DNA from: Eutreptiella sp. 'Long Island Sound 2002' | Taxonomy: Eukaryota > Euglenozoa > Euglenophyceae > Eutreptiales > Eutreptiaceae | Assembly: GCA_964036045.1 (NCBI GenBank) | Contig: OZ038379.1 | Location: forward strand, 183,878,897 to 183,942,896 | Direction of reading: 5' to 3' | DNA length: 64,000 bases | Shown here: one piece after another, positions 1-64,000 of the stretch | Layout of the letters: every line of letters starts with the position of its first letter | How positions within the stretch are numbered: position 1 is the stretch's first letter | Notes under the pieces: generated by a model | What the model was told of the DNA's origin: nothing | Databases searched by the model: none | What the model saw: the letters and a program-made list of their open reading frames with translations, nothing else | Made by a program: the position numbers and the translations under genes

Positions 1-987
1 CTTGGTGACCATCCCCCAGGGGGTGGTGGGGGACCGTCTTCCCTGGGGTGGGGAACGACACGGGGGGGTGAGGGTACAACAGTCCAGAGCGGCAATAGCG
101 ACCATATGTTTCACTCCCCTTGCCATGAACGACGTGGGCACCCCTGGCTATGCTGGCACCCGTACCATCTGTTCGTCACGCCTGCGCTTTTTGGAGGAGC
201 CATCTTTCACGGCATGCAGCAATGCTGAGAGCCCATGGTGGGCGAATTGGATGAGCATTCAGTCGCAGAACCCCCGCTCCCCCCCCCCCCCCCCAGGCTC
301 CACAAAAGCGTCCCTGGTCTGGGTCTGCACCACCGCCTCACCACATCCATGTTTGGCCTCAGAGCACCATGTATTATATGCTGTTCATATGCTGCCCCAC
401 GAAGGTGTGTGCGCGCTGCGGTTGAGTGCTCGGTATCAGTGCCGACATTGTGTCATGCGCCGTGTCTGTTTGTGCAACTGGATTCTCTGGGGACTATCCA
501 ACGCTTTTCTGTCTCGTTACGGTGCCTCCTCGTTTGAGCCATCGCATGGAGGGCGCTATTGCCACGGTGCGTGCGCGGTGCAAACGTTGGGTAAATCTGA
601 GGACCCTCCTGGTGATAATTCCAGCCATCAAGAGGCCCCAAGGAAAAAAGCAAAAACCACCCAGAAGCCTCTGGAGTATATTGGCAACCATGGAACAACC
701 CGAGGAAGACACGTCCTGTGCTTGTAACTAAGCTTTTCTCGGGTTCTATGGGCTGTCCGGGTGGGTGCATCGCACGATGGTGCACCGGTGCACCGGACCA
801 CAAATAGCTGCCACGGTGCGGACGCGGTGCGCGCGCGGTGCGACAACACCCTCGATGCAGTCCACATCTGGTGCTACCAGACAGAGACAGGGGGCTGTCT
901 CCTGCAGAACTTGTGAACGGTCTTCATCGGGATTATGTGCAGCAACATTGCGTGTGCCCTTCGCTGCGTGAGTGTATCTGGTTCCCA
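1..987. other. No recognised gene, window start
   Basis: Several overlapping open frames exist here but none shows a recognisable domain, and both strands are equally open, as expected from GC-rich DNA. Low-complexity C runs occur near 281-296. The segment near 770-840 is rich in GGTGC and GCGCGG words. A GTGAGT at about 966 could be a splice donor for an exon ending just before it, but no protein similarity supports that. Confidence 0.5.
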
Positions 988-1071
988 AAGGTCAAGGCAT
1001 TGCGTGAGGCGGAGAGCGATGAAGTGGAAATCGATCTCAAGGACGAGCTCCAGAAATTATTTGCTCAGCCC
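988..1071 (+). CDS. Possible exon, charged peptide, unknown gene
   Basis: After an AG at 986-987 a frame reads a strongly charged peptide (V-K-A-L-R-E-A-E-S-D-E-V-E-I-D-L, then K-D-E-L-Q-K-L-F) that looks more protein-like than its surroundings. A GTATCC that resembles the donors of the DUF389 gene follows at about 1072. No family is recognised. It could be an N-terminal exon of the DUF389 gene, an exon of another gene, or chance. Phase continuity to a neighbour could not be shown. Confidence 0.22.
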
Positions 1072-1615
1072 ACAAGTATCCCCCTTCCCCTTGCCCCCTT
1101 TTGCAGCATTGGTTTGCCGTCGCCAGCCAGCACCGCGCAGTCTGAGCAAGATTGGAACGCGATATGGGCCCTTGGCCGCCAGTCCCCCTCCTTTGCCTGA
1201 TGGGCAGGTGGAAGAGTGTTCATGGGTACGGCCGAATGCATTAGGCAGAGGACGGAACCAGTGGCATCAGTGCCCAGTACTATCAGCGTGTGCGGCAGGA
1301 GATGCGGGACTGCGGTGGGCATGCCCAGCCCCGTGAAGGGCTGCAGCGTTGTCGCAGGCTGAGCGGCGGGGGTCGCCGGCAGCGCCGAAGGGCACATCCG
1401 CACAGGCACGGGCAGCGGGGCACCATCTGAGGGGCATTGGCATGCGATGCACGTACTATCCTTTTACCCGAGACACTCGCAGGAGGGCGGCGTGGCAGAC
1501 TGCAAGGAAGCACAGCAGTGTTCCTGGGCCTGCATGGTGCCGTGCAGTACCGGGAGGGGTTCAATGAATGTAGGGCTGTTGGCCACATCCCCCCCCCTCC
1601 CTTTGTCCGAACACG

Positions 1616-1936
1616 GGGCTTGTCCAAACACGGCGACCCCGTGTTTCCGCACTTTCGGGTCTTTTTTGGGAACCATCGTTTTTGCGGTTCCAATCCAATA
1701 GAGAATGTGGTTTGTAGCGTTGTGCAGGCTGCAGGAAGGGTCTATGTGGGTGTTGGTGTGGCTGTAATTCCATGTGCTCTTGTGTCGTGGGGTGTGTGCT
1801 GGGCTGTTGGACACCCTTTTGTAGTCATGAAGGGCAAGGGGTTGGCTTATGTCTGCAGCGTGTGTTCCGTGGTACGTGCCGCGCTGTAACATGGGCTTGT
1901 CCAAACACGGCAACCGGGTGTTTCCGCACTCTTGCC
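1616..1936. repeat. Pair of 43-bp direct repeats with internal inverted arms
   Basis: The sequence starting GGGCTTGTCCAAACACGG occurs at 1616-1659 and again at 1891-1934 with a few differences. Within each copy AAACACGG and CCGTGTTT face each other across about 4-5 bases, so each can form a small hairpin. The 230 bases between them hold no recognised gene. Confidence 0.6.
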
Positions 1937-1987
1937 CCCTGAACCAGAACCTGGCCCGTGTTGGGACGGGGGGAGTGGGGTATCATT

Positions 1988-2064
1988 CACATGCTGTAGC
2001 AGGGGTGGTCACATGCTGTAGCAGGGGTGGTCTCATGCTGTAGCAGGGGTGGTCTCATGCTGAG
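1988..2064. repeat. 22-bp tandem repeat, about 3.5 units
   Basis: The unit is TCACATGCTGTAGCAGGGGTGG, repeated with a CA/CT change between units. It ends in a partial unit at about 2064. No function is evident. Confidence 0.85.
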
Positions 2065-2146
2065 GCCCAACTTCTAATGTTGTGCTCTGCGCCGAGTTGC
2101 CTCCTCGCAGGCCGTGTTCCCCTCTACGTATTGGGCCCTGTGGCAG

Positions 2147-2317
2147 GCTCTCCGCGCACCCGTGACAAGACCGACGCCAAGACCGACGCCAAGACCGAGT
2201 CGTCGGGATCCACCGAACCAGCAGCAGCGATTGATATAACGCCCCCGACGCTGGAGAAGCCCCCGCCCGTGGCCGGGACGACTGTAATCCAACCCACCTT
2301 CGTGACGACTGACGATG
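2147..2317 (+). CDS. Possible exon, Thr/Pro-rich, unknown gene
   Basis: Between an AG at 2145-2146 and a GT at 2318-2319 one frame encodes a polar segment with a duplicated T-D-A-K motif, then acidic and Pro-rich sequence ending V-T-T-D-D. Codon choice is C/G-ending and looks coding. The phase left at 2317 (one base) does not join the phase-0 start proposed at 3216, so an additional exon would be needed if both belong to one gene. The product is not recognised. Confidence 0.3.
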
Positions 2318-2920
2318 GTGTGTGTGTGTGGTGCGCGCGCGCGCGGGCTTGGGTGGGTCATGTGTGCCTGGTGCTCCGGGCCCCGGTGGGGGGAGCCTGA
2401 CGCTGAGCCCACCAGGGGAGATAAGGGCCAGGGCAATACAGCCTCCAGGTCACAAGGACAATCTACTGGGACGCCGGGCCCCAGAACTGGAGTGGCACGG
2501 GGGCGGGTGGTGCTCAAGGTCCGACCGCGGAGGCCCCACACTCGTTGATTGCCGTGCGGCACGGGTGGTGTTGCCTGTCGGCTGGGGTCAACGTCCCACG
2601 GCCTGTGTGAGCCACGGAGGTTGTTGGGGGGGGTCCGAGGGCACGCAGAGCGCTGTGCGACGCTACAGCCCAGGTAGACACGGGGGGCCAGAGGGCACAC
2701 CACCTGAATGGCCCCTCCTTTCGGTTGGAGGGGCGACCCTGCAAGGGAAACGCCGCAGACCCGTCCCCGGAGGCCGTGCTGCCCCAAGAAGTACATTTTC
2801 GTTCTCGGAAGTGTGCCACCACCACACAAGAATGCGGTCCTCACAGGCTCCAATACGACCATTCATCAAAGCTTCATCCAGTGTTTTGGGAAGCAGGCGG
2901 TTTTGGCGGCGGGTGGTGCT
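2318..2920. other. Intergenic or intronic, no gene seen
   Basis: A GT/GC-rich simple stretch follows 2318. Open frames on both strands are unsupported by any motif or splice context. Confidence 0.4.
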
Positions 2921-3180
2921 GAGCAGGGCTGTCCTTAAGAATCCCAATCCTTTTTGGTCAGGGATAGTCCTCAAGTACAGTCCCCAAGGACCACCAACCG
3001 CAAACCGCCAACCGCCACCAACCGCCACCAACCGCCACCAACCGCCACCAACCGCCACCAACCGCCACCAACCGCCAACCAGTTCGATACCGCTTCTGTG
3101 GTTTTGTGTCTTGCCCATGTCTTGACCATGAAACAGAGACCGTCCCCGTGAACGTTCGTTTCTGTTGGGGTTACGAACCC
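2921..3180 (+). repeat. Rep-A copy 1 with ACCGCCACCA minisatellite
   Basis: Three modules in order: a GGGCTGTCCTTAAGAA-like start, a 10-bp array (CCACCAACCG and variants) at 2991-3080, and a unique-looking tail with GTTTTGTGTCTTGCCCATG, CTTGACCATGAAACAGAG and GAACGTTCGTTTCTG. Related copies lie at 39135-39412 (same strand) and 41590-41806 (opposite strand), so this is a dispersed family and not a single-locus minisatellite. Confidence 0.8.
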
Positions 3181-3215
3181 CGGTTTCTTCCCTTACGGTT
3201 ACCTCTGGTGCTGAG

Positions 3216-3294
3216 GTTGGGTCCGGTGACTTCGCCCTGATCATTGCCACTGTGCCCACGCTGCGCGCAAACGCCCTGTCAGGCCCGGCCCCAG
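3216..3294 (+). CDS. DUF389 gene, probable N-terminal exon
   Basis: The frame reads V-G-S-G-D-F-A-L-I-I-A-T-V-P-T-L-R-A-N and ends one base into a codon at a strong donor (CCCAG then GTACGG). That single base completes a codon with the start of the next exon at 3656. The acceptor is taken as the AG at 3214-3215 after a pyrimidine stretch. N-terminal regions of DUF389 proteins are cytoplasmic alpha/beta segments ahead of the membrane domain, which fits, but similarity is weak and the exon start is uncertain. Confidence 0.5.
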
Positions 3295-3422
3295 GTACGG
3301 GAGGCTCACGTACCCACCATGGGGGCCGAAATCCCGAGTCGCATCGATCGGAAAGGTGTGTCGATGGACGCGCCGGCAGGATGCACCCTGCATCAAAGGT
3401 ATAACTATCTCAAGGAAGGGGC

Positions 3423-3606
3423 CACAGAGGCGGCCCCAGAAGCGGGTAGACAGGCGGTTGGAGGAGGTTGCCAGAGCGGTTGGGGGCGGTTACTGTCGGT
3501 TACTAAAGCCAATGATGCGGGCACTTGCCGCCAGTGGGACAGGGGCTGGGCATAGCCAGGGCGCCCTTCAGGGGGGTACCTTCCCCCCTTCCACCGCATC
3601 CCTGGT
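3423..3606 (+). repeat. Rep-B copy 1 (intronic)
   Basis: This segment (GGCGGCCCCAGAAGCGGGTAG, then GCGGTTG and CGGTTACTGTCGGTTAC words, then GGGCGCCCTTCAGG) is matched in reverse complement at 42358-42548. Both copies lie in introns of the DUF389 gene. Short pieces of the same GCGGTTACTGGCGGTTG wording also occur near 40830. Confidence 0.65.
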
Positions 3607-3655
3607 CGCATGGCCGCGAGGCGTCCCAGTGCCCGCAACGCCCCTCGTGCCGCAG

Positions 3656-3810
3656 GAGAGCGCATGCAGGTCACTGCCACCGTGGACGAAAAGACGGCGC
3701 AGCACATGATCGATGGGCTTTTTGCCATCGGCATCGGTCACGAGGTCGGGAGCTTCAATTTGGTGCCTGTTGAGCTGTCGCGGCCCCTACAACAGCCGGC
3801 CGTGGCGCAG
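3656..3810 (+). CDS. DUF389 gene, N-terminal domain exon
   Basis: It encodes E-R-M-Q-V-T-A-T-V-D-E-K-T-A-Q-H-M, then I-D-G-L-F-A-I-G-I-G-H-E-V-G-S-F and N-L-V-P-V-E-L-S-R-P. The G-I-G-x-x-x-G-x-x-x-L-V-P-V-E pattern followed by an R-P resembles the conserved end of the N-terminal soluble domain in DUF389 proteins. The acceptor is the AG at 3654-3655 and the donor CAG|GTCAGT follows 3810. It ends in phase 0, as the exon at 35661 requires. The retroelement array begins only about 300 bases downstream, so membership in the same gene rests on phase and family pattern. Confidence 0.65.
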
Positions 3811-3876
3811 GTCAGTGTCAGGGGTCATGGTCCGGGCTGCGGGTGGGCTGGGGTTGGGGCAGAGGACGTGTGTGGC

Positions 3877-4116
3877 GCGGGCCATTCGTGCACGGGTCCC
3901 CAGCAGAAGTGGTGTTGTGGACGGGGGCCCGTCGTGCAGGTCTCTGGCATGGATCATGTGTTGCGGGGGCCCACTGGCAGGGGATTATTAAAATGGCCGT
4001 ACACCGTAGGAGGCTGGGGGGGTTACCTCTCCCCCGGACCCCCCCCCCCCCCGGCTCCAGACCAAAGAAATTTACCGTTGGTCTTGTCAGTCCACTTTTT
4101 GGGCCATGTTGTTGTA
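3877..4116. repeat. Left flank of array, duplicated at 14906-15146
   Basis: About 240 bases, from CGCGGGCCATTCGTGC to GGGCCATGTTGTTGTA, are repeated almost base for base immediately before LINE copy B, differing mainly by one C in a 13-14 C run. The last 17 bases also precede the empty microsatellite at 35101. It is therefore the DNA that adjoined the original (CATC)n target. Confidence 0.85.
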
Positions 4117-4200
4117 TCCATCCATCCATCCATCCATCCATCCATCCATCCATCCATACATCCATCCATCCATCCATCCATCCATCCATCCATCCATCCA
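4117..4200. repeat. (CATC)n microsatellite before LINE A
   Basis: Near-perfect TCCA tetranucleotide array with one interruption (CATACATCC, near 4155). It lies directly against the 5' end of LINE copy A. Confidence 0.97.
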
Positions 4201-4710
4201 TTCCTTAACCGGGCCCTCTTCTGCGAAGGTGGTAGCAAACAGGGAAGGTTTGGGGAGGTATGCCTGTTTTTCTCCTATAGGCTCTGAAAAGCGAGACATC
4301 CAATTCAGTACGAGTGACTGGAATACGTGATCAATGACAAGAGAGTGGAGTAAGGCAGCGAAAGCAAAATCAAGACAGCCAATATCAACCAGGGTACATG
4401 GTGTAACACGTTGTCTCCCATCCAAAACCCGGGCATCCATCCATCCATCCATCCATCCATCCATCCATCCATCCATGCCTTGACCGGGCCCTCTTCTGCG
4501 AAGGTGGTTGCAAACAGGGAAGGTTTGGGGAGGTATGCCTGTTTTTCTCTTATAGGCTCTGAAATGCGAGACGTCCGATACAGTACGAGTGAATGGAGTA
4601 AGTGATCAGTGACAAGAGAGTGGAGAAAGACAGCGAAAGCAAAATCACGAACGTCAATATCAACCAGGGTACATGGTGTAACACACTGTCTCCCTTCCAA
4701 AACCCGGGCA
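4201..4710 (+). promoter_or_regulatory. Two 5' leader monomers of LINE A split by (CATC)n
   Basis: Two copies of a roughly 234-base unit lie at 4201-4433 and 4477-4710. Each runs from TTAACCGGGCCCTCTTCTGCG (or TTGACCGGG...) to CCAAAACCCGGGCA. A 43-base CATC array separates them (4434-4476). Tandem 5' monomers drive transcription in some LINEs (mouse L1 is the known case), so a promoter role is a reasonable inference. No promoter motif is recognised. Confidence 0.6.
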
Positions 4711-6867
4711 AGCGACCTGGGGCCTAGCCACAGGGTGGCAGGTGACTGTCAGGCTCGATATTGGTTTGTGGTAAATAGGAAAGTATCCCTTCCCAATCCT
4801 GGGCGACAGACCTGGGGCCCAGCCACGTGGCGGGTATGCGGATCGATTTGTTTGTGGAATTGATGCAACTCGCCGGTGCCACGTGGTGCTGACGAGTTGC
4901 CGGTACGGTAAAAAGCAGAAACCTGCCGGGCGAGGGTTTCTGCTGGGAGGGCAAAACAGCCCAACACACCAGAACAAAGAAGGTCGGCTCATCCCCAACC
5001 TAGGCAACAGCCCCCGTGGGCCTTGTGGTCCCCGTGTGGCTTCGCAATCATGGTCCGGCCACGCCGCTTGCAGTGGTTGAGCGTGGGCTCCAGCTGTAGG
5101 TGGTCGCGAAAGCACACCCCCCAGACCTCAAGCAGAGCCTCAGGCTGTATCTGAAGAGGATCCACCCTTACTCCGTCTCTCGTGGCGGTTGGGTGAGCGG
5201 GGCGTCGTGGTGTCGTGCGGCCAAGACAAGTAAAGGACAACAAGACTCATGGCACCGCTCATCTGGTGCGCTGACAAAGAGCCGGGAGACCGGGATGACA
5301 GGGTACAGAACGCTGACGAGGTATAGTGAGAGAGCAGCACTAGTAAAGATAGGTAGGTGCAGTAACAATTGTTTCGTTTTCTTCAGTTTTCCGCTATTTT
5401 AGCGCGGCAATTTTCAGCCTAAGAAGCAAACCAGGGTTGGCGCCGGGATGGAAACCCGAGGGGTCAACAATGCCTATGGCGGCTCTGGTTTGTTTCTGCA
5501 AAACAGCAATCTTTCCTTGCGGCGATGCCGTGAAGTTAAGAATGCACATTAGCGCCCTGCAGTGGCTGTGCAGGTGCGAATTGTCAAGCCCTGTCGTCAG
5601 GTGAGCCCCAAAGGACTGGACACCACGGACGAGATGATAACCCCAAGTACCGCAACACCTGCCTGGAACCGGCAGAGCAACCGGGTCCCAGGACAGTGAG
5701 TGCCCAGGGCATTACACAAGAAGCCCAGACATCAACAGCAAAGGGTGAAAGACAAGAAGTCAGGACGGGTGGAAACCACCGACGGTCCGAAAGACAAAAG
5801 GGTGAGAGCAAAAACCAGGAATGGTGACCAAGATGCCCAGCTGAGTTGTGCAGAAGCGCACCAGCGAGGATGCCTGGACCCAGTCACAGCAATGTACAGG
5901 GCCAGATGCCCAGACTCCAAGTGTGGGATACACGGAGCTGGATGCCCAGACTCCAACTGCTACGAGCAGCGAGCTAGATGCCTGGACAAAAAGGAGCAAC
6001 CGCACAATAGTCGAGATGAAGAGGTCCGAGAAAAGAAGATATCACCAGATACCCAGACTTCGAGTGCCACAGGCATGAAGCTGGATGCCTAGACTCCAAC
6101 TGCAAAGAGCAGGGAGCTAGATGCCACCGATCGGAACGACCGGTGATGAGACCCAGACTCAAGAGTGCGGCAAGCACGGAGCTGGATGCCTAGACTCCAC
6201 CTGTCCAAGACAGAGAGGGAGCTAGATGCCTGGAACAACAGACCGCATCACTAGCTACTCCAGAAGACATGAAGCGTCAGAACTGTGCAACCATGTACAA
6301 CCAGGGCAGTTGCCCAGAATCTCATCAATCTGTGCCATGTGTGTGCTTGCAGTGCATAACGGAGCAAGGACTCCACGGAGCGAACAGCAGGCAGACACAG
6401 ATGACATGGTCTGTGCAGAAAACACAAGGTAACGTGAAAAGAGACCACTACGAAAGTGGGCTGGCCACGATGGCCCGAAGAGATAAACAGGGTGACAGTG
6501 CATAAGGTTCACGAGTACCCAGAAACATGAAGCAGGAGAACGAAAATCAAACAAGGTACAGGCAGGCCGCGAGAGCCGGTGCACAGACAGACAGCCACAA
6601 GGGTCACGAGTACCCGAGTGCTGGGGTAAAAAGGCGAGTCAATGGCTGCACAGAGCAGAGAAGAGCAAGAATAAATCTGAGAAGAGGGTCACGAGAGCCC
6701 CATAAGAGAGAAACCGGCAAGCACAGCACCAGCAGCTGGACACGGGTGCCAGACCGCACAACAGCAAAGCAGGCATCGATAGTAAGCTACGATGGCTGCC
6801 GACAGCATGTAAACAGAGACAAAGAGCACTGCGAACACTAGTTCTCTTGATATTATACAGGAACACG
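4711..6867 (+). other. 5' leader of LINE A
   Basis: About 2.2 kb upstream of the polyprotein start, shared with copy B (15715-17871). Open frames of up to 130 codons exist (for example 5700-6092) but show no domain. The 5880-6240 part is a degenerate minisatellite based on GAGCTGGATGCCTAGACTCC and GGAGCTAGATGCC words, spaced by roughly 60-70 bases. Confidence 0.6.
5880..6240 (+). repeat. GATGCC-based degenerate minisatellite in LINE leader
   Basis: Recurring words are GATGCCCAGACTCCAA and GCTAGATGCC(T/C). The same array is at 16884-17244 in copy B. Element N also carries GATGCC-rich tandem repeats (27073-27560), a possible relationship by descent. Confidence 0.6.
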
Positions 6868-9800
6868 ATGCCGCCAGCCATACAAACATCGTGGGGCAAA
6901 GTCCGAGCAGTACAAGGCGATCCCAAGAAAATAAGATGGGAGCCAGAGAATGGAGACGCAGCGACGGAGACCCTGGGACTATGGCTGCAACCAGGCAGTC
7001 ATAGAGCCAGGCTCATGACAATGCACCTCCTCTGTGGAGATGTAGAACAAGCGGTGATAACAGAGATCACCAGGCTCAAACCAGATGTGGAGACGGCGAC
7101 CTGGAACACAATGATGCTGAAGCTGCAACCTGATGAGGAAAAAGATGTAGTACAAGACATAGCCCCGAAGGCAGGAGCACGACTGATGGGGATCCGCAGC
7201 AAGTACTCACTACTAGATACCACAGTAGAAGTGGTAAGACGAGTCTCCGACAAAGGACTGCTGACCACATGGTCAGCGAGCATCATCATGAAGGACGCAG
7301 AGGCCAGGGCGATGTGGAATATGGCATGGCCCAAGATGTATAGAGATCTGGATGCCAGGTCAGAACCAGGGGATGAAGGAGACCCCCCCTCGACAGCCAA
7401 TCAGCAGGAGGAAAGACCCAGAGGAGACATCGATCAGACGGAAATGAAAAAAGTACTGGCCCTACTGGAATCACTGCACGACCTCAACATCCCGGAAGAG
7501 GACAGACTGCAAGCCCTGGTGGCAGAAGAATACGAGGATGAGATTGACATGGCCATACTACTGCTGCCAGCGACGGGCATATACTCACTCAGCAGTATGG
7601 AAAAGAATCGCAGAGGCGACGCAATCAGAAGTCAAATGGTGGGCCAAAGTGCTGGTCAAATATGTGAGATACGTCAGCAGAGACCGAGTAGAGGAAGAGG
7701 ATAAGGCCAGAGCCCAGAGGGCAAAGGAGGCGGAGCACGCCAAACAACAGGATCGAGACAGAGCACAAGCCAGAAAGTGGTCACCCAAAAAGTCATCAAC
7801 GCCGACGGAAAGGAGCAGGAAGTACGCCAAGAACAATCAAGGCGCAGCCCAAAGGGTAATACTGCCAGATGACACTAACAAGACAGATGGCGATGAGGAT
7901 GTAGAGGATCAGGCAGAAGAGGTCCAGGACAACCAGAGGCCCCCGGCAAAGGAGGACACGTCCCATGGCAGTGCAGCAGCCGATACCCCGACAGGAGTGT
8001 GGAAAACGGGTGAAGGAGTCAACAAAGTGGTAGTCCAGCGACTCACGAGAGGAGCCAAACGACTTCGACCAGTGCTCCTGACAGGGTTCCAATACACAGA
8101 TGCAATGGACTCGTACTCGGCAGCAGAAGAAGTGTTTGGGATGTTGTCGCTGGACTTCAGGACATTCAGAGACATGCAGAGACAGTACAATGAAGTAGTC
8201 ATGTTTGTCCCAGGGGAACAACTGGACACGGCCCTATCAGGGGCGTATAGGGACTCATTTCGAGTCTCTGCAGCGAGAGACCCCATGCAGCGGTCAGACG
8301 AAATAGAAATCAAGGAGCTATCCATGCTGGACGGCCTGAAAAAGATTGCGGCAAGGATCCCTTCACCACAGCAAATCAAGCCGGAGGCGGCAGTGGAAGT
8401 GGCAGCGACAGGTGTGGTTGTGGATGCACTCACAGATCAAACAGTGTGGTGTCTCATGCCCCCGTATAGTCCACAACATGCATTCATATCCCTGTGGGGA
8501 TTTGGACAATGCACAGAAATGGCAGGAATAGTGACGTTCACAACAGGCATGGAAGATGCCCAACGGGACATTGAAGAAATAGCAGAGAGACATGGCATAT
8601 GGGGTATTCAGAAAAGTTTTCAAAAGAGACCAGAAGGATCACAGAACGAAAGGCACTCATTAAACTCCACAGAGAGTGAGTGGGACAAAGCAGCAGATCA
8701 GTTTGAGGTGGTCGTCAGAAGCAGAGGACATGGGATGCAGGATGCACCGCCGTGGGTACTGCAACAGCTGACTCAGTCCAAGGCGTACAAAGGGCTCCAC
8801 AAGCAGAATAAAAAACACAAAACAGGGGGCTACCACCCAGTGCAAACGATGGCATGCCCTACTGAGGACAGTGGCACACTAACCCTGGCAGGGGAAAGAG
8901 TACAGCTGCCAAAGAGACGAACAGGAAGACACAGTGAAGTCCTACGTCAAGGGGATCAGAGGGTCGCAGTAACCAGAATCTTGGGTCCCAAATGGACTGG
9001 GAGTGGGACACCGCATGAAATGATGGCACACAGGGTAGTCAAACTACCGGGAAGACCAGCCATTTGCGGCACAGAGCAGCTGCACTCGGGAATACTGCAG
9101 TGTGGGGAGACTAAATTCACACTGTGGACATAAGGAGCAGCGCTTGAGAGAGTGGGAATACTGAATTTCCCCGTGGCACAAGAATGCAATGCAGAGGTCA
9201 CAGTCAAACTCTGGATAGTGATTCAGATATGGAGCCATGGGAGGCAGCACCAAGTACTGGTGAAAGAGACAGGAATCAACAGACGCAGGCGAAAAGAAGA
9301 AACATACATGGGGTCATGGTGGGCAAAAATATGCAACATCACGAAATGGGATCCTCAGGAGCGCCACTGGAGGGGCGAACTGGTAAAATACACAGAGGGG
9401 CATGGCAGAGGGGCGATAAGAATCAACTGGAGTGCGCCACACTGGGGACGACAGCAATATGAACAGCAAGCGTGGAAGGCAATGATGGTACCAGAGAACA
9501 GTCAACAGGTGAAAATGAGATACAGTCTGGTATCAGTGAACTGCCATCAACAAGGCATCAACAGAGAGAAGGAAACACCCACGCGGAAATGGGATGAGGT
9601 GACCACAGTGGTAGTGGAAACCCAAGCGGACGTGCTGGCGTGTCAAGAAATGTGGGGATCGCAGAAGAAGGAGAGACAAAGAACCATAGCAGGATACTGG
9701 ATGCAACAGTCACAGCACACGAAAGTGGGACAGGCCAATGAAGTGTGGGTGCGACTTGCCTGGGCACGAAAACAAGCAGTCCTGCTGGATATACCCAGTG

Positions 9801-12800
9801 CACTCATGGTATTGGTACGCAATGCCATGGGTCTGGGAATAGTAGGATCAGTACACATGGCCCAGAAGAACGAACCCCATGAGTATAAGGGGCAGATGGT
9901 GGAAATACTGGAGACACTGGACAAGACTCCACATGATTGGGAGGCAGTAGGTGGAGACTGGAATCGAGACATACGGTTCCACAGAGAAACCATAGCCACG
10001 CTTCTCACCAAGGGCAGGACCGTAGCGTACATGACAGGTCGCCAACACCTGCCAAAGGACTTCTTCATCATAAACGGAATAAATCAGCAACAGAGAGGGG
10101 TATGGCTATCTCCAGTAGGGGACCACCCAGTGGTATGGGTCAAAGGGGAAGTAGAGCTGGCAGCAGGAGCAGCACAATCAGACGCCAAGCCGGTCACACC
10201 CCTGCAATGGGACAAACACCACAATGTGATGTTCTCAGACTTAGTGGAGGCATTCAGTGGGAGAAGGACAACACCACAGCAATGGATGCAAATGATACGA
10301 GAAACAGTGGTCATCGTGAACAGGGAGTTCAGGAACCCGCTGGAGGAGGAGACAAAGGATGACAGGGAAACAATCCGGCAGCTCAAGAGAGTGGTCCAGG
10401 GCAAAGGCTGGAAAGTAAGAGACAGGGTGCAGCAGTCGCTTACAGCAAAATACTGGGAGACCACAGTGCAGCAGTGGCGTCAAGTATCACAGCCAGGGAT
10501 GGCAGGGAGAACATTGAAAGTTCTCAGATTAAAGGCAGCAAATCCCTTCAAAATACTGCATCAGGTGGAGGACACGGATCGTCAGTGCACAGTGGAAGGG
10601 AAAGAAATTCTCACAGTGGTCAGCAAGGAGTGTCTCAAAAAGTACCCAGTACACACTACAAGAGTACCAGTGGAATGGGTGGAGGACCTAGTGGGAAAAC
10701 ACGTGACGGATGACCGACCACAACGAGTGGAGAGGGCGGCAGAGCTCATCATCCGCAAAGGGGCAGGACCAGTCTCAATAAGTGCTCTGGTCCACAGAAA
10801 AGGAGAGATGGTAAACAAAACAGCAGGAGTGGATGGGTTCACCCCAGCATTTGTAAAACTGTTTGGAATACAAGCAGCACACCAGTTCACCCAGATACTC
10901 AGGATGGGGTACGAACAGTGGCCGGAAGAAGTGAAAGAAGTACTGCACATGACAGCACACAAGTCAGAGGGGTGCAATGTCAACAAGAACACAAGGCCCA
11001 TAAAAATCCTGTCCGCACTACTGCGCATACAGGCAAGACTATTGGCTCCTCTGGTACAAACCATGACCAGACCGAGGTGGTCGGCAGGCAGACAGTTTGC
11101 GGGATACAAAGGCAGCTCAGTGCATGGTATGAGGAGGCTCATGCACATGCTCATCACACAGGCACTAGCCACCAAGGGGGCAGTGGGAGTATTACTGCTG
11201 GACATAGTGGGGGCCTTCGATGAAGTCATGAGACAGTCAATCACAGTCATGGCACAGCAAGGCGCACCCGACGTCAGGGAAACAGTGAACGGAGTGCTGA
11301 AACTGTATGAACATCTGAGAACATACGTAGTCACAGCCTATGGGCTCAGCGAGTGGTACAAGCAGATAGACGGAGTACTGCAGGGGGGGGGGCTGGACCC
11401 CCTACTGTACATCATCCCCATGCACCTCCTGCACCTGGCAGTACGGGAAGCAGGAGTAGGAGTGCGGCTACGGGTCATTCACGGAGAGGAAACAGTAGGC
11501 TCCATGGGGTATGTGGATGACACGGCAGCAGCAGCAGCAGCACCAGCAAAAGAAGTAGCAGAGATTACCCAGCACCTGGCAGACACACTGAGGAGTGCAA
11601 TCCATACACTGGGGCAAAGAAACCACAGTGGGAAAATGAAGGTACTGGGGTTCAAGGTGGAGAACGACAACATAGCAGTGCATAAGTTCAAGGTCAAATG
11701 GGGAGCAGACAAGGTCACCACAGAAAACAGGCATGCACATATAAAACTACTGGGAGGTAATGTCAACATCACAGGAGGATATGCAGCCATAAGGAAGGTC
11801 ATCAAGACATGGACCAATAGAGTGATAGGGCAACTGGCCAGGTGGCCAGTGTCAGCAGGAGTCACCATCGCAGTCATCGAGGGACTGGTGGAGAACCGCA
11901 TGGTGTACAAATGCGTGGTAAACATTCCAACAGAGGGACAGATCAGTGAACTGACAGGCATGGTGACCAGAGCATTCAGAGGAGCGTTTGGCATACCCAG
12001 GAGAACACCCAGAGAATGTGTATATGACATCATAGGGAGACCAGGCCCGGACACACTGATGTGGGTCACAGCCATAGTGGAGTATCACAAGGCGATGAAC
12101 AGCCCCAGTCAGGTGCTGAACGAGACAACCTGGGTACACTGGCAGTCAGAAGATCTACACAGGTGGGACAAGGATGTGAGGAGACTGAGAGCAAGAGTCC
12201 ACAGCATGGGCATCAAGTTCAGCAGGGTGGAATCACAACAAGGAGAGGTATGGACCCTACGGAGGCAGGAGGAAAGCACAGTGGTCAGGGTCTTATACAT
12301 ATTCGGCGATGCCAGCAACATAGAACAGTGGGGGGGAGCAGCAATGGTGGTGGATGAAGAAGGCAATGTGTGGTTGAAGAAACGGGTGACTATAAAGGCA
12401 CAGGGACTCAGTACAAAGCTGGTAGAGGCCACCATGATAGTGATGGCACTGGAGGCAGTGCTCCAAGCCATCAGGAAATCAGAAGTGACAGTCCAGAAGG
12501 TGTGGGCATGGTCGGATAGCCTGGAAGCAATCCAGTCTCTGGCCTCAGGGCAGTTGCAACAACGACCAGCATCCATCATGGACAGAATAATAGCCACGGG
12601 ACAGGAAACAACAGTACCCCTGGAGTGGGGATGGGTACAAGCACAGCATGACAGTCAACAGCAAGACTGGATATCACAGGCGAACCAGGAAATGGACAAG
12701 GAGGCCAAAGAAGGGGCCAAAGGCAGAGGCACACCACTGCGCCTGCCACAAGTGTGGACAGACGGAGCAGTGGTTCTGCCATTTGTGAATGACGAGGTCA

Positions 12801-12856
12801 TCATCGACATAAAAAAAATACCTCCTGCAGCACACGACGTCAGCACTGCGCAGTGA
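6868..12856 (+). pseudogene. LINE A polyprotein, one frameshift and one stop
   Basis: The frame starts at ATG 6868 and matches copy B up to about 7583, where CTCA is duplicated (ACTCACTCAGCAG against ACTCAGCAG in B) and shifts the frame. It then continues to a nonsense codon TAA at 9131-9133 where B has GAA. After that it runs open through endonuclease, reverse transcriptase (Y-V-D-D box near 11510) and RNase H to 12856. It has two extra codons (H-Q) in the endonuclease near 9545 that B lacks. The domains are described under copy B. Confidence 0.93.
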
Positions 12857-13967
12857 AGAGAGTGACAGGACACCAGCACCACAGCAGCGTACATGGACCA
12901 GAGTGTTCCCGGAGGCAAAGGAGGCACAGAAAGCATGGCAAAGACTGCAACCGCTGAGCATCAGAGACTGGGGGGAAATCAGAACATGGAGTCTGTATGC
13001 AGAGGCAGCAGAGTGGGAATGGGATGGAAAGCAACAACACTGTGAAAAATGTGGGCTGTGGTGTGAGAGCGTCAGGCACCATCAACTGCATGAATGCATA
13101 GTGACGAAAACGAGGATATACCTATGCGTGCAGGAGGTGTGCCAGATACTCATCAGTGAGGGGGTACAGCCAGGACGTATCACCCCGACATGGGGGGGGG
13201 TTCGGATACAAGGGAAGCAGCAAGTAGACATAGTATGGTCCCATCCCTCCAGAGCGAGTGCACTGCAACCACAGAAACACTCAAACAGAACAGTGTGGCC
13301 AGTGTGGCTGGGCATAGGTCCAGTGCAAGGAATCACAGTGCCACTAGCGAGAGTGGGGGCACAGCACCCCAAATCAGTGGTGTTCAGAACCCTAGAAGCA
13401 GCATATGCCATGGTGTATGCAGCGGAGGAATCAGAGATGAAGATGGACCAGCACAACAGACTACTGGCAGACTGGCAAGCAGGAACCAACTGCCGAATAG
13501 CAGTAGGTCAAGTGAAAAAACGAAAAAGAGCAGTCAGACCCATGGCCCTCCACACATGGTGGACCCTCATCTCAGCAACAAGGCCACGAACAGATACAGT
13601 CGTGGCACTACTGGTGCAATCTCCAGAAGGCATAGGAGCAGCACAATGGACTAGGAGAGTACCGGATGTGTGGGTAGGAGAAGATGGAGGAGACAAGGGT
13701 CAGATTATACGAGAAGCGCAAAGCAGAGGATCACAGGGGAGAGGGGTGTATTGGTGTCTGGTTGGCAGTGCGTGGGAATGGACAGGGTGCAGAATGGATA
13801 GTGGCATGCAGCTGTGGTGTCTGGAGATAAACGAGCAGTTTCTCAAGTGGGTGATCAGGGACCGAGATACAGTGAAGGGAGTGCGGCCAGGCGTGTGCAG
13901 GAACGCTGTGACTCTTCTACAGTACATCACGAAGCCAAAGGAAAAGGAGGCAAAGGCTCTGCCATGA
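12819..13967 (+). CDS. LINE A downstream zinc-motif reading frame
   Basis: Same protein as in copies B and C. It is offset from the polyprotein frame by one base after an A8 run at 12811-12818. It keeps the C-x2-C-x3-C-x4-H-H motif and has only scattered substitutions relative to B (for example Cys for Trp after Y-L, near 13125). Confidence 0.6.
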   Translation, partial: YLLQHTTSALRSEESDRTPAPQQRTWTRVFPEAKEAQKAWQRLQPLSIRDWGEIRTWSLYAEAAEWEWDGKQQHCEKCGLWCESVRHHQLHECIVTKTRIYLCVQEVCQILISEGVQPGRITPTWGGVRIQGKQQVDIVWSHPSRASALQPQKHSNRTVWPVWLGIGPVQGITVPLARVGAQHPKSVVFRTLEAAYAMVYAAEESEMKMDQHNRLLADWQAGTNCRIAVGQVKKRKRAVRPMALHTWWTLISATRPRTDTVVALLVQSPEGIGAAQWTRRVPDVWVGEDGGDKGQIIREAQSRGSQGRGVYWCLVGSAWEWTGCRMDSGMQLWCLEINEQFLKWVIRDRDTVKGVRPGVCRNAVTLLQYITKPKEKEAKALP

Positions 13968-14795
13968 GGTACGCTCGCAGCGCAACGTGGGCCAAAGGAG
14001 ACAGAGGCCCAAAAGGAGGTACCAAGGGGTACCCCAAACTATGGCAGCAGCCATACACGAGACGATGAGCAACGTCGGACCATTAACTGCGGCCAGCAAC
14101 AGACATGGATGCCCAGGTGCAGTATATGAAATGTCCAGCAACGGACACAGAAGCCCAGGTGACGTATATAAAAAGTCCTGTCAACGGTCAAGTCCCAACA
14201 GAAGGGAACAGCCGTATGTATGTCCAGTCAGTCAAACGTCGTGCACAGGTTCAGATCAGGTACTCCAGATACCAGAAGCAGCCACAGTGCAGCAGGGCAT
14301 TCCCGAGCACGGGCAGCACACCACAGAACCACCATGTGGCAGTGGGACGCTGTAACATTGCAGACAGACAGAGCCTCTCTGCACAGAGCACTGCCGCAAC
14401 GCAGCAGGCCCGGGCACAAAGGCCCCAGAGAAACAGTGCAGCAGCAGAGACATCACATGAGCAAATGGTGCAGTGCGTGTCCTGTGCAGGGGGTAGGCAG
14501 GGGAAAGAAGAGTCAGGATCACACAAAAACAGGTGCAACAATCAATCCACAGCAAAAACAACATCTTCCAGAAAGACATGAGAAAAACCAGAAAAGGTAC
14601 CTGCCGGTACAAGCCAGTGGCAGGTTGTTTTGTTTTCTTTGGCAGTACAAGTTCAAGAAGACGTGAAAATTTTCGGGGGCACGGGTAATACAAGGGTAAG
14701 GGAAGCGCACCACCGAAGAGAAGATGGGTAATCTCCGGGAGGGGACCAGTACGACCCTTGCCAAAGCGTTTTTCACAAAACAAAACAAAACAAAA
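13968..14795 (+). other. 3' untranslated region and tail of LINE A
   Basis: Contains overlapping open frames of 120-160 codons that are shared with B and C. Differences between A/B and C in the longest of these are mostly amino-acid changing, which argues against coding. The last 75 bases (GAAGATGGGTAATCTCCGGG, GGGACCAGTACGACC, CCAAAGCGTTTTTCAC, then CAAAA units) are shared with the 3' end of element N and are the likely signal recognised by the reverse transcriptase. Confidence 0.65.
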
Positions 14796-14814
14796 CATCC
14801 ATCCATCCATCCAT

Positions 14815-14850
<36 letters not shown>

Positions 14851-14905
14851 CCATCCATCCATCCATCCATCCATCCATCCATCTACCCACCCACCTACCT
14901 ACCTG
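14796..14905. repeat. (CATC)n then (CTACC)n after LINE A
   Basis: TCCA units to about 14882, with one TCCG variant near 14839, followed by CTACCCACCCACCTACCTACCTGTC. The same CATC-to-CTACC transition follows LINE C (33951-34045) and is present at the empty site (35103-35140). Confidence 0.95.
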
Positions 14906-15146
14906 TCGCGGGCCATTCGTGCACGGGTCCCCAGCAGAAGTGGTGTTGTGGACGGGGGCCCGTCGTGCAGGTCTCTGGCATGGATCATGTGTTGCGGGGG
15001 CCCACTGGCAGGGGATTATTAAAATGGCCGTACACCGTAGGAGGCTGGGGGGGTTACCTCTCCCCCGGACCCCCCCCCCCCCGGCTCCAGACCAAAGAAA
15101 TTTACCGTTGGTCTTGTCAGTCCACTTTTTGGGCCATGTTGTTGTA
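14906..15146. repeat. Second copy of the array's left flank
   Basis: Nearly identical to 3877-4116. Its left junction reads CTACCTGTC|GCGGGCC, joining the right-flank microsatellite to intron sequence. This marks the breakpoint of an 11.03 kb tandem duplication. Confidence 0.9.
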
Positions 15147-15230
15147 TCCATCCATCCATCCATCCATCCATCCATCCATCCATCCATCCATCCATCCATC
15201 CATCCATCCATCCATCCATCCATCCATCCA
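15147..15230. repeat. (CATC)n before LINE B
   Basis: Uninterrupted TCCA array, same position relative to the element as at 4117-4200. Confidence 0.97.
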
Positions 15231-15714
15231 TTCCTTAACCGGGCCCTCTTCTGCGAAGGTGGTAGCAAACAGGGAAGGTTTGGGGAGGTATGCCTGTTTT
15301 TCTCTTATAGGCCATGAAAAGCGAGACATCCAATTCAGTACGAGTGACTGGAATACGTGATCAATGACAAGAGAGTGGAGTAAGGCAGCGAAAGCAAAAT
15401 CAAGACAGCCAATATCAACCAGGGTACATGGTGTAACACGTTGTCTCCCATCCAAAACCCGGGCATCCATCCATCCATCCATCCATCCATCCATCCATCC
15501 ATCCATCCATGCCTTGACCAGGCCCTCTTCTGCGAAGGTGGTTGCAAACAGGGAAGGTTTGGGGAGGTATGCGAGACGTCCGATACAGTACGAGTGAATG
15601 GAGTAAGTGATCAGTGACAAGAGAGTGGAGAAAGACAGCGAAAGCAAAATCACGAACGTCAATATCAACCAGGGTACATGGTGTAACACACTGTCTCCCT
15701 TCCAAAACCCGGGC
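15231..15714 (+). promoter_or_regulatory. Two 5' leader monomers of LINE B
   Basis: Monomers at 15231-15463 and 15511-15714 with a 47-base CATC array between them. The second monomer lacks the CTGTTTTTCTCTTATAGG segment present in copy A. Confidence 0.55.
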
Positions 15715-17871
15715 AAGCGACCTGGGGCCTAGCCACAGGGTGGCAGGTGACTGTCAGGCTCGATATTGGTTTGTGGTAAATAGGAAAGTCTCCCTTCCCA
15801 ATCCTGGGCGACAGACCTGGGGCCCAGCCACGTGGCGGGTATGCGGATCGATTTGTTTGTGGAATTGATGCAACTCGCCGGTGCCACGTGGTGCTGACGA
15901 GTTGCCGGTACGGTAAAAAGCAGAAACCTGCCGGGCGAGGGTTTCTGCTGGGAGGGCAAAACAGCCCAACACACCAGAACAAAGAAGGTCGGCTCATCCC
16001 CAACCTAGGCAACAGCCCCCGTGGGCCTTGTGGTCCCCGTGTGGCTTCGCAATCATGGTCCGGCCACGGCGCTTGCAGTGGTTGAGCGTGGGCTCCAGCT
16101 GTAGGTGGTCGCGAAAGCACACCCCCCAGACCTCAAGCAGAGCCTCAGGCTGTATCTGAAGAGGATCCACCCTTACTCCGTCTCTCGTGGCGGTTGGGTG
16201 AGCGGGCGTCGTGGTGTCGTGCGGCCAAGACAAGTAAAGGACAACAAGACTCATGGCACCGCTCATCTGGTGCGCTGACAAAGAGCCGGGAGACCGGGGT
16301 GACAGGGTACAGAACGCTGACGAGGTATAGTGAGAGAGCAGCACTAGTAAAGATAGGTAGGTGCAGTAACAATTGTTTCGTTTTCTTCAGTTTTCCGCTA
16401 TTTTAGCGCGGCAATTTTCAGCCTAAGAAGCAAACCAGGGTTGGCGCCGGGATGGAAACCCGAGGGGTCAACAATGCCTATGGCGGCTCTGGTTTGTTTC
16501 TGCAAAACAGCAATCTTTCCTTGCGGCGATGCCGTGAAGTTAAGAATGCACATTAGCGCCCTGCAGTGGCTGTGCAGGTGCGAATTGTCAAGCCCTGTCG
16601 TCAGGTGAGCCCCAAAGGACTGGACACCACGGACGAGATGATAACCCCAAGTACCGCAACACCTGCCTGGAACCGGCAGAGCAACCGGGTCCCAGGACAG
16701 TGAGTGCCCAGGGCATTACACAAGAAGCCCAGACATCAACAGCAAAGGGTGAAAGACAAGAAGTCAGGACGGGTGGAAACCACCGACGGTCCGAAAGACA
16801 AAAGGGTGAGAGCAAAAACCAGGAATGGTGACCAAGATGCCCAGCTAAGTTGTGCAGAAGCGCACCAGCGAGGATGCCTGGACCCAGTCACAGCAATGTA
16901 CAGGGCCAGATGCCCAGACTCCAAGTGTGGGATACACGGAGCTGGATGCCCAGACTCCAACTGCTACGAGCAGCGAGCTAGATGCCTGGACAAAAAGGAG
17001 CAACCGCACAATAGTCCAGATGAAGAGGTCCGAGAAAAGAAGATATCACCAGATACCCAGACTTCGAGTGCCACAGGCATGAAGCTGGATGCCTAGACTC
17101 CAACCACAAAGAGCAGGGAGCTAGATGCCACCGATCGGAACGACCGGTGATGAGACCCAGACTCAAGAGTGCGGCAAGCACGGAGCTGGATGCCTAGACT
17201 CCACCTGTCCAAGACAGAGAGGGAGCTAGATGCCTGGAACAACAGACCGCATCACTAGCTACTCCAGAAGACATGAAGCGTCAGAACTGTGCAACCATGT
17301 ACAACCAGGGCAGTTGCCCAGAATCTCATCAATCTGTGCCATGTGTGTGCTTGCAGTGCATAACGGAGCAAGGACTCCACGGAGCGAACAGCAGGCAGAC
17401 ACAGATGGCATGGTCTGTGCAGAAAACACAAGGTAACGTGAAAAGAGACCACTACGAAAGTGGGCTGGCCACGATGGCCCGAAGAGATAAACAGGGTGAC
17501 AGTGCATAAGGTTCACGAGTACCCAGAAACATGAAGCAGGAGAACGAAAATCAAACAAGGTACAAGCAGGCCGCGAGAGCCGGTGCACAGACAGACAGCC
17601 ACAAGGGTCACGAGTACCCGAGTGCTGGGGTAAAAAGGCGAGTCAATGGCTGCACAGAGCAGAGAAGAGCAAGAATAAATCTGAGAAGAGGGTCACGAGA
17701 GCCCCATAAGAGAGAAACCGGCAAGCACAGCACCAGCAGCTAGACACGGGTGCCAGACCGCACAACAGCAAAGCAGGCATCGATAGTAAGCTACGATGGC
17801 TGCCGACAGCATGTAAACAGAGACAAAGAGCACTGCGAACACTAGTTCTCTTGATATTATACAGGAACACG
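15715..17871 (+). other. 5' leader of LINE B
   Basis: Counterpart of 4711-6867, with only scattered substitutions. It includes the GATGCC minisatellite at about 16884-17244. No convincing coding frame ahead of the polyprotein ATG. Confidence 0.6.
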
Positions 17872-20800
17872 ATGCCGCCAGCCATACAAACATCGTGGGG
17901 CAAAGTCCGAGCAGTACAAGGCAATCCCAAGAAAATAAGATGGGAGCCAGAGAATGGAGACGCAGCGACGGAGACCCTGGGACTATGGCTGCAACCAGGC
18001 AGTCATAGAGCCAGGCTCATGACAATGCACCTCCTCTGTGGAGATGTAGAACAAGCGGTGATAACAGAGATCACCAGGCTCAAACCAGATGTGGAGACGG
18101 CGACCTGGAACACAATGATGCTGAAGCTGCAACCTGATGAGGAAAAAGATGTAGTACAAGACATAGCCCCGAAGGCAGGAGCACGACTGATGGGGATCCG
18201 CAGCAAGTACTCACTACTAGATGCCACAGTAGAAGTGGTAAGACGAGTCTCCGACAAAGGACTGCTGACCACATGGTCAGCGAGCATCATCATGAAGGAC
18301 GCAGAGGCCAGGGCGATGTGGAATATGGCATGGCCCAAGATGTATAGAGATCTGGATGCCAGGTCAGAACCAGGGGATGAAGGAGACCCCCCCTCGACAG
18401 CCAATCAGCAGGAGGAAAGACCCAGAGGAGACATCGATCAGACGGAAATGAAAAAAGTACTGGCCCTACTAGAATCACTGCACGACCTCAACATCCCGGA
18501 AGAGGACAGACTGCAAGCCCTGGTGGCAGAAGAAGACGAGGATGAGATTGACATGGCCATACTACTGCTGCCAGCGACGGGCATATACTCAGCAGTACGG
18601 AAAAGAATCGCAGAGGCGACGCAATCAGAAGTCAAATGGTGGGCCAAAGTGCTGGTCAAATACGTGAGATACGTCAGAAGAGACCGAGTAGAGGAAGAGG
18701 ATAAGGCCAGAGCCCAGAGGGCAAAGGAGGCGGAGCACGCCAAACAACAGGATCGAGACAGAGCACAAGCCAGAAAGTGGTCACCCAAAAAGTCATCAAC
18801 GCCGACGGAAAGGAGCAGGAAGTACGCCAAGAACAATCAAGGCGCAGCCCAAAGGGTAATACTGCCAGATGACACTAACAAGACAGATGGCGATGAGGAT
18901 GTAGAGGATCAGGCAGAAGAGGTCCAGGACAACCAGAGGCCCCCGGCAAAGGAGGACACGTCCCATGGCAGTGCAGCAACCGATACCCCGACAGGAGTGT
19001 GGAAAACGGGTGAAGGAGTCAACAAAGTGGTAGTCCAGCGACTCACGAGAGGAGCCAAACGACTTCGACCAGTGCTCCTGACAGGGTTCCAATACACAGA
19101 TGCAATGGACTCGTACTCGGCAGCAGAAGAAGTGTTTGGGATGTTGTCGCTGGACTTCAGGACATTCAGAGACATGCAGAGACAGTACAATGAAGTAGTC
19201 ATGTTTGTCCCAGGGGAACAACTGGACACGGCCCTATCAGGGGCGTATAGGGACTCATTTCGAGTCTCTGCACCGAGAGACCCCATGCAGCGGTCAGACG
19301 AAATAGAAATCAAGGAGCTATCCATGCTGGACGGCCTGAAAAAGACTGCGGCAAGGATCCCTTCACCACAGCAAATCAAGCCGGAGGCGGCAGTGGAAGT
19401 GGCAGCGACAGGTGTGGTTGTGGATGCACTCACAGATCAAACAGTGTGGTGTCTCATGCCCCCGTATAGTCCACAACATGCATTCATATCCCTGTGGGGA
19501 TTTGGACAATGCACAGAAATGGCAGGAATAGTGACGTTCACAGCAGGCATGGAAGATGCCCAACGGGACATTGAAGAAATAGCAGAGAGACATGGCATAT
19601 GGGGTATTCAGAAAAGTTTTCAAAAGAGACCAGAAGGATCACAGAACGAAAGGCACTCATTAAACTCCACAGAGAGTGAGTGGGACAAAGCAGCAGATCA
19701 GTTTGAGGTGGTCGTCAGAAGCAGAGGACATGGGATGCAGGATGCACCGCCGTGGGTACTGCAACAGCTGACTCAGTCCAAGGCGTACAAAGGGCTCCAC
19801 AAGCAGAATAAAAAACACAAAACAGGGGGCTACCACCCAGTGCAAACAATGGCATGCCCTACTGAGGACAGTGGCACACTAACCCTGGCAGGGGAAAGAG
19901 TACAGCTGCCAAAGAGACGAACAGGAAGACACAGTGAAGTCCTACGTCAAGGGGATCAGAGGGTCGCAGTAACCAGAATCTTGGGTCCCAAATGGACTGG
20001 GAGTGGGACACCGCATGAAATGATGGCACACAGGGTAGTCAAACTACCGGGAAGACCAGCCATTTGCGGCACAGAGCAGCTGCACTCGGGAATACTGCAG
20101 TGTGGGGAGACTAAATTCACACTGTGGACAGAAGGAGCAGCGCTTGAGAGAGTGGGAATACTGAATTTCCCCGTGGCACAAGAATGCAATGCAGAGGTCA
20201 CAGTCAAACTCTGGATAGTGATTCAGATATGGAGCCATGGGAGGCAGCACCAAGTACTGGTGAAAGAGACAGGAATCAACAGACGCAGGCGAAAAGAAGA
20301 AACAGACATGGGGTCATGGTGGGCAGAAATATGCAACATCACGAAATGGGATCCTCAGGAGCGCCACTGGAGGGGCGAACTGGTAAAATACACAGAGGGG
20401 CATGGCAGAGGGGCGATAAGAATCAACTGGAGTGCGCCACACTGGGGACGACAGCAATATGAACAGCAAGCGTGGAAGGCAATGATGGTACCAGAGAACA
20501 GTCAACAGGTGAAAATGAGATACAGTCTGGTATCAGTGAACTGCCAAGGCATCAACAGAGAGAAGGAAACACCCACGCGGAAATGGGATGAGGTGACCAC
20601 AGTGGTAGTGGAAACCCAAGCGGACGTGCTGGCGTGTCAAGAAATGTGGGGATCGCAGAAGAAGGAGAGACAAAGAACCATAGCAGGATACTGGATGCAA
20701 CAGTCACAGCACACGAAAGTGGGACAGGCCAATGAAGTGTGGGTGCGACTTGCCTGGGCACGAAAACAAGCAGTCCTGCTGGATATACCCAGTGCACTCA

Positions 20801-23800
20801 TGGTATTGGTACGCAATGCCATGGGTCTGGGAATAGTAGGATCAGTACACATGGCCCAGAAGAACGAACCCCATGAGTATAAGGGGCAGATGGTGGAAAT
20901 ACTGGAGACACTGGACAAGACTCCACATGATTGGGAGGCAGTAGGTGGAGACTGGAATCGAGACATACGGTTCCACAGAGAAACCATAGCCACGCTTCTC
21001 ACCAAGGGCAGGACCGTAGCGTACATGACAGGTCGCCAACACCTGCCAAAGGACTTCTTCATCATAAACGGAATAAATCAGCAACAGAGAGGGGTATGGC
21101 TATCTCCAGTAGGGGACCACCCAGTGGTATGGGTCAAAGGGGAAGTAGAGCTGGCAGCAGGAGCAGCACAATCAGACGCCAAGCCGGTCACACCCCTGCA
21201 ATGGGACAAACACCACAATGTGATGTTTTCAGACTTAGTGGAGGCATTCAGTGGGAGAAGGACAACACCACAACAATGGATGCAAATGATACGAGAAACA
21301 GTGGTCATCGTGAACAGGGAGTTCAGGAACCAGCTGGAGGAGGAGACAAAGGATGACAGGGAAACAATCCGGCAGCTCAAGAGAGTGGTCCAGGGCAAAG
21401 GCTGGAAAGTAAGAGACAGGGTGCAGCAGTCGCTTACAGCAAAATACTGGGAGACCACAGTGCAGCAGTGGCGTCAAGTATCACAGCCAGGGATGGCAGG
21501 GAGAACATTGAAAGTTCTCAGATTAAAGGCAGCAAATCCCTTCAAAATACTGCATCAGGTGGAGGACACGGATCGTCAGTGCACAGTGGAAGGGAAAGAA
21601 ATTCTCACAGTGGTCAGCAAGGAGTGTCTCAAAAGGTACCCAGTACACACTACAAGAGTACCAGTGGAATGGGTGGAGGACCTAGTGGGAAAACACGTGA
21701 CGGATGACCGACCACAACGAGTGGAGAGGGCGGCAGAGCTCATCATCCGCAAAGGGGCAGGACCAGTCTCAATAAGTGCTCTGGTCCAAAGAAAAGGAGA
21801 GATGGTAAACAAAACAGCAGGAGTGGATGGGTTCACCCCAGCATTTATAAAACTGTTTGGAATACAAGCAGCACACCAGTTCATCCAAATACTCAGGATG
21901 GGGTACGAACAGTGGCCGGAAGAAGTGAAAGAAGTACTGCACATGACAGCACACAAGTCAGAGGGGTGCAATGTCAACAAGAACACAAGGCCCATAAAAA
22001 TCCTGTCCGCACTACTGCGCATACAGGCAAGACTATTGGCTCCTCTGGTACAAACCATGACCAGACCGAGGTGGTCGGCAGGCAGACAGTTTGCGGGATA
22101 CAAAGGCAGCTCAGTGCATGGTATGAGGAGGCTCATGCACATGCTCATTACACAGGCACTAGCCACCAAGGGGGCAGTGGGAGTATTACTGCTGGACATA
22201 GTGGGGGCCTTCGATGAAGTCATGAGACAGTCAATCACAGTCATGGCACAGCAAGGCGCACCCGACGTCAGGGAAACAGTGAACGGAGTGCTGAAACTGT
22301 ATGAACATCTGAGAACATACGTAGTCACAGCCTATGGGCTCAGCGAGTGGTACAAGCAGATAGACGGAGTACTGCAGGGGGGGGGGCTGGACCCCCTACT
22401 GTACATCATCCCCATGCACCTCCTGCACCTGGCAGTACGGGAAGCAGGAGTAGGAGTGCGGCTACGGGTCATTCACGGAGAGGAAACAGTAGGCTCCATG
22501 GGGTATGTGGATGACACGGCAACAGCAGCAGCAGCACCAGCAAAAGAAGTAGCAGAGATTACCCAGCACCTGGCAGACACACTGAGGAGTGCAATCCATA
22601 CACTGGGGCAAAGAAACCACAGTGGGAAAATGAAGGTACTGGGGTTCAAGGTGGAGAACGACAACATAGCAGTGCATAAGTTCAAGGTCAAATGGGGAGC
22701 AGACAAGGTCACCACAGAAAACAGGCATGCACATATAAAACTACTGGGAGGTAATGTCAACATCACAGGAGGATATGCAGCCATAAGGAAGGTCATCAAG
22801 ACATGGACCAATAGAGTGATAGGGCAACTGGCCAGGTGGCCAGTGTCAGCAGGAGTCACCATCGCAGTCATCGAGGGACTGGTGGAGAACCGCATGGTGT
22901 ACAAATGCGTGGTAAACATTCCAACAGAGGGACAGATCAGTGAACTGACAGGCATGGTGACCAGAGCATTCAGAGGAGCGTTTGGCATACCCAGGAGAAC
23001 ACCCAGAGAATGTGTATATGACATCATAGGGAGACCAGGCCCGGACACACTGATGTGGGTCACAGCCATAGTGGAGTATCACAAGGCGATGAACAGCCCC
23101 AGTCAGGTGCTGAACGAGACAACCTGGGTACACTGGCAGTCAGAAGATCTACACAGGTGGGACAAGGATGTGAGGAGACTGAGAGCAAGAGTCCACAGCA
23201 TGGGCATCAAGTTCATCAGGGTGGAATCACAACAAGGAGAGGTATGGACCCTACGGAGGCAGGAGGAAAGCACAGTGGTCAGGGTCTTATACATATTCGG
23301 CGATGCCAGCAACATAGAACAGTGGGGGGGAGCAGCAATGGTGGTGGATGAAGAAGGCAATGTGTGGTTGAAGAAACGGGTGACTATAAAGGCACAGGGA
23401 CTCAGTACAAAGCTGGTAGAGGCCACCATGATAGTGATGGCACTGGAGGCAGTGCTCCAAGCCATCAGGAAATCAGAAGTGACAGTCCAGAAGGTGTGGG
23501 CATGGTCGGATAGCCTGGAAGCAATCCAGTCTCTGGCCTCAGGGCAGTTGCAACAACGACCAGCATCCATCATGGACAGAATAATAGCCACGGGACAGGA
23601 AACAACAGTACCCCTGGAGTGGGGATGGGTACAGGCACAGCATGACAGTCAACAGCAAGACTGGATATCACAGGCGAACATGGAAATGGACAAGGAGGCC
23701 AAAGAAGGGGCCAAAGGCAGAGGCACACCACTGCGCCTGCCACAAGTGTGGACAGACGGAGCAGTGGTTCTGCCATTTGTGAATGACGAGGTCATCATCG

Positions 23801-23850
23801 ACATAAAAAAAATACCTCCTGCAGCACACGACGTCAGCACTGCGCAGTGA
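17872..23850 (+). CDS. LINE B polyprotein: endonuclease, reverse transcriptase, RNase H
   Basis: 1,992 residues from ATG 17872; the open frame extends 7 codons further upstream without another ATG. Residues 1-850 have no recognised domain but include a charged, probably coiled-coil stretch (about 271-310). An APE-type endonuclease follows, with S-V-N (N890), Q-E (E924), G-D-W-N (D1027, N1029) and G-D-H (D1082, H1083). Reverse transcriptase has A-G-V-D-G-F, motif A L-D-I-V-G-A-F-D (D1442), Q-G-G-G-L-D-P (from 1502) and Y-V-D-D (1545-1548). RNase H has D1811, E1850, D1880 and an H/D-rich end (H1924, D1925, D1930). The order EN-RT-RH is that of APE-type non-LTR elements; the clade is not assigned. 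It should nick target DNA and reverse transcribe its own RNA in place. It is unusually long and has no separate ORF1. Confidence 0.93.
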   Translation: MPPAIQTSWGKVRAVQGNPKKIRWEPENGDAATETLGLWLQPGSHRARLMTMHLLCGDVEQAVITEITRLKPDVETATWNTMMLKLQPDEEKDVVQDIAPKAGARLMGIRSKYSLLDATVEVVRRVSDKGLLTTWSASIIMKDAEARAMWNMAWPKMYRDLDARSEPGDEGDPPSTANQQEERPRGDIDQTEMKKVLALLESLHDLNIPEEDRLQALVAEEDEDEIDMAILLLPATGIYSAVRKRIAEATQSEVKWWAKVLVKYVRYVRRDRVEEEDKARAQRAKEAEHAKQQDRDRAQARKWSPKKSSTPTERSRKYAKNNQGAAQRVILPDDTNKTDGDEDVEDQAEEVQDNQRPPAKEDTSHGSAATDTPTGVWKTGEGVNKVVVQRLTRGAKRLRPVLLTGFQYTDAMDSYSAAEEVFGMLSLDFRTFRDMQRQYNEVVMFVPGEQLDTALSGAYRDSFRVSAPRDPMQRSDEIEIKELSMLDGLKKTAARIPSPQQIKPEAAVEVAATGVVVDALTDQTVWCLMPPYSPQHAFISLWGFGQCTEMAGIVTFTAGMEDAQRDIEEIAERHGIWGIQKSFQKRPEGSQNERHSLNSTESEWDKAADQFEVVVRSRGHGMQDAPPWVLQQLTQSKAYKGLHKQNKKHKTGGYHPVQTMACPTEDSGTLTLAGERVQLPKRRTGRHSEVLRQGDQRVAVTRILGPKWTGSGTPHEMMAHRVVKLPGRPAICGTEQLHSGILQCGETKFTLWTEGAALERVGILNFPVAQECNAEVTVKLWIVIQIWSHGRQHQVLVKETGINRRRRKEETDMGSWWAEICNITKWDPQERHWRGELVKYTEGHGRGAIRINWSAPHWGRQQYEQQAWKAMMVPENSQQVKMRYSLVSVNCQGINREKETPTRKWDEVTTVVVETQADVLACQEMWGSQKKERQRTIAGYWMQQSQHTKVGQANEVWVRLAWARKQAVLLDIPSALMVLVRNAMGLGIVGSVHMAQKNEPHEYKGQMVEILETLDKTPHDWEAVGGDWNRDIRFHRETIATLLTKGRTVAYMTGRQHLPKDFFIINGINQQQRGVWLSPVGDHPVVWVKGEVELAAGAAQSDAKPVTPLQWDKHHNVMFSDLVEAFSGRRTTPQQWMQMIRETVVIVNREFRNQLEEETKDDRETIRQLKRVVQGKGWKVRDRVQQSLTAKYWETTVQQWRQVSQPGMAGRTLKVLRLKAANPFKILHQVEDTDRQCTVEGKEILTVVSKECLKRYPVHTTRVPVEWVEDLVGKHVTDDRPQRVERAAELIIRKGAGPVSISALVQRKGEMVNKTAGVDGFTPAFIKLFGIQAAHQFIQILRMGYEQWPEEVKEVLHMTAHKSEGCNVNKNTRPIKILSALLRIQARLLAPLVQTMTRPRWSAGRQFAGYKGSSVHGMRRLMHMLITQALATKGAVGVLLLDIVGAFDEVMRQSITVMAQQGAPDVRETVNGVLKLYEHLRTYVVTAYGLSEWYKQIDGVLQGGGLDPLLYIIPMHLLHLAVREAGVGVRLRVIHGEETVGSMGYVDDTATAAAAPAKEVAEITQHLADTLRSAIHTLGQRNHSGKMKVLGFKVENDNIAVHKFKVKWGADKVTTENRHAHIKLLGGNVNITGGYAAIRKVIKTWTNRVIGQLARWPVSAGVTIAVIEGLVENRMVYKCVVNIPTEGQISELTGMVTRAFRGAFGIPRRTPRECVYDIIGRPGPDTLMWVTAIVEYHKAMNSPSQVLNETTWVHWQSEDLHRWDKDVRRLRARVHSMGIKFIRVESQQGEVWTLRRQEESTVVRVLYIFGDASNIEQWGGAAMVVDEEGNVWLKKRVTIKAQGLSTKLVEATMIVMALEAVLQAIRKSEVTVQKVWAWSDSLEAIQSLASGQLQQRPASIMDRIIATGQETTVPLEWGWVQAQHDSQQQDWISQANMEMDKEAKEGAKGRGTPLRLPQVWTDGAVVLPFVNDEVIIDIKKIPPAAHDVSTAQ

Positions 23851-24961
23851 AGAGAGTGACAGGACACCAGCACCACAGCAGCGTACATGGACCAGAGTGT
23901 TCCCGGAAGCAAAGGAGGCACAGAAAGCATGGCAAAGACTGCAACCACTGAGCATAAGAGACTGGGGAGAAATCAGAACATGGAGTCTGTATGCAGAGGC
24001 AGCAGAGTGGGAATGGGATGGAAAGCAACAACACTGTGAAAAATGTGGGCTGTGGTGTGAGAGCGTCAGGCACCATCAACTGCATGAATGCATAGTGACG
24101 AAAACGAGGATATACCTATGGGTGCAGGAGGTGTGCCAGATACTCATCAGTGAGGGGGTACAGCCAGGACGTATCACCCCGACATGGGGAGGGGTTCGGA
24201 TACAAGGGAAGCAGCAAGTAGACATAGTATGGTCCCATCCCTCCAGAGCGAGTGCACTGCAACCACAGAAACACTCAAACAGAACAGTGTGGCCAGTGTG
24301 GCTGGGCATAGGTCCAGTGCAAGGAATCACAGTGCCACTAGCGAGAGTGGGGGCACAGCACCCCAAATCAGTGGTGTTCAGAACCCTAGAAGCAGCATAT
24401 GCCATAGTGTATGCAGCGGAGGAATCAGAGATGAAGATGGACCAGCACAACAGACTACTGGCAGACTGGCAAGCAGGAACCAACTGCAGAATAGCAGTAG
24501 GTCAAGTGAAAAAACGAAAAAGAGCAGTCAGACCCATGGCCCTCCACACATGGTGGACCCTCATCTCAGCAACAAGGCCACGAACAGATACAGTCGTGGC
24601 ACTACTCGTGCAATCTCCAGAAGGCATAGGAGCAGCAGAATGGACTAGGAGAGTACCGGATGTGTGGGTAGGAGAAGATGGAGGAGACAAGGGTCAGATT
24701 ATACGAGAAGCGCAAAGCAGAGGATCACAGGGGAGAGGGGTGTATTGGTGTCTGGTTGGCAGTGCGTGGGAATGGACAGGGTGCAGAATGGATAGTGGCA
24801 TGCAGCTGTGGTGTCTGGAGATAAACGAGCAGTTTCTCAAGTGGGTGATCAGGGACCGAGATACAGTGAAGGGAGTGCGGCCAGGCGTGTGCAGGAACGC
24901 TGTGACTCTTCTACAGTACATCACGAAGCCAAAGGAAAAGGAGGCAAAGGCTCTGCCATGA
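23813..24961 (+). CDS. LINE B downstream zinc-motif protein, out of frame by one base
   Basis: The 382-codon frame has no early ATG (first candidate start is GTG 23897) and overlaps the end of the polyprotein. In copy C the same protein is fused in frame to RNase H because its A run has 7 instead of 8 residues. A metal-binding motif C-x2-C-x3-C-x4-H-H-x2-H-x-C sits at about 24034-24092, followed by a long Trp-rich region of unknown fold. The motif suggests nucleic-acid binding, as in LINE C-terminal knuckles. Either A and B inherited a one-base insertion or the A8 run (23805-23812) is a recoding site. Confidence 0.7.
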   Translation, partial: YLLQHTTSALRSEESDRTPAPQQRTWTRVFPEAKEAQKAWQRLQPLSIRDWGEIRTWSLYAEAAEWEWDGKQQHCEKCGLWCESVRHHQLHECIVTKTRIYLWVQEVCQILISEGVQPGRITPTWGGVRIQGKQQVDIVWSHPSRASALQPQKHSNRTVWPVWLGIGPVQGITVPLARVGAQHPKSVVFRTLEAAYAIVYAAEESEMKMDQHNRLLADWQAGTNCRIAVGQVKKRKRAVRPMALHTWWTLISATRPRTDTVVALLVQSPEGIGAAEWTRRVPDVWVGEDGGDKGQIIREAQSRGSQGRGVYWCLVGSAWEWTGCRMDSGMQLWCLEINEQFLKWVIRDRDTVKGVRPGVCRNAVTLLQYITKPKEKEAKALP

Positions 24962-25789
24962 GGTACGCTCGCAGCGCAACGTGGGCCAAAGGAGACAGAG
25001 GCCCAAAAGGAGGTACCAAGGGGTACCCCAAACTATGGCAGCAGCCATACACGAGACGATGAGCAACGTCGGACCATTAACTGCAGCCAACAACAGGCAT
25101 GGATGCCCAGGTGCAGTATATGAAATGTCCAGCAACGGACACAGAAGCCCAGGTGACGTATATAAAAAGTCCTGTCAACGGTCAAGTCCCAACAGAAGGG
25201 AACAGCCGTATGTATGTCCAGTCAGTCAAACGTCGTGCACAGGTTCAGATCAGGTACTCCAGATACCAGAAGCAGCCACAGTGCAGCAGGGCATTCCCGA
25301 GCACGGGCAGCACACCACAGAACCACCATGTGGCAGTGGGACGCTGTAACATTGCAGACAGACAGAGCCTCTCTGCACAGAGCACTGCCGCAACGCAGCA
25401 GGCCCGGGCACAAAGGCCCCAGAGAAACAGTGCAGCAGCAGAGACATCACATGAGCAAATGGTGCAGTGCGTGTCCTGTGCAGGGGGTAGGCAGGGGAAA
25501 GAAGAGTCAGGATCACACAAAAACAGGTGCAACAATCAATCCACAGCAAAAACAACATCTTCCAGAAAGACATGAGAAAAACCAGAAAAGGTACCTGCCG
25601 GTACAAGCCAGTGGCAGGTTGTTTTGTTTTCTTTGGCAGTACAAGTTCAAGAAGACGTGAAAATTTTCGGGGGCACGGGTAATACAAGGGTAAGGGAAGC
25701 GCACCACCGAAGAGAAGATGGGTAATCTCCGGGAGGGGACCAGTACGACCCTGGCCAAAGCGTTTTTCACAAAACAAAACAAAACAAAA
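24962..25789 (+). other. 3' untranslated region and tail of LINE B
   Basis: Same layout as in A: no supported coding frame, conserved terminal 75 bases, and four CAAAA units directly against CATC at 25790. Confidence 0.65.
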
Positions 25790-25887
25790 CATCCATCCAT
25801 CCATCCATCCATCCATCCATCCATCCATCCATCCATCCATCCATCCATCCATCCATCCATCCATCCATCCATCCATCCATCCATCCA
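25790..25887. repeat. (CATC)n between LINE B and element N
   Basis: About 98 bases of pure TCCA. There is no CTACC segment or flank here; element N starts immediately. Confidence 0.97.
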
Positions 25888-26269
25888 TTCATTAACCGGG
25901 CCCTCTTCTGCGAAGGTGGCAAGGGAAAAGGTACAAGGAAGGAAGGTTGCCTTTTGCTGTACATGCGGAGCGTAACACATTTGGAGACCCCGTTGGAGAA
26001 CGCCAACGAGTAAGTGTTGCCGAACACAATGGAGAGCAGGGAATAGAGAAGATGGTTGATGTGGAAGAAGGAACATCGTGCAACCGCTGTTTAGTGAGTC
26101 AATTTGGAGTTTGTCAAGTCGGATAAGCGGTCCAGTCAATGATGGTTGAGTTTGATGAGGGTTGAATATTGGTTAATGAACTAAACGATAAAGACATAGC
26201 AGCTGGTGGAAAACTCAATTGCTGCCCATATATCTGAACATAAGTAGGATGCAGTCATTTGTCAGCACG

Positions 26270-27072
26270 AGTGGTCCACTTATTGGACAGCCTTTGTGCT
26301 GCATTCATTTAATGCGTTGAGTGCTGTACTTATTTGGAAGCTTAGTACTTCATTCTCTTGGCGGCATGTGTTCTACACTCATTAGCCAGCCTATGTGCTG
26401 CACTTATTTGGCAGTGTGCGCTAAACTCCTTTAGCAGCAAAAGTGATGCTTTTCGTTGATATGTGTATTTGATGTGTGATTTGCATGTGTCTTGCATTAT
26501 TGGGCGGCCTGTGTGGTGCATTTATTTAGCAGCTTGTATGCTGCAATCGTTTGGCGACTGGAGTGTTGCACTCATCTGGCACCCGCTGTGCTGCACTCAC
26601 TTGGAGGCCAGTGGGCTTCAGTTATGCAGCAGCTTGGCAGCGAGTGTGCTGCTCTTATTAAATTGCTTGAGTGCGAATACATTTGAAAGCCTATGTGGTG
26701 CATTTCTATGCAACATGCATGAGGCGTGCAGTAGGAGAGTGGCTATGCCGCATTTGTCTAGCATCAGGTGTGCTGCATGCATTTTGCTGCCTCTGTATGT
26801 ACTTAGCAACAGGTGTGCTGTGTTCATTTGACAGCGAGTGTGAGGCATATTTTTGGTTACCTGTGTGTTGCAAAGATTTGGCAGTGTGAGTGCCGAACTT
26901 ATATGACAGCTTGTGTGCTGCTGTCATTCAATTACGCATGCGCTTCAGTCGTTTGGGTGCTGCCATTGTCTGGCACTGTGAGTGTTGCATTCATTTAGCA
27001 GCAGTGGTGGTGCATTCAAATGGGCGAGTGTGTGATGTTTGCATCCAACAGCCAGTGTGCTGCATTTATTTG
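26270..27072 (+). repeat. Element N array 1, degenerate TGTGCTGCA repeats
   Basis: Degenerate units of roughly 30 bases built on CAGCCTGTGTGCTGCA-CTCATTTGG. Units drift too much for a fixed period. The array is related to array 3. Confidence 0.7.
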
Positions 27073-27560
27073 AGCGAGCCATGAGCAAGCAGGATGCCTG
27101 GATGTCGAGTGCCAAGGGTACCATGCCAGATGCCGGGGTGTGGGATGCCAAAGGCACCCAGCCCGATGCCCCATGAGCGAGCGGGATGCCTGGACATTGA
27201 GTGCCAAGGGTGCCATGCCAGATGCCGGGCCGTGGGATGCCAAAGGCACCCAGCCCGATGCCCCATGAGTGAGCGGGATGCCTGGACATTGAGTGCCAAT
27301 GGTGCCATGCCAGATGCCGGGATGTGGGATGCCAAAGGCACCCAGCCCGATGCCCCGTCAGCGAGCAGGATGCCTGGACATTGAGTGCCAAGGGTGCCAT
27401 GCCAGATGCCGGGATGTGGGATGCCAAAGGCACCCAGCCCGATGCCCCGTCAGCGAGCAGGATGCCTGGACATTGAGTGCCAAGGGTGCCGTGCCAGATG
27501 CTGGGATGTGGGATGCCAAAGGCACCCAGCCCGATGCCCACAGGATTGGGTGCCTCACGT
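27073..27560 (+). repeat. Element N array 2, 92-bp minisatellite
   Basis: The word GCCCGATGCCC recurs at 27162, 27254, 27346, 27438 and 27530, an exact 92-base spacing. Five units are well conserved and each contains GATGCCAAAGGCACCCAGCC. Flanking half units extend it slightly. It differs in sequence from the other three arrays. Confidence 0.92.
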
Positions 27561-27639
27561 GCAACATGATGCCTAGACACTGCAGGCCAGAGGCAGGGAG
27601 ATGCCCAGAAGTGAGGATGCCCGGCAGGACGGAGAGAAT

Positions 27640-30300
27640 GGGTATGAATGCGTTAGCCTTGCGAGTGGTGCGCTGCATTTATTTGGCAGCCTGTGGGCCG
27701 CAATTGTCTGGCAGCCTGTGTGCTGCATACATTTGGCGTCGAGTGAACTGCATTTATTTGGCAGCCTGTGTGCTGCACTTGTCTAGCGGCCCATGTGCTG
27801 CACAAATTTGGCGTCCAGAGAATAGCATTTATTTGGCGGCCTGTGTGCTGCACTTGTCTGGCAGCCTGTGTGCGGCACAAATGAAGCGTCAAGTGAACTG
27901 CATCTATTTGGCAGCCTGTGTGCTGCACAAGTCGGGCAGCTTGTGTGCTGCATATATTTGGCGTCTGATGCAATGCATTTATTTGGCAGCTTGGGTGCTC
28001 CTCGCGTCTAGCAGCCTGTGTGCTGCACAAATTTGGCGTTTGGTGAACTGCATTTATTTGGCAGCCTGTGTGCTGCACATGTCTTGCAGCCTGTGTGCTG
28101 CATAAATTTGGCGCCCAGTGAACTGCATTTATTTGGCAGCCTGTGTGCTGCACAAGTCGGGCAGCTTGTGTGCTGCATATATTTGGCGTCTGGTGCAATG
28201 CATTTATTTGGCAGCTTGGGTGCTCCTCGCGTCTAGCAGCCTGTGTGCTGCACAAATTTGGCGTTTGGTGAACTGCATTTATTTGGCAGCCTGTGTGCTG
28301 CACATGTCTTGCAGCCTGTGTGCTGCATAAATTTGGCGTCTGATGCAATGCATTTATTTGGCAGCCTGTGTGCTGCACTTGTGTAGCAGCCCGTGCGCTG
28401 CATGAAATTGGCGTGTGGTGAAATGCATTCATTCGACAGCCTGTGTGCTGCACAAGTCGGGCAGCCAGTGTGCTGCATAAATTTGGCGTCTGGTGCAATG
28501 CATTTATCCGGCAGCCTGTGTGCTGCACATGTCTAGCAGCCTGTGCGCTGCATAAAATTGGCGTGTGGTGAAATGCATTCATTTGGCAGCCTGTGTGCTG
28601 CACAAGTCGGGCAGCCTGTGTGCAGCATGTATTTGGCGTTTGGTGCAATGCATTTATTTGGCAGCCTGGGTGCTCCTCACGTCTAGCAGCCTGTGTGCTG
28701 CACAAATTTGGCGTTTGGTGAACTGCATTTATTTGGCAGCCTGTGTGCTGCATAAATTTGGCGTCTGATGCAATGCATTTATTTGGCAGCCTGTGTGCTG
28801 CACTTGTGTAGCAGCCCGTGCGCTGCATGAAATTGGCGTGTGGTGAAATGCATTCATTCGACAGCCTGTGTGCTGCACCAGTCGGGCAGCCAGAGTGCTG
28901 CATAAATTTGGCTTCTGGTGAAATGCATTTATTTGACAGCCTGTGTGCTCCTCACGTCTAGCAGCCTGCGTGCTGCACACATTTGGCGTTTGGTGAACTG
29001 CATTTATTTGGCAGCCTCAGTGCTGCACCTGTCGAGCAGCCTGTTTGCTGCATAATTTAGGCGTGCGGTGAAACGTGATCATTTGGCAGCCTGTGTGCTG
29101 CACATGTACGGCAGCCTCTGTGCTGCATAATTTTGGCGTCTGTTGAAATGCGTTCATTTGGCAGCCTGTGTGCTGCATAAGTTTGGTGTCTGGTGGAATG
29201 CATTTATTTGACAGTGTGTGTGCACATGTCTCGCAGCCCGTGTGGTGCATAAAATTGGCGTCTGATGAAATGCATTCGGTTGGCAGCCTGTGTGCTGCAC
29301 ACGTCTAGCAGCCTGTGTGCTGCACAAATTTGGCGCTTGGTGAATTGTATTTATTTGGCTGCCTGTGTGCTGCACATGTACGGCAGCCTATGTGCTGCAT
29401 AATTTTGGCGTCTGTTGAAATACGTTCATTTGGCAGCCTGTGTGCTGCAGTTGTCTGGTAGCCTGTGTGCTGCATTAGTTTGGTGTCTGGTGAACTGCAT
29501 TTCTTTGGCAGCCCATATGTGGCACACATCTGGCAGCCGTGTGCTGCATAAATCTGAAGTCTGGTGAACTGCATTTCTTTGGCAGCCTGTGTGCTGCACT
29601 TGTCTAGTTGCCGTGTTTGGCAGCCTGTGTGCTGCATTTACTAGGCAGCCTGTGTGGTGTGTTTAGTTGGTAGCTAGTGTGAGGTGTGTGTGTGGTAGCC
29701 TGTGCGCTGCATTTATTTGGCAGCCTGTGTGCTGCACATGTGTGGTAGCCTGTGTGCTGCATAAATTTGGCGTCTAGTGAAACGCATTTATTTGGCAGCC
29801 TGTGTGCTGCACATGTCTGGCAGCCCGTGTGCTGCATAAGTTTGGTGTCTGGTGAACTGCATATCTTAGGCAGCATGTGGCACACACTGGCAGCCCGTGT
29901 GATTCACTTGTCTGGCAGCCGTGTTCTGCATAAATTTGGCCTGCAGGGGAACTGTATTTATTTGGCAGCCTGTATGCTGCTTGAATTTGGCGTCTGGTGG
30001 ACTATATTCAATTGGTAGCCTATGTGCTGCACTTGTCTGGTGGCCTGTGTGCTGCATAAGTTTGGCGTCCAGTGAACTACATTCAGTTGGCAGCCCGTGT
30101 GTTGCACGTGTCTGGTAGCCTATGTGCTGCATTTACTAGGCAGCCTGTGTGGTGTGTTCAGTTGGTAGCCAGTGTGAGGCGTGCTTGTGGTAGCCTGCGT
30201 GCTGCAATGATTTTGCGGCATGAGTGCTGCACCCGTTTGGCAGTTTGGGTGCCGCCTTCATCCAACTCCTTTGTGCTGCAATCTTGTGTTGCCATTAACT
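27640..30300 (+). repeat. Element N array 3, 75-bp (3 x 25) minisatellite
   Basis: The core word is TTTGGCAGCCTGTGTGCTGCA. A typical long unit is 75 bases, made of three related 25-base subunits ending in AACTGCATTTA or ACAAATTTGGCGT. Because the unit is a multiple of three, long open frames appear on both strands (for example 416 codons on the minus strand at 27653-28903); these are by-products of the period. Local duplications are visible, such as 27905-28060 against 28140-28300. Confidence 0.92.
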
Positions 30301-30369
30301 AGCAGTGTGTGTATTGCATTCATTTCGTAGCTTGGGTGTTGTATTCATATAGCACGTGCGATGCATGTA

Positions 30370-31400
30370 TTTGACGTTTGTGCCCAGCATGGAATTCAGA
30401 TTGGTGTTTGTGTTCAGACCACATTTGAATTGACGTTTATGCCATGAATGGGTCTTACATGGACATGCACGCTTGATGTAATTCTGAACCGTCTTTGGAT
30501 CGACATTTGTGCCATGCATGACTTTTGGATTGACATCTGTGCTAGGCATAGACGTCGGTTAGACATTAGTGTTCCGAACCGACTTTGGATCGGCGGTATT
30601 GCTGTGCAAGGGCTTTGGCTTGACATTTGTACCAAGCGCTGTCTTTGTAGTGATATGTGTATTAAGAACAGGCTTTGGCATAACATGTATGCAATAACAT
30701 GTATGCAGTAAAAGGGCATTTGATTGACATACATGCCTTGAGGGATGATGTTGCGCCCTGAATGGGCTTTGGACTGACATTTGTGCCCAGCATGGAATTC
30801 AGCTTGATGGTTGTGTTCAAAACAAGTTTGAATTCACGTTTGCGCCATGAATGGGTTTTACAAGAGCATGCACGCTTGATGTATTTCTGAACAGACTTTG
30901 GATGGACATTTGTGCCATGCATGGGTTTTGGATTGACGTTTGTACTAAGATAGACATTGGATGGATATTAGTGTTCCGAACCGACTTTAAATCCTTGTTT
31001 CTGCCATGCAAGGGCTTTGGCTTGACATTTGTGCCAAGCGTCGCAGTGAAGGGGCATTGGATTGACATACACGCCTTGAAGGCTTTGATTGATGTTTTGT
31101 GTCCTGAATGGGCTATAGATGGACATTGGTACCCAGCATAGAATTTGGATTGATGATTTGGTATTGACATACACACATTAATAACTTTGATAGATGATAG
31201 TGAATGGGCGCCGGATTGGCATAAGTACCCAGCATGGAGTTGGATTGATACTTGTGCTCTGAGCAGACTTTGGATTGACATTTCTTCCCATGAGTGGGCG
31301 TTTGATTCATCTTTGTACCAAGCATTTACTTTGGGTTGATACCTGTGTTTGTGATCTGCGCAGTGGGTAGACTTTTATGCTGCGAATGGGTATTGGCATA
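30370..31400 (+). repeat. Element N array 4, TTTGGATTGACATTTGTGCC repeats
   Basis: Degenerate units of about 30 bases with a superimposed higher-order repeat of roughly 405 bases: the CCCAGCATGGAATTCAG word occurs near 30393 and 30797, and the CGAACCGACTTT word near 30576 and 30976. Confidence 0.85.
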
Positions 31401-31703
31401 AACAGGGCGGTGCGTTGTTTGAGTGCACTGCACACACACATTTATCCGCATGAGCGGTTTGGAACTGGCAGTTAGTGCCCATATTCTGGTTGTTTGGCAA
31501 CAGATTTATGGCTTTCGTTGCTAGATGGCAGTTTGTTTTGTTTTATTTGGCCAGACAGCCAAGACACTTGATGTGTGGGGAACATAGGACGAGATAATGG
31601 ACAAAGGAGGGGGAAAGGATGCCACCAGAAGATGGGTATACCCGGGAGGGGACCAGTACGAATCTGGCCAAAGCGTTTTTAACAAAACAAAACAAAACAA
31701 AAA

Positions 31704-31757
31704 CATCCATCCATCCATCCATCCATCCATCCATCCATCCATCCATCCATCCATCCA
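31704..31757. repeat. (CATC)n between element N and LINE C
   Basis: 54 bases of TCCA. LINE C sequence begins directly after it with no 5' leader. Confidence 0.97.
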
Positions 31758-31758
31758 A

Positions 31759-33123
31759 CAAGAAACAACAGTGCCCCTGGAGTGGGGATGGGTACAGGCA
31801 CAGCATGACAGTCAACAGCAAGACTGGATATCGCAGGCGAACCAGGAAATGGACAAGGAGGCCAAAGAAGGGGCCAAAGGCAGAGGCACACCACTGCGCC
31901 TGCCAAAAGTGTGGACAGACGGAACAGTGGTTCTGCCATTAGTGAATGACGAGGTCATCATCGACATAAAAAAATACCTCCTGCAGCACACGACGTCAGC
32001 ACTGCGCAGTGAAGAGAGCGACAGGACACCAGCACCACAGCAGCGTACATGGACCAGAGTGTTCCCGGAAGCAAAGGAGGCACAGAAAGCATGGCAAAGA
32101 CTGCAACCGCTGAGCATCAGAGACTGGGGGGAAATCAGAACATGGAGTCTGTATGCAGAGGCAGCAGAGTGGGAATGGGATGGAAAGCAACAACACTGTG
32201 AAAAATGTGGGCTGTGGTGCGAGAGTGTCAGGCACCATCAACTGCATGAATGCATCGTTACGAAAACGAGGATATACCTATGGGTGCAGGAGGTGTGCCA
32301 GATACTCATCAGTGAAGGAGTACAGCCAGGACGTATCACCCCGACATGGGGGGGGGTTCGGATACAAGGGAAGCAGCAAGTAGACATGGTATGGTCCCAT
32401 CCCTCCAGAGCGAGTGCACTGCAACCACAGAAACACTCAAACAGAACAGTGTGGCCAGTGTGGCTGGGCATAGGTCCAGTGCAAGGAATCACAGTGCCAC
32501 TAGCGAGAGTGGGGGTACAGCACCCCAAATCAGTGGTGTTCAGAACCCTAGAAGCAGCATATGCCATAGTGTATGCAGCGGAGGAATCAGAGATGAAGAC
32601 GGACCAGCACAACAGACTACTGGCAGACTGGCAAGCAGGAACCAACTGCAGAATAGCAGTAGGTCAAGTGAAAAAACGAAAAAGAGCAGTCAAACCCATG
32701 GCCCTCCACACATGGTGGACCCTCATCTCAGCAACAAGGCCGCGAACAGATACAGTCGTGGCACTACTGGTGCAATCTCCAGAGGGCATAGGAGCAGCAG
32801 AATGGACCAGGAGAGTACCGGATGTGTGGGTAGGAGAAGATGGAGGGGACAAGGGTCGGGTTATACGAGAAGCGCAAAGCAGAGGATCACAGGGGAGAGG
32901 GGTGTACTGGTGTCTGGTTGGCAGTGCGTGGGAATGGACAGGGTGCAGAATGGATAGTGGCATGCAGCTGTGGTGTCTGGAGATAAACGAGCAGTTCGTC
33001 AAGTGGGTGATCAGGGACCGAGATACAGTGAAGGGAGTGCGGCCAGACGTGTGCAGGAACGCTGTGACTCTTCTACATGACATCACGAAGTCAAAGGAAA
33101 AGGAGGCAAAGGCTCTGCCATGA
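31759..33123 (+). pseudogene. LINE C fragment: RNase H end fused to zinc-motif protein
   Basis: One uninterrupted frame from the RNase H terminus (G-W-V-Q-A-Q-H-D, near 31785) through the zinc motif to TGA at 33121-33123. The A run at 31968-31974 has 7 A where A and B have 8. This shows that a joined polyprotein plus C-terminal zinc domain is a possible, perhaps ancestral, arrangement. It lacks the start codon, endonuclease and reverse transcriptase, so it is dead. Confidence 0.85.
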
Positions 33124-33950
33124 GGTACGCTCGCAGCGCAACGTGGGCCAAAGGAGACAGAGGCCCAAAAGGAGGTACCAAGGGGTACCCCAAACAATGG
33201 CAGCAGCCATACACGAGACGATGAGCAACGTCGGACCATTAACTGCAGCCAGCAACAGGCATGGATGCCCAGGTGCAGTATATGAAATGTCCAGCAACGG
33301 ACTCAGAAGCCCAGGTGACGTATATAAAAAGTCCTGTCAACGGTCAAGTCCCAACAGAAGGGAGCAGCCGTATGTATGTCCAGTCAGTCAAACGTCGTGC
33401 ACAGGTTCAGATCAGGTACTCCAGATACCAGAAGCAGCCACAGTGCAGCAGGGCATTCCCGAGCACGGGCAGCACACCACAGGACCACCATGTGGCAGTG
33501 GGACGTTGTAACATCACAGACAGACAAAGCCTCTCTGCACAGGGCACTGCCACAACGCATAAGGCCCTGGCACAAAGGCCCCAGACAAACAGTGCAGCAG
33601 CAGAGACATCACATGAGCAAATGGTGCAGTGCGTGTCCAGTGCAGGGGGTAGGCAGGGGAAAGAAGAGTCAGGATCACACAAAAACAGGTGCAACAATCA
33701 ATCCACAGCAAAAACAACATCTTTCAGAAAGACATGAGAAAAACCAGAAAAGGTACCTGCCGGTACAAGCTAGTGGCAGGTTGTTTTGTTTTCTTTGGCA
33801 GTATAAGTTCGAGAAGACGTGAAAATTTTCGGGAGCACGGGTAATACAAAGGTAAGGGAAGCACACCACCGAAGAGAAGATGGGTAATCTCCGGGAGGGG
33901 ACCAGTACGACCCTGGCCAAAGCGTTTTTCACAAAACAAAACAAAACAAA
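33124..33950 (+). other. 3' untranslated region and tail of LINE C
   Basis: Aligned with 13968-14795. Differences from A and B in the longest shared open frame (33261-33737) are largely amino-acid changing, consistent with non-coding sequence. Confidence 0.65.
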
Positions 33951-34045
33951 ACATCCATCCATCCATCCATCCATCCATCCATCCATCCATCCATCCATCC
34001 ATCCATCCATCCATCTACCCACCCACCTACCTACCTGTCTATCTC
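33951..34045. repeat. (CATC)n-(CTACC)n after LINE C, right end of array
   Basis: TCCA units to about 34014, then CTACCCACCCACCTACCTACCTGTCTATCTCC. It continues into unduplicated intron sequence, so this is the original right side of the target. Confidence 0.95.
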
Positions 34046-34210
34046 CTATTGTTGGGATGGCTGCCAGTTTAGTCCCGCAGGGAGAAGGCCCATGGCCTGC
34101 CCCCCCCATTTGAGACACTGGCAACTAGTTTCGGGGCCAAACTAGACAGTGGGCGGGGTGAGGCCGCCAAATCCAGGTCTCCCAAGGTGTGCGCAGAAAG
34201 GTGCCCAGAC
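34046..34210 (+). repeat. Target repeat (Rep-T) copy 1, right flank of array
   Basis: GGATGGCTGCCAGTTTAGTC, then GGCCCATGGC, CCCCATTTGAGACA, CCAAACTAGACAGTGG, GAGGCCGCCAAAT and CTCCCAAGGTGTGCGCAGAA. The same words in the same order are at 35140-35315. Confidence 0.85.
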
Positions 34211-35086
34211 CCCCCCTCCCTCCCTTCTAATACTTCCCTGCCCATTGGGTACTGTGCGCGTGTGTATCTGTCGGGATGTTTGTCGAGTGATGAATGCATC
34301 CGCTCTTGTGCTTGTCCTGCGGTCGAGGGTGGCGCTTGGCTGCACTGTTGGGCTGTGCCCTTTGAAAGTCCGCGTCCCGTCAATGCAGTCATACGCGCAC
34401 CGTCGTTGCATTCGTTTAGGCACGGCAGGACGCAGCGGAGGCGGCCGCGGTCGAGAATTGTTTGCTGTTCGATGGTATTCTGAGAGCAACGCAGGTACAT
34501 GCCTCGCGACAGAGGCCGCAAGGGCCAGGGGCTGATCAGAAGGTTTCACTGCCGTATCGCATCCTCGTTGTCAGCGTGGGATTTGTTGTTTTGCACAGTG
34601 CGATTGGGGGCACAGGGCGGTGGTATGGGCGCGTGCCGTGATGTTGTTCTGGTTGAGGTTTCAGGGTTTTTTGTGGAGCAGAGAGGTCCGCAAGTGAGAT
34701 ACCGAACAACCAATGAGATGTCCTGCATCAAAATGACCCTTTCTCCCAGCCATTATACCAGATATGGGGTTTCTTGGCACTCATTTGAATCCTGAGACCA
34801 TGTCCTATCCTGAAAAACTGGGTTTTCAGATTTTTCATCGAACGGTTTGGAGATATTTTGTGCTTTTGTGGCACCACGGTCCGGGTCCCCACAAAAACAT
34901 GCAAGTGAGATACCGAGCAACCAATGAAATGTGCTACACTAAAAGAAGACCTTGGCCAACTGCGAATCCATTTTTGAACCGCCTTCGCCGAGCCACTGCT
35001 GGGCCACTTCGATTGGTTGCAGCGCCTCCAAATCAGGGGACTCGAAAAGTTTGGCTGGAAGCTTCCTCTGGGCGAATCGGGAGGGA
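34211..35086. other. Intron sequence between the two target repeats
   Basis: No exon recognised. Two segments with GCAAGTGAGATACCGA and CAACCAATGA words (34689-34720 and 34900-34930) form a pair of short direct repeats, each followed by ATG-T-C/G-CTAC/CTGC sequence. Confidence 0.4.
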
Positions 35087-35140
35087 GGGCCATGTTGTTG
35101 TATCCATCCATCCATCCATCCACCTACCTGTCTATCTACA
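35087..35140. repeat. Empty (CATC)n-(CTACC) target site
   Basis: GGGCCATGTTGTTGTA, then about five TCCA units, then CCACCTACCTGTCTATCT. The left words match those before LINE A and LINE B, and the right words match those after LINE C, but no element is present. Confidence 0.8.
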
Positions 35141-35315
35141 ATGTTTGGCATGGCCGCCGGTTTAGTCACGCAGGGCGGAGCCACGTGGAGGCCCATGGCA
35201 ACATGAGCCTCTGCCTCCCCATTTGAGACATTTAAAACTAGTGTGGGTGCCAAACTAGACAGTGGTGAGGCCGCCAAATTGGGGTCTCCCAAGGTGTGCG
35301 CAGAAAGGTGCGCAA
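35141..35315 (+). repeat. Target repeat (Rep-T) copy 2
   Basis: Homologous to 34046-34210 with small insertions (for example GGAGCCACGTGGA near 35175). Confidence 0.85.
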
Positions 35316-35660
35316 ACTGGTTGTGCCATGTTTTGACGCCGACGCAGAATCCCCTGTGTATGCAGACATCTACCCCATGTATGCACGCACATCCCCCATG
35401 TATGCACCCCCGCGCAGCCTTCTTGGAACACTCTTCCTGGTAACCCCCATGTCCGGAGGAAAGATGGAGGTTGTACCGGGGCAGTCCGGCTTTTCTGTTC
35501 TTATTTCAATCAGGAAGGATCAGCCTTCTACCCCCCAGCCCAAACCCAAGCAATCGCTTGCGCGCAAATAGTTTTGCAGCTGTTCTTTGGCTGGGCCGCT
35601 GTCTCTCCCCATCGCCTTGTCCGCCTCTCGCGCCGTGTTTCGTGGCATCTTCTTGTTCAG
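35316..35660. other. Intron sequence, nothing recognised
   Basis: The TATGCACGCACATCCCCCATG and related TGTATGC words between 35355 and 35410 form a short degenerate repeat. The stretch ends in a pyrimidine-rich acceptor (TCTTCTTGTTCAG) for the exon at 35661. Confidence 0.4.
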
Positions 35661-35751
35661 AGCACTGCCACGCTGTCTTTTGACTACGTGTGCCTGCTTA
35701 TCATCGCCGCGACGTTGGCTGCCGTCGGCCTCTGTGACGACAATAGCGTAG
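35661..35751 (+). CDS. DUF389 gene, first transmembrane helix exon
   Basis: Encodes S-T-A-T-L-S-F-D-Y-V, then C-L-L-I-I-A-A-T-L-A-A-V-G-L and C-D-D-N-S-V. The F-D-Y start followed by a hydrophobic helix and a D-N-S/N-S-V-V turn is characteristic of the beginning of the DUF389 membrane domain. It starts in phase 0 after CTTGTTCAG and ends one base into a Val codon (donor GTCTGG). That base joins TG at 37524 to restore V-V-I-V-A-S. A GT four bases earlier (GTAGGT) would break the frame. Confidence 0.9.
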
Positions 35752-37523
35752 GTCTGGTTGGGTGTGGGTTTGTCGATGTGGAGCAGGGGTTCTGATGTGA
35801 CAGTCAGCACAGCAGGTTGGGCCGCGTTGTGGATGTGCTGCTGCCACCTGCCGGCCACGGGGAGGGGGTTGTCGATGACGGCGGCCGTTCGGGCCTCCGC
35901 ACGTGATGACTTCTGCAACGGGCATTCCCATTCTACGACGCATATCCCACCTTCGCGTGCGGCATTGTCTACGACGCGTGTTATGCGTTCTACAACGCGC
36001 AGGTCGTCCATCGACCGGGCCCCCAGTGTAGTACGGCCAAAATCTTAGACACGGCGAGAAGGTACTCCTAATTGTTTGGTTAGGTGGGGGCAGAAAAAGG
36101 CACGGGTGGGGAATGGTAAAAAAAAAAAGCCTGGCGCGCGCCCAGCGCGTGCCCGGCGTGCTAACACTACCCATTGTCCTCCATCACCTTGGGGATGGAC
36201 GGAATGCAAGAACAGTAAGGCCCACACCGTCCAGGTATGTTGGTCAATCTTGGGATGACTTATAGGAGAAGCCGGTTGCGACATTGCACATACGGCACTG
36301 AACCATGAAGGAGGCACAGACCCCGAACCTCGAGCAACGTGAACGGGACGCTTTTGCCACCACCACGTCCTGGGACCTCGGAAGCCTCGCCGTTTGCCTC
36401 CTCCCTGAGCGAAAGCCAAACATTTTTGGTGCCCTGCCAACCCCCCACAAATGGCTGTACACGTCCAAAGCCCGACTTGCCGCTAGCGTCTGCCGGCTCA
36501 GACATGATCCGATGAAGCAGGGTCCTACTGAGCCAAGCGCTGGACGCGGCACGTTCCTACTAAGTTCCGGTGGTGCGGGGGACGGGTATTACTGAGTGGC
36601 CGTTGATACAGGGCCGATGGCGACTGAGAACCCGTTTTCCTGCCGGACACGAGTGGCATGTCTGTGCAAAGCCCGGCGCTGTGGCCTTTCCAACCGAAAA
36701 AGCCCGTCGCACCCCTCCATACCCCCGTGCGTATGCGTGATCACCTACGTACAGTCATCCCTGTCCCACCGCACCCCCGGTGCTTGTGTTGCAGACGATG
36801 GGGGAACGCGACCGACCACAGGCAGACCACAGCCCCAGACGAAAGGCCCAGGCATTGGGTTGTAGGGCCCACAGGGGCCGGCCAAGCGGACAGCTGTTGG
36901 GTCGGGGGCACGAGCCTGCGTCTCATCCTCGCACCCCCACTCGTTCCTTTTACTGTTGCTGTCGCATGCCCATTGCCACCGCGCACCGCGCTCACCAGTC
37001 GCTCGTGGCACAAAGTCGTGCCCCTTCAATCGCGAGCGGTTGTGACTGGAAAACCGCCCACTGGACGCCAGTCCTACTCATACGCAACCCGCCATCCTGC
37101 ATTGAACAGCCCCCCTCCACAGGGCATGTTTTAGTGGACAAGATTGTTTTTTCAGTTAAAAAAACGTGGAGCGTAACCGACGGCTGTTAGCGGGTAACCG
37201 ACGGTGGTTGGAGGGTAACCATCTGGATATATGGGTTGCATCAGACTAGGAAGAAATTCGTCACATTGAGCAAAACTGGGGATGTCAGGACATTCGGGTT
37301 GCATGAGTCTAAAGATAAAAAAATTCCTGGTGGAACCGCAATGGCCAATATGTGCACATTTTGCTGACCACCGGACCCTCCAACTTTTTTTTTCAATTAA
37401 GAAACGACCAGCCCCTCCATCCGCTCCCATGCTCCCGGTGCGGGGCCCTCTCTGCGTGTGCCGCGCGGCTCCCGCGCCTACTGGCGAGGCACAGCCCCCC
37501 CCATCCGCGCCGTCCCTCGTCAG
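35752..37523. other. Intron of the DUF389 gene
   Basis: 1.77 kb. It holds a GC-rich patch CTGGCGCGCGCCCAGCGCGTGCCCGGCG (36131-36158, written here in two parts: a GCGCGC word then a GCCCGGCG word) and a pair of CGTAACCGACGG / GGTAACCGACGG words (37165-37215). Two similar short stretches, GGGTTGCATCAGACTAGG (37237) and GGGTTGCATGAGTCTA (37297), repeat about 60 bases apart. No exon recognised. Confidence 0.45.
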
Positions 37524-37619
37524 TGATCGTCGCCAGTATGCTGGTCTCCCCGATGATGGGCCCTATCCTCGCCACAGTCCTGGCGACGTGCCTCCACAAG
37601 AAGACCCTCTTCCGATTAG
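37524..37619 (+). CDS. DUF389 gene, signature-motif exon
   Basis: Encodes V-I-V-A-S-M-L-V-S-P-M-M-G-P-I, then L-A-T-V-L-A-T-C-L-H-K-K and T-L-F-R-L. The S-M-L-V-S-P-M-M-G-P motif is the best single identifier of the family. Its Pro/Gly-rich re-entrant-like segment is conserved in prokaryotic members as (V/A)-S-M-x-(V/I)-(S/A)-P-L-(M/I)-G-P. The usual G-T-V-x-x-D after it is replaced by A-T-C-L-H-K-K. Acceptor CTCGTCAG, donor GTACGG after TTAG. Confidence 0.95.
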
Positions 37620-39681
37620 GTACGGCCATGCGTTGGAGCGGGCGTTGGGGGGATCGGGGTGGGTTGCGGTGACCGCAGGGAGGGCTCCGGTCGGTCGCAT
37701 GCCCAGGGCACGCGACTCCTGCACCCGATGGGATGGGATGCGATTGTGTCCACCCCCAGTCTTGGCGGATCCTGAAGCGCCTCCCCCGGAGGTAATATGG
37801 CAGACCTGTCAGGTCGTCTCCGGCTCCCTCCAACTGGACTCGGGGCTGCAAAGCCACTGTAGACCCTCCGCGAGGCGCAATGAAACCCGACGCATGCCCA
37901 TGCCCATGCACACATGCATGCACAACCGTGTTCGTTCATGGTCCTCGCCGGTTGCACTGAGGCCCGACGCAAAGGGTCAGTGGAGTACCTGCCCTCACCC
38001 ACACGCCATGGCAGGGACAATGGAAAACGTTTTTGTCGGGGGGCGGGGGGGGGCATTTTTTGGCAAGGGGGGGGGTTGCAGAAAGGGGCTCCTTCGGCTG
38101 GGCCTTTGTAAAAGTCCTTTATTTGCTTGTATTGCTTGTAGTTTCACACAAGAGCTTGAGATGCTGGGAGTTTGATGTTGTCTTGATTGCTGCCACTCTC
38201 ACGTTGGCGGTGGGGAGGGGGGAGGTGGTGAATCGTGACATGTCACAACATATACAATGGGCCTTAGTGGGAAACCTGCATTTCGGAAAATATTGTGATG
38301 CCTGAAAGGCACCACGGTACTTCTTGGGGCCGGGTGCAGCCGTTTTTGTACTGTCATGTGTGCAACTGTACTGTCATTGCATTTTTTTGGGGTGAATGTG
38401 TCTGGTCCTTGCTGCACTTTCAGGTGCATGCCACTGCCACTGGGAATTGGGGTCCCCCTTTTATTGGGGGGACTCGCTTTGTCAATCAGTCACGCTTGTC
38501 ACTCACTCAGTCAGTCGGTCAGTCAGCGCTTGCCGGGTATGTCCGCATATGTGTGTATGCATTTCTACATATACCTGCATCCAGCCACCTCCAAGAATAA
38601 ACAGCAGGCAGCTGGTCACCTTTAGGAATAATTAGCAGGCAACCAACCACCTTCGAAAATGAACTGCGGGCATCCAGGAACTTGCATCCATGCAGCAACC
38701 TCCATGAATGAATAGCATCCATCCATGCACCTCCAAGAATGGACAGCATCCGTCCAGCAGCCTCTAGGAGTGAAGAGCATCCATCCAACAACCTCCGAGA
38801 AATAACAACAACTATCTCGGTGCCCTCCTCGGGGTGGGTAGACAGGCGGGCGAGTAGGCGGGTATCCAACCACCGCTTTCGGGCAACGAATGCATTTTGG
38901 ACCAAATATTTCAACACATTTTTTTGGTCCACAACGGCTGAGAAAGGCGCTCAATGGGCATTTCCAAAGAACCCCCCCGCCCTTAGAAAGGCCCCTTTTT
39001 GGCTGTCTCCCGAAGAGCCCCTCCCAAAAGGGGGGGGGGGTTGGAAAGGGGGCTCCTTGCCCCCCCCCCCCAACATTTATTTTTCCCCCCACCCCTGCCA
39101 CCGCAGGTCCCACAATGCCGTGGAGGGGAGGGGGGGCGGTTTGTTAAGGACAGCCCCCAGGGACCAGCAACCCCAAAACCCCAACCGCCCAACCGCCAAA
39201 CGCAACCAACCGCTCACCACCAACCAGCAACCACCGCCAAGCACCACTAACCGCCAACCACCAACCGCCAACCGCCGCCATCCACCAACCGCCAAACGCT
39301 GCCAACTACCACCCATTGTTCAATACTGCCTCTGTGGTGTTGTGTCTTGACCATGAAGCAAAGAGCGTCGTCATGAGTTTTCTTTTCTGTTGGCGTTACA
39401 ACGGCTCTTTTTTTTTTTGTGCTCTTAAGGCAGACCCTGCCTCCGGGCCCCAGGATAGTGCAGACCAGTCGGGTACGGACCTGCTGCGCCGGCATTCCCG
39501 GGCCTTACCCCCAAAGACCCGACGGTTGAGAGTTCGCACCCGGGGTCTGCCACCGACGGTGGTTGGGAACACGCTGCGTCGTGTCGGCGAGTGCTGCTTA
39601 GAAACCGGACCCCTGCCCCCTCATACCGCCGGCCTCCGTGGTCTCCGCCGCCGTTGAGGCTGCCCTCTCCGCCTCGCTCAG
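37620..39681. other. Intron of the DUF389 gene
   Basis: 2.06 kb. It holds G-runs near 38041-38075, a Rep-A copy (39135-39412), and a short degenerate repeat of CATCCA / CCACCTCCAAGAAT(G/A)A words at 38575-38800. No exon recognised. Confidence 0.45.
39135..39412 (+). repeat. Rep-A copy 2
   Basis: Starts TTGTTAAGGACAGCCC. The AACCGCCA array (39175-39310) is more degenerate than in copy 1. The tail has TTGTTCAATACTGCCTCTG and GTGTCTTGACCATGAAGC. Confidence 0.75.
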
Positions 39682-39822
39682 GGCTGCACAGCGTCCTGGT
39701 GTCGTTCCTCATCTGCTTCGGCATCGGGGCCTTCCTGGGGCCCATCACCATCCGCTTCCGCACCGGCCGATTCGGGGCTGATCTGAGCCAAGAAATGATC
39801 AACAGAGGCAAGGGCCTTGGGG
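39682..39822 (+). CDS. DUF389 gene, second helix and loop exon
   Basis: Encodes L-H-S-V-L-V-S-F-L-I-C-F-G-I-G-A-F-L, then G-P-I-T-I-R-F-R-T-G-R-F-G and A-D-L-S-Q-E-M-I-N-R-G. A hydrophobic helix is followed by a soluble loop ending in S-x-E-M-x-x-R-G, a conserved element that precedes the Ser/Gly helix in this family. Acceptor GCCTCGCTCAG, donor GTATGG in phase 1. An alternative GC donor within GGCAAGG would lose the clean junction with the next exon. Confidence 0.9.
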
Positions 39823-39924
39823 GTATGGGGCCTGTGGGACGGGGTGCCGGGCGTGCGGCGGGAGGGCGCTGCCTGGGGACGTGGTGCACCGGCTGCCAGT
39901 CAAAGGGGGACAGAGCCCCTCCGC

Positions 39925-40058
39925 CCCAGGACCCCCCCCCCCCTCGGGCCCGGATGTTGTAGTGGCAGCAAATGAAATTTAGTGAAGGAAAATGGATCTT
40001 GACCAGTTTTGAGCGCAGGCCTTTGGACTCCACCCCCCATCCCCCCTTCTCTTCTAAT
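39925..40058 (+). repeat. Rep-C copy 1 (diverged)
   Basis: C-run, GGGCCCGG, ATGAAATTTA, GGAAAATGG, GGACTCCACCCCCC and the CTTCTCTTCTAATGTG end are in the family order, but the middle is diverged. Confidence 0.5.
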
Positions 40059-40391
40059 GTGCAATCGCAGAGTCCCAGCTGCCCCAGGTCCTTTTCAGTG
40101 GCGCCAAAATGAATTTTTATGGATTTATTTATTTTATTTGATATTTTTCTTTTTTCTCTTTTATGAACTAAATACAAAGCCCCCCAAAAAGGAGGCCTCA
40201 AGCTATTGCAGAACTAAAACCCCTTTTGACTCACTGCGCCAAATCGCAAAAATCGAATAATTCCCCCTATTTTGGGCGCTGTCGCGAAGACTTTGGGTAA
40301 ATGAAATTCAAAACACCCGACGCAAAAAGCAGCTCTCCGCAAAACTGAAATATTCGCACGGTGCATCGCGGGGGCCGCGGTTGGGGATGTC

Positions 40392-40650
40392 GCCCTCGTG
40401 GCCGGCCCGGTCCCGTGCCGTTCCCGGAGGCCAGACCCCCAAGTCCATCAGCCACGCCCCCTCACCGCCCCCCGGGGGGTCGTGGTGGTCTGGCCGGACC
40501 CCCTGTCCCTCGCGGGCGGGTCCGGGGGAACCGGCGGAGGCGGTCCCGGACGGCGCAGGCCCGTCCCCCGGTCGGTGCGGAGGAGGCCCCAACGTATGCC
40601 TCGGTCATGCCCACGGCCTCCGTCACGTCCGGTCGGGCGTGAGGACTGAG
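40392..40650. repeat. Rep-D copy 1, GC-rich 250-bp repeat
   Basis: From CCTCGTGGCC to GTGAGGACTG, repeated at 44322-44572 with about 95% identity by eye. Words include GGTCGTGGTGGTCTGGCCGG and GCGGAGGAGGCCCCAACG. It is open in several frames on both strands because it lacks A/T, so no coding claim is made. Confidence 0.85.
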
Positions 40651-40935
40651 GGGCAGTCGGGGATGGCATAGACCGGCTGACAACCTCAGGAGCAGCCCCC
40701 CTCTCCCCCCCCTCCTCCTCTTGCCCCCCCCCCTCCCCCCCCCCAGGGGTTTGCTTAAAGGGGGGGGGGGGCATCGGGGCAGTCCCAGAGCGGTGGCAGA
40801 GCGGTCACAGGGGATGTGAAGCGGTTGGGGGGCGGTTACTGGCGGTTGGAAATGCGGTTGGACCCGGGGTTGGGGTATGGGAATGCCTTTGGGGTAGAGT
40901 GAGGGCCGGAGTGTTGTGGGGGGGGGGGGAGGGGG

Positions 40936-41086
40936 GCGAATCCCTGCCCCCCCCCCTCCCCCCAAACCCAGTGTTAATCGTGGGAAAAAATGAAATTTAC
41001 ATCGGGAAATATTGATTTGGGATGTTTTTGGTGCACAAATTTCTGGACCCCCTCCCTCACCCTCCCCTCTTCTCATACATCCCCGT
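40936..41086 (+). repeat. Rep-C copy 2
   Basis: C-runs, then GGGAAAAAATGAAATTTACA, GGTGCACAAATTTCTGGACC, CCCCTCCCTCACC and CCCCTCTTCTCATACATCCCC. Confidence 0.75.
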
Positions 41087-41287
41087 TGACCAGCGACAGG
41101 CCATTGAGGCATGTTCCGTGCGCTGCCGCCGCCACCGACAACGCCGGTTCCACCACCGCCACCGCCGCCACCGCGACGGTCGCGGCATTGACGACCGTTA
41201 CCACTCCCCCCCCCCCCCCCACCACCACCGAAACCCTTTGCGTCCGTCGCCGCGCCGTTCTCCCGTGCCCGCCCCCGCGCTCTGCAG

Positions 41288-41350
41288 TCCTGGCGGTGGG
41301 CCTGGCCATCGCGATCCCGAGTGGATTTGGCGTCGCGCTCTCTCTGTTAG
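41288..41350 (+). CDS. DUF389 gene, I-P-S-G helix exon
   Basis: A 63-base exon encoding L-A-V-G-L-A-I-A-I-P-S-G-F-G-V-A-L-S-L-L. A-(I/V)-x-S-G-x-G-V-A-x-S is a core motif of the DUF389 membrane domain. It begins with TC, completing a Val codon with the G left at 39822, and leaves G for the next junction (donor GTATGC). Confidence 0.95.
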   Translation, partial: SWRWAWPSRSRVDLASRSLC

Positions 41351-41589
41351 GTATGCCGTGCCCCGCGCTTCAGGCCACAGCCCTCCGCACAATGGGGCCC
41401 TCCCGGCCGTGCACGAGCCCGACGCGCCTCCATGACACCGCAGGGCGTGGTGCGCGCGCGGCCCAGGGGCCCATGGCACGGTCATGTGCGCCCCCCCCCC
41501 CCCCCCAGATGTTCCTGCTGCAGCAAACCCCCGCCCGAAAAATCACCAACGCAGGCCTTGCCCCCACCCGATGTCCCGTGGCCCAGCAG

Positions 41590-41806
41590 TCCAGGGCTGC
41601 CCTTAGGAACTCCAATTTTGGTTCGTTCAGGACAGCCCTTAAGACAGAACCGAACGTTCACGGGGACGCTCTCTGCTTCATGGTCAAGACATGGGCAACA
41701 CACAAAACCGCAGAAACCGTATTGAAAAACTGTCGGCGGTTGGTGGCGGTTGGCAGTTGGCGGTTGGTGGCGGTTGCCGTTTGGTTGTTCGTGGTTGGCG
41801 GCGGTC
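41590..41806 (-). repeat. Rep-A copy 3 (inverted)
   Basis: Read on the minus strand it has the CCACCAACCG array, TTTCTGCGGTTTTGTGTGTTG, CCCATGTCTTGACCATGAAG, GAACGTTCGGTTCTGTC and TTAAGGGCTGTCCTGAACG. The GGCTGTCC word follows the tail here, where in copy 1 it precedes the array. Confidence 0.75.
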
Positions 41807-42357
41807 CCTCTGCCCCCCATTTGCGCTGGGCCCACCACAGGGCCGCACCTGGACGGCTCAGCCGGACGGGGGGGTATGGATCCGCAGCCACCGCCCCCCC
41901 CCCCCCCCCAACGGAGCTACACTGGTCCTCTGCCTCCCATCTGCGTTGCAGACCTCCGGGGGCTCAGAGGGTCGGGCAGCCGTCATGTTTGTTCGTTGAG
42001 CTGCAGGATCCGTGCCTCCCTCAAGCATCGTGCCCTCCGAAGCATCGCACCGCGCACGAGTCGCAGAAATGCGCGCGCGTCACGCCCGGGCCTGTCGCCG
42101 CGGCATCTTGGAAGCGCAGCGTGGTGTCCAGCACCCCGGTTCTGAGTGCCCCAGAAGGAGGCGCTGCATGGTGTCGCATCCCTTTCGCGCTCCGATGCCC
42201 CGGATCCGGTCCAGCCCCCAGCCCCCCCCGCCCCCCTCGCAAACGGGAGGCACACAAACAGAACTCAGGCTTGTGCGGTTTTTCACTGTGGACCGCCCCT
42301 TTGGGACCTAACTCTGGATCCGTCAACCGCCAGCGGCTGGCCGCCAACCCCCCCCCC

Positions 42358-42548
42358 CCCCCAGGGATGCATTGGAAGGGTGGGAGGTACCCCCTGTCCA
42401 GGGCGCCCAGTCTATGACCAGCCACTGTCTCCAGAACGCCAAGTGCCAGCCTCAATGGCATTTGTAACCGACGGTAACTGCCCCCAACCGCTATGGCAAC
42501 TGCGTCCAACCGCCTGTCTACCCGCTCCTGGGGCCGCCTCTGGTACTG
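42358..42548 (-). repeat. Rep-B copy 2 (inverted)
   Basis: Reverse-complement relative of 3423-3606: GGGCGCCCAGTCTATG, AGTGCCAGCCTCAATGGC, TAACCGACGGTAACTGCC and CCTGTCTACCCGCTCCTGGG. Confidence 0.65.
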
Positions 42549-42885
42549 AATTAATTTTTTTGGGTGCCAAACGGCGTGTCCAGCGAACACTCCTGGTCGG
42601 ACCGTATTTTTTCAGGATTTTATTGTTCGCTGGACACGGGGCGGCGGGGGGGGGGGTGTTTCGCCCGTCGGTGACCCCCAACCGCCGCATGGACGGCCCA
42701 TTTTTTGCTCATTCAATACGGACCGCGGATGCCAGTTCATGTGTCCTCTCCTTCCCTACGACACATTTGATTTGAGGCGGATGGAGCACTGGAGGATTCT
42801 AACGCTTGGGTGTAGTGCTGTGTGCCCAGGGATGTGTGAGACCGGCTGACAACCGAAGGAGGGGGGGGGGGGGTACCCGCCCCCC

Positions 42886-43042
42886 CTGGACCCCCTTGCG
42901 CCCCCCCCCCCCGCCCCGGGGCCCAGATTCCATCGTGCGAGAAATGGGATTTACAAAAGGAAGCATCGATCTGCGCTGGTTTTGGGGCACAAGCTTTTGG
43001 GTTCCAGACCCCCTCACCCCCCCCCCCGCCCGCCCCACGTCC
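42886..43042 (+). repeat. Rep-C copy 3
   Basis: C-run, CGGGGCCCAGATTCC, GAAATGGGATTTACAAAAGG, GGGGCACAAGCTTTTGGG, TTCCAGACCCCCTCACC. Confidence 0.8.
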
Positions 43043-43791
43043 TCCACCTGCCGTTGCTCTGGCACGGGCGTTGTTTGTGCGCGCCGTGAGAAGACCCAAG
43101 AGGTGGGCATTGCATCACGAACGCACCAGTCGTCAGGCGATCCCCCAACCTCCACCGGGCAGCACCCAATATCCCTAAAACACAGCCTCAAATCACCAGA
43201 AAAACCTCATCTTCATGCACCACCACAGAAAATGGACCCGCCAAATGCCAAGCTTCCAAAAGTCCGTGCCTGTGTGTGCCCTTCCATCCCCAGGGCCGAG
43301 GGCGGCCGGGGGGGGTGGGGGGGTACAGACGTGCTGTCGGGGGGTTCTCAGGCAGCCCCCGGGGCCCTGGCGCGTGGGCTCGTGCCTCCGCAGCGGCGTG
43401 CACGGGCCGCGAGCCCCCCCTGTGCCATGTGGACAGCACCGCCCGATGACCAGCGAACATCGGACGGTCCGAGGGAGGGCCCTGCGGCAGTCCCCATCCC
43501 CCCCCCCCCCCCCCCGTGTACGGCCCATGCCCAGGCCTTGGCTCAGTGGAGGGGGGGGGGTCCAGGGCGGGTTCCTAGTGAGGAGCCTTGTGGATGGCGC
43601 TGGGTCCTACTCAGTTGCCCATAGGGCGGGGCTCCTTCCTACTGAGCTGACCGGCACGCCGGGCTGGATCCTACTGAGATCCCCTCACCGGGGCAGGGGG
43701 TCACCCCCCAGCCCCCGCCCCCACTAAGCAAAGGCCTGCCCATAAGTACCGCTGACCTGCCTCCACGGCATGGCGCTTGTGCTGTCCTCAG

Positions 43792-43848
43792 GCAAGAACA
43801 CGAATTCCCTCGTGGGCGTCGCGATCTCGGCCTCGCTTCTGCCCCCAG
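43792..43848 (+). CDS. DUF389 gene, S-L-L-P-P exon
   Basis: A 57-base exon encoding K-N-T-N-S-L-V-G-V-A-I-S-A-S-L-L-P-P. N-T-x-S/N-L-V-G-V-A-I-(A/S)-A-S-L-L-P-P is the second signature of the family. It begins with GC after CTGTCCTCAG, completing a Gly codon with the preceding exon, and ends with G before GTCTGT. Confidence 0.95.
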
Positions 43849-44092
43849 GTCTGTCCGCTCTGCGTGAACAGGGGGGAAGGGGGGGGGGCGCCCCCTTTGC
43901 GTCGGGGGTGACAGCCCCCGGCCCCGTCCGTCCGGCCCCGACGGCCCATTGTTCGTTTGGGGACGGCCAGACCGCGCCCCCCCCCCCCCCCCCCGGCCGC
44001 GGTCCCAACCACCGGTACCCGCTTCGTCGCGCGCTCCAGTGCACCCCTGCCCACTCTCTCCCTCTCGTTTGCCGACCCTCGTCCCACCCTCA

Positions 44093-44231
44093 CTTTTTTT
44101 TTGTAATTTTGCGGGAATTTTTTGGGAATTTCTTCGAAATATTTTTTGGATTTGTTTGTGGAATGTTTTGCAATTGTCCGAAAAAAAATCTAAAAATTCC
44201 AAACAAAAAGAAAAACTGCACCCGCCCTCCC
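44093..44231. mobile_element. Rep-F insertion 1, T-rich/A-rich, flanked by 13-bp direct repeats
   Basis: Starts with a T run, has GGGAATTTTTT words, and ends with A-rich AAAAATTCCAAAC sequence. CGTCCCACCCTCA (44080-44092) and CGTCCCACCCCCA (44232-44244) flank it, 12 of 13 matching. Base composition is sharply unlike the surrounding GC-rich intron. Confidence 0.55.
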
Positions 44232-44321
44232 CGTCCCACCCCCAATGGCTGCTGCCCCTCCGCCCCGCCCCCCCCCCATCCCCGGGAGCATCACATCACC
44301 GGCACAGGGGAGGGCCCCACA

Positions 44322-44572
44322 CCCTCGTGGCCGTGCCGTTCCCGGAGGCCAGACCCCCAAGTCCATCAGCACGCCCCCTCACCGCCCCCCGGGGCGTCGT
44401 GGTGGTCTGGCCGGACCCCCTGTCCCTCGCGGGCGGGTCCTGGGGAACTGGCGGAGGCGGTCCCGGACGGCGCGGGCCCGTCCCCCGGTCGGTGCGGAGG
44501 AGGCCCCAACGTATGCCTCGGTCATGCCCACGGCCTCCGTCACGTCCGGTTGGGCGTGAGGACTGGGGGCGG
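44322..44572. repeat. Rep-D copy 2
   Basis: Lacks the GGCCCGGTCC insertion seen near the start of copy 1 and carries a few substitutions; otherwise the same from CCCTCGTGGCC to GTGAGGACTG. Confidence 0.85.
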
Positions 44573-44700
44573 GGGGGGGTACGTGGACCAGCGACAGGCG
44601 GTTGAGGGCTTGACTTTCGTTTGATGAGAGGTCCGACTACGTGCACTGCTGCGCAGTTGGTTGGACGCCATCAAGTACACTGCCTGTTGCCCCTGGGCAC

Positions 44701-45136
44701 TGACCCGGGGGGGGGGGGGATTGTGCATGATGCCGCTTCATCCCGATCAGGGGAGGGCACTGCCCGTTGCCCCTGGTCCACCGGAATACAGTGTGTAGGG
44801 CTTCGATATAATGGACCCGCACGCTATCTCTTGTGTTTGCCCGGCTATTCCAGCGACAGGCGCCCATGAACGCTATCAACGGTGGCACTCTTTGGTAGTG
44901 CCACGAATACACTCGCGAGTAAGTGTTGTGTGGTTTTGAAAGAGGGTGCCTTCACCTTCAAAACGAGTCCGGGTTTGCCCTCTACCTCAACGACACTTCC
45001 AAATGCCCCCCCCTGCTACTCGGGCCACTGAAGCAAAAGAGCCATGGCAAACCCCCTCCCACTAGAACTAGTGCATAATGGGGCCCCACAATGCAAAGTG
45101 GGTGTGTTCCCCGTGCCCCTCGGTGACATGTCACCC
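44701..45136. repeat. Rep-E copy 1, about 430 bp
   Basis: From TGACCC and a G-run through ATTGTGCATGATG, GAATACAGTGTGTAGGGCTT, CCAGCGACAGGCGCCCATGA, GTAAGTGTTGTGTGGTTTTG and CACTAGAACTAGTGCATAATG. The second copy at 46979-47398 lacks the CTCTACCTCAA segment. Both are in DUF389 introns. Confidence 0.9.
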
Positions 45137-45833
45137 CCCCCACCCCCCCCCCACTTCCCTCCGTCGAATACACATCTATTGCCGCGTTGCCGTGAAGGCA
45201 TGAAAGGGGGCTTTGGTGCGGGGGGGCGGGTACGAGGAGGGCATAAGCAGGTGTGCCCTCATGTGCGGTATGTCCCCGGCTGCATCCCCCAGTCCGGGTC
45301 ACGTGGACCACGTTTTGACGCCGTCTTGGTCCCAAAATGGCCCCTTTTTCAAGGAAAGGCAAACTGTTCGTGGGTCGCCCTGCACTTCAGCAAGGAAGCA
45401 TCACACAGTCGTGGGCAACACGACGTGCTGGACGGTTGATGATGATGTGCTGCGAGAGGGCCATGACGCTGGGATTGGTCACCACAGGCTACGTGCGCCG
45501 TCATCTCTGTAGACATGTGCAGCTCCCCGCAGCGGGTGCAGCTCCGTACCGGGCCACGGGGGTTAGGTACAAGGGTGGCTTACTTCCTCTACTTAGGTGC
45601 CTACCATATCGCTAATCTCTCCCCCCCACCCCCAGCCACATACCAGCCAAGGAAGCTCCCCTTGCAAGGCCCAAAGGCAGTGGACGGGCCCACGGAAAGT
45701 TCCAGGCGGCAGACAGCTGCACAGGAGGACGTGAATCAGTGGCAACCGATGTGACGGGGGGACTGTTCACACATTCTTGGCGTCGCCTCCGGACCCACAC
45801 ACCGCCCCCGCCCTCCCATTGCGCTCTTCACAG

Positions 45834-45988
45834 CGGTCAACAGTGGGCTCTGCTTTGTGCTGGCATTCATTGGGCCCCCGGAGTCGCTCAACCGAACGCT
45901 GGGGATCTCGATGTACAGCCTCCTGCTCACGCTCCTCAACATCGTCACCATTTTTGTGTGCGCGCTCATCATGTTCAAGGTCAAGCAG
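45834..45988 (+). CDS. DUF389 gene, last membrane helices exon
   Basis: Encodes A-V-N-S-G-L-C-F-V-L-A-F-I-G, a short P-P-E-S-L-N-R-T-L-G loop, then I-S-M-Y-S-L-L-L-T-L-L-N-I-V and T-I-F-V-C-A-L-I-M-F-K-V-K-Q. The sequence A-V-N-x-G-(L/M) right after L-L-P-P, and S-x-x-L-T-x-x-N-(I/V) ending in M-F-(K/R)-(V/I)-K, are family features. Acceptor CTCTTCACAG, donor GTCCGT, ends in phase 0. Confidence 0.95.
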
Positions 45989-46978
45989 GTCCGTGCAGCG
46001 CATCCCGCCTCCGCTACCCCAGCGTGCGGCGCAAGCCCACGCTGTGGGTCTGCGTGCCCTGGTCACTGTCCTGCGGTGAGGCACACACTGATCCAAAGCA
46101 CTACACAATCCGTCTTAGGGGTCGCTAATCCTGCGGCGCCTGTGGCCCCAGCTTGGGTCATTATCATTGAAGAGGGGAACTTGTGCCTTTGTGACCCGTA
46201 GTTTTGAACGGGGACCGGTCATCGCAACATTTTTCTCCGTTTTGAGTGTTGTGCCTCGCCCTTGTGCCCGTTTGACCGACTTGCTTCGCCCAAAATCGAG
46301 GGAAATTAATGCCGGGCTAACCACCCCAAAGCTGCTTACCCTTCCCCTGCGACGCGCAGTAAGCAATCCCTGACGCCTGGACGAAGCCACGCCCCATGAC
46401 CATCAACGCAATGACACAAATGCGGAGAGTAAAGATGTGGGAGGATGCGGGGCTGGGGGCCAAGGGGCGCCGGAGGGACCGGGGAGGCACCGCAGGCGGC
46501 AGGGATGGCCATTGGCGCACGGTGCCTGTGCAGAGGCGGAATTCCTCGCGCAACGGGCGGCGGTGGATGATCCGGCAGTGGACGGCTTTGCAGTAATGGA
46601 GGCTGCAGCGGTGGAGCGGTGCACGGGGGACGGTTTTGGCTGCCCAAAGGGGACGTGCCCCAAGCCCCCGTGAGGAGTCCAGGCGGCGCCGGCAACGGGG
46701 GTGCCGGTGCCAGGTCGGCATTCGCAGAGGGGCGCCCGTTCTCAAGGCCTGGATTTGCGATTACCGCGGCCCACGATGGTGCCCCCCCCCCCCCCCGCCG
46801 CTCGGGGGTTTCGAAAGACAGCGCAATAGAGGCGAGCAGTACTCGGGTAGCCAGCCGTCCTGTCGTTTTTGGGCTGCGTGCAAAGGGTCGGGGCTTCGTA
46901 GCGAACGAACAGGCGCGTGGTCTCGGCAGTACGCATCCACCGAGGCAAATGGGTGTTGTTCGTGCAGCAGTCAGGCCA

Positions 46979-47398
46979 CTGACCCTGGGGGGGAGGGGGG
47001 GCTATTGTGCATGATGCTGGGTCCCGATCAGGGGAGGGCACTGCCCGTTGCCCCTGTTCAACCGGAATACAGTGTGTAGGGCTTCGATGTAGTGGACCCG
47101 CACGCTACCTCTCGTGTTTGCCCGGCTATTCCAGCGACAGGCGCCCATGAACGCTATCAACGGTGGCACTCTTTGGTGGTGCCAAGAATACGCTCGCGAG
47201 TAAGTGTTGTGTGGTTTTGAAAGAGGGTGCCTTCACCTTCAAAACGAGTCCTGGTTTGCCCGACACTTCCAAAGGCCCCCCCCTGCTACTGGGGGCCACT
47301 AAAGCAAAAGAGCCATGGCAAACCCCCTCCCACTAGAACTAGTGCATAATGGGGCCCCACGATGCAAAGTGGGTGTGTTCCCCGTGCCATGTCACCGA
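46979..47398. repeat. Rep-E copy 2
   Basis: Matches copy 1 with a short deletion near 47258 and a different end after CCCCGTGCC. Confidence 0.9.
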
Positions 47399-48096
47399 AG
47401 AGCATTTCTCTTTGCCTTTCGCTTTGCACGGCTGCTATGTGCCTGATGGCACCGGTCTGGCACACGCATTTGTACCCCATAGCGCGCTGTGGAGGGGGGG
47501 GGTCAGTAGGAGCTGGGGGGTATGGAGGACGTCTGTTGCGAGATGTGCCACACACATGTTGCGCACAGCTTGATCTCCGGGCCTGACGTGGTACCCCCTC
47601 CCCCCCCCCCCCCAGTAGATGTTGGCTGAAAGCCCGTTGGAGGTGTTGGGGCTGGGGGACTGGTTCATCCTTCCCCCACAACGACCGCCACGTGGCGCTG
47701 ATTTCGACAACACAATTTTGCACAAGGCATTCCGCCCCCCAAACCTCCTCAATAAAAGCGTGCAGCGCTTCGGCGGCCGTGCTGTGCCCTGCCGCATGGT
47801 CGCCAGTGGAGGATGGGCTTCCAAAAGGAAGGGCCTGGGGGAGGGAGCACTAGGTCTGATGCGGGGGCACGGCCTCGGGGGGGGGGGGGGGGGGGCGGGG
47901 GATGGGGCCACGTCGCATTGATTCTTTTGAGATATGGTGCGTCGGGCTGAACCAGTTTTGCACTACAAAGGGTGTCCCCTCCTCAAACCCTCTCCAGGGC
48001 ATTTTCCGGTCCCTGCGGTGCCCTCTTCGCACTTCACGGAGTCAGGGCTCAGAAGTACCCACTTTGGGTACGTTTAGCGGAACACTATCCGGGAAA

Positions 48097-48605
48097 TGGG
48101 CCAAAGTAGGGAAAATGGGGTACAATGGGGGTAATTGAGGGAAATTCAGGTTCCTGGTGGAAAAATGGGAAATTTTGGGGCTGAAAAGGCCAAACATCAA
48201 GGTTTCGGTTGGCAACAGGGCTTGGGGGGGGGGGGGGGGGGCATTTGCGAAAGCTCCTGAGGAAAAATCGGGGAAAATGGGGGGAAATGGGTGTTGGGGT
48301 GAGATTTTTTGTTATTGATGTGGAAAAATGGAGAAAACATGGTGTGAAACCCCCCAAAAAACCACTTTTGCCCGACAGGTTGGGGGTGGGGGGTGGCCAA
48401 CGGGCACCACAAGGGGAGGAAAAATGGGGGGAAATGGGGAACAATGGGGAACAATGGGGGGAAATGGGAGAAAATCCAATTCCTCCAAATTTATCCAAAT
48501 TTACTCCAGTTTTACCCATCTTTACGTACTTCCCCCCATTTCTCCCCATTTCTCCCCATTTCCCCCCATTTCCCCCCATTTCCCCCCATTTTCCCTTGCC
48601 TTCGG
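48097..48605. repeat. Purine/pyrimidine foldback of GGGGAAATGG units
   Basis: G/A-rich units (GGGGAAATGGGGAACAATGG and similar) from about 48097 to 48475 face C/T-rich units (TTTCCCCCCATTTCCCC) at 48530-48600 across a spacer of about 50 bases rich in CCAAATTTA. The two arms are roughly complementary, so a long hairpin is possible. A G-run of about 17 lies at 48225-48241. Confidence 0.75.
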
Positions 48606-49009
48606 TACATTGTGGGGACGTTTGTGGGTACATTGCCCTCCACCAGAGCCGGGTCATTCTGAGCCCTGCAGAGTGCGGCAAGTAAGTCTCCCTCCCGGCC
48701 GGGGGGGGGGGATCACGCAGAGGAACCGAGGGGCCGACCCCCCCTGTGCATGACACCCAACACGACTGACATTTGTTGTGGTTGTGATTTGCCTCATTTC
48801 AGTCCCGGTGTTCACTGCGATCTTCAATGTCCGTTGCCGGACCTGCGGTGACCACTCGACCCATCCCGCGCCGAAGACATATGTTCACCGGCAATGTTCT
48901 TCAGCGGGTGGCGCACGCCCCCCGTCCCCACCTTCCCCGCTGCCCTCCCCCGCCGCTCTCGGATGTCGCTGGTCCCTGCGTCTACCGTGCCGTATCTCTT
49001 GCCGATCAG

Positions 49010-49167
49010 GTGGCCCCCATCCCGAACAAGGGCAGACTGTGGACGACTGTACTGCAGCCCAGAAACAAGGAAGAGGAGCCCGCCGTCAGCCCACAAAAGA
49101 TCGAGAGGTTTCTGGCCAGCAACAAGTCATCGGGCGACCTTCAGTCGTTAGGCCTCTCCTTCTACGG
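49010..49167 (+). CDS. DUF389 gene, C-terminal tail exon
   Basis: Continues directly from M-F-K-V-K-Q with V-A-P-I-P-N-K-G-R-L-W, a K-E-V-A-P-like linker typical after the last helix. A charged tail follows: N-K-E-E-E-P-A-V-S-P-Q-K-I-E-R-F-L then A-S-N-K-S-S-G-D-L. The acceptor is TTGCCGATCAG. The donor is taken as GG|GTATCC because two left-over bases then join the phase of the exon at 51011. If it is not spliced, the frame runs to TGA at 49280-49282. Confidence 0.85.
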
Positions 49168-49756
49168 GTATCCCCTGTTGCCCGGTCCCTCTCTCTCATG
49201 CTCCATTCCAAGTGCAGATGAGCCCCGGGATTCCAAAGCGCAGCCGCACGAGCTCTCCTATTTTACTGTTTTGGCTCTGTGATTTTCCACACCGCAGGCC
49301 TTGGGTCAGCGGACCACTGTGTGAAGGGCTAAGTGGGTCGTTGGAAGTGGGCAGTGCGTCGTGCGTCGTGGGTCGTGGGTCGTGTGTCGTGGGTCATGGG
49401 TACTCGGCCCCTGCCAAAGTGGTGGCACTCCGCATGGGAGCGCCCAGCCCTGCCCCAGCCCCCCCCCACCCACCTCCATCCCCCGAATCGTTGGCCGCGC
49501 CACCGCTGGCCAAATCAGCATCTCCCACGCGCCAAACAGCCTACACAACAGCAATTTTGGGCAATCTCCAATGAATGTCCATTGGCCTGTGTACAGTCAA
49601 TGGGGCTGGAAGGTGGGCCGATGCGAGTTCAGGCGCCCTTCCTCCCGGTCACGCCCCTCGCCGATCCTGTTCGGCGACCAAGAGGGAGGACAGTCTCGTG
49701 CATGCGCGCCCTCGGCTGCCTAGCGCTGGGACATGGTGGGTTCGTCCGACGGGGAA

Positions 49757-50036
49757 CGGGGGGGGGGGGGACCCCGGCAACAACCAGCACATCCTCAATA
49801 CGCCAATTATTGGGCGACGCTGACACGCAAACGGCACACCCCGCCACATTCAGCACCGCCCCAACACACCAAATACTGGGCTCCGCGAACGCGGAAACGA
49901 CACCAGCGGGAGCACCGGCCGCAGCGGCCGACAGAAAGCAGCGACCCGACGCAACATGCGAAGGGAAGAACGGGTGACTGTCCAGGGCCCCGTAAAGGAA
50001 CAACAACCCGACGGAATGTCACACAGGGGGGGCGGA
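49757..50036. repeat. Rep-G copy 1
   Basis: A G-run, then CAACAACCAGCAC, CGCCAATTATTGGGCGACG, GGGCTCCGCGAACGCGGAAA, GCACCGGCCGCAGCGGCCGA, ACATGCGAAGGGAAGAACGG and CGGAATGTCACACAGG. Copies at 54486-54756 and 58135-58398 are 85-90% alike by eye. All three are open on the minus strand with similar Ala-rich peptides. The family's conservation looks recent and not necessarily coding. Confidence 0.85.
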
Positions 50037-50584
50037 AGGGCGGGGGCTGTGCGATTCGTGTTGCCTTTGTTGCCCGGACGCCGTGTCCTCTGTGCAGTGA
50101 CGACTGGATGTTTGCGCAAAGCTGTTCGTTTGGAATTGATGGCCTTTTTCGGTCCCCTTCGATGACCCAAGGCCGCAAAAGGTGTGGCCGGAGTGCAGCC
50201 TCGCAGCGTCCGCACCGCATGAGTACCGCAGCATCACCACCGCATCCCTCATCCTAAACACATCAGCGCATCAGCGTCCCTCATCTCCGACACATCATCA
50301 CAGTCCCATGGCTCATCCTCAGCACATCCTCGCAGCGTCCTCGCTCGTCCTCAGTACAACATCGCCCATTTCCACCGCCTCACCCCCGCATCCCCGCCCA
50401 TTGGGACTCAGGGAGGCGTTCGGTGGTCGCCGTATGCGCATTGACCTGCTCTGGCGGAGGGACAGGCGCAGTCTCCTCCCTTCGCGAGGATTAGGGGGGG
50501 TGGAAGCCGAAGCAAAGCCATCTGCTCTTCTGGGCTCCTTCCTAAAAGCCTCTGCCCGGTGTAGCGGAAGCCCTACCCGCTGGG

Positions 50585-50885
50585 ATGCCATGCCATGCCA
50601 TGACACGCCATGCCACGCCACGCCATGACACGCCATGCCATGCCATGGCATGACACGACATGACACGGCATGGCTTGACATAACATGGCATGGCATGGCA
50701 TGGTACACAACAGGACACGACAGGACACGACAGAACATCGCATGACATGACATGACATGACATGACATGACATGACATGACATGACATGACATGACATGA
50801 CATGACATGACATGACATGACATGACATGACACGACACCACACAACACGGCACGGCACGGCACGGCACGGCATGACATCAGGCGA
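50585..50885. repeat. CATGA / CATGC pentanucleotide region
   Basis: Starts with CCATG and CACGC variants, becomes pure CATGA units at about 50738-50830, and ends with CACGG and GGCGA variants. Confidence 0.95.
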
Positions 50886-51010
50886 GGCGAGGCGACGTGA
50901 CGTGACCTGATCTGAGTTGGCCCAAACTGACATGGCATGGCATTGCAGGGGACGTGCTGCCGAGGTCATCAGATGTTGCATGTGACGTTGCTGCCGTTTT
51001 TCGCGTGCAG

Positions 51011-51173
51011 GGCCAATACCCATCAAGACTGTGAGCTGCCGTCACGTGCCCCGCGCGCGTCCATTTCGCATGGCGCCACTTTAGCACAACGAAGCGGATC
51101 CATCCAGGGCTTCAAGGCCCCGACAACAGAGGGACCTCCGGTGCGGTTCCGAGCGTATTCCAGTTTCATGTGA
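51011..51173 (+). CDS. DUF389 gene, probable terminal exon
   Basis: Starts after TTCGCGTGCAG and encodes A-N-T-H-Q-D-C-E-L-P-S, then R-S-G-S-I-Q-G-F-K-A-P and V-R-F-R-A-Y-S-S-F-M before TGA at 51171-51173. Its single leading base completes a Gly codon with the GG left at 49167. The tail is hydrophilic, as expected for a cytoplasmic C terminus. It has no family motif, so the assignment rests on phase, splice site and coding look. Confidence 0.6.
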
Positions 51174-53162
51174 GGCATCACCGCGGGGCCCCTGCACACC
51201 CCCGGCGGCCCCAAAGGTCGCCCTCCCGGAGGGCCGGCTCGCCCCAGCCTGCCCAGTGGCGGAGGGCGCACCCACGCGGATTTGGATTTTTTTTTGGAAT
51301 CTTTTTTTTTGAAAATTTTTTGGAATTTTTTTTCGGAATTTTTTTCGGAAACAGTTTTGGAATTTTTTTCTGGAATTTTTTTGAAATTTTTTGGGAATTT
51401 TTTGGGAATTCTTTTTGGAATTTTTGGAGGGCGCACCCACGCGGCACCATCGGGTCCGGACCGTTCGGAAGTTCGCGTGTGGGCCCCGGGGGCTTGCCGG
51501 CCCTCCCCATGCGACTCCCCGGCAACGCACCGCGACGACCGCGCGGTGCACCCGCGCTCCCCTGGCGACCACCACCGCGCGCCCGTGCCCCACGCCCCTG
51601 GGGCCCGGGGGCTCGGGGGGATGTCAGAGGCCGCGTACGCGTGCGTGCCCCTCGAATCGGCCCCCCACTTCCGGCCCTTTCAAGGAACTGCATTTTTGTT
51701 CTGGAGGAGCACTTTTGTGAAATGCGTTGGCCGGGAGAGTGTCGGGCGCGCGGTGCGTGCAGGCGGCACTGATGGACCGTTGTCGCGTGCTCCCCCACGT
51801 GGGGCCACCGCATCCCTGTGATAAGTGGCGGGGGGTTGGGGAATTGAGTACCGCAGTTTTCGCGCAAGTTTTAGCAGTTGGATTTGACGCTGCTTTGGGA
51901 AATGACGCGTCTACTACGGCGCGCGGTACAACGGAGGCACTCGCCGGGGGTTGGCCATGGCCCCCCCAATGACCCTCTCCAACGCTCCCCCGGGGCCGTT
52001 AACCAAAGGTCCGGTCACCGCAAACCATCGACGCCGAGTCCGGGGGGAAGCTCCCAAAAAGCGCTGGCGGCGCGGCTCCCCCCCCCTCCTCCGTCACCGA
52101 GGACCCCGTCCGGGCCAGGCCCGGCCGTGCCGCTACGGGTCGCGCTCTTCCGGCGCTCGTCCGGCGCACCTCCAATTGACTTCGTTTTCGAAGGCGCGGC
52201 GACCCAAGCCCCCCCCCCCCCCCCCGCCCCCCGTCACCTGCACCGACCCCCAATGTCGGTCCCAGGGCATGCTCCTGCACGAGCCACACGCGACCGCATG
52301 GGGGAGGCCTCTCCCGTCTCCCCGCGGCAGCCCTGCGACGACTGCCCCGCACGCGACATTCCCCCCACGACCGGCCCCCGACGCGGTTCACGCACACCCT
52401 CCCGATGGCGTCACACGTGACTCCCCCTCAGCCCCCCCCCCGATTATGCGCCAGTCCAACCACAGCGACCCCGTCTCACCGTTGCTTTTTGGACCGCAGT
52501 TTTTGTGGCGGTGGGACAGAGGGGCAGAACGTTGTTTCGTGTTTTTGTTTCCTCTTATATTAAAAAAAACGTCGACCCCCAACGGCCGTCGGTTACCCTC
52601 CAACCGCCGTCCCGTTGTGTGTTGCGCGCTGTCTACCGGACGGTCCGAAGGTTGTTCTTTTTTTCTGGTTTCGATCCCGAGCCGTCCCGGAGTGGGGCCG
52701 CGTCGTGTCGGCCAGTCGGCGCCGCTCATCACACCACTCTGCGTCGCCGGGCCCCCTTCCGTCCCCCATGGGCCGGGGACATCCACAGGCCACCTGGACC
52801 CGGTGCCGATGACCGTGCGTCGAGCACGGCCCTGTGTCAGGGGCAGCGCGTGTGCGCGCGCGCCACCCGCACGTTTTGAGGTGGTTGTCCCGGGAACGGC
52901 CGGGGGCGTTTCCCACCGCCGTACACTCGCCACCCGGGCCCTGTCCGCTCCTGCCGGTTGCGCTTGTAGTTGTGCCGCCCGCGTACCGCCTGGAGTGCAC
53001 CCCCTTGCCGTCGTTTCTGCACTGGACTGCCCCCTGGTCCGTCGTTTTCCCTCGTTTGAGCCGTGCTTGCGCGCTTTGGGGGGGGGCGGGTTCTTGAGCA
53101 GGAGCCCGGACGGCTGGGCCCAGCGATGTATTGGAGCGGCTGACAACCGCAGGAGCAGCACC
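51174..53162. other. Intergenic, no recognised gene
   Basis: Very GC-rich. It holds Rep-F insertion 2 (51280-51425). Long open frames here (for example 51951-53390) span C-runs and Rep-C and have no domain. Short AACGGCCGTCGGTTACCC wording near 52580 is related to the ACCGACGG words elsewhere. Confidence 0.45.
51280..51425. mobile_element. Rep-F insertion 2 with 19-bp target duplication
   Basis: 146 bases of T-rich sequence made of GGAATTTTTTT units. It is flanked exactly by GGAGGGCGCACCCACGCGG at 51261-51279 and 51426-51444. The flanks are GC-rich and not part of the insert, so this is a clean insertion footprint, about 110 bases after the DUF389 stop codon. Confidence 0.8.
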
Positions 53163-53313
53163 CCCGCCCCCTCTTGGACCCCCCCCCCCCCGGACCCGGA
53201 TTTTAACGCGGGAAAAAAATGCAATTTACAAAAGGAAATGTTGTGCCATTGTTGGTACACAAACTTTTGGGTTCCAGACCCCCCCCTCTCCCTCTCTTCT
53301 ACTACATCCCTGG
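53163..53313 (+). repeat. Rep-C copy 4
   Basis: C-run, CGGACCCGGATTTT, GGGAAAAAAATGCAATTTAC, GGTACACAAACTTTTGGG, TTCCAGACCCCCCC, then CTCTTCTACTACATCCC. Preceded by GGCTGACAACCGCAGGAGC; a similar GGCTGACAACC also precedes copy 3 (42843). Confidence 0.8.
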
Positions 53314-54063
53314 CCGGGTCTCCTGTGAACGCCCCCGACGATGCGGCGTCCCTGCGAGTCATTGCCGCATTGAGTCACTGGCCCCTCTGATCTTCCCACC
53401 GTCCCCCACGGGGCTGTGTACTGGTTTGCCTGCGCATTTCCCCCCCCGCCCCATTGGCTGCCCCTCCCTTGTTCCATGCCTCTGGACGGGGGTGTACCCC
53501 GTCCAGGAGTCCGCCAGCGACGCCTCGGCCGCGCGCTACGCTCTGCGTGCACCGGGGGCAGCCTGCGCCTCGTGCACGGCTCTGCGGCCCGAGGGCTATA
53601 AAGTGTTGTGGTATTTGTCGACCGCCGAGGGGATTGGCCGGGCGCCGCCGGTGGATGGCCGTTGCACACGCCAGTCGCTGCACGAAGTACCCCGCAGCCG
53701 TTCCGTCCTCCCGGTCGGCGAAGGTCAGGCGTCATGGGACGGTCCGGGACGAAGGGGGTCGGGGGGCAGTGGGGCATGGCGAAGGGGATCGGCAGGCAAA
53801 CCTCTCCTGCGAGAACACCAGTGACACGCCCCTGCTCTGAAGCGAACATCGAAGCGGTCCAGCCCTCGGTATCAGCGGCGTGCAGCTCAGCCGGGGCATA
53901 CGGATGGCAGGGCCATGACCAGTGATGGAAGCCACCATCGAGGCTGGCAGGCCCTCGCTACTCCTCCAGGGCTTGTACATCTGCGTTGGCCTGTCGCAGT
54001 GCTTGCGTGACAGCACGATGCCCATCCACGCAAGCGAACCGAACAACCCCGCACCAGAGCGTC
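53314..54063. other. Intergenic, no recognised gene
   Basis: Open frames on both strands lack motifs or paired splice sites. Confidence 0.4.
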
Positions 54064-54218
54064 ATTTTTTTGGATTTTTTTTTGGGATTTTTTTGTTTTT
54101 CTGGAATTTTTTATGGAATTTTTTTGTTTTTTTTTTTTTGAATTTTTGTGGAATTCTTTTGGAAATTTTTTTTGGAATTTTTTGGGAATTCTTTTTGGAA
54201 TTTTTGGAATTTTTTTTG
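54064..54218. mobile_element. Rep-F copy 3
   Basis: Same GGAATTTTTTGGGAATTCTT word and polarity as insertion 2, with longer T runs. No flanking direct repeat could be found, so it may be older or rearranged. Confidence 0.6.
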
Positions 54219-54485
54219 GTGGTGTGTCCGCCACTTTTGGAACTGCAGAATTCGGCGGTTCCTGTTCTGGCTGCCCGCGAGGACGAGGTGTTTCCTGTTG
54301 TTTGGGGCCGGGGGGACGGTGTTTGGGGGACGCTGATGACGGTCCTACCACTTGTTGCCACGGGGCTGCCCATGGACCGGGGGCATGCGGGTGGTGGCAC
54401 TGCAGGGGTCTTCTCGGGTGGCGCAATCCCACAGGAGGCGTTGTGTCCGTCGCTTTCAGTGCTTTTCCCGTCGTTCCCGCAATGT

Positions 54486-54756
54486 GGGGGGGGGGGGGGA
54501 CAACAACCAGCACAACCCCCAATACGCCAACTACTGGGCGCCGCTGACGCGCAAACGGCACATCCCGCCACATCCATCACAGCCCAGGCCCACCAGCCAC
54601 TGGGCTCCGCGAACGCGGAAACAACACCAGCAAGAGCACCGGCCGCAGCGGCCGACAGAAAGCAGCGACCCGACGCAACATGCGAAGGGAAGAACGGGTG
54701 AGTGTCCAGGGCCCCGTAAAGAAACAACAACCCGACGGAATGTCACACAGGGGGTT
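54486..54756. repeat. Rep-G copy 2
   Basis: G-run start, then the family order to CGGAATGTCACACAGG. The middle differs from copy 1 (CCAGGCCCACCAGCCACTGG). Confidence 0.85.
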
Positions 54757-54916
54757 ATGACAGTCAGAGCATCCGAGTCGCTCGCCGTCCGCGCAAGGGC
54801 GGTGCAGTGGGTGTGCGCGTGGAGGCGGCGATCGTGCCGAAGTTTGTTGAGCGCGCGCGCGCGCAGTTGTTCTGTGTGAGGAATGCTCCGCGACTGAATG
54901 GCTGCTGGATCAGTAC

Positions 54917-55135
54917 CCCCCCCCCCCCTTGTATAAGCTACACCCTTGTCCAAGCTACAGTAGGCGTAGGGACCGTATTAATTTGGTACCTAATTTTAAT
55001 TCGGTACCAAATTTAGTGCAGCCACATAAGACATGGGTTTGACGAATTTGCCAGGTACATAGGGTCATGTACACATTTGTTGTGAGTGTTTGCCCACTTG
55101 AACCCACATAACTCTGATTGATGATGACTGATGAT
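54917..55135 (+). mobile_element. Rep-H copy 1, MITE-like, truncated at the 3' side
   Basis: C-run and TTGTATAAGCTACACCC, then CTTGTCCAAGCTACAGTAGG, GCCACATAAGACATGGGTTT and GAACCCACATAACTCTGATT. The 3' subterminal and terminal parts seen in copies 2 and 3 are missing. Confidence 0.65.
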
Positions 55136-57409
55136 GGTATGGCGTGGACGGCACGGGCCTCCTGCACGGCCCGAGCATGTCAGGTCATGTCAGGTCATGT
55201 CAAGTCATGCATGACCCCAAGTGTGGTCTTCACCCACCGGCACATCCTGAGCAGCGGTTGGGATTAGCGGAGACACGGACGCTGCCCCTCCCCCCTCCTT
55301 GACTGCCTTGTCCAACGGCCAGGCCCTGGGCAAACGGCACTTTTTTTGCGTCCAACGACCATCCGCTGGTCAAAGCTGTGAAACACGGTGCACTACGCGC
55401 GCCGTTGACGTTGCCGAGCCCAAGTCGCCCTTCCATCGGCCTCCGCTGCGGTTGCAAACGCCGATGGTGAGTGCCCAGTCGCCGGTTGACCTGCGGCCTC
55501 CGTTGATGTTTCTGACCCCCGAGTGTAGCTCTTTGAAGGGGGTGTGCCGCGTGGCACGAGTGCGTGGGTCCCGTGATGGTGCGTGGCCCCGGGGCGCGCC
55601 GCACGCTCGGAGGGCCGCCGAGGGAGGCGCATTGCGCTCCCTCGGCGACCGTCTCCCGCGATTGTGTACGTGATCTATGCGACAGGCCCTTCCCGCATTC
55701 CCTGACTTGGCACATTTGCCCCCTCGCAAGGCAGTGTGCTTGCGTCCATGACCCCCACCCCCCTTTAGGGATGAAGGGGGCGTTTCAGCTGCTTTTGGCC
55801 GCTGCCAACTGCCTTCCAGCCGTTGTGTAACCGCCAGCACTTGCCCCACAACCGCATAACCGCTTTTTGCATCCGCTCCGGACGTCGCCCCTGGGCGTCC
55901 TTCCCCCTCAAGCACATCTCGTTCCCGCCCCCCCGTCCTCGCCCCATGCCCCCCCCAGCGCCCCCACAAGGAAGTTTGGATCCAGACGTAATGTCTGCTT
56001 TGCACTGCGGACGGGCACATTCTTCAAATCCGACGCTGCGCCGCAAGTGAGCCGCCGTTTGCTCCATTGCATTGCAGTCCGCTGCACAACGACGACTCTG
56101 CCCGACATCGTTGTATTCCGCGTTTGCGCGCGACAGCCCAGTCCATGGCACAGGGTACACGGTTAGGGCCCTCGCGATTCGCCCTTGGGGCACTGGCTGA
56201 TGCCACGTGTCTGATGTGAGGGTGTGTGATATGAGGAGGGGGAAGGAGTGCGGGGGAACATGGGGGGGGGCACACGACTGCTGCCTGCGAGGCACGCAAA
56301 TGCCCGCGAGACATCTGCGGAGGCCGTATTCCGGTCAGCACGAGCGCTGAGGGGAGAGCGAGAGGCCCACAAAGATCAGTACACCCCCGCATTCTCCCAA
56401 GCAGCCGATGCAGAACTCGAGGGACCCTGCGCCAATGCACTGGAACACCGTTTCTGTCCCAGGCGGGTGCTGTGTCCTGTGTCTTAATCAACACCTTCTG
56501 CACGGCATCCGGTGGGACGCACCCCTGTTATCTTGCAAACCGTGCGCAACGGACTCCGTTCCTGATGTACGATGAAAGCAGAGGATGGCGGTCGTTATTC
56601 CCCCTCTCTCTGAGGATGGCGGGTAGGTGACAAGGTACGGTAATGTACTGTCTCAGGCCATGAGGAGCCTGAAGAGCCGGCACACTCTCGCCTAATCAAT
56701 TGTCGATGGCACCGGACAAGTTTATAAAAAAAAGAAAGCAGAGCCGCTCACACGAGTCCGTATGCAGTGGCCGGATACTGGTCGGGTTTTGGCGCCTTTG
56801 TAGGGAGGGCCTGTTGTGCGCAGTGCCAAAAGTAGGCCATGTTGCAGAAGGAAATGGCCAGAAATCACAGTTCCGGCTAATCATCGCAAGATGTGATAGA
56901 CGTTCGCCGGACGGGCCGTGCGCATGGAAGGTGTAGGATGGAGGAGCGGGTTTGGTGTCCCCCCGTGTTGCCATTTGTCCCTCGTGTGCGATGGTCCATT
57001 CCCTATTTCTTGGTCCCGTGTTCTAGCGATGCCAGACTTGCCGCCAGCTCAAGAAAAAGGGCTTCATGTCGCTTTACTTCGGTGCTGCTGTTTTGTACGG
57101 GGGTTTTTATCAATTATGCATCGTAAAGCGGCAGCAATTTGGGCCAAGCCAAATGGGCATCGTTCAAAAGGGGGGGGGGGGCGTTCTGGGTATGTTGGTC
57201 GTTTTTCTCAAAAAAGGTGCGCAAGCCGCCCGAAGGTGGAGGGGCATCTGTCCCCCCCGTGAAAGGGAGCACAGTTACACGGTGTGGCCGTCCTTCTCTG
57301 CCGTCTGCACGGGCCTCTGATGCAGCGCAGTCCCGAGCGCTGCCTTGGACACGAGGTTTGCGATATCACAACATGGCAGCTTTACATTAGAACGGAGGAC
57401 AACCATGCG
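55136..57409. other. Intergenic, no firmly recognised gene
   Basis: It includes a short GTCAGGTCAT tandem (55178-55208) and the weak exon candidate at 55395-55537. The rest has no domain or repeat that could be named. Confidence 0.4.
55395..55537 (+). CDS. Possible exon with duplicated S-P...R-P-P-L...T-P peptide
   Basis: In one frame the peptide K-S-P-F-H-R-P-P-L-R-L-Q-T-P is followed by Q-S-P-V-D-L-R-P-P-L-M-F-L-T-P. The DNA of the two halves is less alike than the peptides, which hints at protein-level constraint. No splice sites were convincing and no family is recognised. Confidence 0.22.
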
Positions 57410-57558
57410 AAGGACTCCCCCCCCCCCCCCCCCCGAGCAACGTGACCAAAATGAGGAAAAAAACGAAATTTACAATCGGGAAACCTGATCGGGCCATTTT
57501 TGGTACACAAATTTTTGGGCCTGAGATCCCCGCCTACCCCTCCCCTCTTCTAATGTTA
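57410..57558 (+). repeat. Rep-C copy 5
   Basis: C-run of about 17, then AAAAACGAAATTTACAATCGG, GGTACACAAATTTTTGGGCC and CCCCTCCCCTCTTCTAATG. Confidence 0.8.
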
Positions 57559-57785
57559 GCCTTTACAATGGGGCTCTGGAATCACTGCGTTGTGGCATCA
57601 GTTGGTCCTCTTCGGTGTGCCATCCCCCAATCCTCATCTCTGGGGTTGGCCAATGAGGGCAATGAGCTGCGTGGGGACACCATGTGTGGACAGCACACAT
57701 GGGAGGATTCCCCATCATCCCTGGCAGCGCACAGCAGCACAGGCTTGTGGCACAATGCCACACCAGCTAAGCTTGGCACAATACG

Positions 57786-58146
57786 CCCCCTCCCGTATAA
57801 GCAACGCACTTGTCCAAGCTACAGTGGGTGTAGGGACCGTATTAAGTTGGTACCTAATTTGATTGGGTGCCAATGTAGTGCGGCCACATAAGACATGGGT
57901 TTGGTAACAAATTTGCCAGCTACATACGGTCATGGACACATCTGTTGTGAGTGTTTGCCCATTTGAACCCACATAGCTCTGTTTTTGGGGATATTTGTGC
58001 ATTGTATTCCCCTTTCTTGCACCAGCTCACCATGGAATCTTCTCTTTTTGAACCTGGGGGTCTACGACCTTGTCCAAGCTAGAGTAGGTGTAGGGACTGT
58101 ATTAATTTGGGACTTTTGCGTAGCTTATGCAAGTGGGGGGGGGGGG
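57786..58146 (+). mobile_element. Rep-H copy 2, complete MITE-like element
   Basis: Begins CCCCTCCCGTATAAGCAACGC and ends GCGTAGCTTATGCAAG plus a G-run, an imperfect terminal inverted repeat. The subterminal word CCAAGCTACAGT-GG-GTAGGGAC occurs near both ends in direct orientation (57813 and 58075). No protein is encoded. Rep-G copy 3 begins in the same terminal G-run. Confidence 0.7.
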
Positions 58147-58398
58147 GACAACCCGCACAACCTCAATGCGCCAATTATTGGGCGCCGGTGACGCGCAAAC
58201 GGCACACCATGCCACATTCAGCACCGCTTCAACACACCAAATACTGGGCTCCGCGAACGCGGAAACAGCACCAGCAAGAGCACCGGCCGCAGCGGCCGAC
58301 AGAAAGCAGCAACCCGACACAACATGCGAAGGGAAGAACGGGTGAGTGTCCAGGGCCCCGTAAAGGAACAACAACCAGAAGGAATGTCACACAGGCGG
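58135..58398. repeat. Rep-G copy 3
   Basis: G-run, then CAACCCGCACAACCTCAATG, and the family order to GGAATGTCACACAGGCGGG. Confidence 0.85.
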
Positions 58399-60104
58399 GT
58401 AAAACCCACGCGCCACTTCCTTCACGGAAGGCGAAGCAGTGGGACTGGTTGCAGCACTAGGCTCGCCAGGAACAACTGGACAAGAATTTAGTGGACCACT
58501 GCACAATCCGGTATCAGGGTCAGCGCATGCTCACGAGATGAGCCACCACAGTCATGTGTGGGATAATCGTAGAACTGTGAACCTGAACCGAGAATTTATC
58601 TCGTGTACCATACGGTGAGCAGGCTACGCCAGCTGACCTCGGCCTGCCCCCCCGCCCCCCCTCCAAGAAACAGGACAGGAGCTCGGCGGACAAATCCACT
58701 CGGCAAACAGATGGGGTGGGGGGTTTCGTGGGCAGTAAACTTTGTGTGGGAAATTTCCTCCAGAATATCCAGGGGGTTGTGCAAAACTTCCTGCACACTC
58801 CCCGCTCCTGTTCTGGTGGTGGTGTAGCGGTTGGCATTACATCCAGGCTGTTCCCCGCGATATATTCAAATGGTGCCAAAATTGCACACACACACCCTTG
58901 CAAACTTCTCCCCCCCCCTGCAACCGCCCCCCCCCCCCCCCCCCGGGAGACCGTCACTTCCATGTTTTTCTAGTTAAGCGGTTTAGTTTAGTTAAGCAAA
59001 CCAGCCCCGCACGCCATTGCCTCCTCCTCATCGGCCAGTGCAATACACCCCGTGCCTGTCATGGAAACTGAGCATGTGCAACAGTTCAAAGTGTGTTATG
59101 CTCGTACCCAGAAGTTCTTTGCCGTTCCTCTGGATCCTCAGTAACATTTGTGTTGGCACGTGTTCTCTTTGCTGGCATCAGTGGAGGGTACCACAGTTTG
59201 CCTTGAAATACCCTTGCAATCCCCCCCCCCCCCCGGGAGACCGTCACTTGGTAACCCGGGAATTTGCAAGGGGGGCGGGGGGCACTTGGCTAGCCAACTG
59301 GCCGGAACTGATTTTTTGCACACGCGTGCACAGCGCGACGCGCAAAAATGTTTCCGTTTTTGCCTGGACCAAATTCAGGTGGATTCGCCTTGCTTGAAAA
59401 TGGGGGGAAAGGTACGCTTGAAGTTATGGGTAGGCTAGGGTGTTCCCTGCGATATACCCAAATGGTACCTGAGTGAGAGGCTGGTCGTCGTCTACAACAT
59501 TTGTGAGCTTTGAGAGTATGTTAACTCGCCGGGCACGCGCCGGGCAAACGTACCCTCTTTGCCGGAGGGACAATGAAGCCATTGATTTCAACAGTTTTCA
59601 ACTGTTAGCACAGGAGGGTGAGAAAAGAGCAAGGCGCACGAACTCCTTTGCAGGGAGTTACGGTTGGCTTGCCTGGGGTGTAAGTCAAATCTCAATTTTG
59701 CATGGTGCACAGAACCAATCAGTGGATCAATCGGCGACCTGTGTGTGCAGTTGGGAGAAGCATTCTTGATTTGTTGTGGCATGCTCAACGTCCCCGGGCC
59801 ATGGGGGGAACGTTGGTGCGCCGGGCGCGCGCCGGGCACGCGCCGGGCATCTTTTTTGACCCGTGCCCCACCGGTGACCTTTTAGGGGGTGCACTAAGCG
59901 CAGTGCGTGCGCAGTGCAACTATTTGGACGGCTAGCCATCCTAGAACCCCATACTTTGTGATACTATGGGCATTATTGTTGTTTGACAACGGGTATTTTG
60001 ATGCTTCTTTCACATTCGGGATATGGTATATTTGGATTCTCACCCAGTTTCACCAATTTTCTTCCATTTTTTGCTCGTTTCCACCACATCCACTCCTTAC
60101 TAGG
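58399..60104. other. Intergenic, no recognised gene
   Basis: Two C-runs followed by GGGAGACCGTCACTT (58925-58955 and 59222-59250) form a short repeated pair. CGCCGGGCACGCGCCGGGC words lie at 59527-59545 and 59819-59848 and a shorter one at 60500. No gene seen on either strand. Confidence 0.4.
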
Positions 60105-60210
60105 TTGATTTCCCCCCACCATGGGGACCCCAAGAAAGCAGGGGTAATGTAGCCATATTGATTTCTCCCCACCATGGGGACCCCGAGAAGGCAGGGGTGA
60201 TGTAGCGAAT
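60105..60210. repeat. 53-bp tandem duplication
   Basis: TTGATTTCCCCCCACCATGG and onward to GGGGTAATGTAGCCATA at 60105-60157 is repeated at 60158-60210 with five or so substitutions. Confidence 0.85.
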
Positions 60211-60699
60211 ACTGAGTTTGCGCTTCGTTCTTGTGACGTGAGGCAGAAACGCCGTCGAAACTGCTTGCGGCTTGGGGACTCATTACCACAGCGAAATCTA
60301 TGCGAAAGGTGAAGGCAAAGTACCGTTTGTTTAGTACAATACAAATGACATTTGGAATTGTTGAATTCACAGCTATTGTCTAATTATGCAACGTGCTTTG
60401 TAGGGAAGGTGCGCAGTCCATCATGGTCTATTTGGGGGGCCTTCTCCATCAGAGGGTAAATCTCGGGCTGAAGTCGGGATAGTTAATAGAAAGGTAGCGC
60501 GCCGGGCAAACATTCCCCCATGCGCCCACACAAGGTGTGTGCCATGAATGGCAGCCGACAGGCCAGGACAGACCCACGCTCCCCCACCGCTCTTATGGTG
60601 TCCGCATTTTATACCCTTTCATCCTCAGGAGGAGGGTAGCAGGAGGACGCGCAGGAGAAGGGGGGGGGGGGGCGGGCAGCACGCCTGAACCATTTGGCG
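60211..60699. other. Upstream of metacaspase, nothing firm
   Basis: It holds a G-run of about 12 at 60661-60672. No promoter element is recognised. The 5' exons of the metacaspase gene should lie in or before this stretch but could not be found. Confidence 0.35.
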
Positions 60700-60740
60700 T
60701 GCCCACAGCGTGTGCCATCATGGACTCCTGCAAGACTCTT
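60700..60740 (+). pseudogene. Possible remnant or mis-split exon of metacaspase p20 active site
   Basis: After CCCACAG (60698-60704) the frame reads V-C-A-I-M-D-S-C-K-T-L-stop. Metacaspases have (A/T)-A-I-M-D-(C/S)-C-H-S-G around the catalytic Cys. Here K-T-L and a stop replace H-S-G. It is in the same frame as the p10 exon that begins about 35 bases later. It may be an exon with an unusual short intron, a decayed active site, or a chance match. Confidence 0.3.
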
Positions 60741-60773
60741 TGAACGAGCCCTCTCCATTGTCCGTAGCCCACA

Positions 60774-61342
60774 ATGATATTCGATGACCAGCAGGGGTCT
60801 GCCCACGACAACCGAGAGACAGAGGCGGGCTTCGACCTCTGGGCCTGTGCCCTGGGCCTCTGCGTGCAGCTCTGCGGCATGGCCGCCCAGGAGTACATGA
60901 CGCCGGGCAGCCCCAGCAGCGGGGCCTCCCGCGACGGCCCGTACCAAGGGCACCAGGAAGGGGGTCAGTGGGAGGAGGACTCCTTCGCCGCCCAGGCCTC
61001 CGGGGCCATCCCCGCGGACGTGACAATGATCAGCGGCTGCAAGGACGAGCAGACGTCCGCAGACCTCGCCAACGTATCCGCCATCATGAACCGCCCGCCC
61101 CCCGTGGGCCACACAGACGCTGGCGGGGCCTTCACCAGCGTGTTCCTGGCCACCCTCCAGGCCTATCCTCAGAGCACGTACATCGAGATGCTGGACGTCA
61201 TCCGCCACAAGCTGAAGGACCTCGGGATGACGCAGGTCCCGGAGCTGAGCTCCAGCAAGGCTCTCCCTCTGGACGCCCCCTTCGTGTTCCAGCCCAGCAG
61301 TCCTGGCAGAGCCAAGGCGCTCCTCATTGGCATCAATTACAG
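60774..61342 (+). CDS. Metacaspase (type I-like), exon joining two caspase-like domains
   Basis: Metacaspases are Ca2+-dependent Arg/Lys-specific cysteine proteases. Reading from ATG 60774 (possibly internal), a variable linker with D-D-Q-Q-G-S-A-H-D-N-R-E-T-E is followed by the p10 motif V-T-M-I-S-G-C-K-D-E-Q-T-S-A-D (61021-61065), F-T-S-V-F-L and P-E-L-S-S-S-K (from about 61234), the usual end of a metacaspase domain. After a short F-Q-P-S-S-P-G linker comes K-A-L-L-I-G-I-N-Y (61315-61340), the start of a p20. The exon ends two bases into a codon at AG|GTCTGC. So one protein has at least two domains in tandem. The first p20 and the rest of the second are not visible in the window. Confidence 0.85.
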
Positions 61343-62182
61343 GTCTGCGGACTGGGTCGTGGAGTGGGGTTTTGGGTATCGGGTTTGCGTATGGAGTTGG
61401 GTGGGAACGGGTGGTGTATCTGCCACTACCCCCCCCTTGTAATAGCTACGCCCTTGTCCAGGCTACAGCGGCCGTAGGGACCACATTAGTTTGGTACCTA
61501 TTTTGGTTCGGTACCAATGTAGTGCAGCCACATAAGACATGGGTTTGGTGACGAATTTGCCAGTTACATGGGGTCATGGACACATTTGTTGTGAGTGTTT
61601 GCCCACCTGAACCCACATAGCTCTGATTTTGGGGATATTTGTGCATTACATTCCCCTTTCTTGCACCAGCTCACCATGTATGTGGTCCAAGCTACAGTAG
61701 GCGTAGGGACCATATTAATTTGGGGCTTTTACAAGGGGGCGGGGGGTACATTACTCCTCTACGCATTGGAGAACCTGGTACAGCAGAGGTTATGTAGCCA
61801 CGTTGCTCCTCTCCGCTTTTGGGCACCAAAATCAAAGACCACAAGTATGGAATATTTCCACATTTGGCCTTTTGTGGTTGCAATTCAACGGCACCATGTG
61901 AACCCATCTGCATGCACCAGGTGACTTGTTTGAGGCCCATGCATTTCGGGGACATTCCCGGGCAAAAGCAATGAAAGTAGGGCACCACAAGCGCTCTCTC
62001 AAGCCACTCCATGGCTCAACTGTGGGGCGGACAATCTGAGACCCGCGTGTCCCAGAGTAGGGCCTGTACAACAAACCAGTTCCCCCTTCGGTTCCTCCAC
62101 TGCCTTAAAAAGGAGTTCCAATCAAGTCTCATCAAACGTGTCCTACATGTCTCCGTGTGTTGCATACTTCATTATAGACATT
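61343..62182. other. Metacaspase intron, no exon recognised
   Basis: It contains Rep-H copy 3. No sequence resembling the p20 continuation (the Y-S-G-H-G or D-S/C-C-H-S-G regions) was found to the window end, so the intron may extend past 64000 or the next exons were missed. Confidence 0.45.
61429..61746 (+). mobile_element. Rep-H copy 3, complete MITE-like element in metacaspase intron
   Basis: Begins CCCCCCCTTGTAATAGCTACG and ends CTTTTACAAGGGGGCGGGGGG, so the CCCCC-TTGTAA terminus is inverted at the other end. The body is 85-90% like copy 2, with CCAAGCTACAGTAGGCGTAGG again near the 3' end. Confidence 0.75.
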
Positions 62183-62401
62183 CCCTCCGTACCTAAAATG
62201 ACCACCTATATTTTAGCTTGTCGAAACACCTCGAAGAAACCTCCAAGCGACCTCAAAGCACCTCGAAGCGACCTCGAAGCGACCTCGAAGCGACCTCCAA
62301 GCCACCTCGAAGCCACCTGTTTCAAGGTGCTTCGAGGTTCTTCGAGGTGGACCTCGAAGTGGGTCAAAATGAACGTGGGTGGTCACTTTCAGTTCGCAGG
62401 G
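62183..62401. mobile_element. Rep-I copy 1, MITE-like, 219 bp
   Basis: Starts CCCTCCGTACCTAAAATGACC and ends TGGTCACTTTCAGTTCGCAGGG; the ends are inverted repeats matching at about 22 of 28 positions. Between them is a CCTCGAAGC tandem (62225-62325) and its inverted form TTCGAGGTTCTTCGAGGTGG, so the whole element folds back. No protein. Confidence 0.75.
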
Positions 62402-63513
62402 TTGGTGACGGCTTCCACCCAATGACTGCACTTAATTGCGTATCCGGACCTGGACCCGAAAACCGCCCGGCACCAGAACAAACACCGCTGGCGAGTGAGA
62501 CGTGCAGTGATCAGTCTGTAGTCAGAATCCGACGGTCCCAGTGGGCTCCCTCATACATGCACGTCGATCCCGGATTTTTGCGCCGGTTTGCCTTTCCGCC
62601 ACGCCAACCTGGAGCATGCAACTCAGTGCCCCCGCCGCACAATAATTAGGACAACTGGGAAAAACCCAGCAGCAGTGGAGAGGGCATCATGGGAAGTGGG
62701 AAGTGGGAAGCGCTGCTCCAGCCGGTCCGGGGACAAGCATGTGACACCTGCACAAAATGCGCCCACGGCGCAAGCACCCCGTCCGCTCCGTTTAGCAACT
62801 CGGTACCGCTCGGGTGGGGGGGGTGGGGTGGAGTGGGCTGGGGTGGCTGGGGGTGTCCCACAACCCCCCCCCCCCCCTTTGGACCCCCCCCGCCTTTAAA
62901 AAATTGGGCCAAATTTTCCTTGGGGCCTTCGGCCGATCAAGATTTTTCTCTGGCGCCTTCGGCGCTACTTAGTTGGGACCTTCGGCACCTTTGGTGCCTC
63001 TAAAAACTCAGCACCACTGGGGGGGGGGGGGGGGGCGGCGGGTGAGCGGCTGGACCCCCCCCACCCCACCTCCGCCCCTTAACAGTAGCCCCGGATGACC
63101 CCCAATTCGGTTCACGGTGCACTCCGCCGGATTGTGTGTGACGAAAGCCCCAGCCGTTGGATGTTGGATGTTGTATGTCTCGTACTCTCACACTACCGCC
63201 CGAGCCCTCCCTTTAGGCCCAAGGTCCAAAACACAGCAGGGCACAGCATGGCTGAGCGGGGCCTGCGTCAGCGAGTGCCGTCCACCCCATGACCCCTGAC
63301 CTGCATGTTCGCCCCTCGCCCGGGAGATGTACGGCCTTGTTTCTTTACCCCAGCCATTGAATTTTCGGGCAGTGCCAGCAGTGAACTGGGACTGTCGCAC
63401 AGAACTGAGAGCAATGAAGACCGTGGCAGGCGCCGTTGGAGCTGATTGCAGTGAAGCAAACCTGACCCTCTGTGGCCCTGCCATTCGGTGTATCCAGGGC
63501 CGTACCCTCCGTA
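62402..63513. other. No recognised gene
   Basis: Long G and C runs (62815-62845, 62864-62890, 63020-63035). CTTCGGCGC and CTTCGGCAC words at 62920-62995 form a small degenerate tandem. Confidence 0.4.
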
Positions 63514-63671
63514 CCCTCCGTACCTAAAATGACCACCTATATTTTTGCTCGTTGAAGCACCACGAACCACCTCGAAGCACCTCGAAGCACCTCAAAGTGT
63601 TTCGAGGTTCTTCGAGGTGGACCTTGAAGTGGGTCAAAATGAACGTAGGTGGTCACTTTCAGTTCGCAGGG
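63514..63671. mobile_element. Rep-I copy 2, MITE-like, 158 bp
   Basis: Same termini as copy 1 with a shorter CCTCGAAGCA core. The first nine bases, (A)CCCTCCGT, are duplicated just upstream (63504-63513). CCGTA before that duplicate and CCGTG after the 3' end could be remnants of a target duplication, but this is weak. Confidence 0.75.
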
Positions 63672-64000
63672 CCGTGCCTTGAGGGACGAGATGTATCTTC
63701 TTTGTGATGTTTCACTGAGGACGGCCTGGCACTTTGCATTGCAGGAAGCGTTTAACCGACGGCAGTCGGCGCTTGAATGACGGCAGTTGATGGTCAAGCG
63801 ACGCTGGTTGGCCGGTGGACGGTGACCGGCAGCCGTTGCTCGGCGGCTGGCGCTTTGTTGAGGTGCCTCGGTTTGTTTGTCTGTCAGGAATTGCGGACCG
63901 CCCGGGGCTCCCCGCTCCCCGTCCTCCCGGTAAGAAGCGTGCCCTCGACCCCCCACCAGTTTCACATACCTCACGCCTCTGTGCCTTTCCGCACGCCTCC
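63672..64000. other. Window end, no recognised gene
   Basis: ACCGACGGCAGTCGG-type words (63754-63800) recur. No domain seen. Confidence 0.4.

Follow-up and report, generated by a model that had tools for sequence, protein, structure and literature searches.

In this study, we analysed a stretch of 64,000 nucleotides (the window) in which four elements of one retroelement family, A, B, N and C, stand in a single orientation with (CATC)n arrays at their junctions; all features given here are on the + strand. A left flank (3872..4115), whose final ~16 bp correspond to the left edge in an unoccupied paralogue, leads into the (CATC)n array on the 5′ side of A (4116..4201). An extra 5′ monomer (4202..4433), about 91-92% like the monomer following it, is separated by further (CATC)n (4434..4476) from A proper, which runs from its 5′ monomer through the CAAAA tail (4477..14795) and is bounded on its 3′ side by (CATC)n (14796..14883). 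A second copy of the left flank (14904..15145) precedes the array on the 5′ side of B (15146..15231), the extra 5′ monomer of B plus the (CATC)n behind it (15232..15510, with the array at 15464-15510) and B proper (15511..25789). Beyond a further array (25790..25892) lies N (25893..31703), and beyond another (31704..31757) lies C (31758..33951), followed by a last array (33952..34018) and the right flank (34019..34204), which is the right part of the target repeat. At the 3′ ends of all four elements, a (CAAAA)4-like tail is followed by CATC, and the original prediction of one orientation, (CATC)n junctions and a CAAAA tail against the array is borne out in the window sequence. Within the window, every exact four-base tandem array of at least four copies is CATC on the + strand, with no minus-strand CATC array of this kind, and CATC arrays occur at element ends, at the extra-5′-monomer boundary of A and B, or in the unoccupied paralogue. 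An Rfam scan and a tRNA scan of the window gave no matches.

The autonomous element is about 10.3 kb long. Its main ORF, which in B is counted from the first Met within an open frame of 2046 residues (17872..23850; same start region in P0002), encodes ~900 N-terminal residues of no recognised kind, followed by parts resembling an endonuclease, an RT and an RNase H. The reverse transcriptase domain (21976..22590) matches RVT_1 at E=6.9e-7, which is at the Pfam cut-off, and the R2 RT in PDB at E=1.8e-9; at E<=1 it matches R2 chains and not L1, which is a hint only as to clade. N-terminal to it, we assign a putative APE-type endonuclease (20485..21219) by its motifs (N, QE, GGDWN, KDFF, GDH) in an alignment with P0002 and P0007; the element has in common with each of these two the columns N, QE, GGD(W/F)N, D(F/Y)F and DH. 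The endonuclease of P0007 matches L1-EN in PDB; the region itself has weak Pfam matches only (Exo_endo_phos E=0.094; also E=0.04), no match in PDB and a poor structure model (pLDDT 32). A further region (23293..23694), which we take to be RNase H-like from its motifs, was recognised by eye, and the main ORF gave no RNase H match in Pfam at E<=1; an RNase H behind the RT is a trait of I-group LINEs. The C-terminal part with a CCHC-like finger (23807..24961) lies in another frame in A and B and is continuous with the upstream frame in C. It has no Pfam match and no recognised restriction-like domain, and its AlphaFold2 model (pLDDT 46) has no PDB fold match at E<=0.001; LINEs with a restriction-like endonuclease (R2, NeSL, HERO, MoTeR) carry a C-terminal PD-(D/E)xK domain. 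Dualen/RandI elements carry both endonucleases and an RNase H, with an RT position between the two groups; for a candidate second endonuclease of this kind at the C-terminus, the model is of low quality and the fold search returned no match. Together with the LINE/R2-type RT, the 5′-truncated copies, common 3′ end, short tail and lack of LTRs bear out that the family is a non-LTR retrotransposon (LINE), as had been proposed; long direct repeats at the ends are absent beyond the arrays and 5′ monomers. Its protein relatives in databases are few, and none were found in viral_contigs, genome_contigs and phages.

Three lesions interrupt the reading frame of A: an insertion of 4 bp, an in-frame stop and, close to where the main ORF ends, a frame shift. 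The frame-shifting difference at this last position is common to A and B, and is found neither in C nor in database protein P0005. A and B are 99.3% identical across 10.3 kb, and the sequence to the left of A's array (~240 bp) is found again to the left of that of B, with 0 substitutions and one indel in a C run. The extra 5′ monomer is present in A and B only, being absent from the 5′ ends examined elsewhere in the genome. From the identity, the repeated flank and the common frame shift, A and B probably go back to a single insertion that was copied in a segmental duplication of 11 kb. The independent insertions are therefore A/B, N and C, three instead of the four initially counted. Successive insertion into one array, as originally proposed, thus stands for A/B, N and C, but for the step from A to B a duplication is likelier. 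Growth of arrays through a D-loop or break repair, as described for MoTeR/FoTeR (PMC7367193, PMC12857005), may serve as a model for it. Since A and B are near-identical and consecutive, with a duplicated flank, they could also be two haplotypes placed end to end, and the whole stack a misassembly of repeats. We regard an assembly artefact as improbable, given that many other chromosomes show the pattern too, head-to-tail copies occur elsewhere in arrays of other units (L056, L061, L069, L082, L084, L094, L095), and the targeting result is independent of the window. Head-to-tail stacking and re-use of one array are upheld.

N is a real non-autonomous partner of the family, 5.8 kb in length. It is a whole element, which shares its opening ~31 bp with the family (a 5′ match reaching ~25919) and closes with the family 3′ end (31627-31703, with weaker similarity from ~31527), and its interior is satellite-rich and unrelated to the family. 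N has 24 matches in the genome, and the five 5′ ends of its copies examined elsewhere, by eye, all adjoin arrays (5/5), whose units differ: CCCATA, CCCCAT, a 12-mer, CCATC and again CCCCAT. C, which is 5′-truncated and about 97% like A and B, sits within the array following N.

The window array is CATC located inside a dispersed repeat, by happenstance. The unoccupied paralogue of the target (35086..35311) has the same left ~16 bp, (TCCA)5 and the same right part, with 77% identity over 216 aligned columns, and its 20-bp CATC array (35102-35122) is at the position equivalent to the occupied one, in support of insertion into a pre-existing simple repeat. Window junctions that are all CATC and in one register, with an unoccupied paralogue that is also CATC, would suit an endonuclease that recognises (CATC)n alone, the specificity first put forward. 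To place this in a genomic context, we surveyed 43 sequence-distinct family 3′ junctions in the window's own 2.28-Gb assembly, for which 40 of 190 3′-end candidates were scored (the genome holding at least 190); an array was called by TRF at a minimum score of 30 and a period up to 60, within 25 bp of the junction. CATC accounts for just 8/43 junctions, the remaining units being 5 to 107 bp long, and at 42 sampled (CATC)5+ loci (43 of 52 arrays listed, on C1 and part of C2) the window element was found at none of the stretches examined (0/42). In its narrow form CATC recognition is refuted, and we give a CATC-specific LINE next to no credence.

Most copies do lie outside CATC, which to the letter contradicts the original prediction, but they sit in other tandem arrays and not in ordinary sites. 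A tandem array was found within 25 bp of the junction in 41/43 cases and, in addition to these, the L099 junction is inside a 107-bp satellite; L105, with a 3′ flank devoid of an array, is the sole exception. Under the same settings, arrays were called at 70/819 control sites matched for the motif CAT[CGT]C and at 87/1000 random windows. The 43 junctions are partly non-independent, with clusters on C5, C13, C14, C15 and C24; the other L061 copy and the third L073/L078 copy, omitted since other junctions have identical bases over the stretch compared, each adjoin an array too. No fewer than 12 period classes are represented (4, 5, 6, 9, 10, 12, 13, 15, 16, 22, 23 and 42), plus the 107-bp satellite. 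With so many periods and CATC at so few junctions, the family is no single-microsatellite-specific LINE. A telomere-specific LINE was likewise rejected, since ~9.6 Mb separate the window from the end of its 193.5-Mb contig and the units are mutually unrelated.

The sampled CATC loci bear on a second reading of the junctions. Of the 42 arrays, 32 lie behind two conserved sequences (one at 21 loci, the other at 11), among which is the 3′ terminus of a LINE of distant relationship, closing with (CATC)5-6. CATC tails of other retroelements thus seem to exist in this genome, and we seriously weighed whether the array could be the window element's own tail, templated by the 3′ end of the RNA or arising through slippage, in the manner reported for lepidopteran RTE elements (PMC2887409). 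The 5′ ends argue against this. They were sought at 20 places, in stretches at the expected distance from 3′ ends, and were present at 9 and absent at 11; targeting was scored at the 9, all of which abut an array (9/9). Where both ends were read (the ends only), the same local repeat stood on both sides in 8/8 copies. A copy's own 3′ side was the best match to its 5′ side in 7/8 and second in one, because another locus is also CATC, and shuffled 5′/3′ pairings attained the observed sum in 6 of 100000 trials. The unit varies by locus, its 5′ and 3′ versions agreeing within each such copy, and what is constant as a tail is CAAAA. Unless the 5′ arrays, too, derive from the element, this pairing rules out CATC as the tail of the window family, and we consider the own-tail reading very unlikely. 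As the same local repeat flanks both ends, the array is the target and was not carried in by the element.

Among the 5′-truncated copies, L050, the second copies of L061, L062, L064 and L068, L073/L078 and L077 have the same array on both sides. Truncated L071 has no array directly 5′ and a single-copy-like flank, the first copy of L068 has 30 bp and then an inverted GATGG array on its 5′ side, and the first copies of L061, L062 and L064, together with L065, have upstream sequence that is element-like or unplaced and settles nothing. Some flanking repeats could have expanded post-insertion. More broadly, integration might make the array, a short or single target being amplified during or after the event by slippage or repeated repair. 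CATC arrays at the outer junctions of the window measure 54-103 bp, compared with 20-36 bp in 41/42 sampled loci (80 bp in one), and that of the unoccupied paralogue just 20 bp. However, longer arrays may simply be better targets, and arrays of strongly diverged units (12-, 22-, 23- and 107-bp) look old and reach far past the element, which leaves array-making a rather poor prospect.

The strand and register of insertion are fixed. C exceeds G on the sense strand at 42/43 junctions, and the flank begins with CAT in 34/43, against 5.2 expected at random register (0/20000 simulations reach 34). The CA of this CAT may belong to the element tail, which is constantly CAAAA and has four units in 25/43. 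Such a register would also be produced by an ordinary LINE with a short cut-site word, for which arrays provide many cut sites, or whose other insertions were lost, with repetition not required; L105, outside arrays, fits this too. Yet word-bearing control sites are near arrays in only 70/819 as opposed to 41/43 junctions, units of 22, 23 and 107 bp contain the word rarely per base, and loss of all non-array insertions is implausible in a 2.28-Gb genome. We therefore hold the short-word reading to be possible, if on the unlikely side. Very probably, this LINE family and N integrate inside tandem arrays with no single unit needed, given a C-rich sense strand, a CAT(N)C-like word where the cut is made and, apparently, repetition itself.

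Insertion place, orientation, register and both flanks are direct observations, from which we infer how integration may proceed. The APE-type endonuclease would nick the G-rich strand at a CAT(N)C-like word, the freed G-rich 3′ end would prime reverse transcription from the (CAAAA)n tail, and the cDNA 5′ end would be attached to a further unit within the array, either through annealing or after the recurring word is cut a second time. A single array could thus accept repeated insertions in one orientation, hence the head-to-tail stacks. Whether the target is the tandem state, and not the sequence, we judge an even proposition: any C-rich array with a minimal CAT(N)C word would then serve, whether its unit is as short as 4 bp (microsatellites) or as long as that of the 107-bp satellite, a second unit would complete the 5′ junction, and re-use by N and the element may lengthen arrays, each feeding the other. 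Target-specific LINEs are classed by the single sequence they hit, and we found none in the literature that tolerates nearly any unit in its target arrays. Use of a dozen or more unrelated units, at constant strand and register, would make recognition of a short word separable from recognition of repetition, and would render LINE 5′ joining, a poorly known last step, testable. Were a second unit required, integration would be expected to track unit copy number, not unit sequence. This would account for the pile-up of elements in micro- and minisatellites, and for change in such arrays.

LINEs restricted to a single microsatellite, or to telomere repeats, have been described before. Waldo, Dong and others are microsatellite-specific, Waldo and the R1 clade use APE, and TRAS/SART of the R1 clade target telomeric TTAGG. 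As in TRAS/SART, an APE-type endonuclease would insert the window family into a G-rich/C-rich tandem repeat, but TRAS/SART use one unit, at chromosome ends. PMC4640811 describes Togen at (TG)n and some HERO families, most microsatellite LINEs named there encoding a restriction-like endonuclease. These share a simple-repeat target and fixed strand with our family; in contrast, each is reported for one unit, against 12 period classes of 4 to 42 bp and the 107-bp satellite here. The telomere-targeted MoTeR1/MoTeR2 (Magnaporthe) and FoTeR (Fusarium) (PMC7367193, PMC12857005) are alike in inserting in one orientation into a tandem repeat and in forming stacks of full and 5′-truncated copies separated by repeat tracts. 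MoTeR2 resembles N as a shorter partner with both ends common and a different middle. They differ in their telomere-repeat target and C-terminal restriction-like endonuclease, whereas the window family hits many units, at internal places of chromosomes, and shows APE-like motifs and no restriction-like domain that could be recognised. For lepidopteran RTE elements, LINE 3′ ends also adjoin microsatellites, yet there the repeat is itself a portion of the element's 3′ end (PMC2887409), while here the repeat is common to both flanks of a locus and its unit is locus-specific. Lastly, 91% of L1-CS copies in Cuscuta are in the satellite CUS-TR24 (PMC8091179), which similarly concentrates a LINE lineage in tandem DNA via a cut-site word within the unit; L1-CS occupies a single satellite, our family arrays of unrelated units.

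All four elements of the window lie in one orientation on the plus strand (A, 4477-14795; B, 15511-25789; the non-autonomous N, 25893-31703; the 5'-truncated C, 31758-33951), and in each a common 3' terminal part leads through a (CAAAA)4-like tail directly into CATC. The original prediction of a CATC-specific LINE was correct in placing (CATC)n at every junction, and among exact four-base arrays of at least four copies in the whole window, all are CATC on the plus strand. To place the family genome-wide, we searched the 2.28 Gb assembly (2205 contigs; the window sits on contig C2, 193.5 Mb) with its 3' end devoid of CATC, obtaining 42 matches from 40 scored of 190 candidates. A tandem array begins within 25 bp of the 3' end in 30/30 returned loci, against 87 of 1000 random windows under the same test and 38 of 1000 when an array had to contain at least four copies of a unit no longer than 25 bp, a stricter criterion under which the elements' 30/30 counts any array listed per flank and not the best row alone. 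With eight more loci and second copies within loci, there were 43 sequence-distinct junctions, 41 of them with an array at the same TRF settings; one further junction lies in a 107-bp satellite, and that of locus L105 is the sole one without an array. Periods were 5 (14 junctions), 4 (8), 12 (6), 10 (3), 6 (2) and 15 (2), with 9, 13, 16, 22, 23 and 42 seen once each, and CATC was the unit at 8/43 junctions, two of them supplied by A and B.

Strand and register are also preferred. In the first 100 bases C exceeds G at 42/43 junctions (means 48 vs 6), and 34/43 junctions start with CAT, for which random register predicts 5.2. The tail may itself supply this CA, so a cautious description of the preference is a word around T(N)C in the sense strand. 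Where the family sits, its strand and register, the matching flanks, the partner element and the re-use of arrays can all be read directly from its copies; integration itself would involve a nick in the G-rich strand at this word, synthesis primed on the CAAAA tail by the exposed end, and attachment of the 5' end to a different unit of the array. Repetition might play no role in such a reaction and merely multiply the sites on offer; however, sites bearing the identical leading word adjoin an array in only 70 of 819 cases (8.5%), which is incompatible with 41/43 unless the enzyme gains access to arrays far more easily. This motif-matched control thus speaks for a need for repetition in the integration reaction.

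The 5' side gives a similar picture. Among 20 stretches taken at the expected start distance of a full-length copy, nine contained the 5' end, and an array lies within 18 bp of each (9/9). For the eight copies whose 3' side was also read, the repeats match across both sides when paired by end sequences: a copy's own pairing ranks best in 7/8 and second in one CATC locus, and shuffled pairings attained the observed sum 6 times in 100,000. By eye, all 18 sequence-distinct 5' ends from fetched loci and the window are preceded by such C-rich repeats. Truncated copies are flanked on both sides by the same array at L050, L061/L062/L064/L068 (second copies), L073/L078 and L077, and lack an array directly 5' at L071 and L068 (first copy); in the first copies of L061, L062 and L064 and in L065 the upstream sequence is element-like or unplaced, and these copies count neither way. 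Stacked copies recur at L056, L061, L069, L082, L084, L094 and L095.

N and the family have the first ~31 bp and the 3' end in common, while the middle of N is unrelated and satellite-rich (at 27079-30231 a 92-bp unit occurs five times, alongside about 2.5 kb of 25/50/75-bp repeats). The genome contains 24 matches to the 5' part of N, five of them, including the window's own N, at 100% over 401 bp, and 5/5 fetched N 5' ends are preceded by arrays, judged by eye as CCCATA, CCCCAT, a 12-bp unit, CCATC and CCCCAT.

Between A and B there are 53 substitutions and 11 gap columns. Their main ORF carries 21 non-synonymous and 9 synonymous differences (10 and 0 in the C-terminal part), a pattern that would be expected of copies drifting without selection. 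They may be two haplotypes that the assembler joined in tandem. A stretch of about 240 bp flanking A on the left is found again, with no substitution, left of B, and A and B are therefore probably the product of an 11-kb duplication. An extra 232-bp 5' monomer and (CATC)n precede both A (4202-4476) and B (15232-15510); fetched 5' ends showing the body junction have a single monomer (L079, L080, L082, L083, L091, L094, L095). Further along, an unoccupied repeat (35086-35311) matches C's right flank (34019-34204) on one side and, on the other, A's left flank over its final ~16 bp. Because it carries (TCCA)5 and no element, sequence comparison indicates that the CATC array is older than the insertions, at least as a short array.

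The open frame of B spans 2046 residues (17710-23850; first Met at 17872). Its RT matches Pfam RVT_1 (E=6.9e-7) and, in the PDB, chains of the R2 retrotransposon (E=1.8e-9). Upstream, alignment with the related protein P0002 and with P0007, the latter with an endonuclease matching L1-EN (PDB), displays the APE endonuclease-like columns N, QE, GGDWN, KDFF and GDH, the Pfam match of this region in B being weak (E=0.094). Downstream of the RT are RNase H-like motifs (by eye), followed in the C-terminal part by a CCHC-like finger. In A the frame is interrupted twice, through a 4-bp insertion and through a stop, and a frame shift near the main ORF end is common to A and B and absent from C and the database protein P0005.

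The family belongs among target-specific LINEs, and its acceptance of many array units would be the new part. PMC4640811 names LINEs whose specific targets are (TG)n and other microsatellites, and PMC7367193 and PMC12857005 describe telomere-targeted LINE stacks in which MoTeR2 and MoTeR1 have both ends in common. Among the open-licence papers searched, none was seen to describe a LINE that targets arrays of many units.

Genomic CATC arrays were also fetched (42 loci, representing 43 of 52 listed arrays, from contig C1 and C2 up to 174.8 Mb), and the family occurred in 0/42 of these stretches. With the low-complexity filter on, the 150 bp upstream fall into two shared sequences in 32/42 loci (21 + 11), and downstream groups comprise 7 and 2 loci; with the filter off, 34 and 18 loci have partners upstream and downstream, respectively. 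The sequence common to 21 loci ends directly at CATC (L001, L010, L013, L015, L016, L024, L025, L027, L028, L030-L034, L037, L039, L041, L044, L046-L048) and is perhaps a SINE-like repeat family. At L019, L020, L023 and L043 a distant LINE family has its 3' end at the array. Three of these loci match the window protein (identity about 25-31%, E-values 1e-14 to 1e-20), and the fourth matches the 3' end of the other three at 97.5% in DNA. In 4/4, (CATC)5-6 leads on into C-rich simple repeats, a lead rather than a count as these loci were picked for holding CATC; related LINEs in this genome may share the array-targeting habit, each with its own tail. A short sequence akin to the distant LINE's last 50 bp, then CATC, lies within long CT-rich repeats at L011, L014, L021, L029, L035, L036 and L038, seven loci that could represent a single larger repeat in several copies.

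Elsewhere in the window are direct-repeat pairs at 40413-40654/44331-44570 (97% alike) and 44695-45117/46974-47388 (91%), a dispersed repeat of about 250 bp in three copies 91-92% alike (49778-50030, 54501-54754, 58148-58399), a plus-strand open frame (60768-61445) with a stretch that we take to be metacaspase-like, which would suggest that the host is a plant, fungus or protist, and low-complexity arrays of TTTTTTTGGAA type (51281-51425, 54065-54219).
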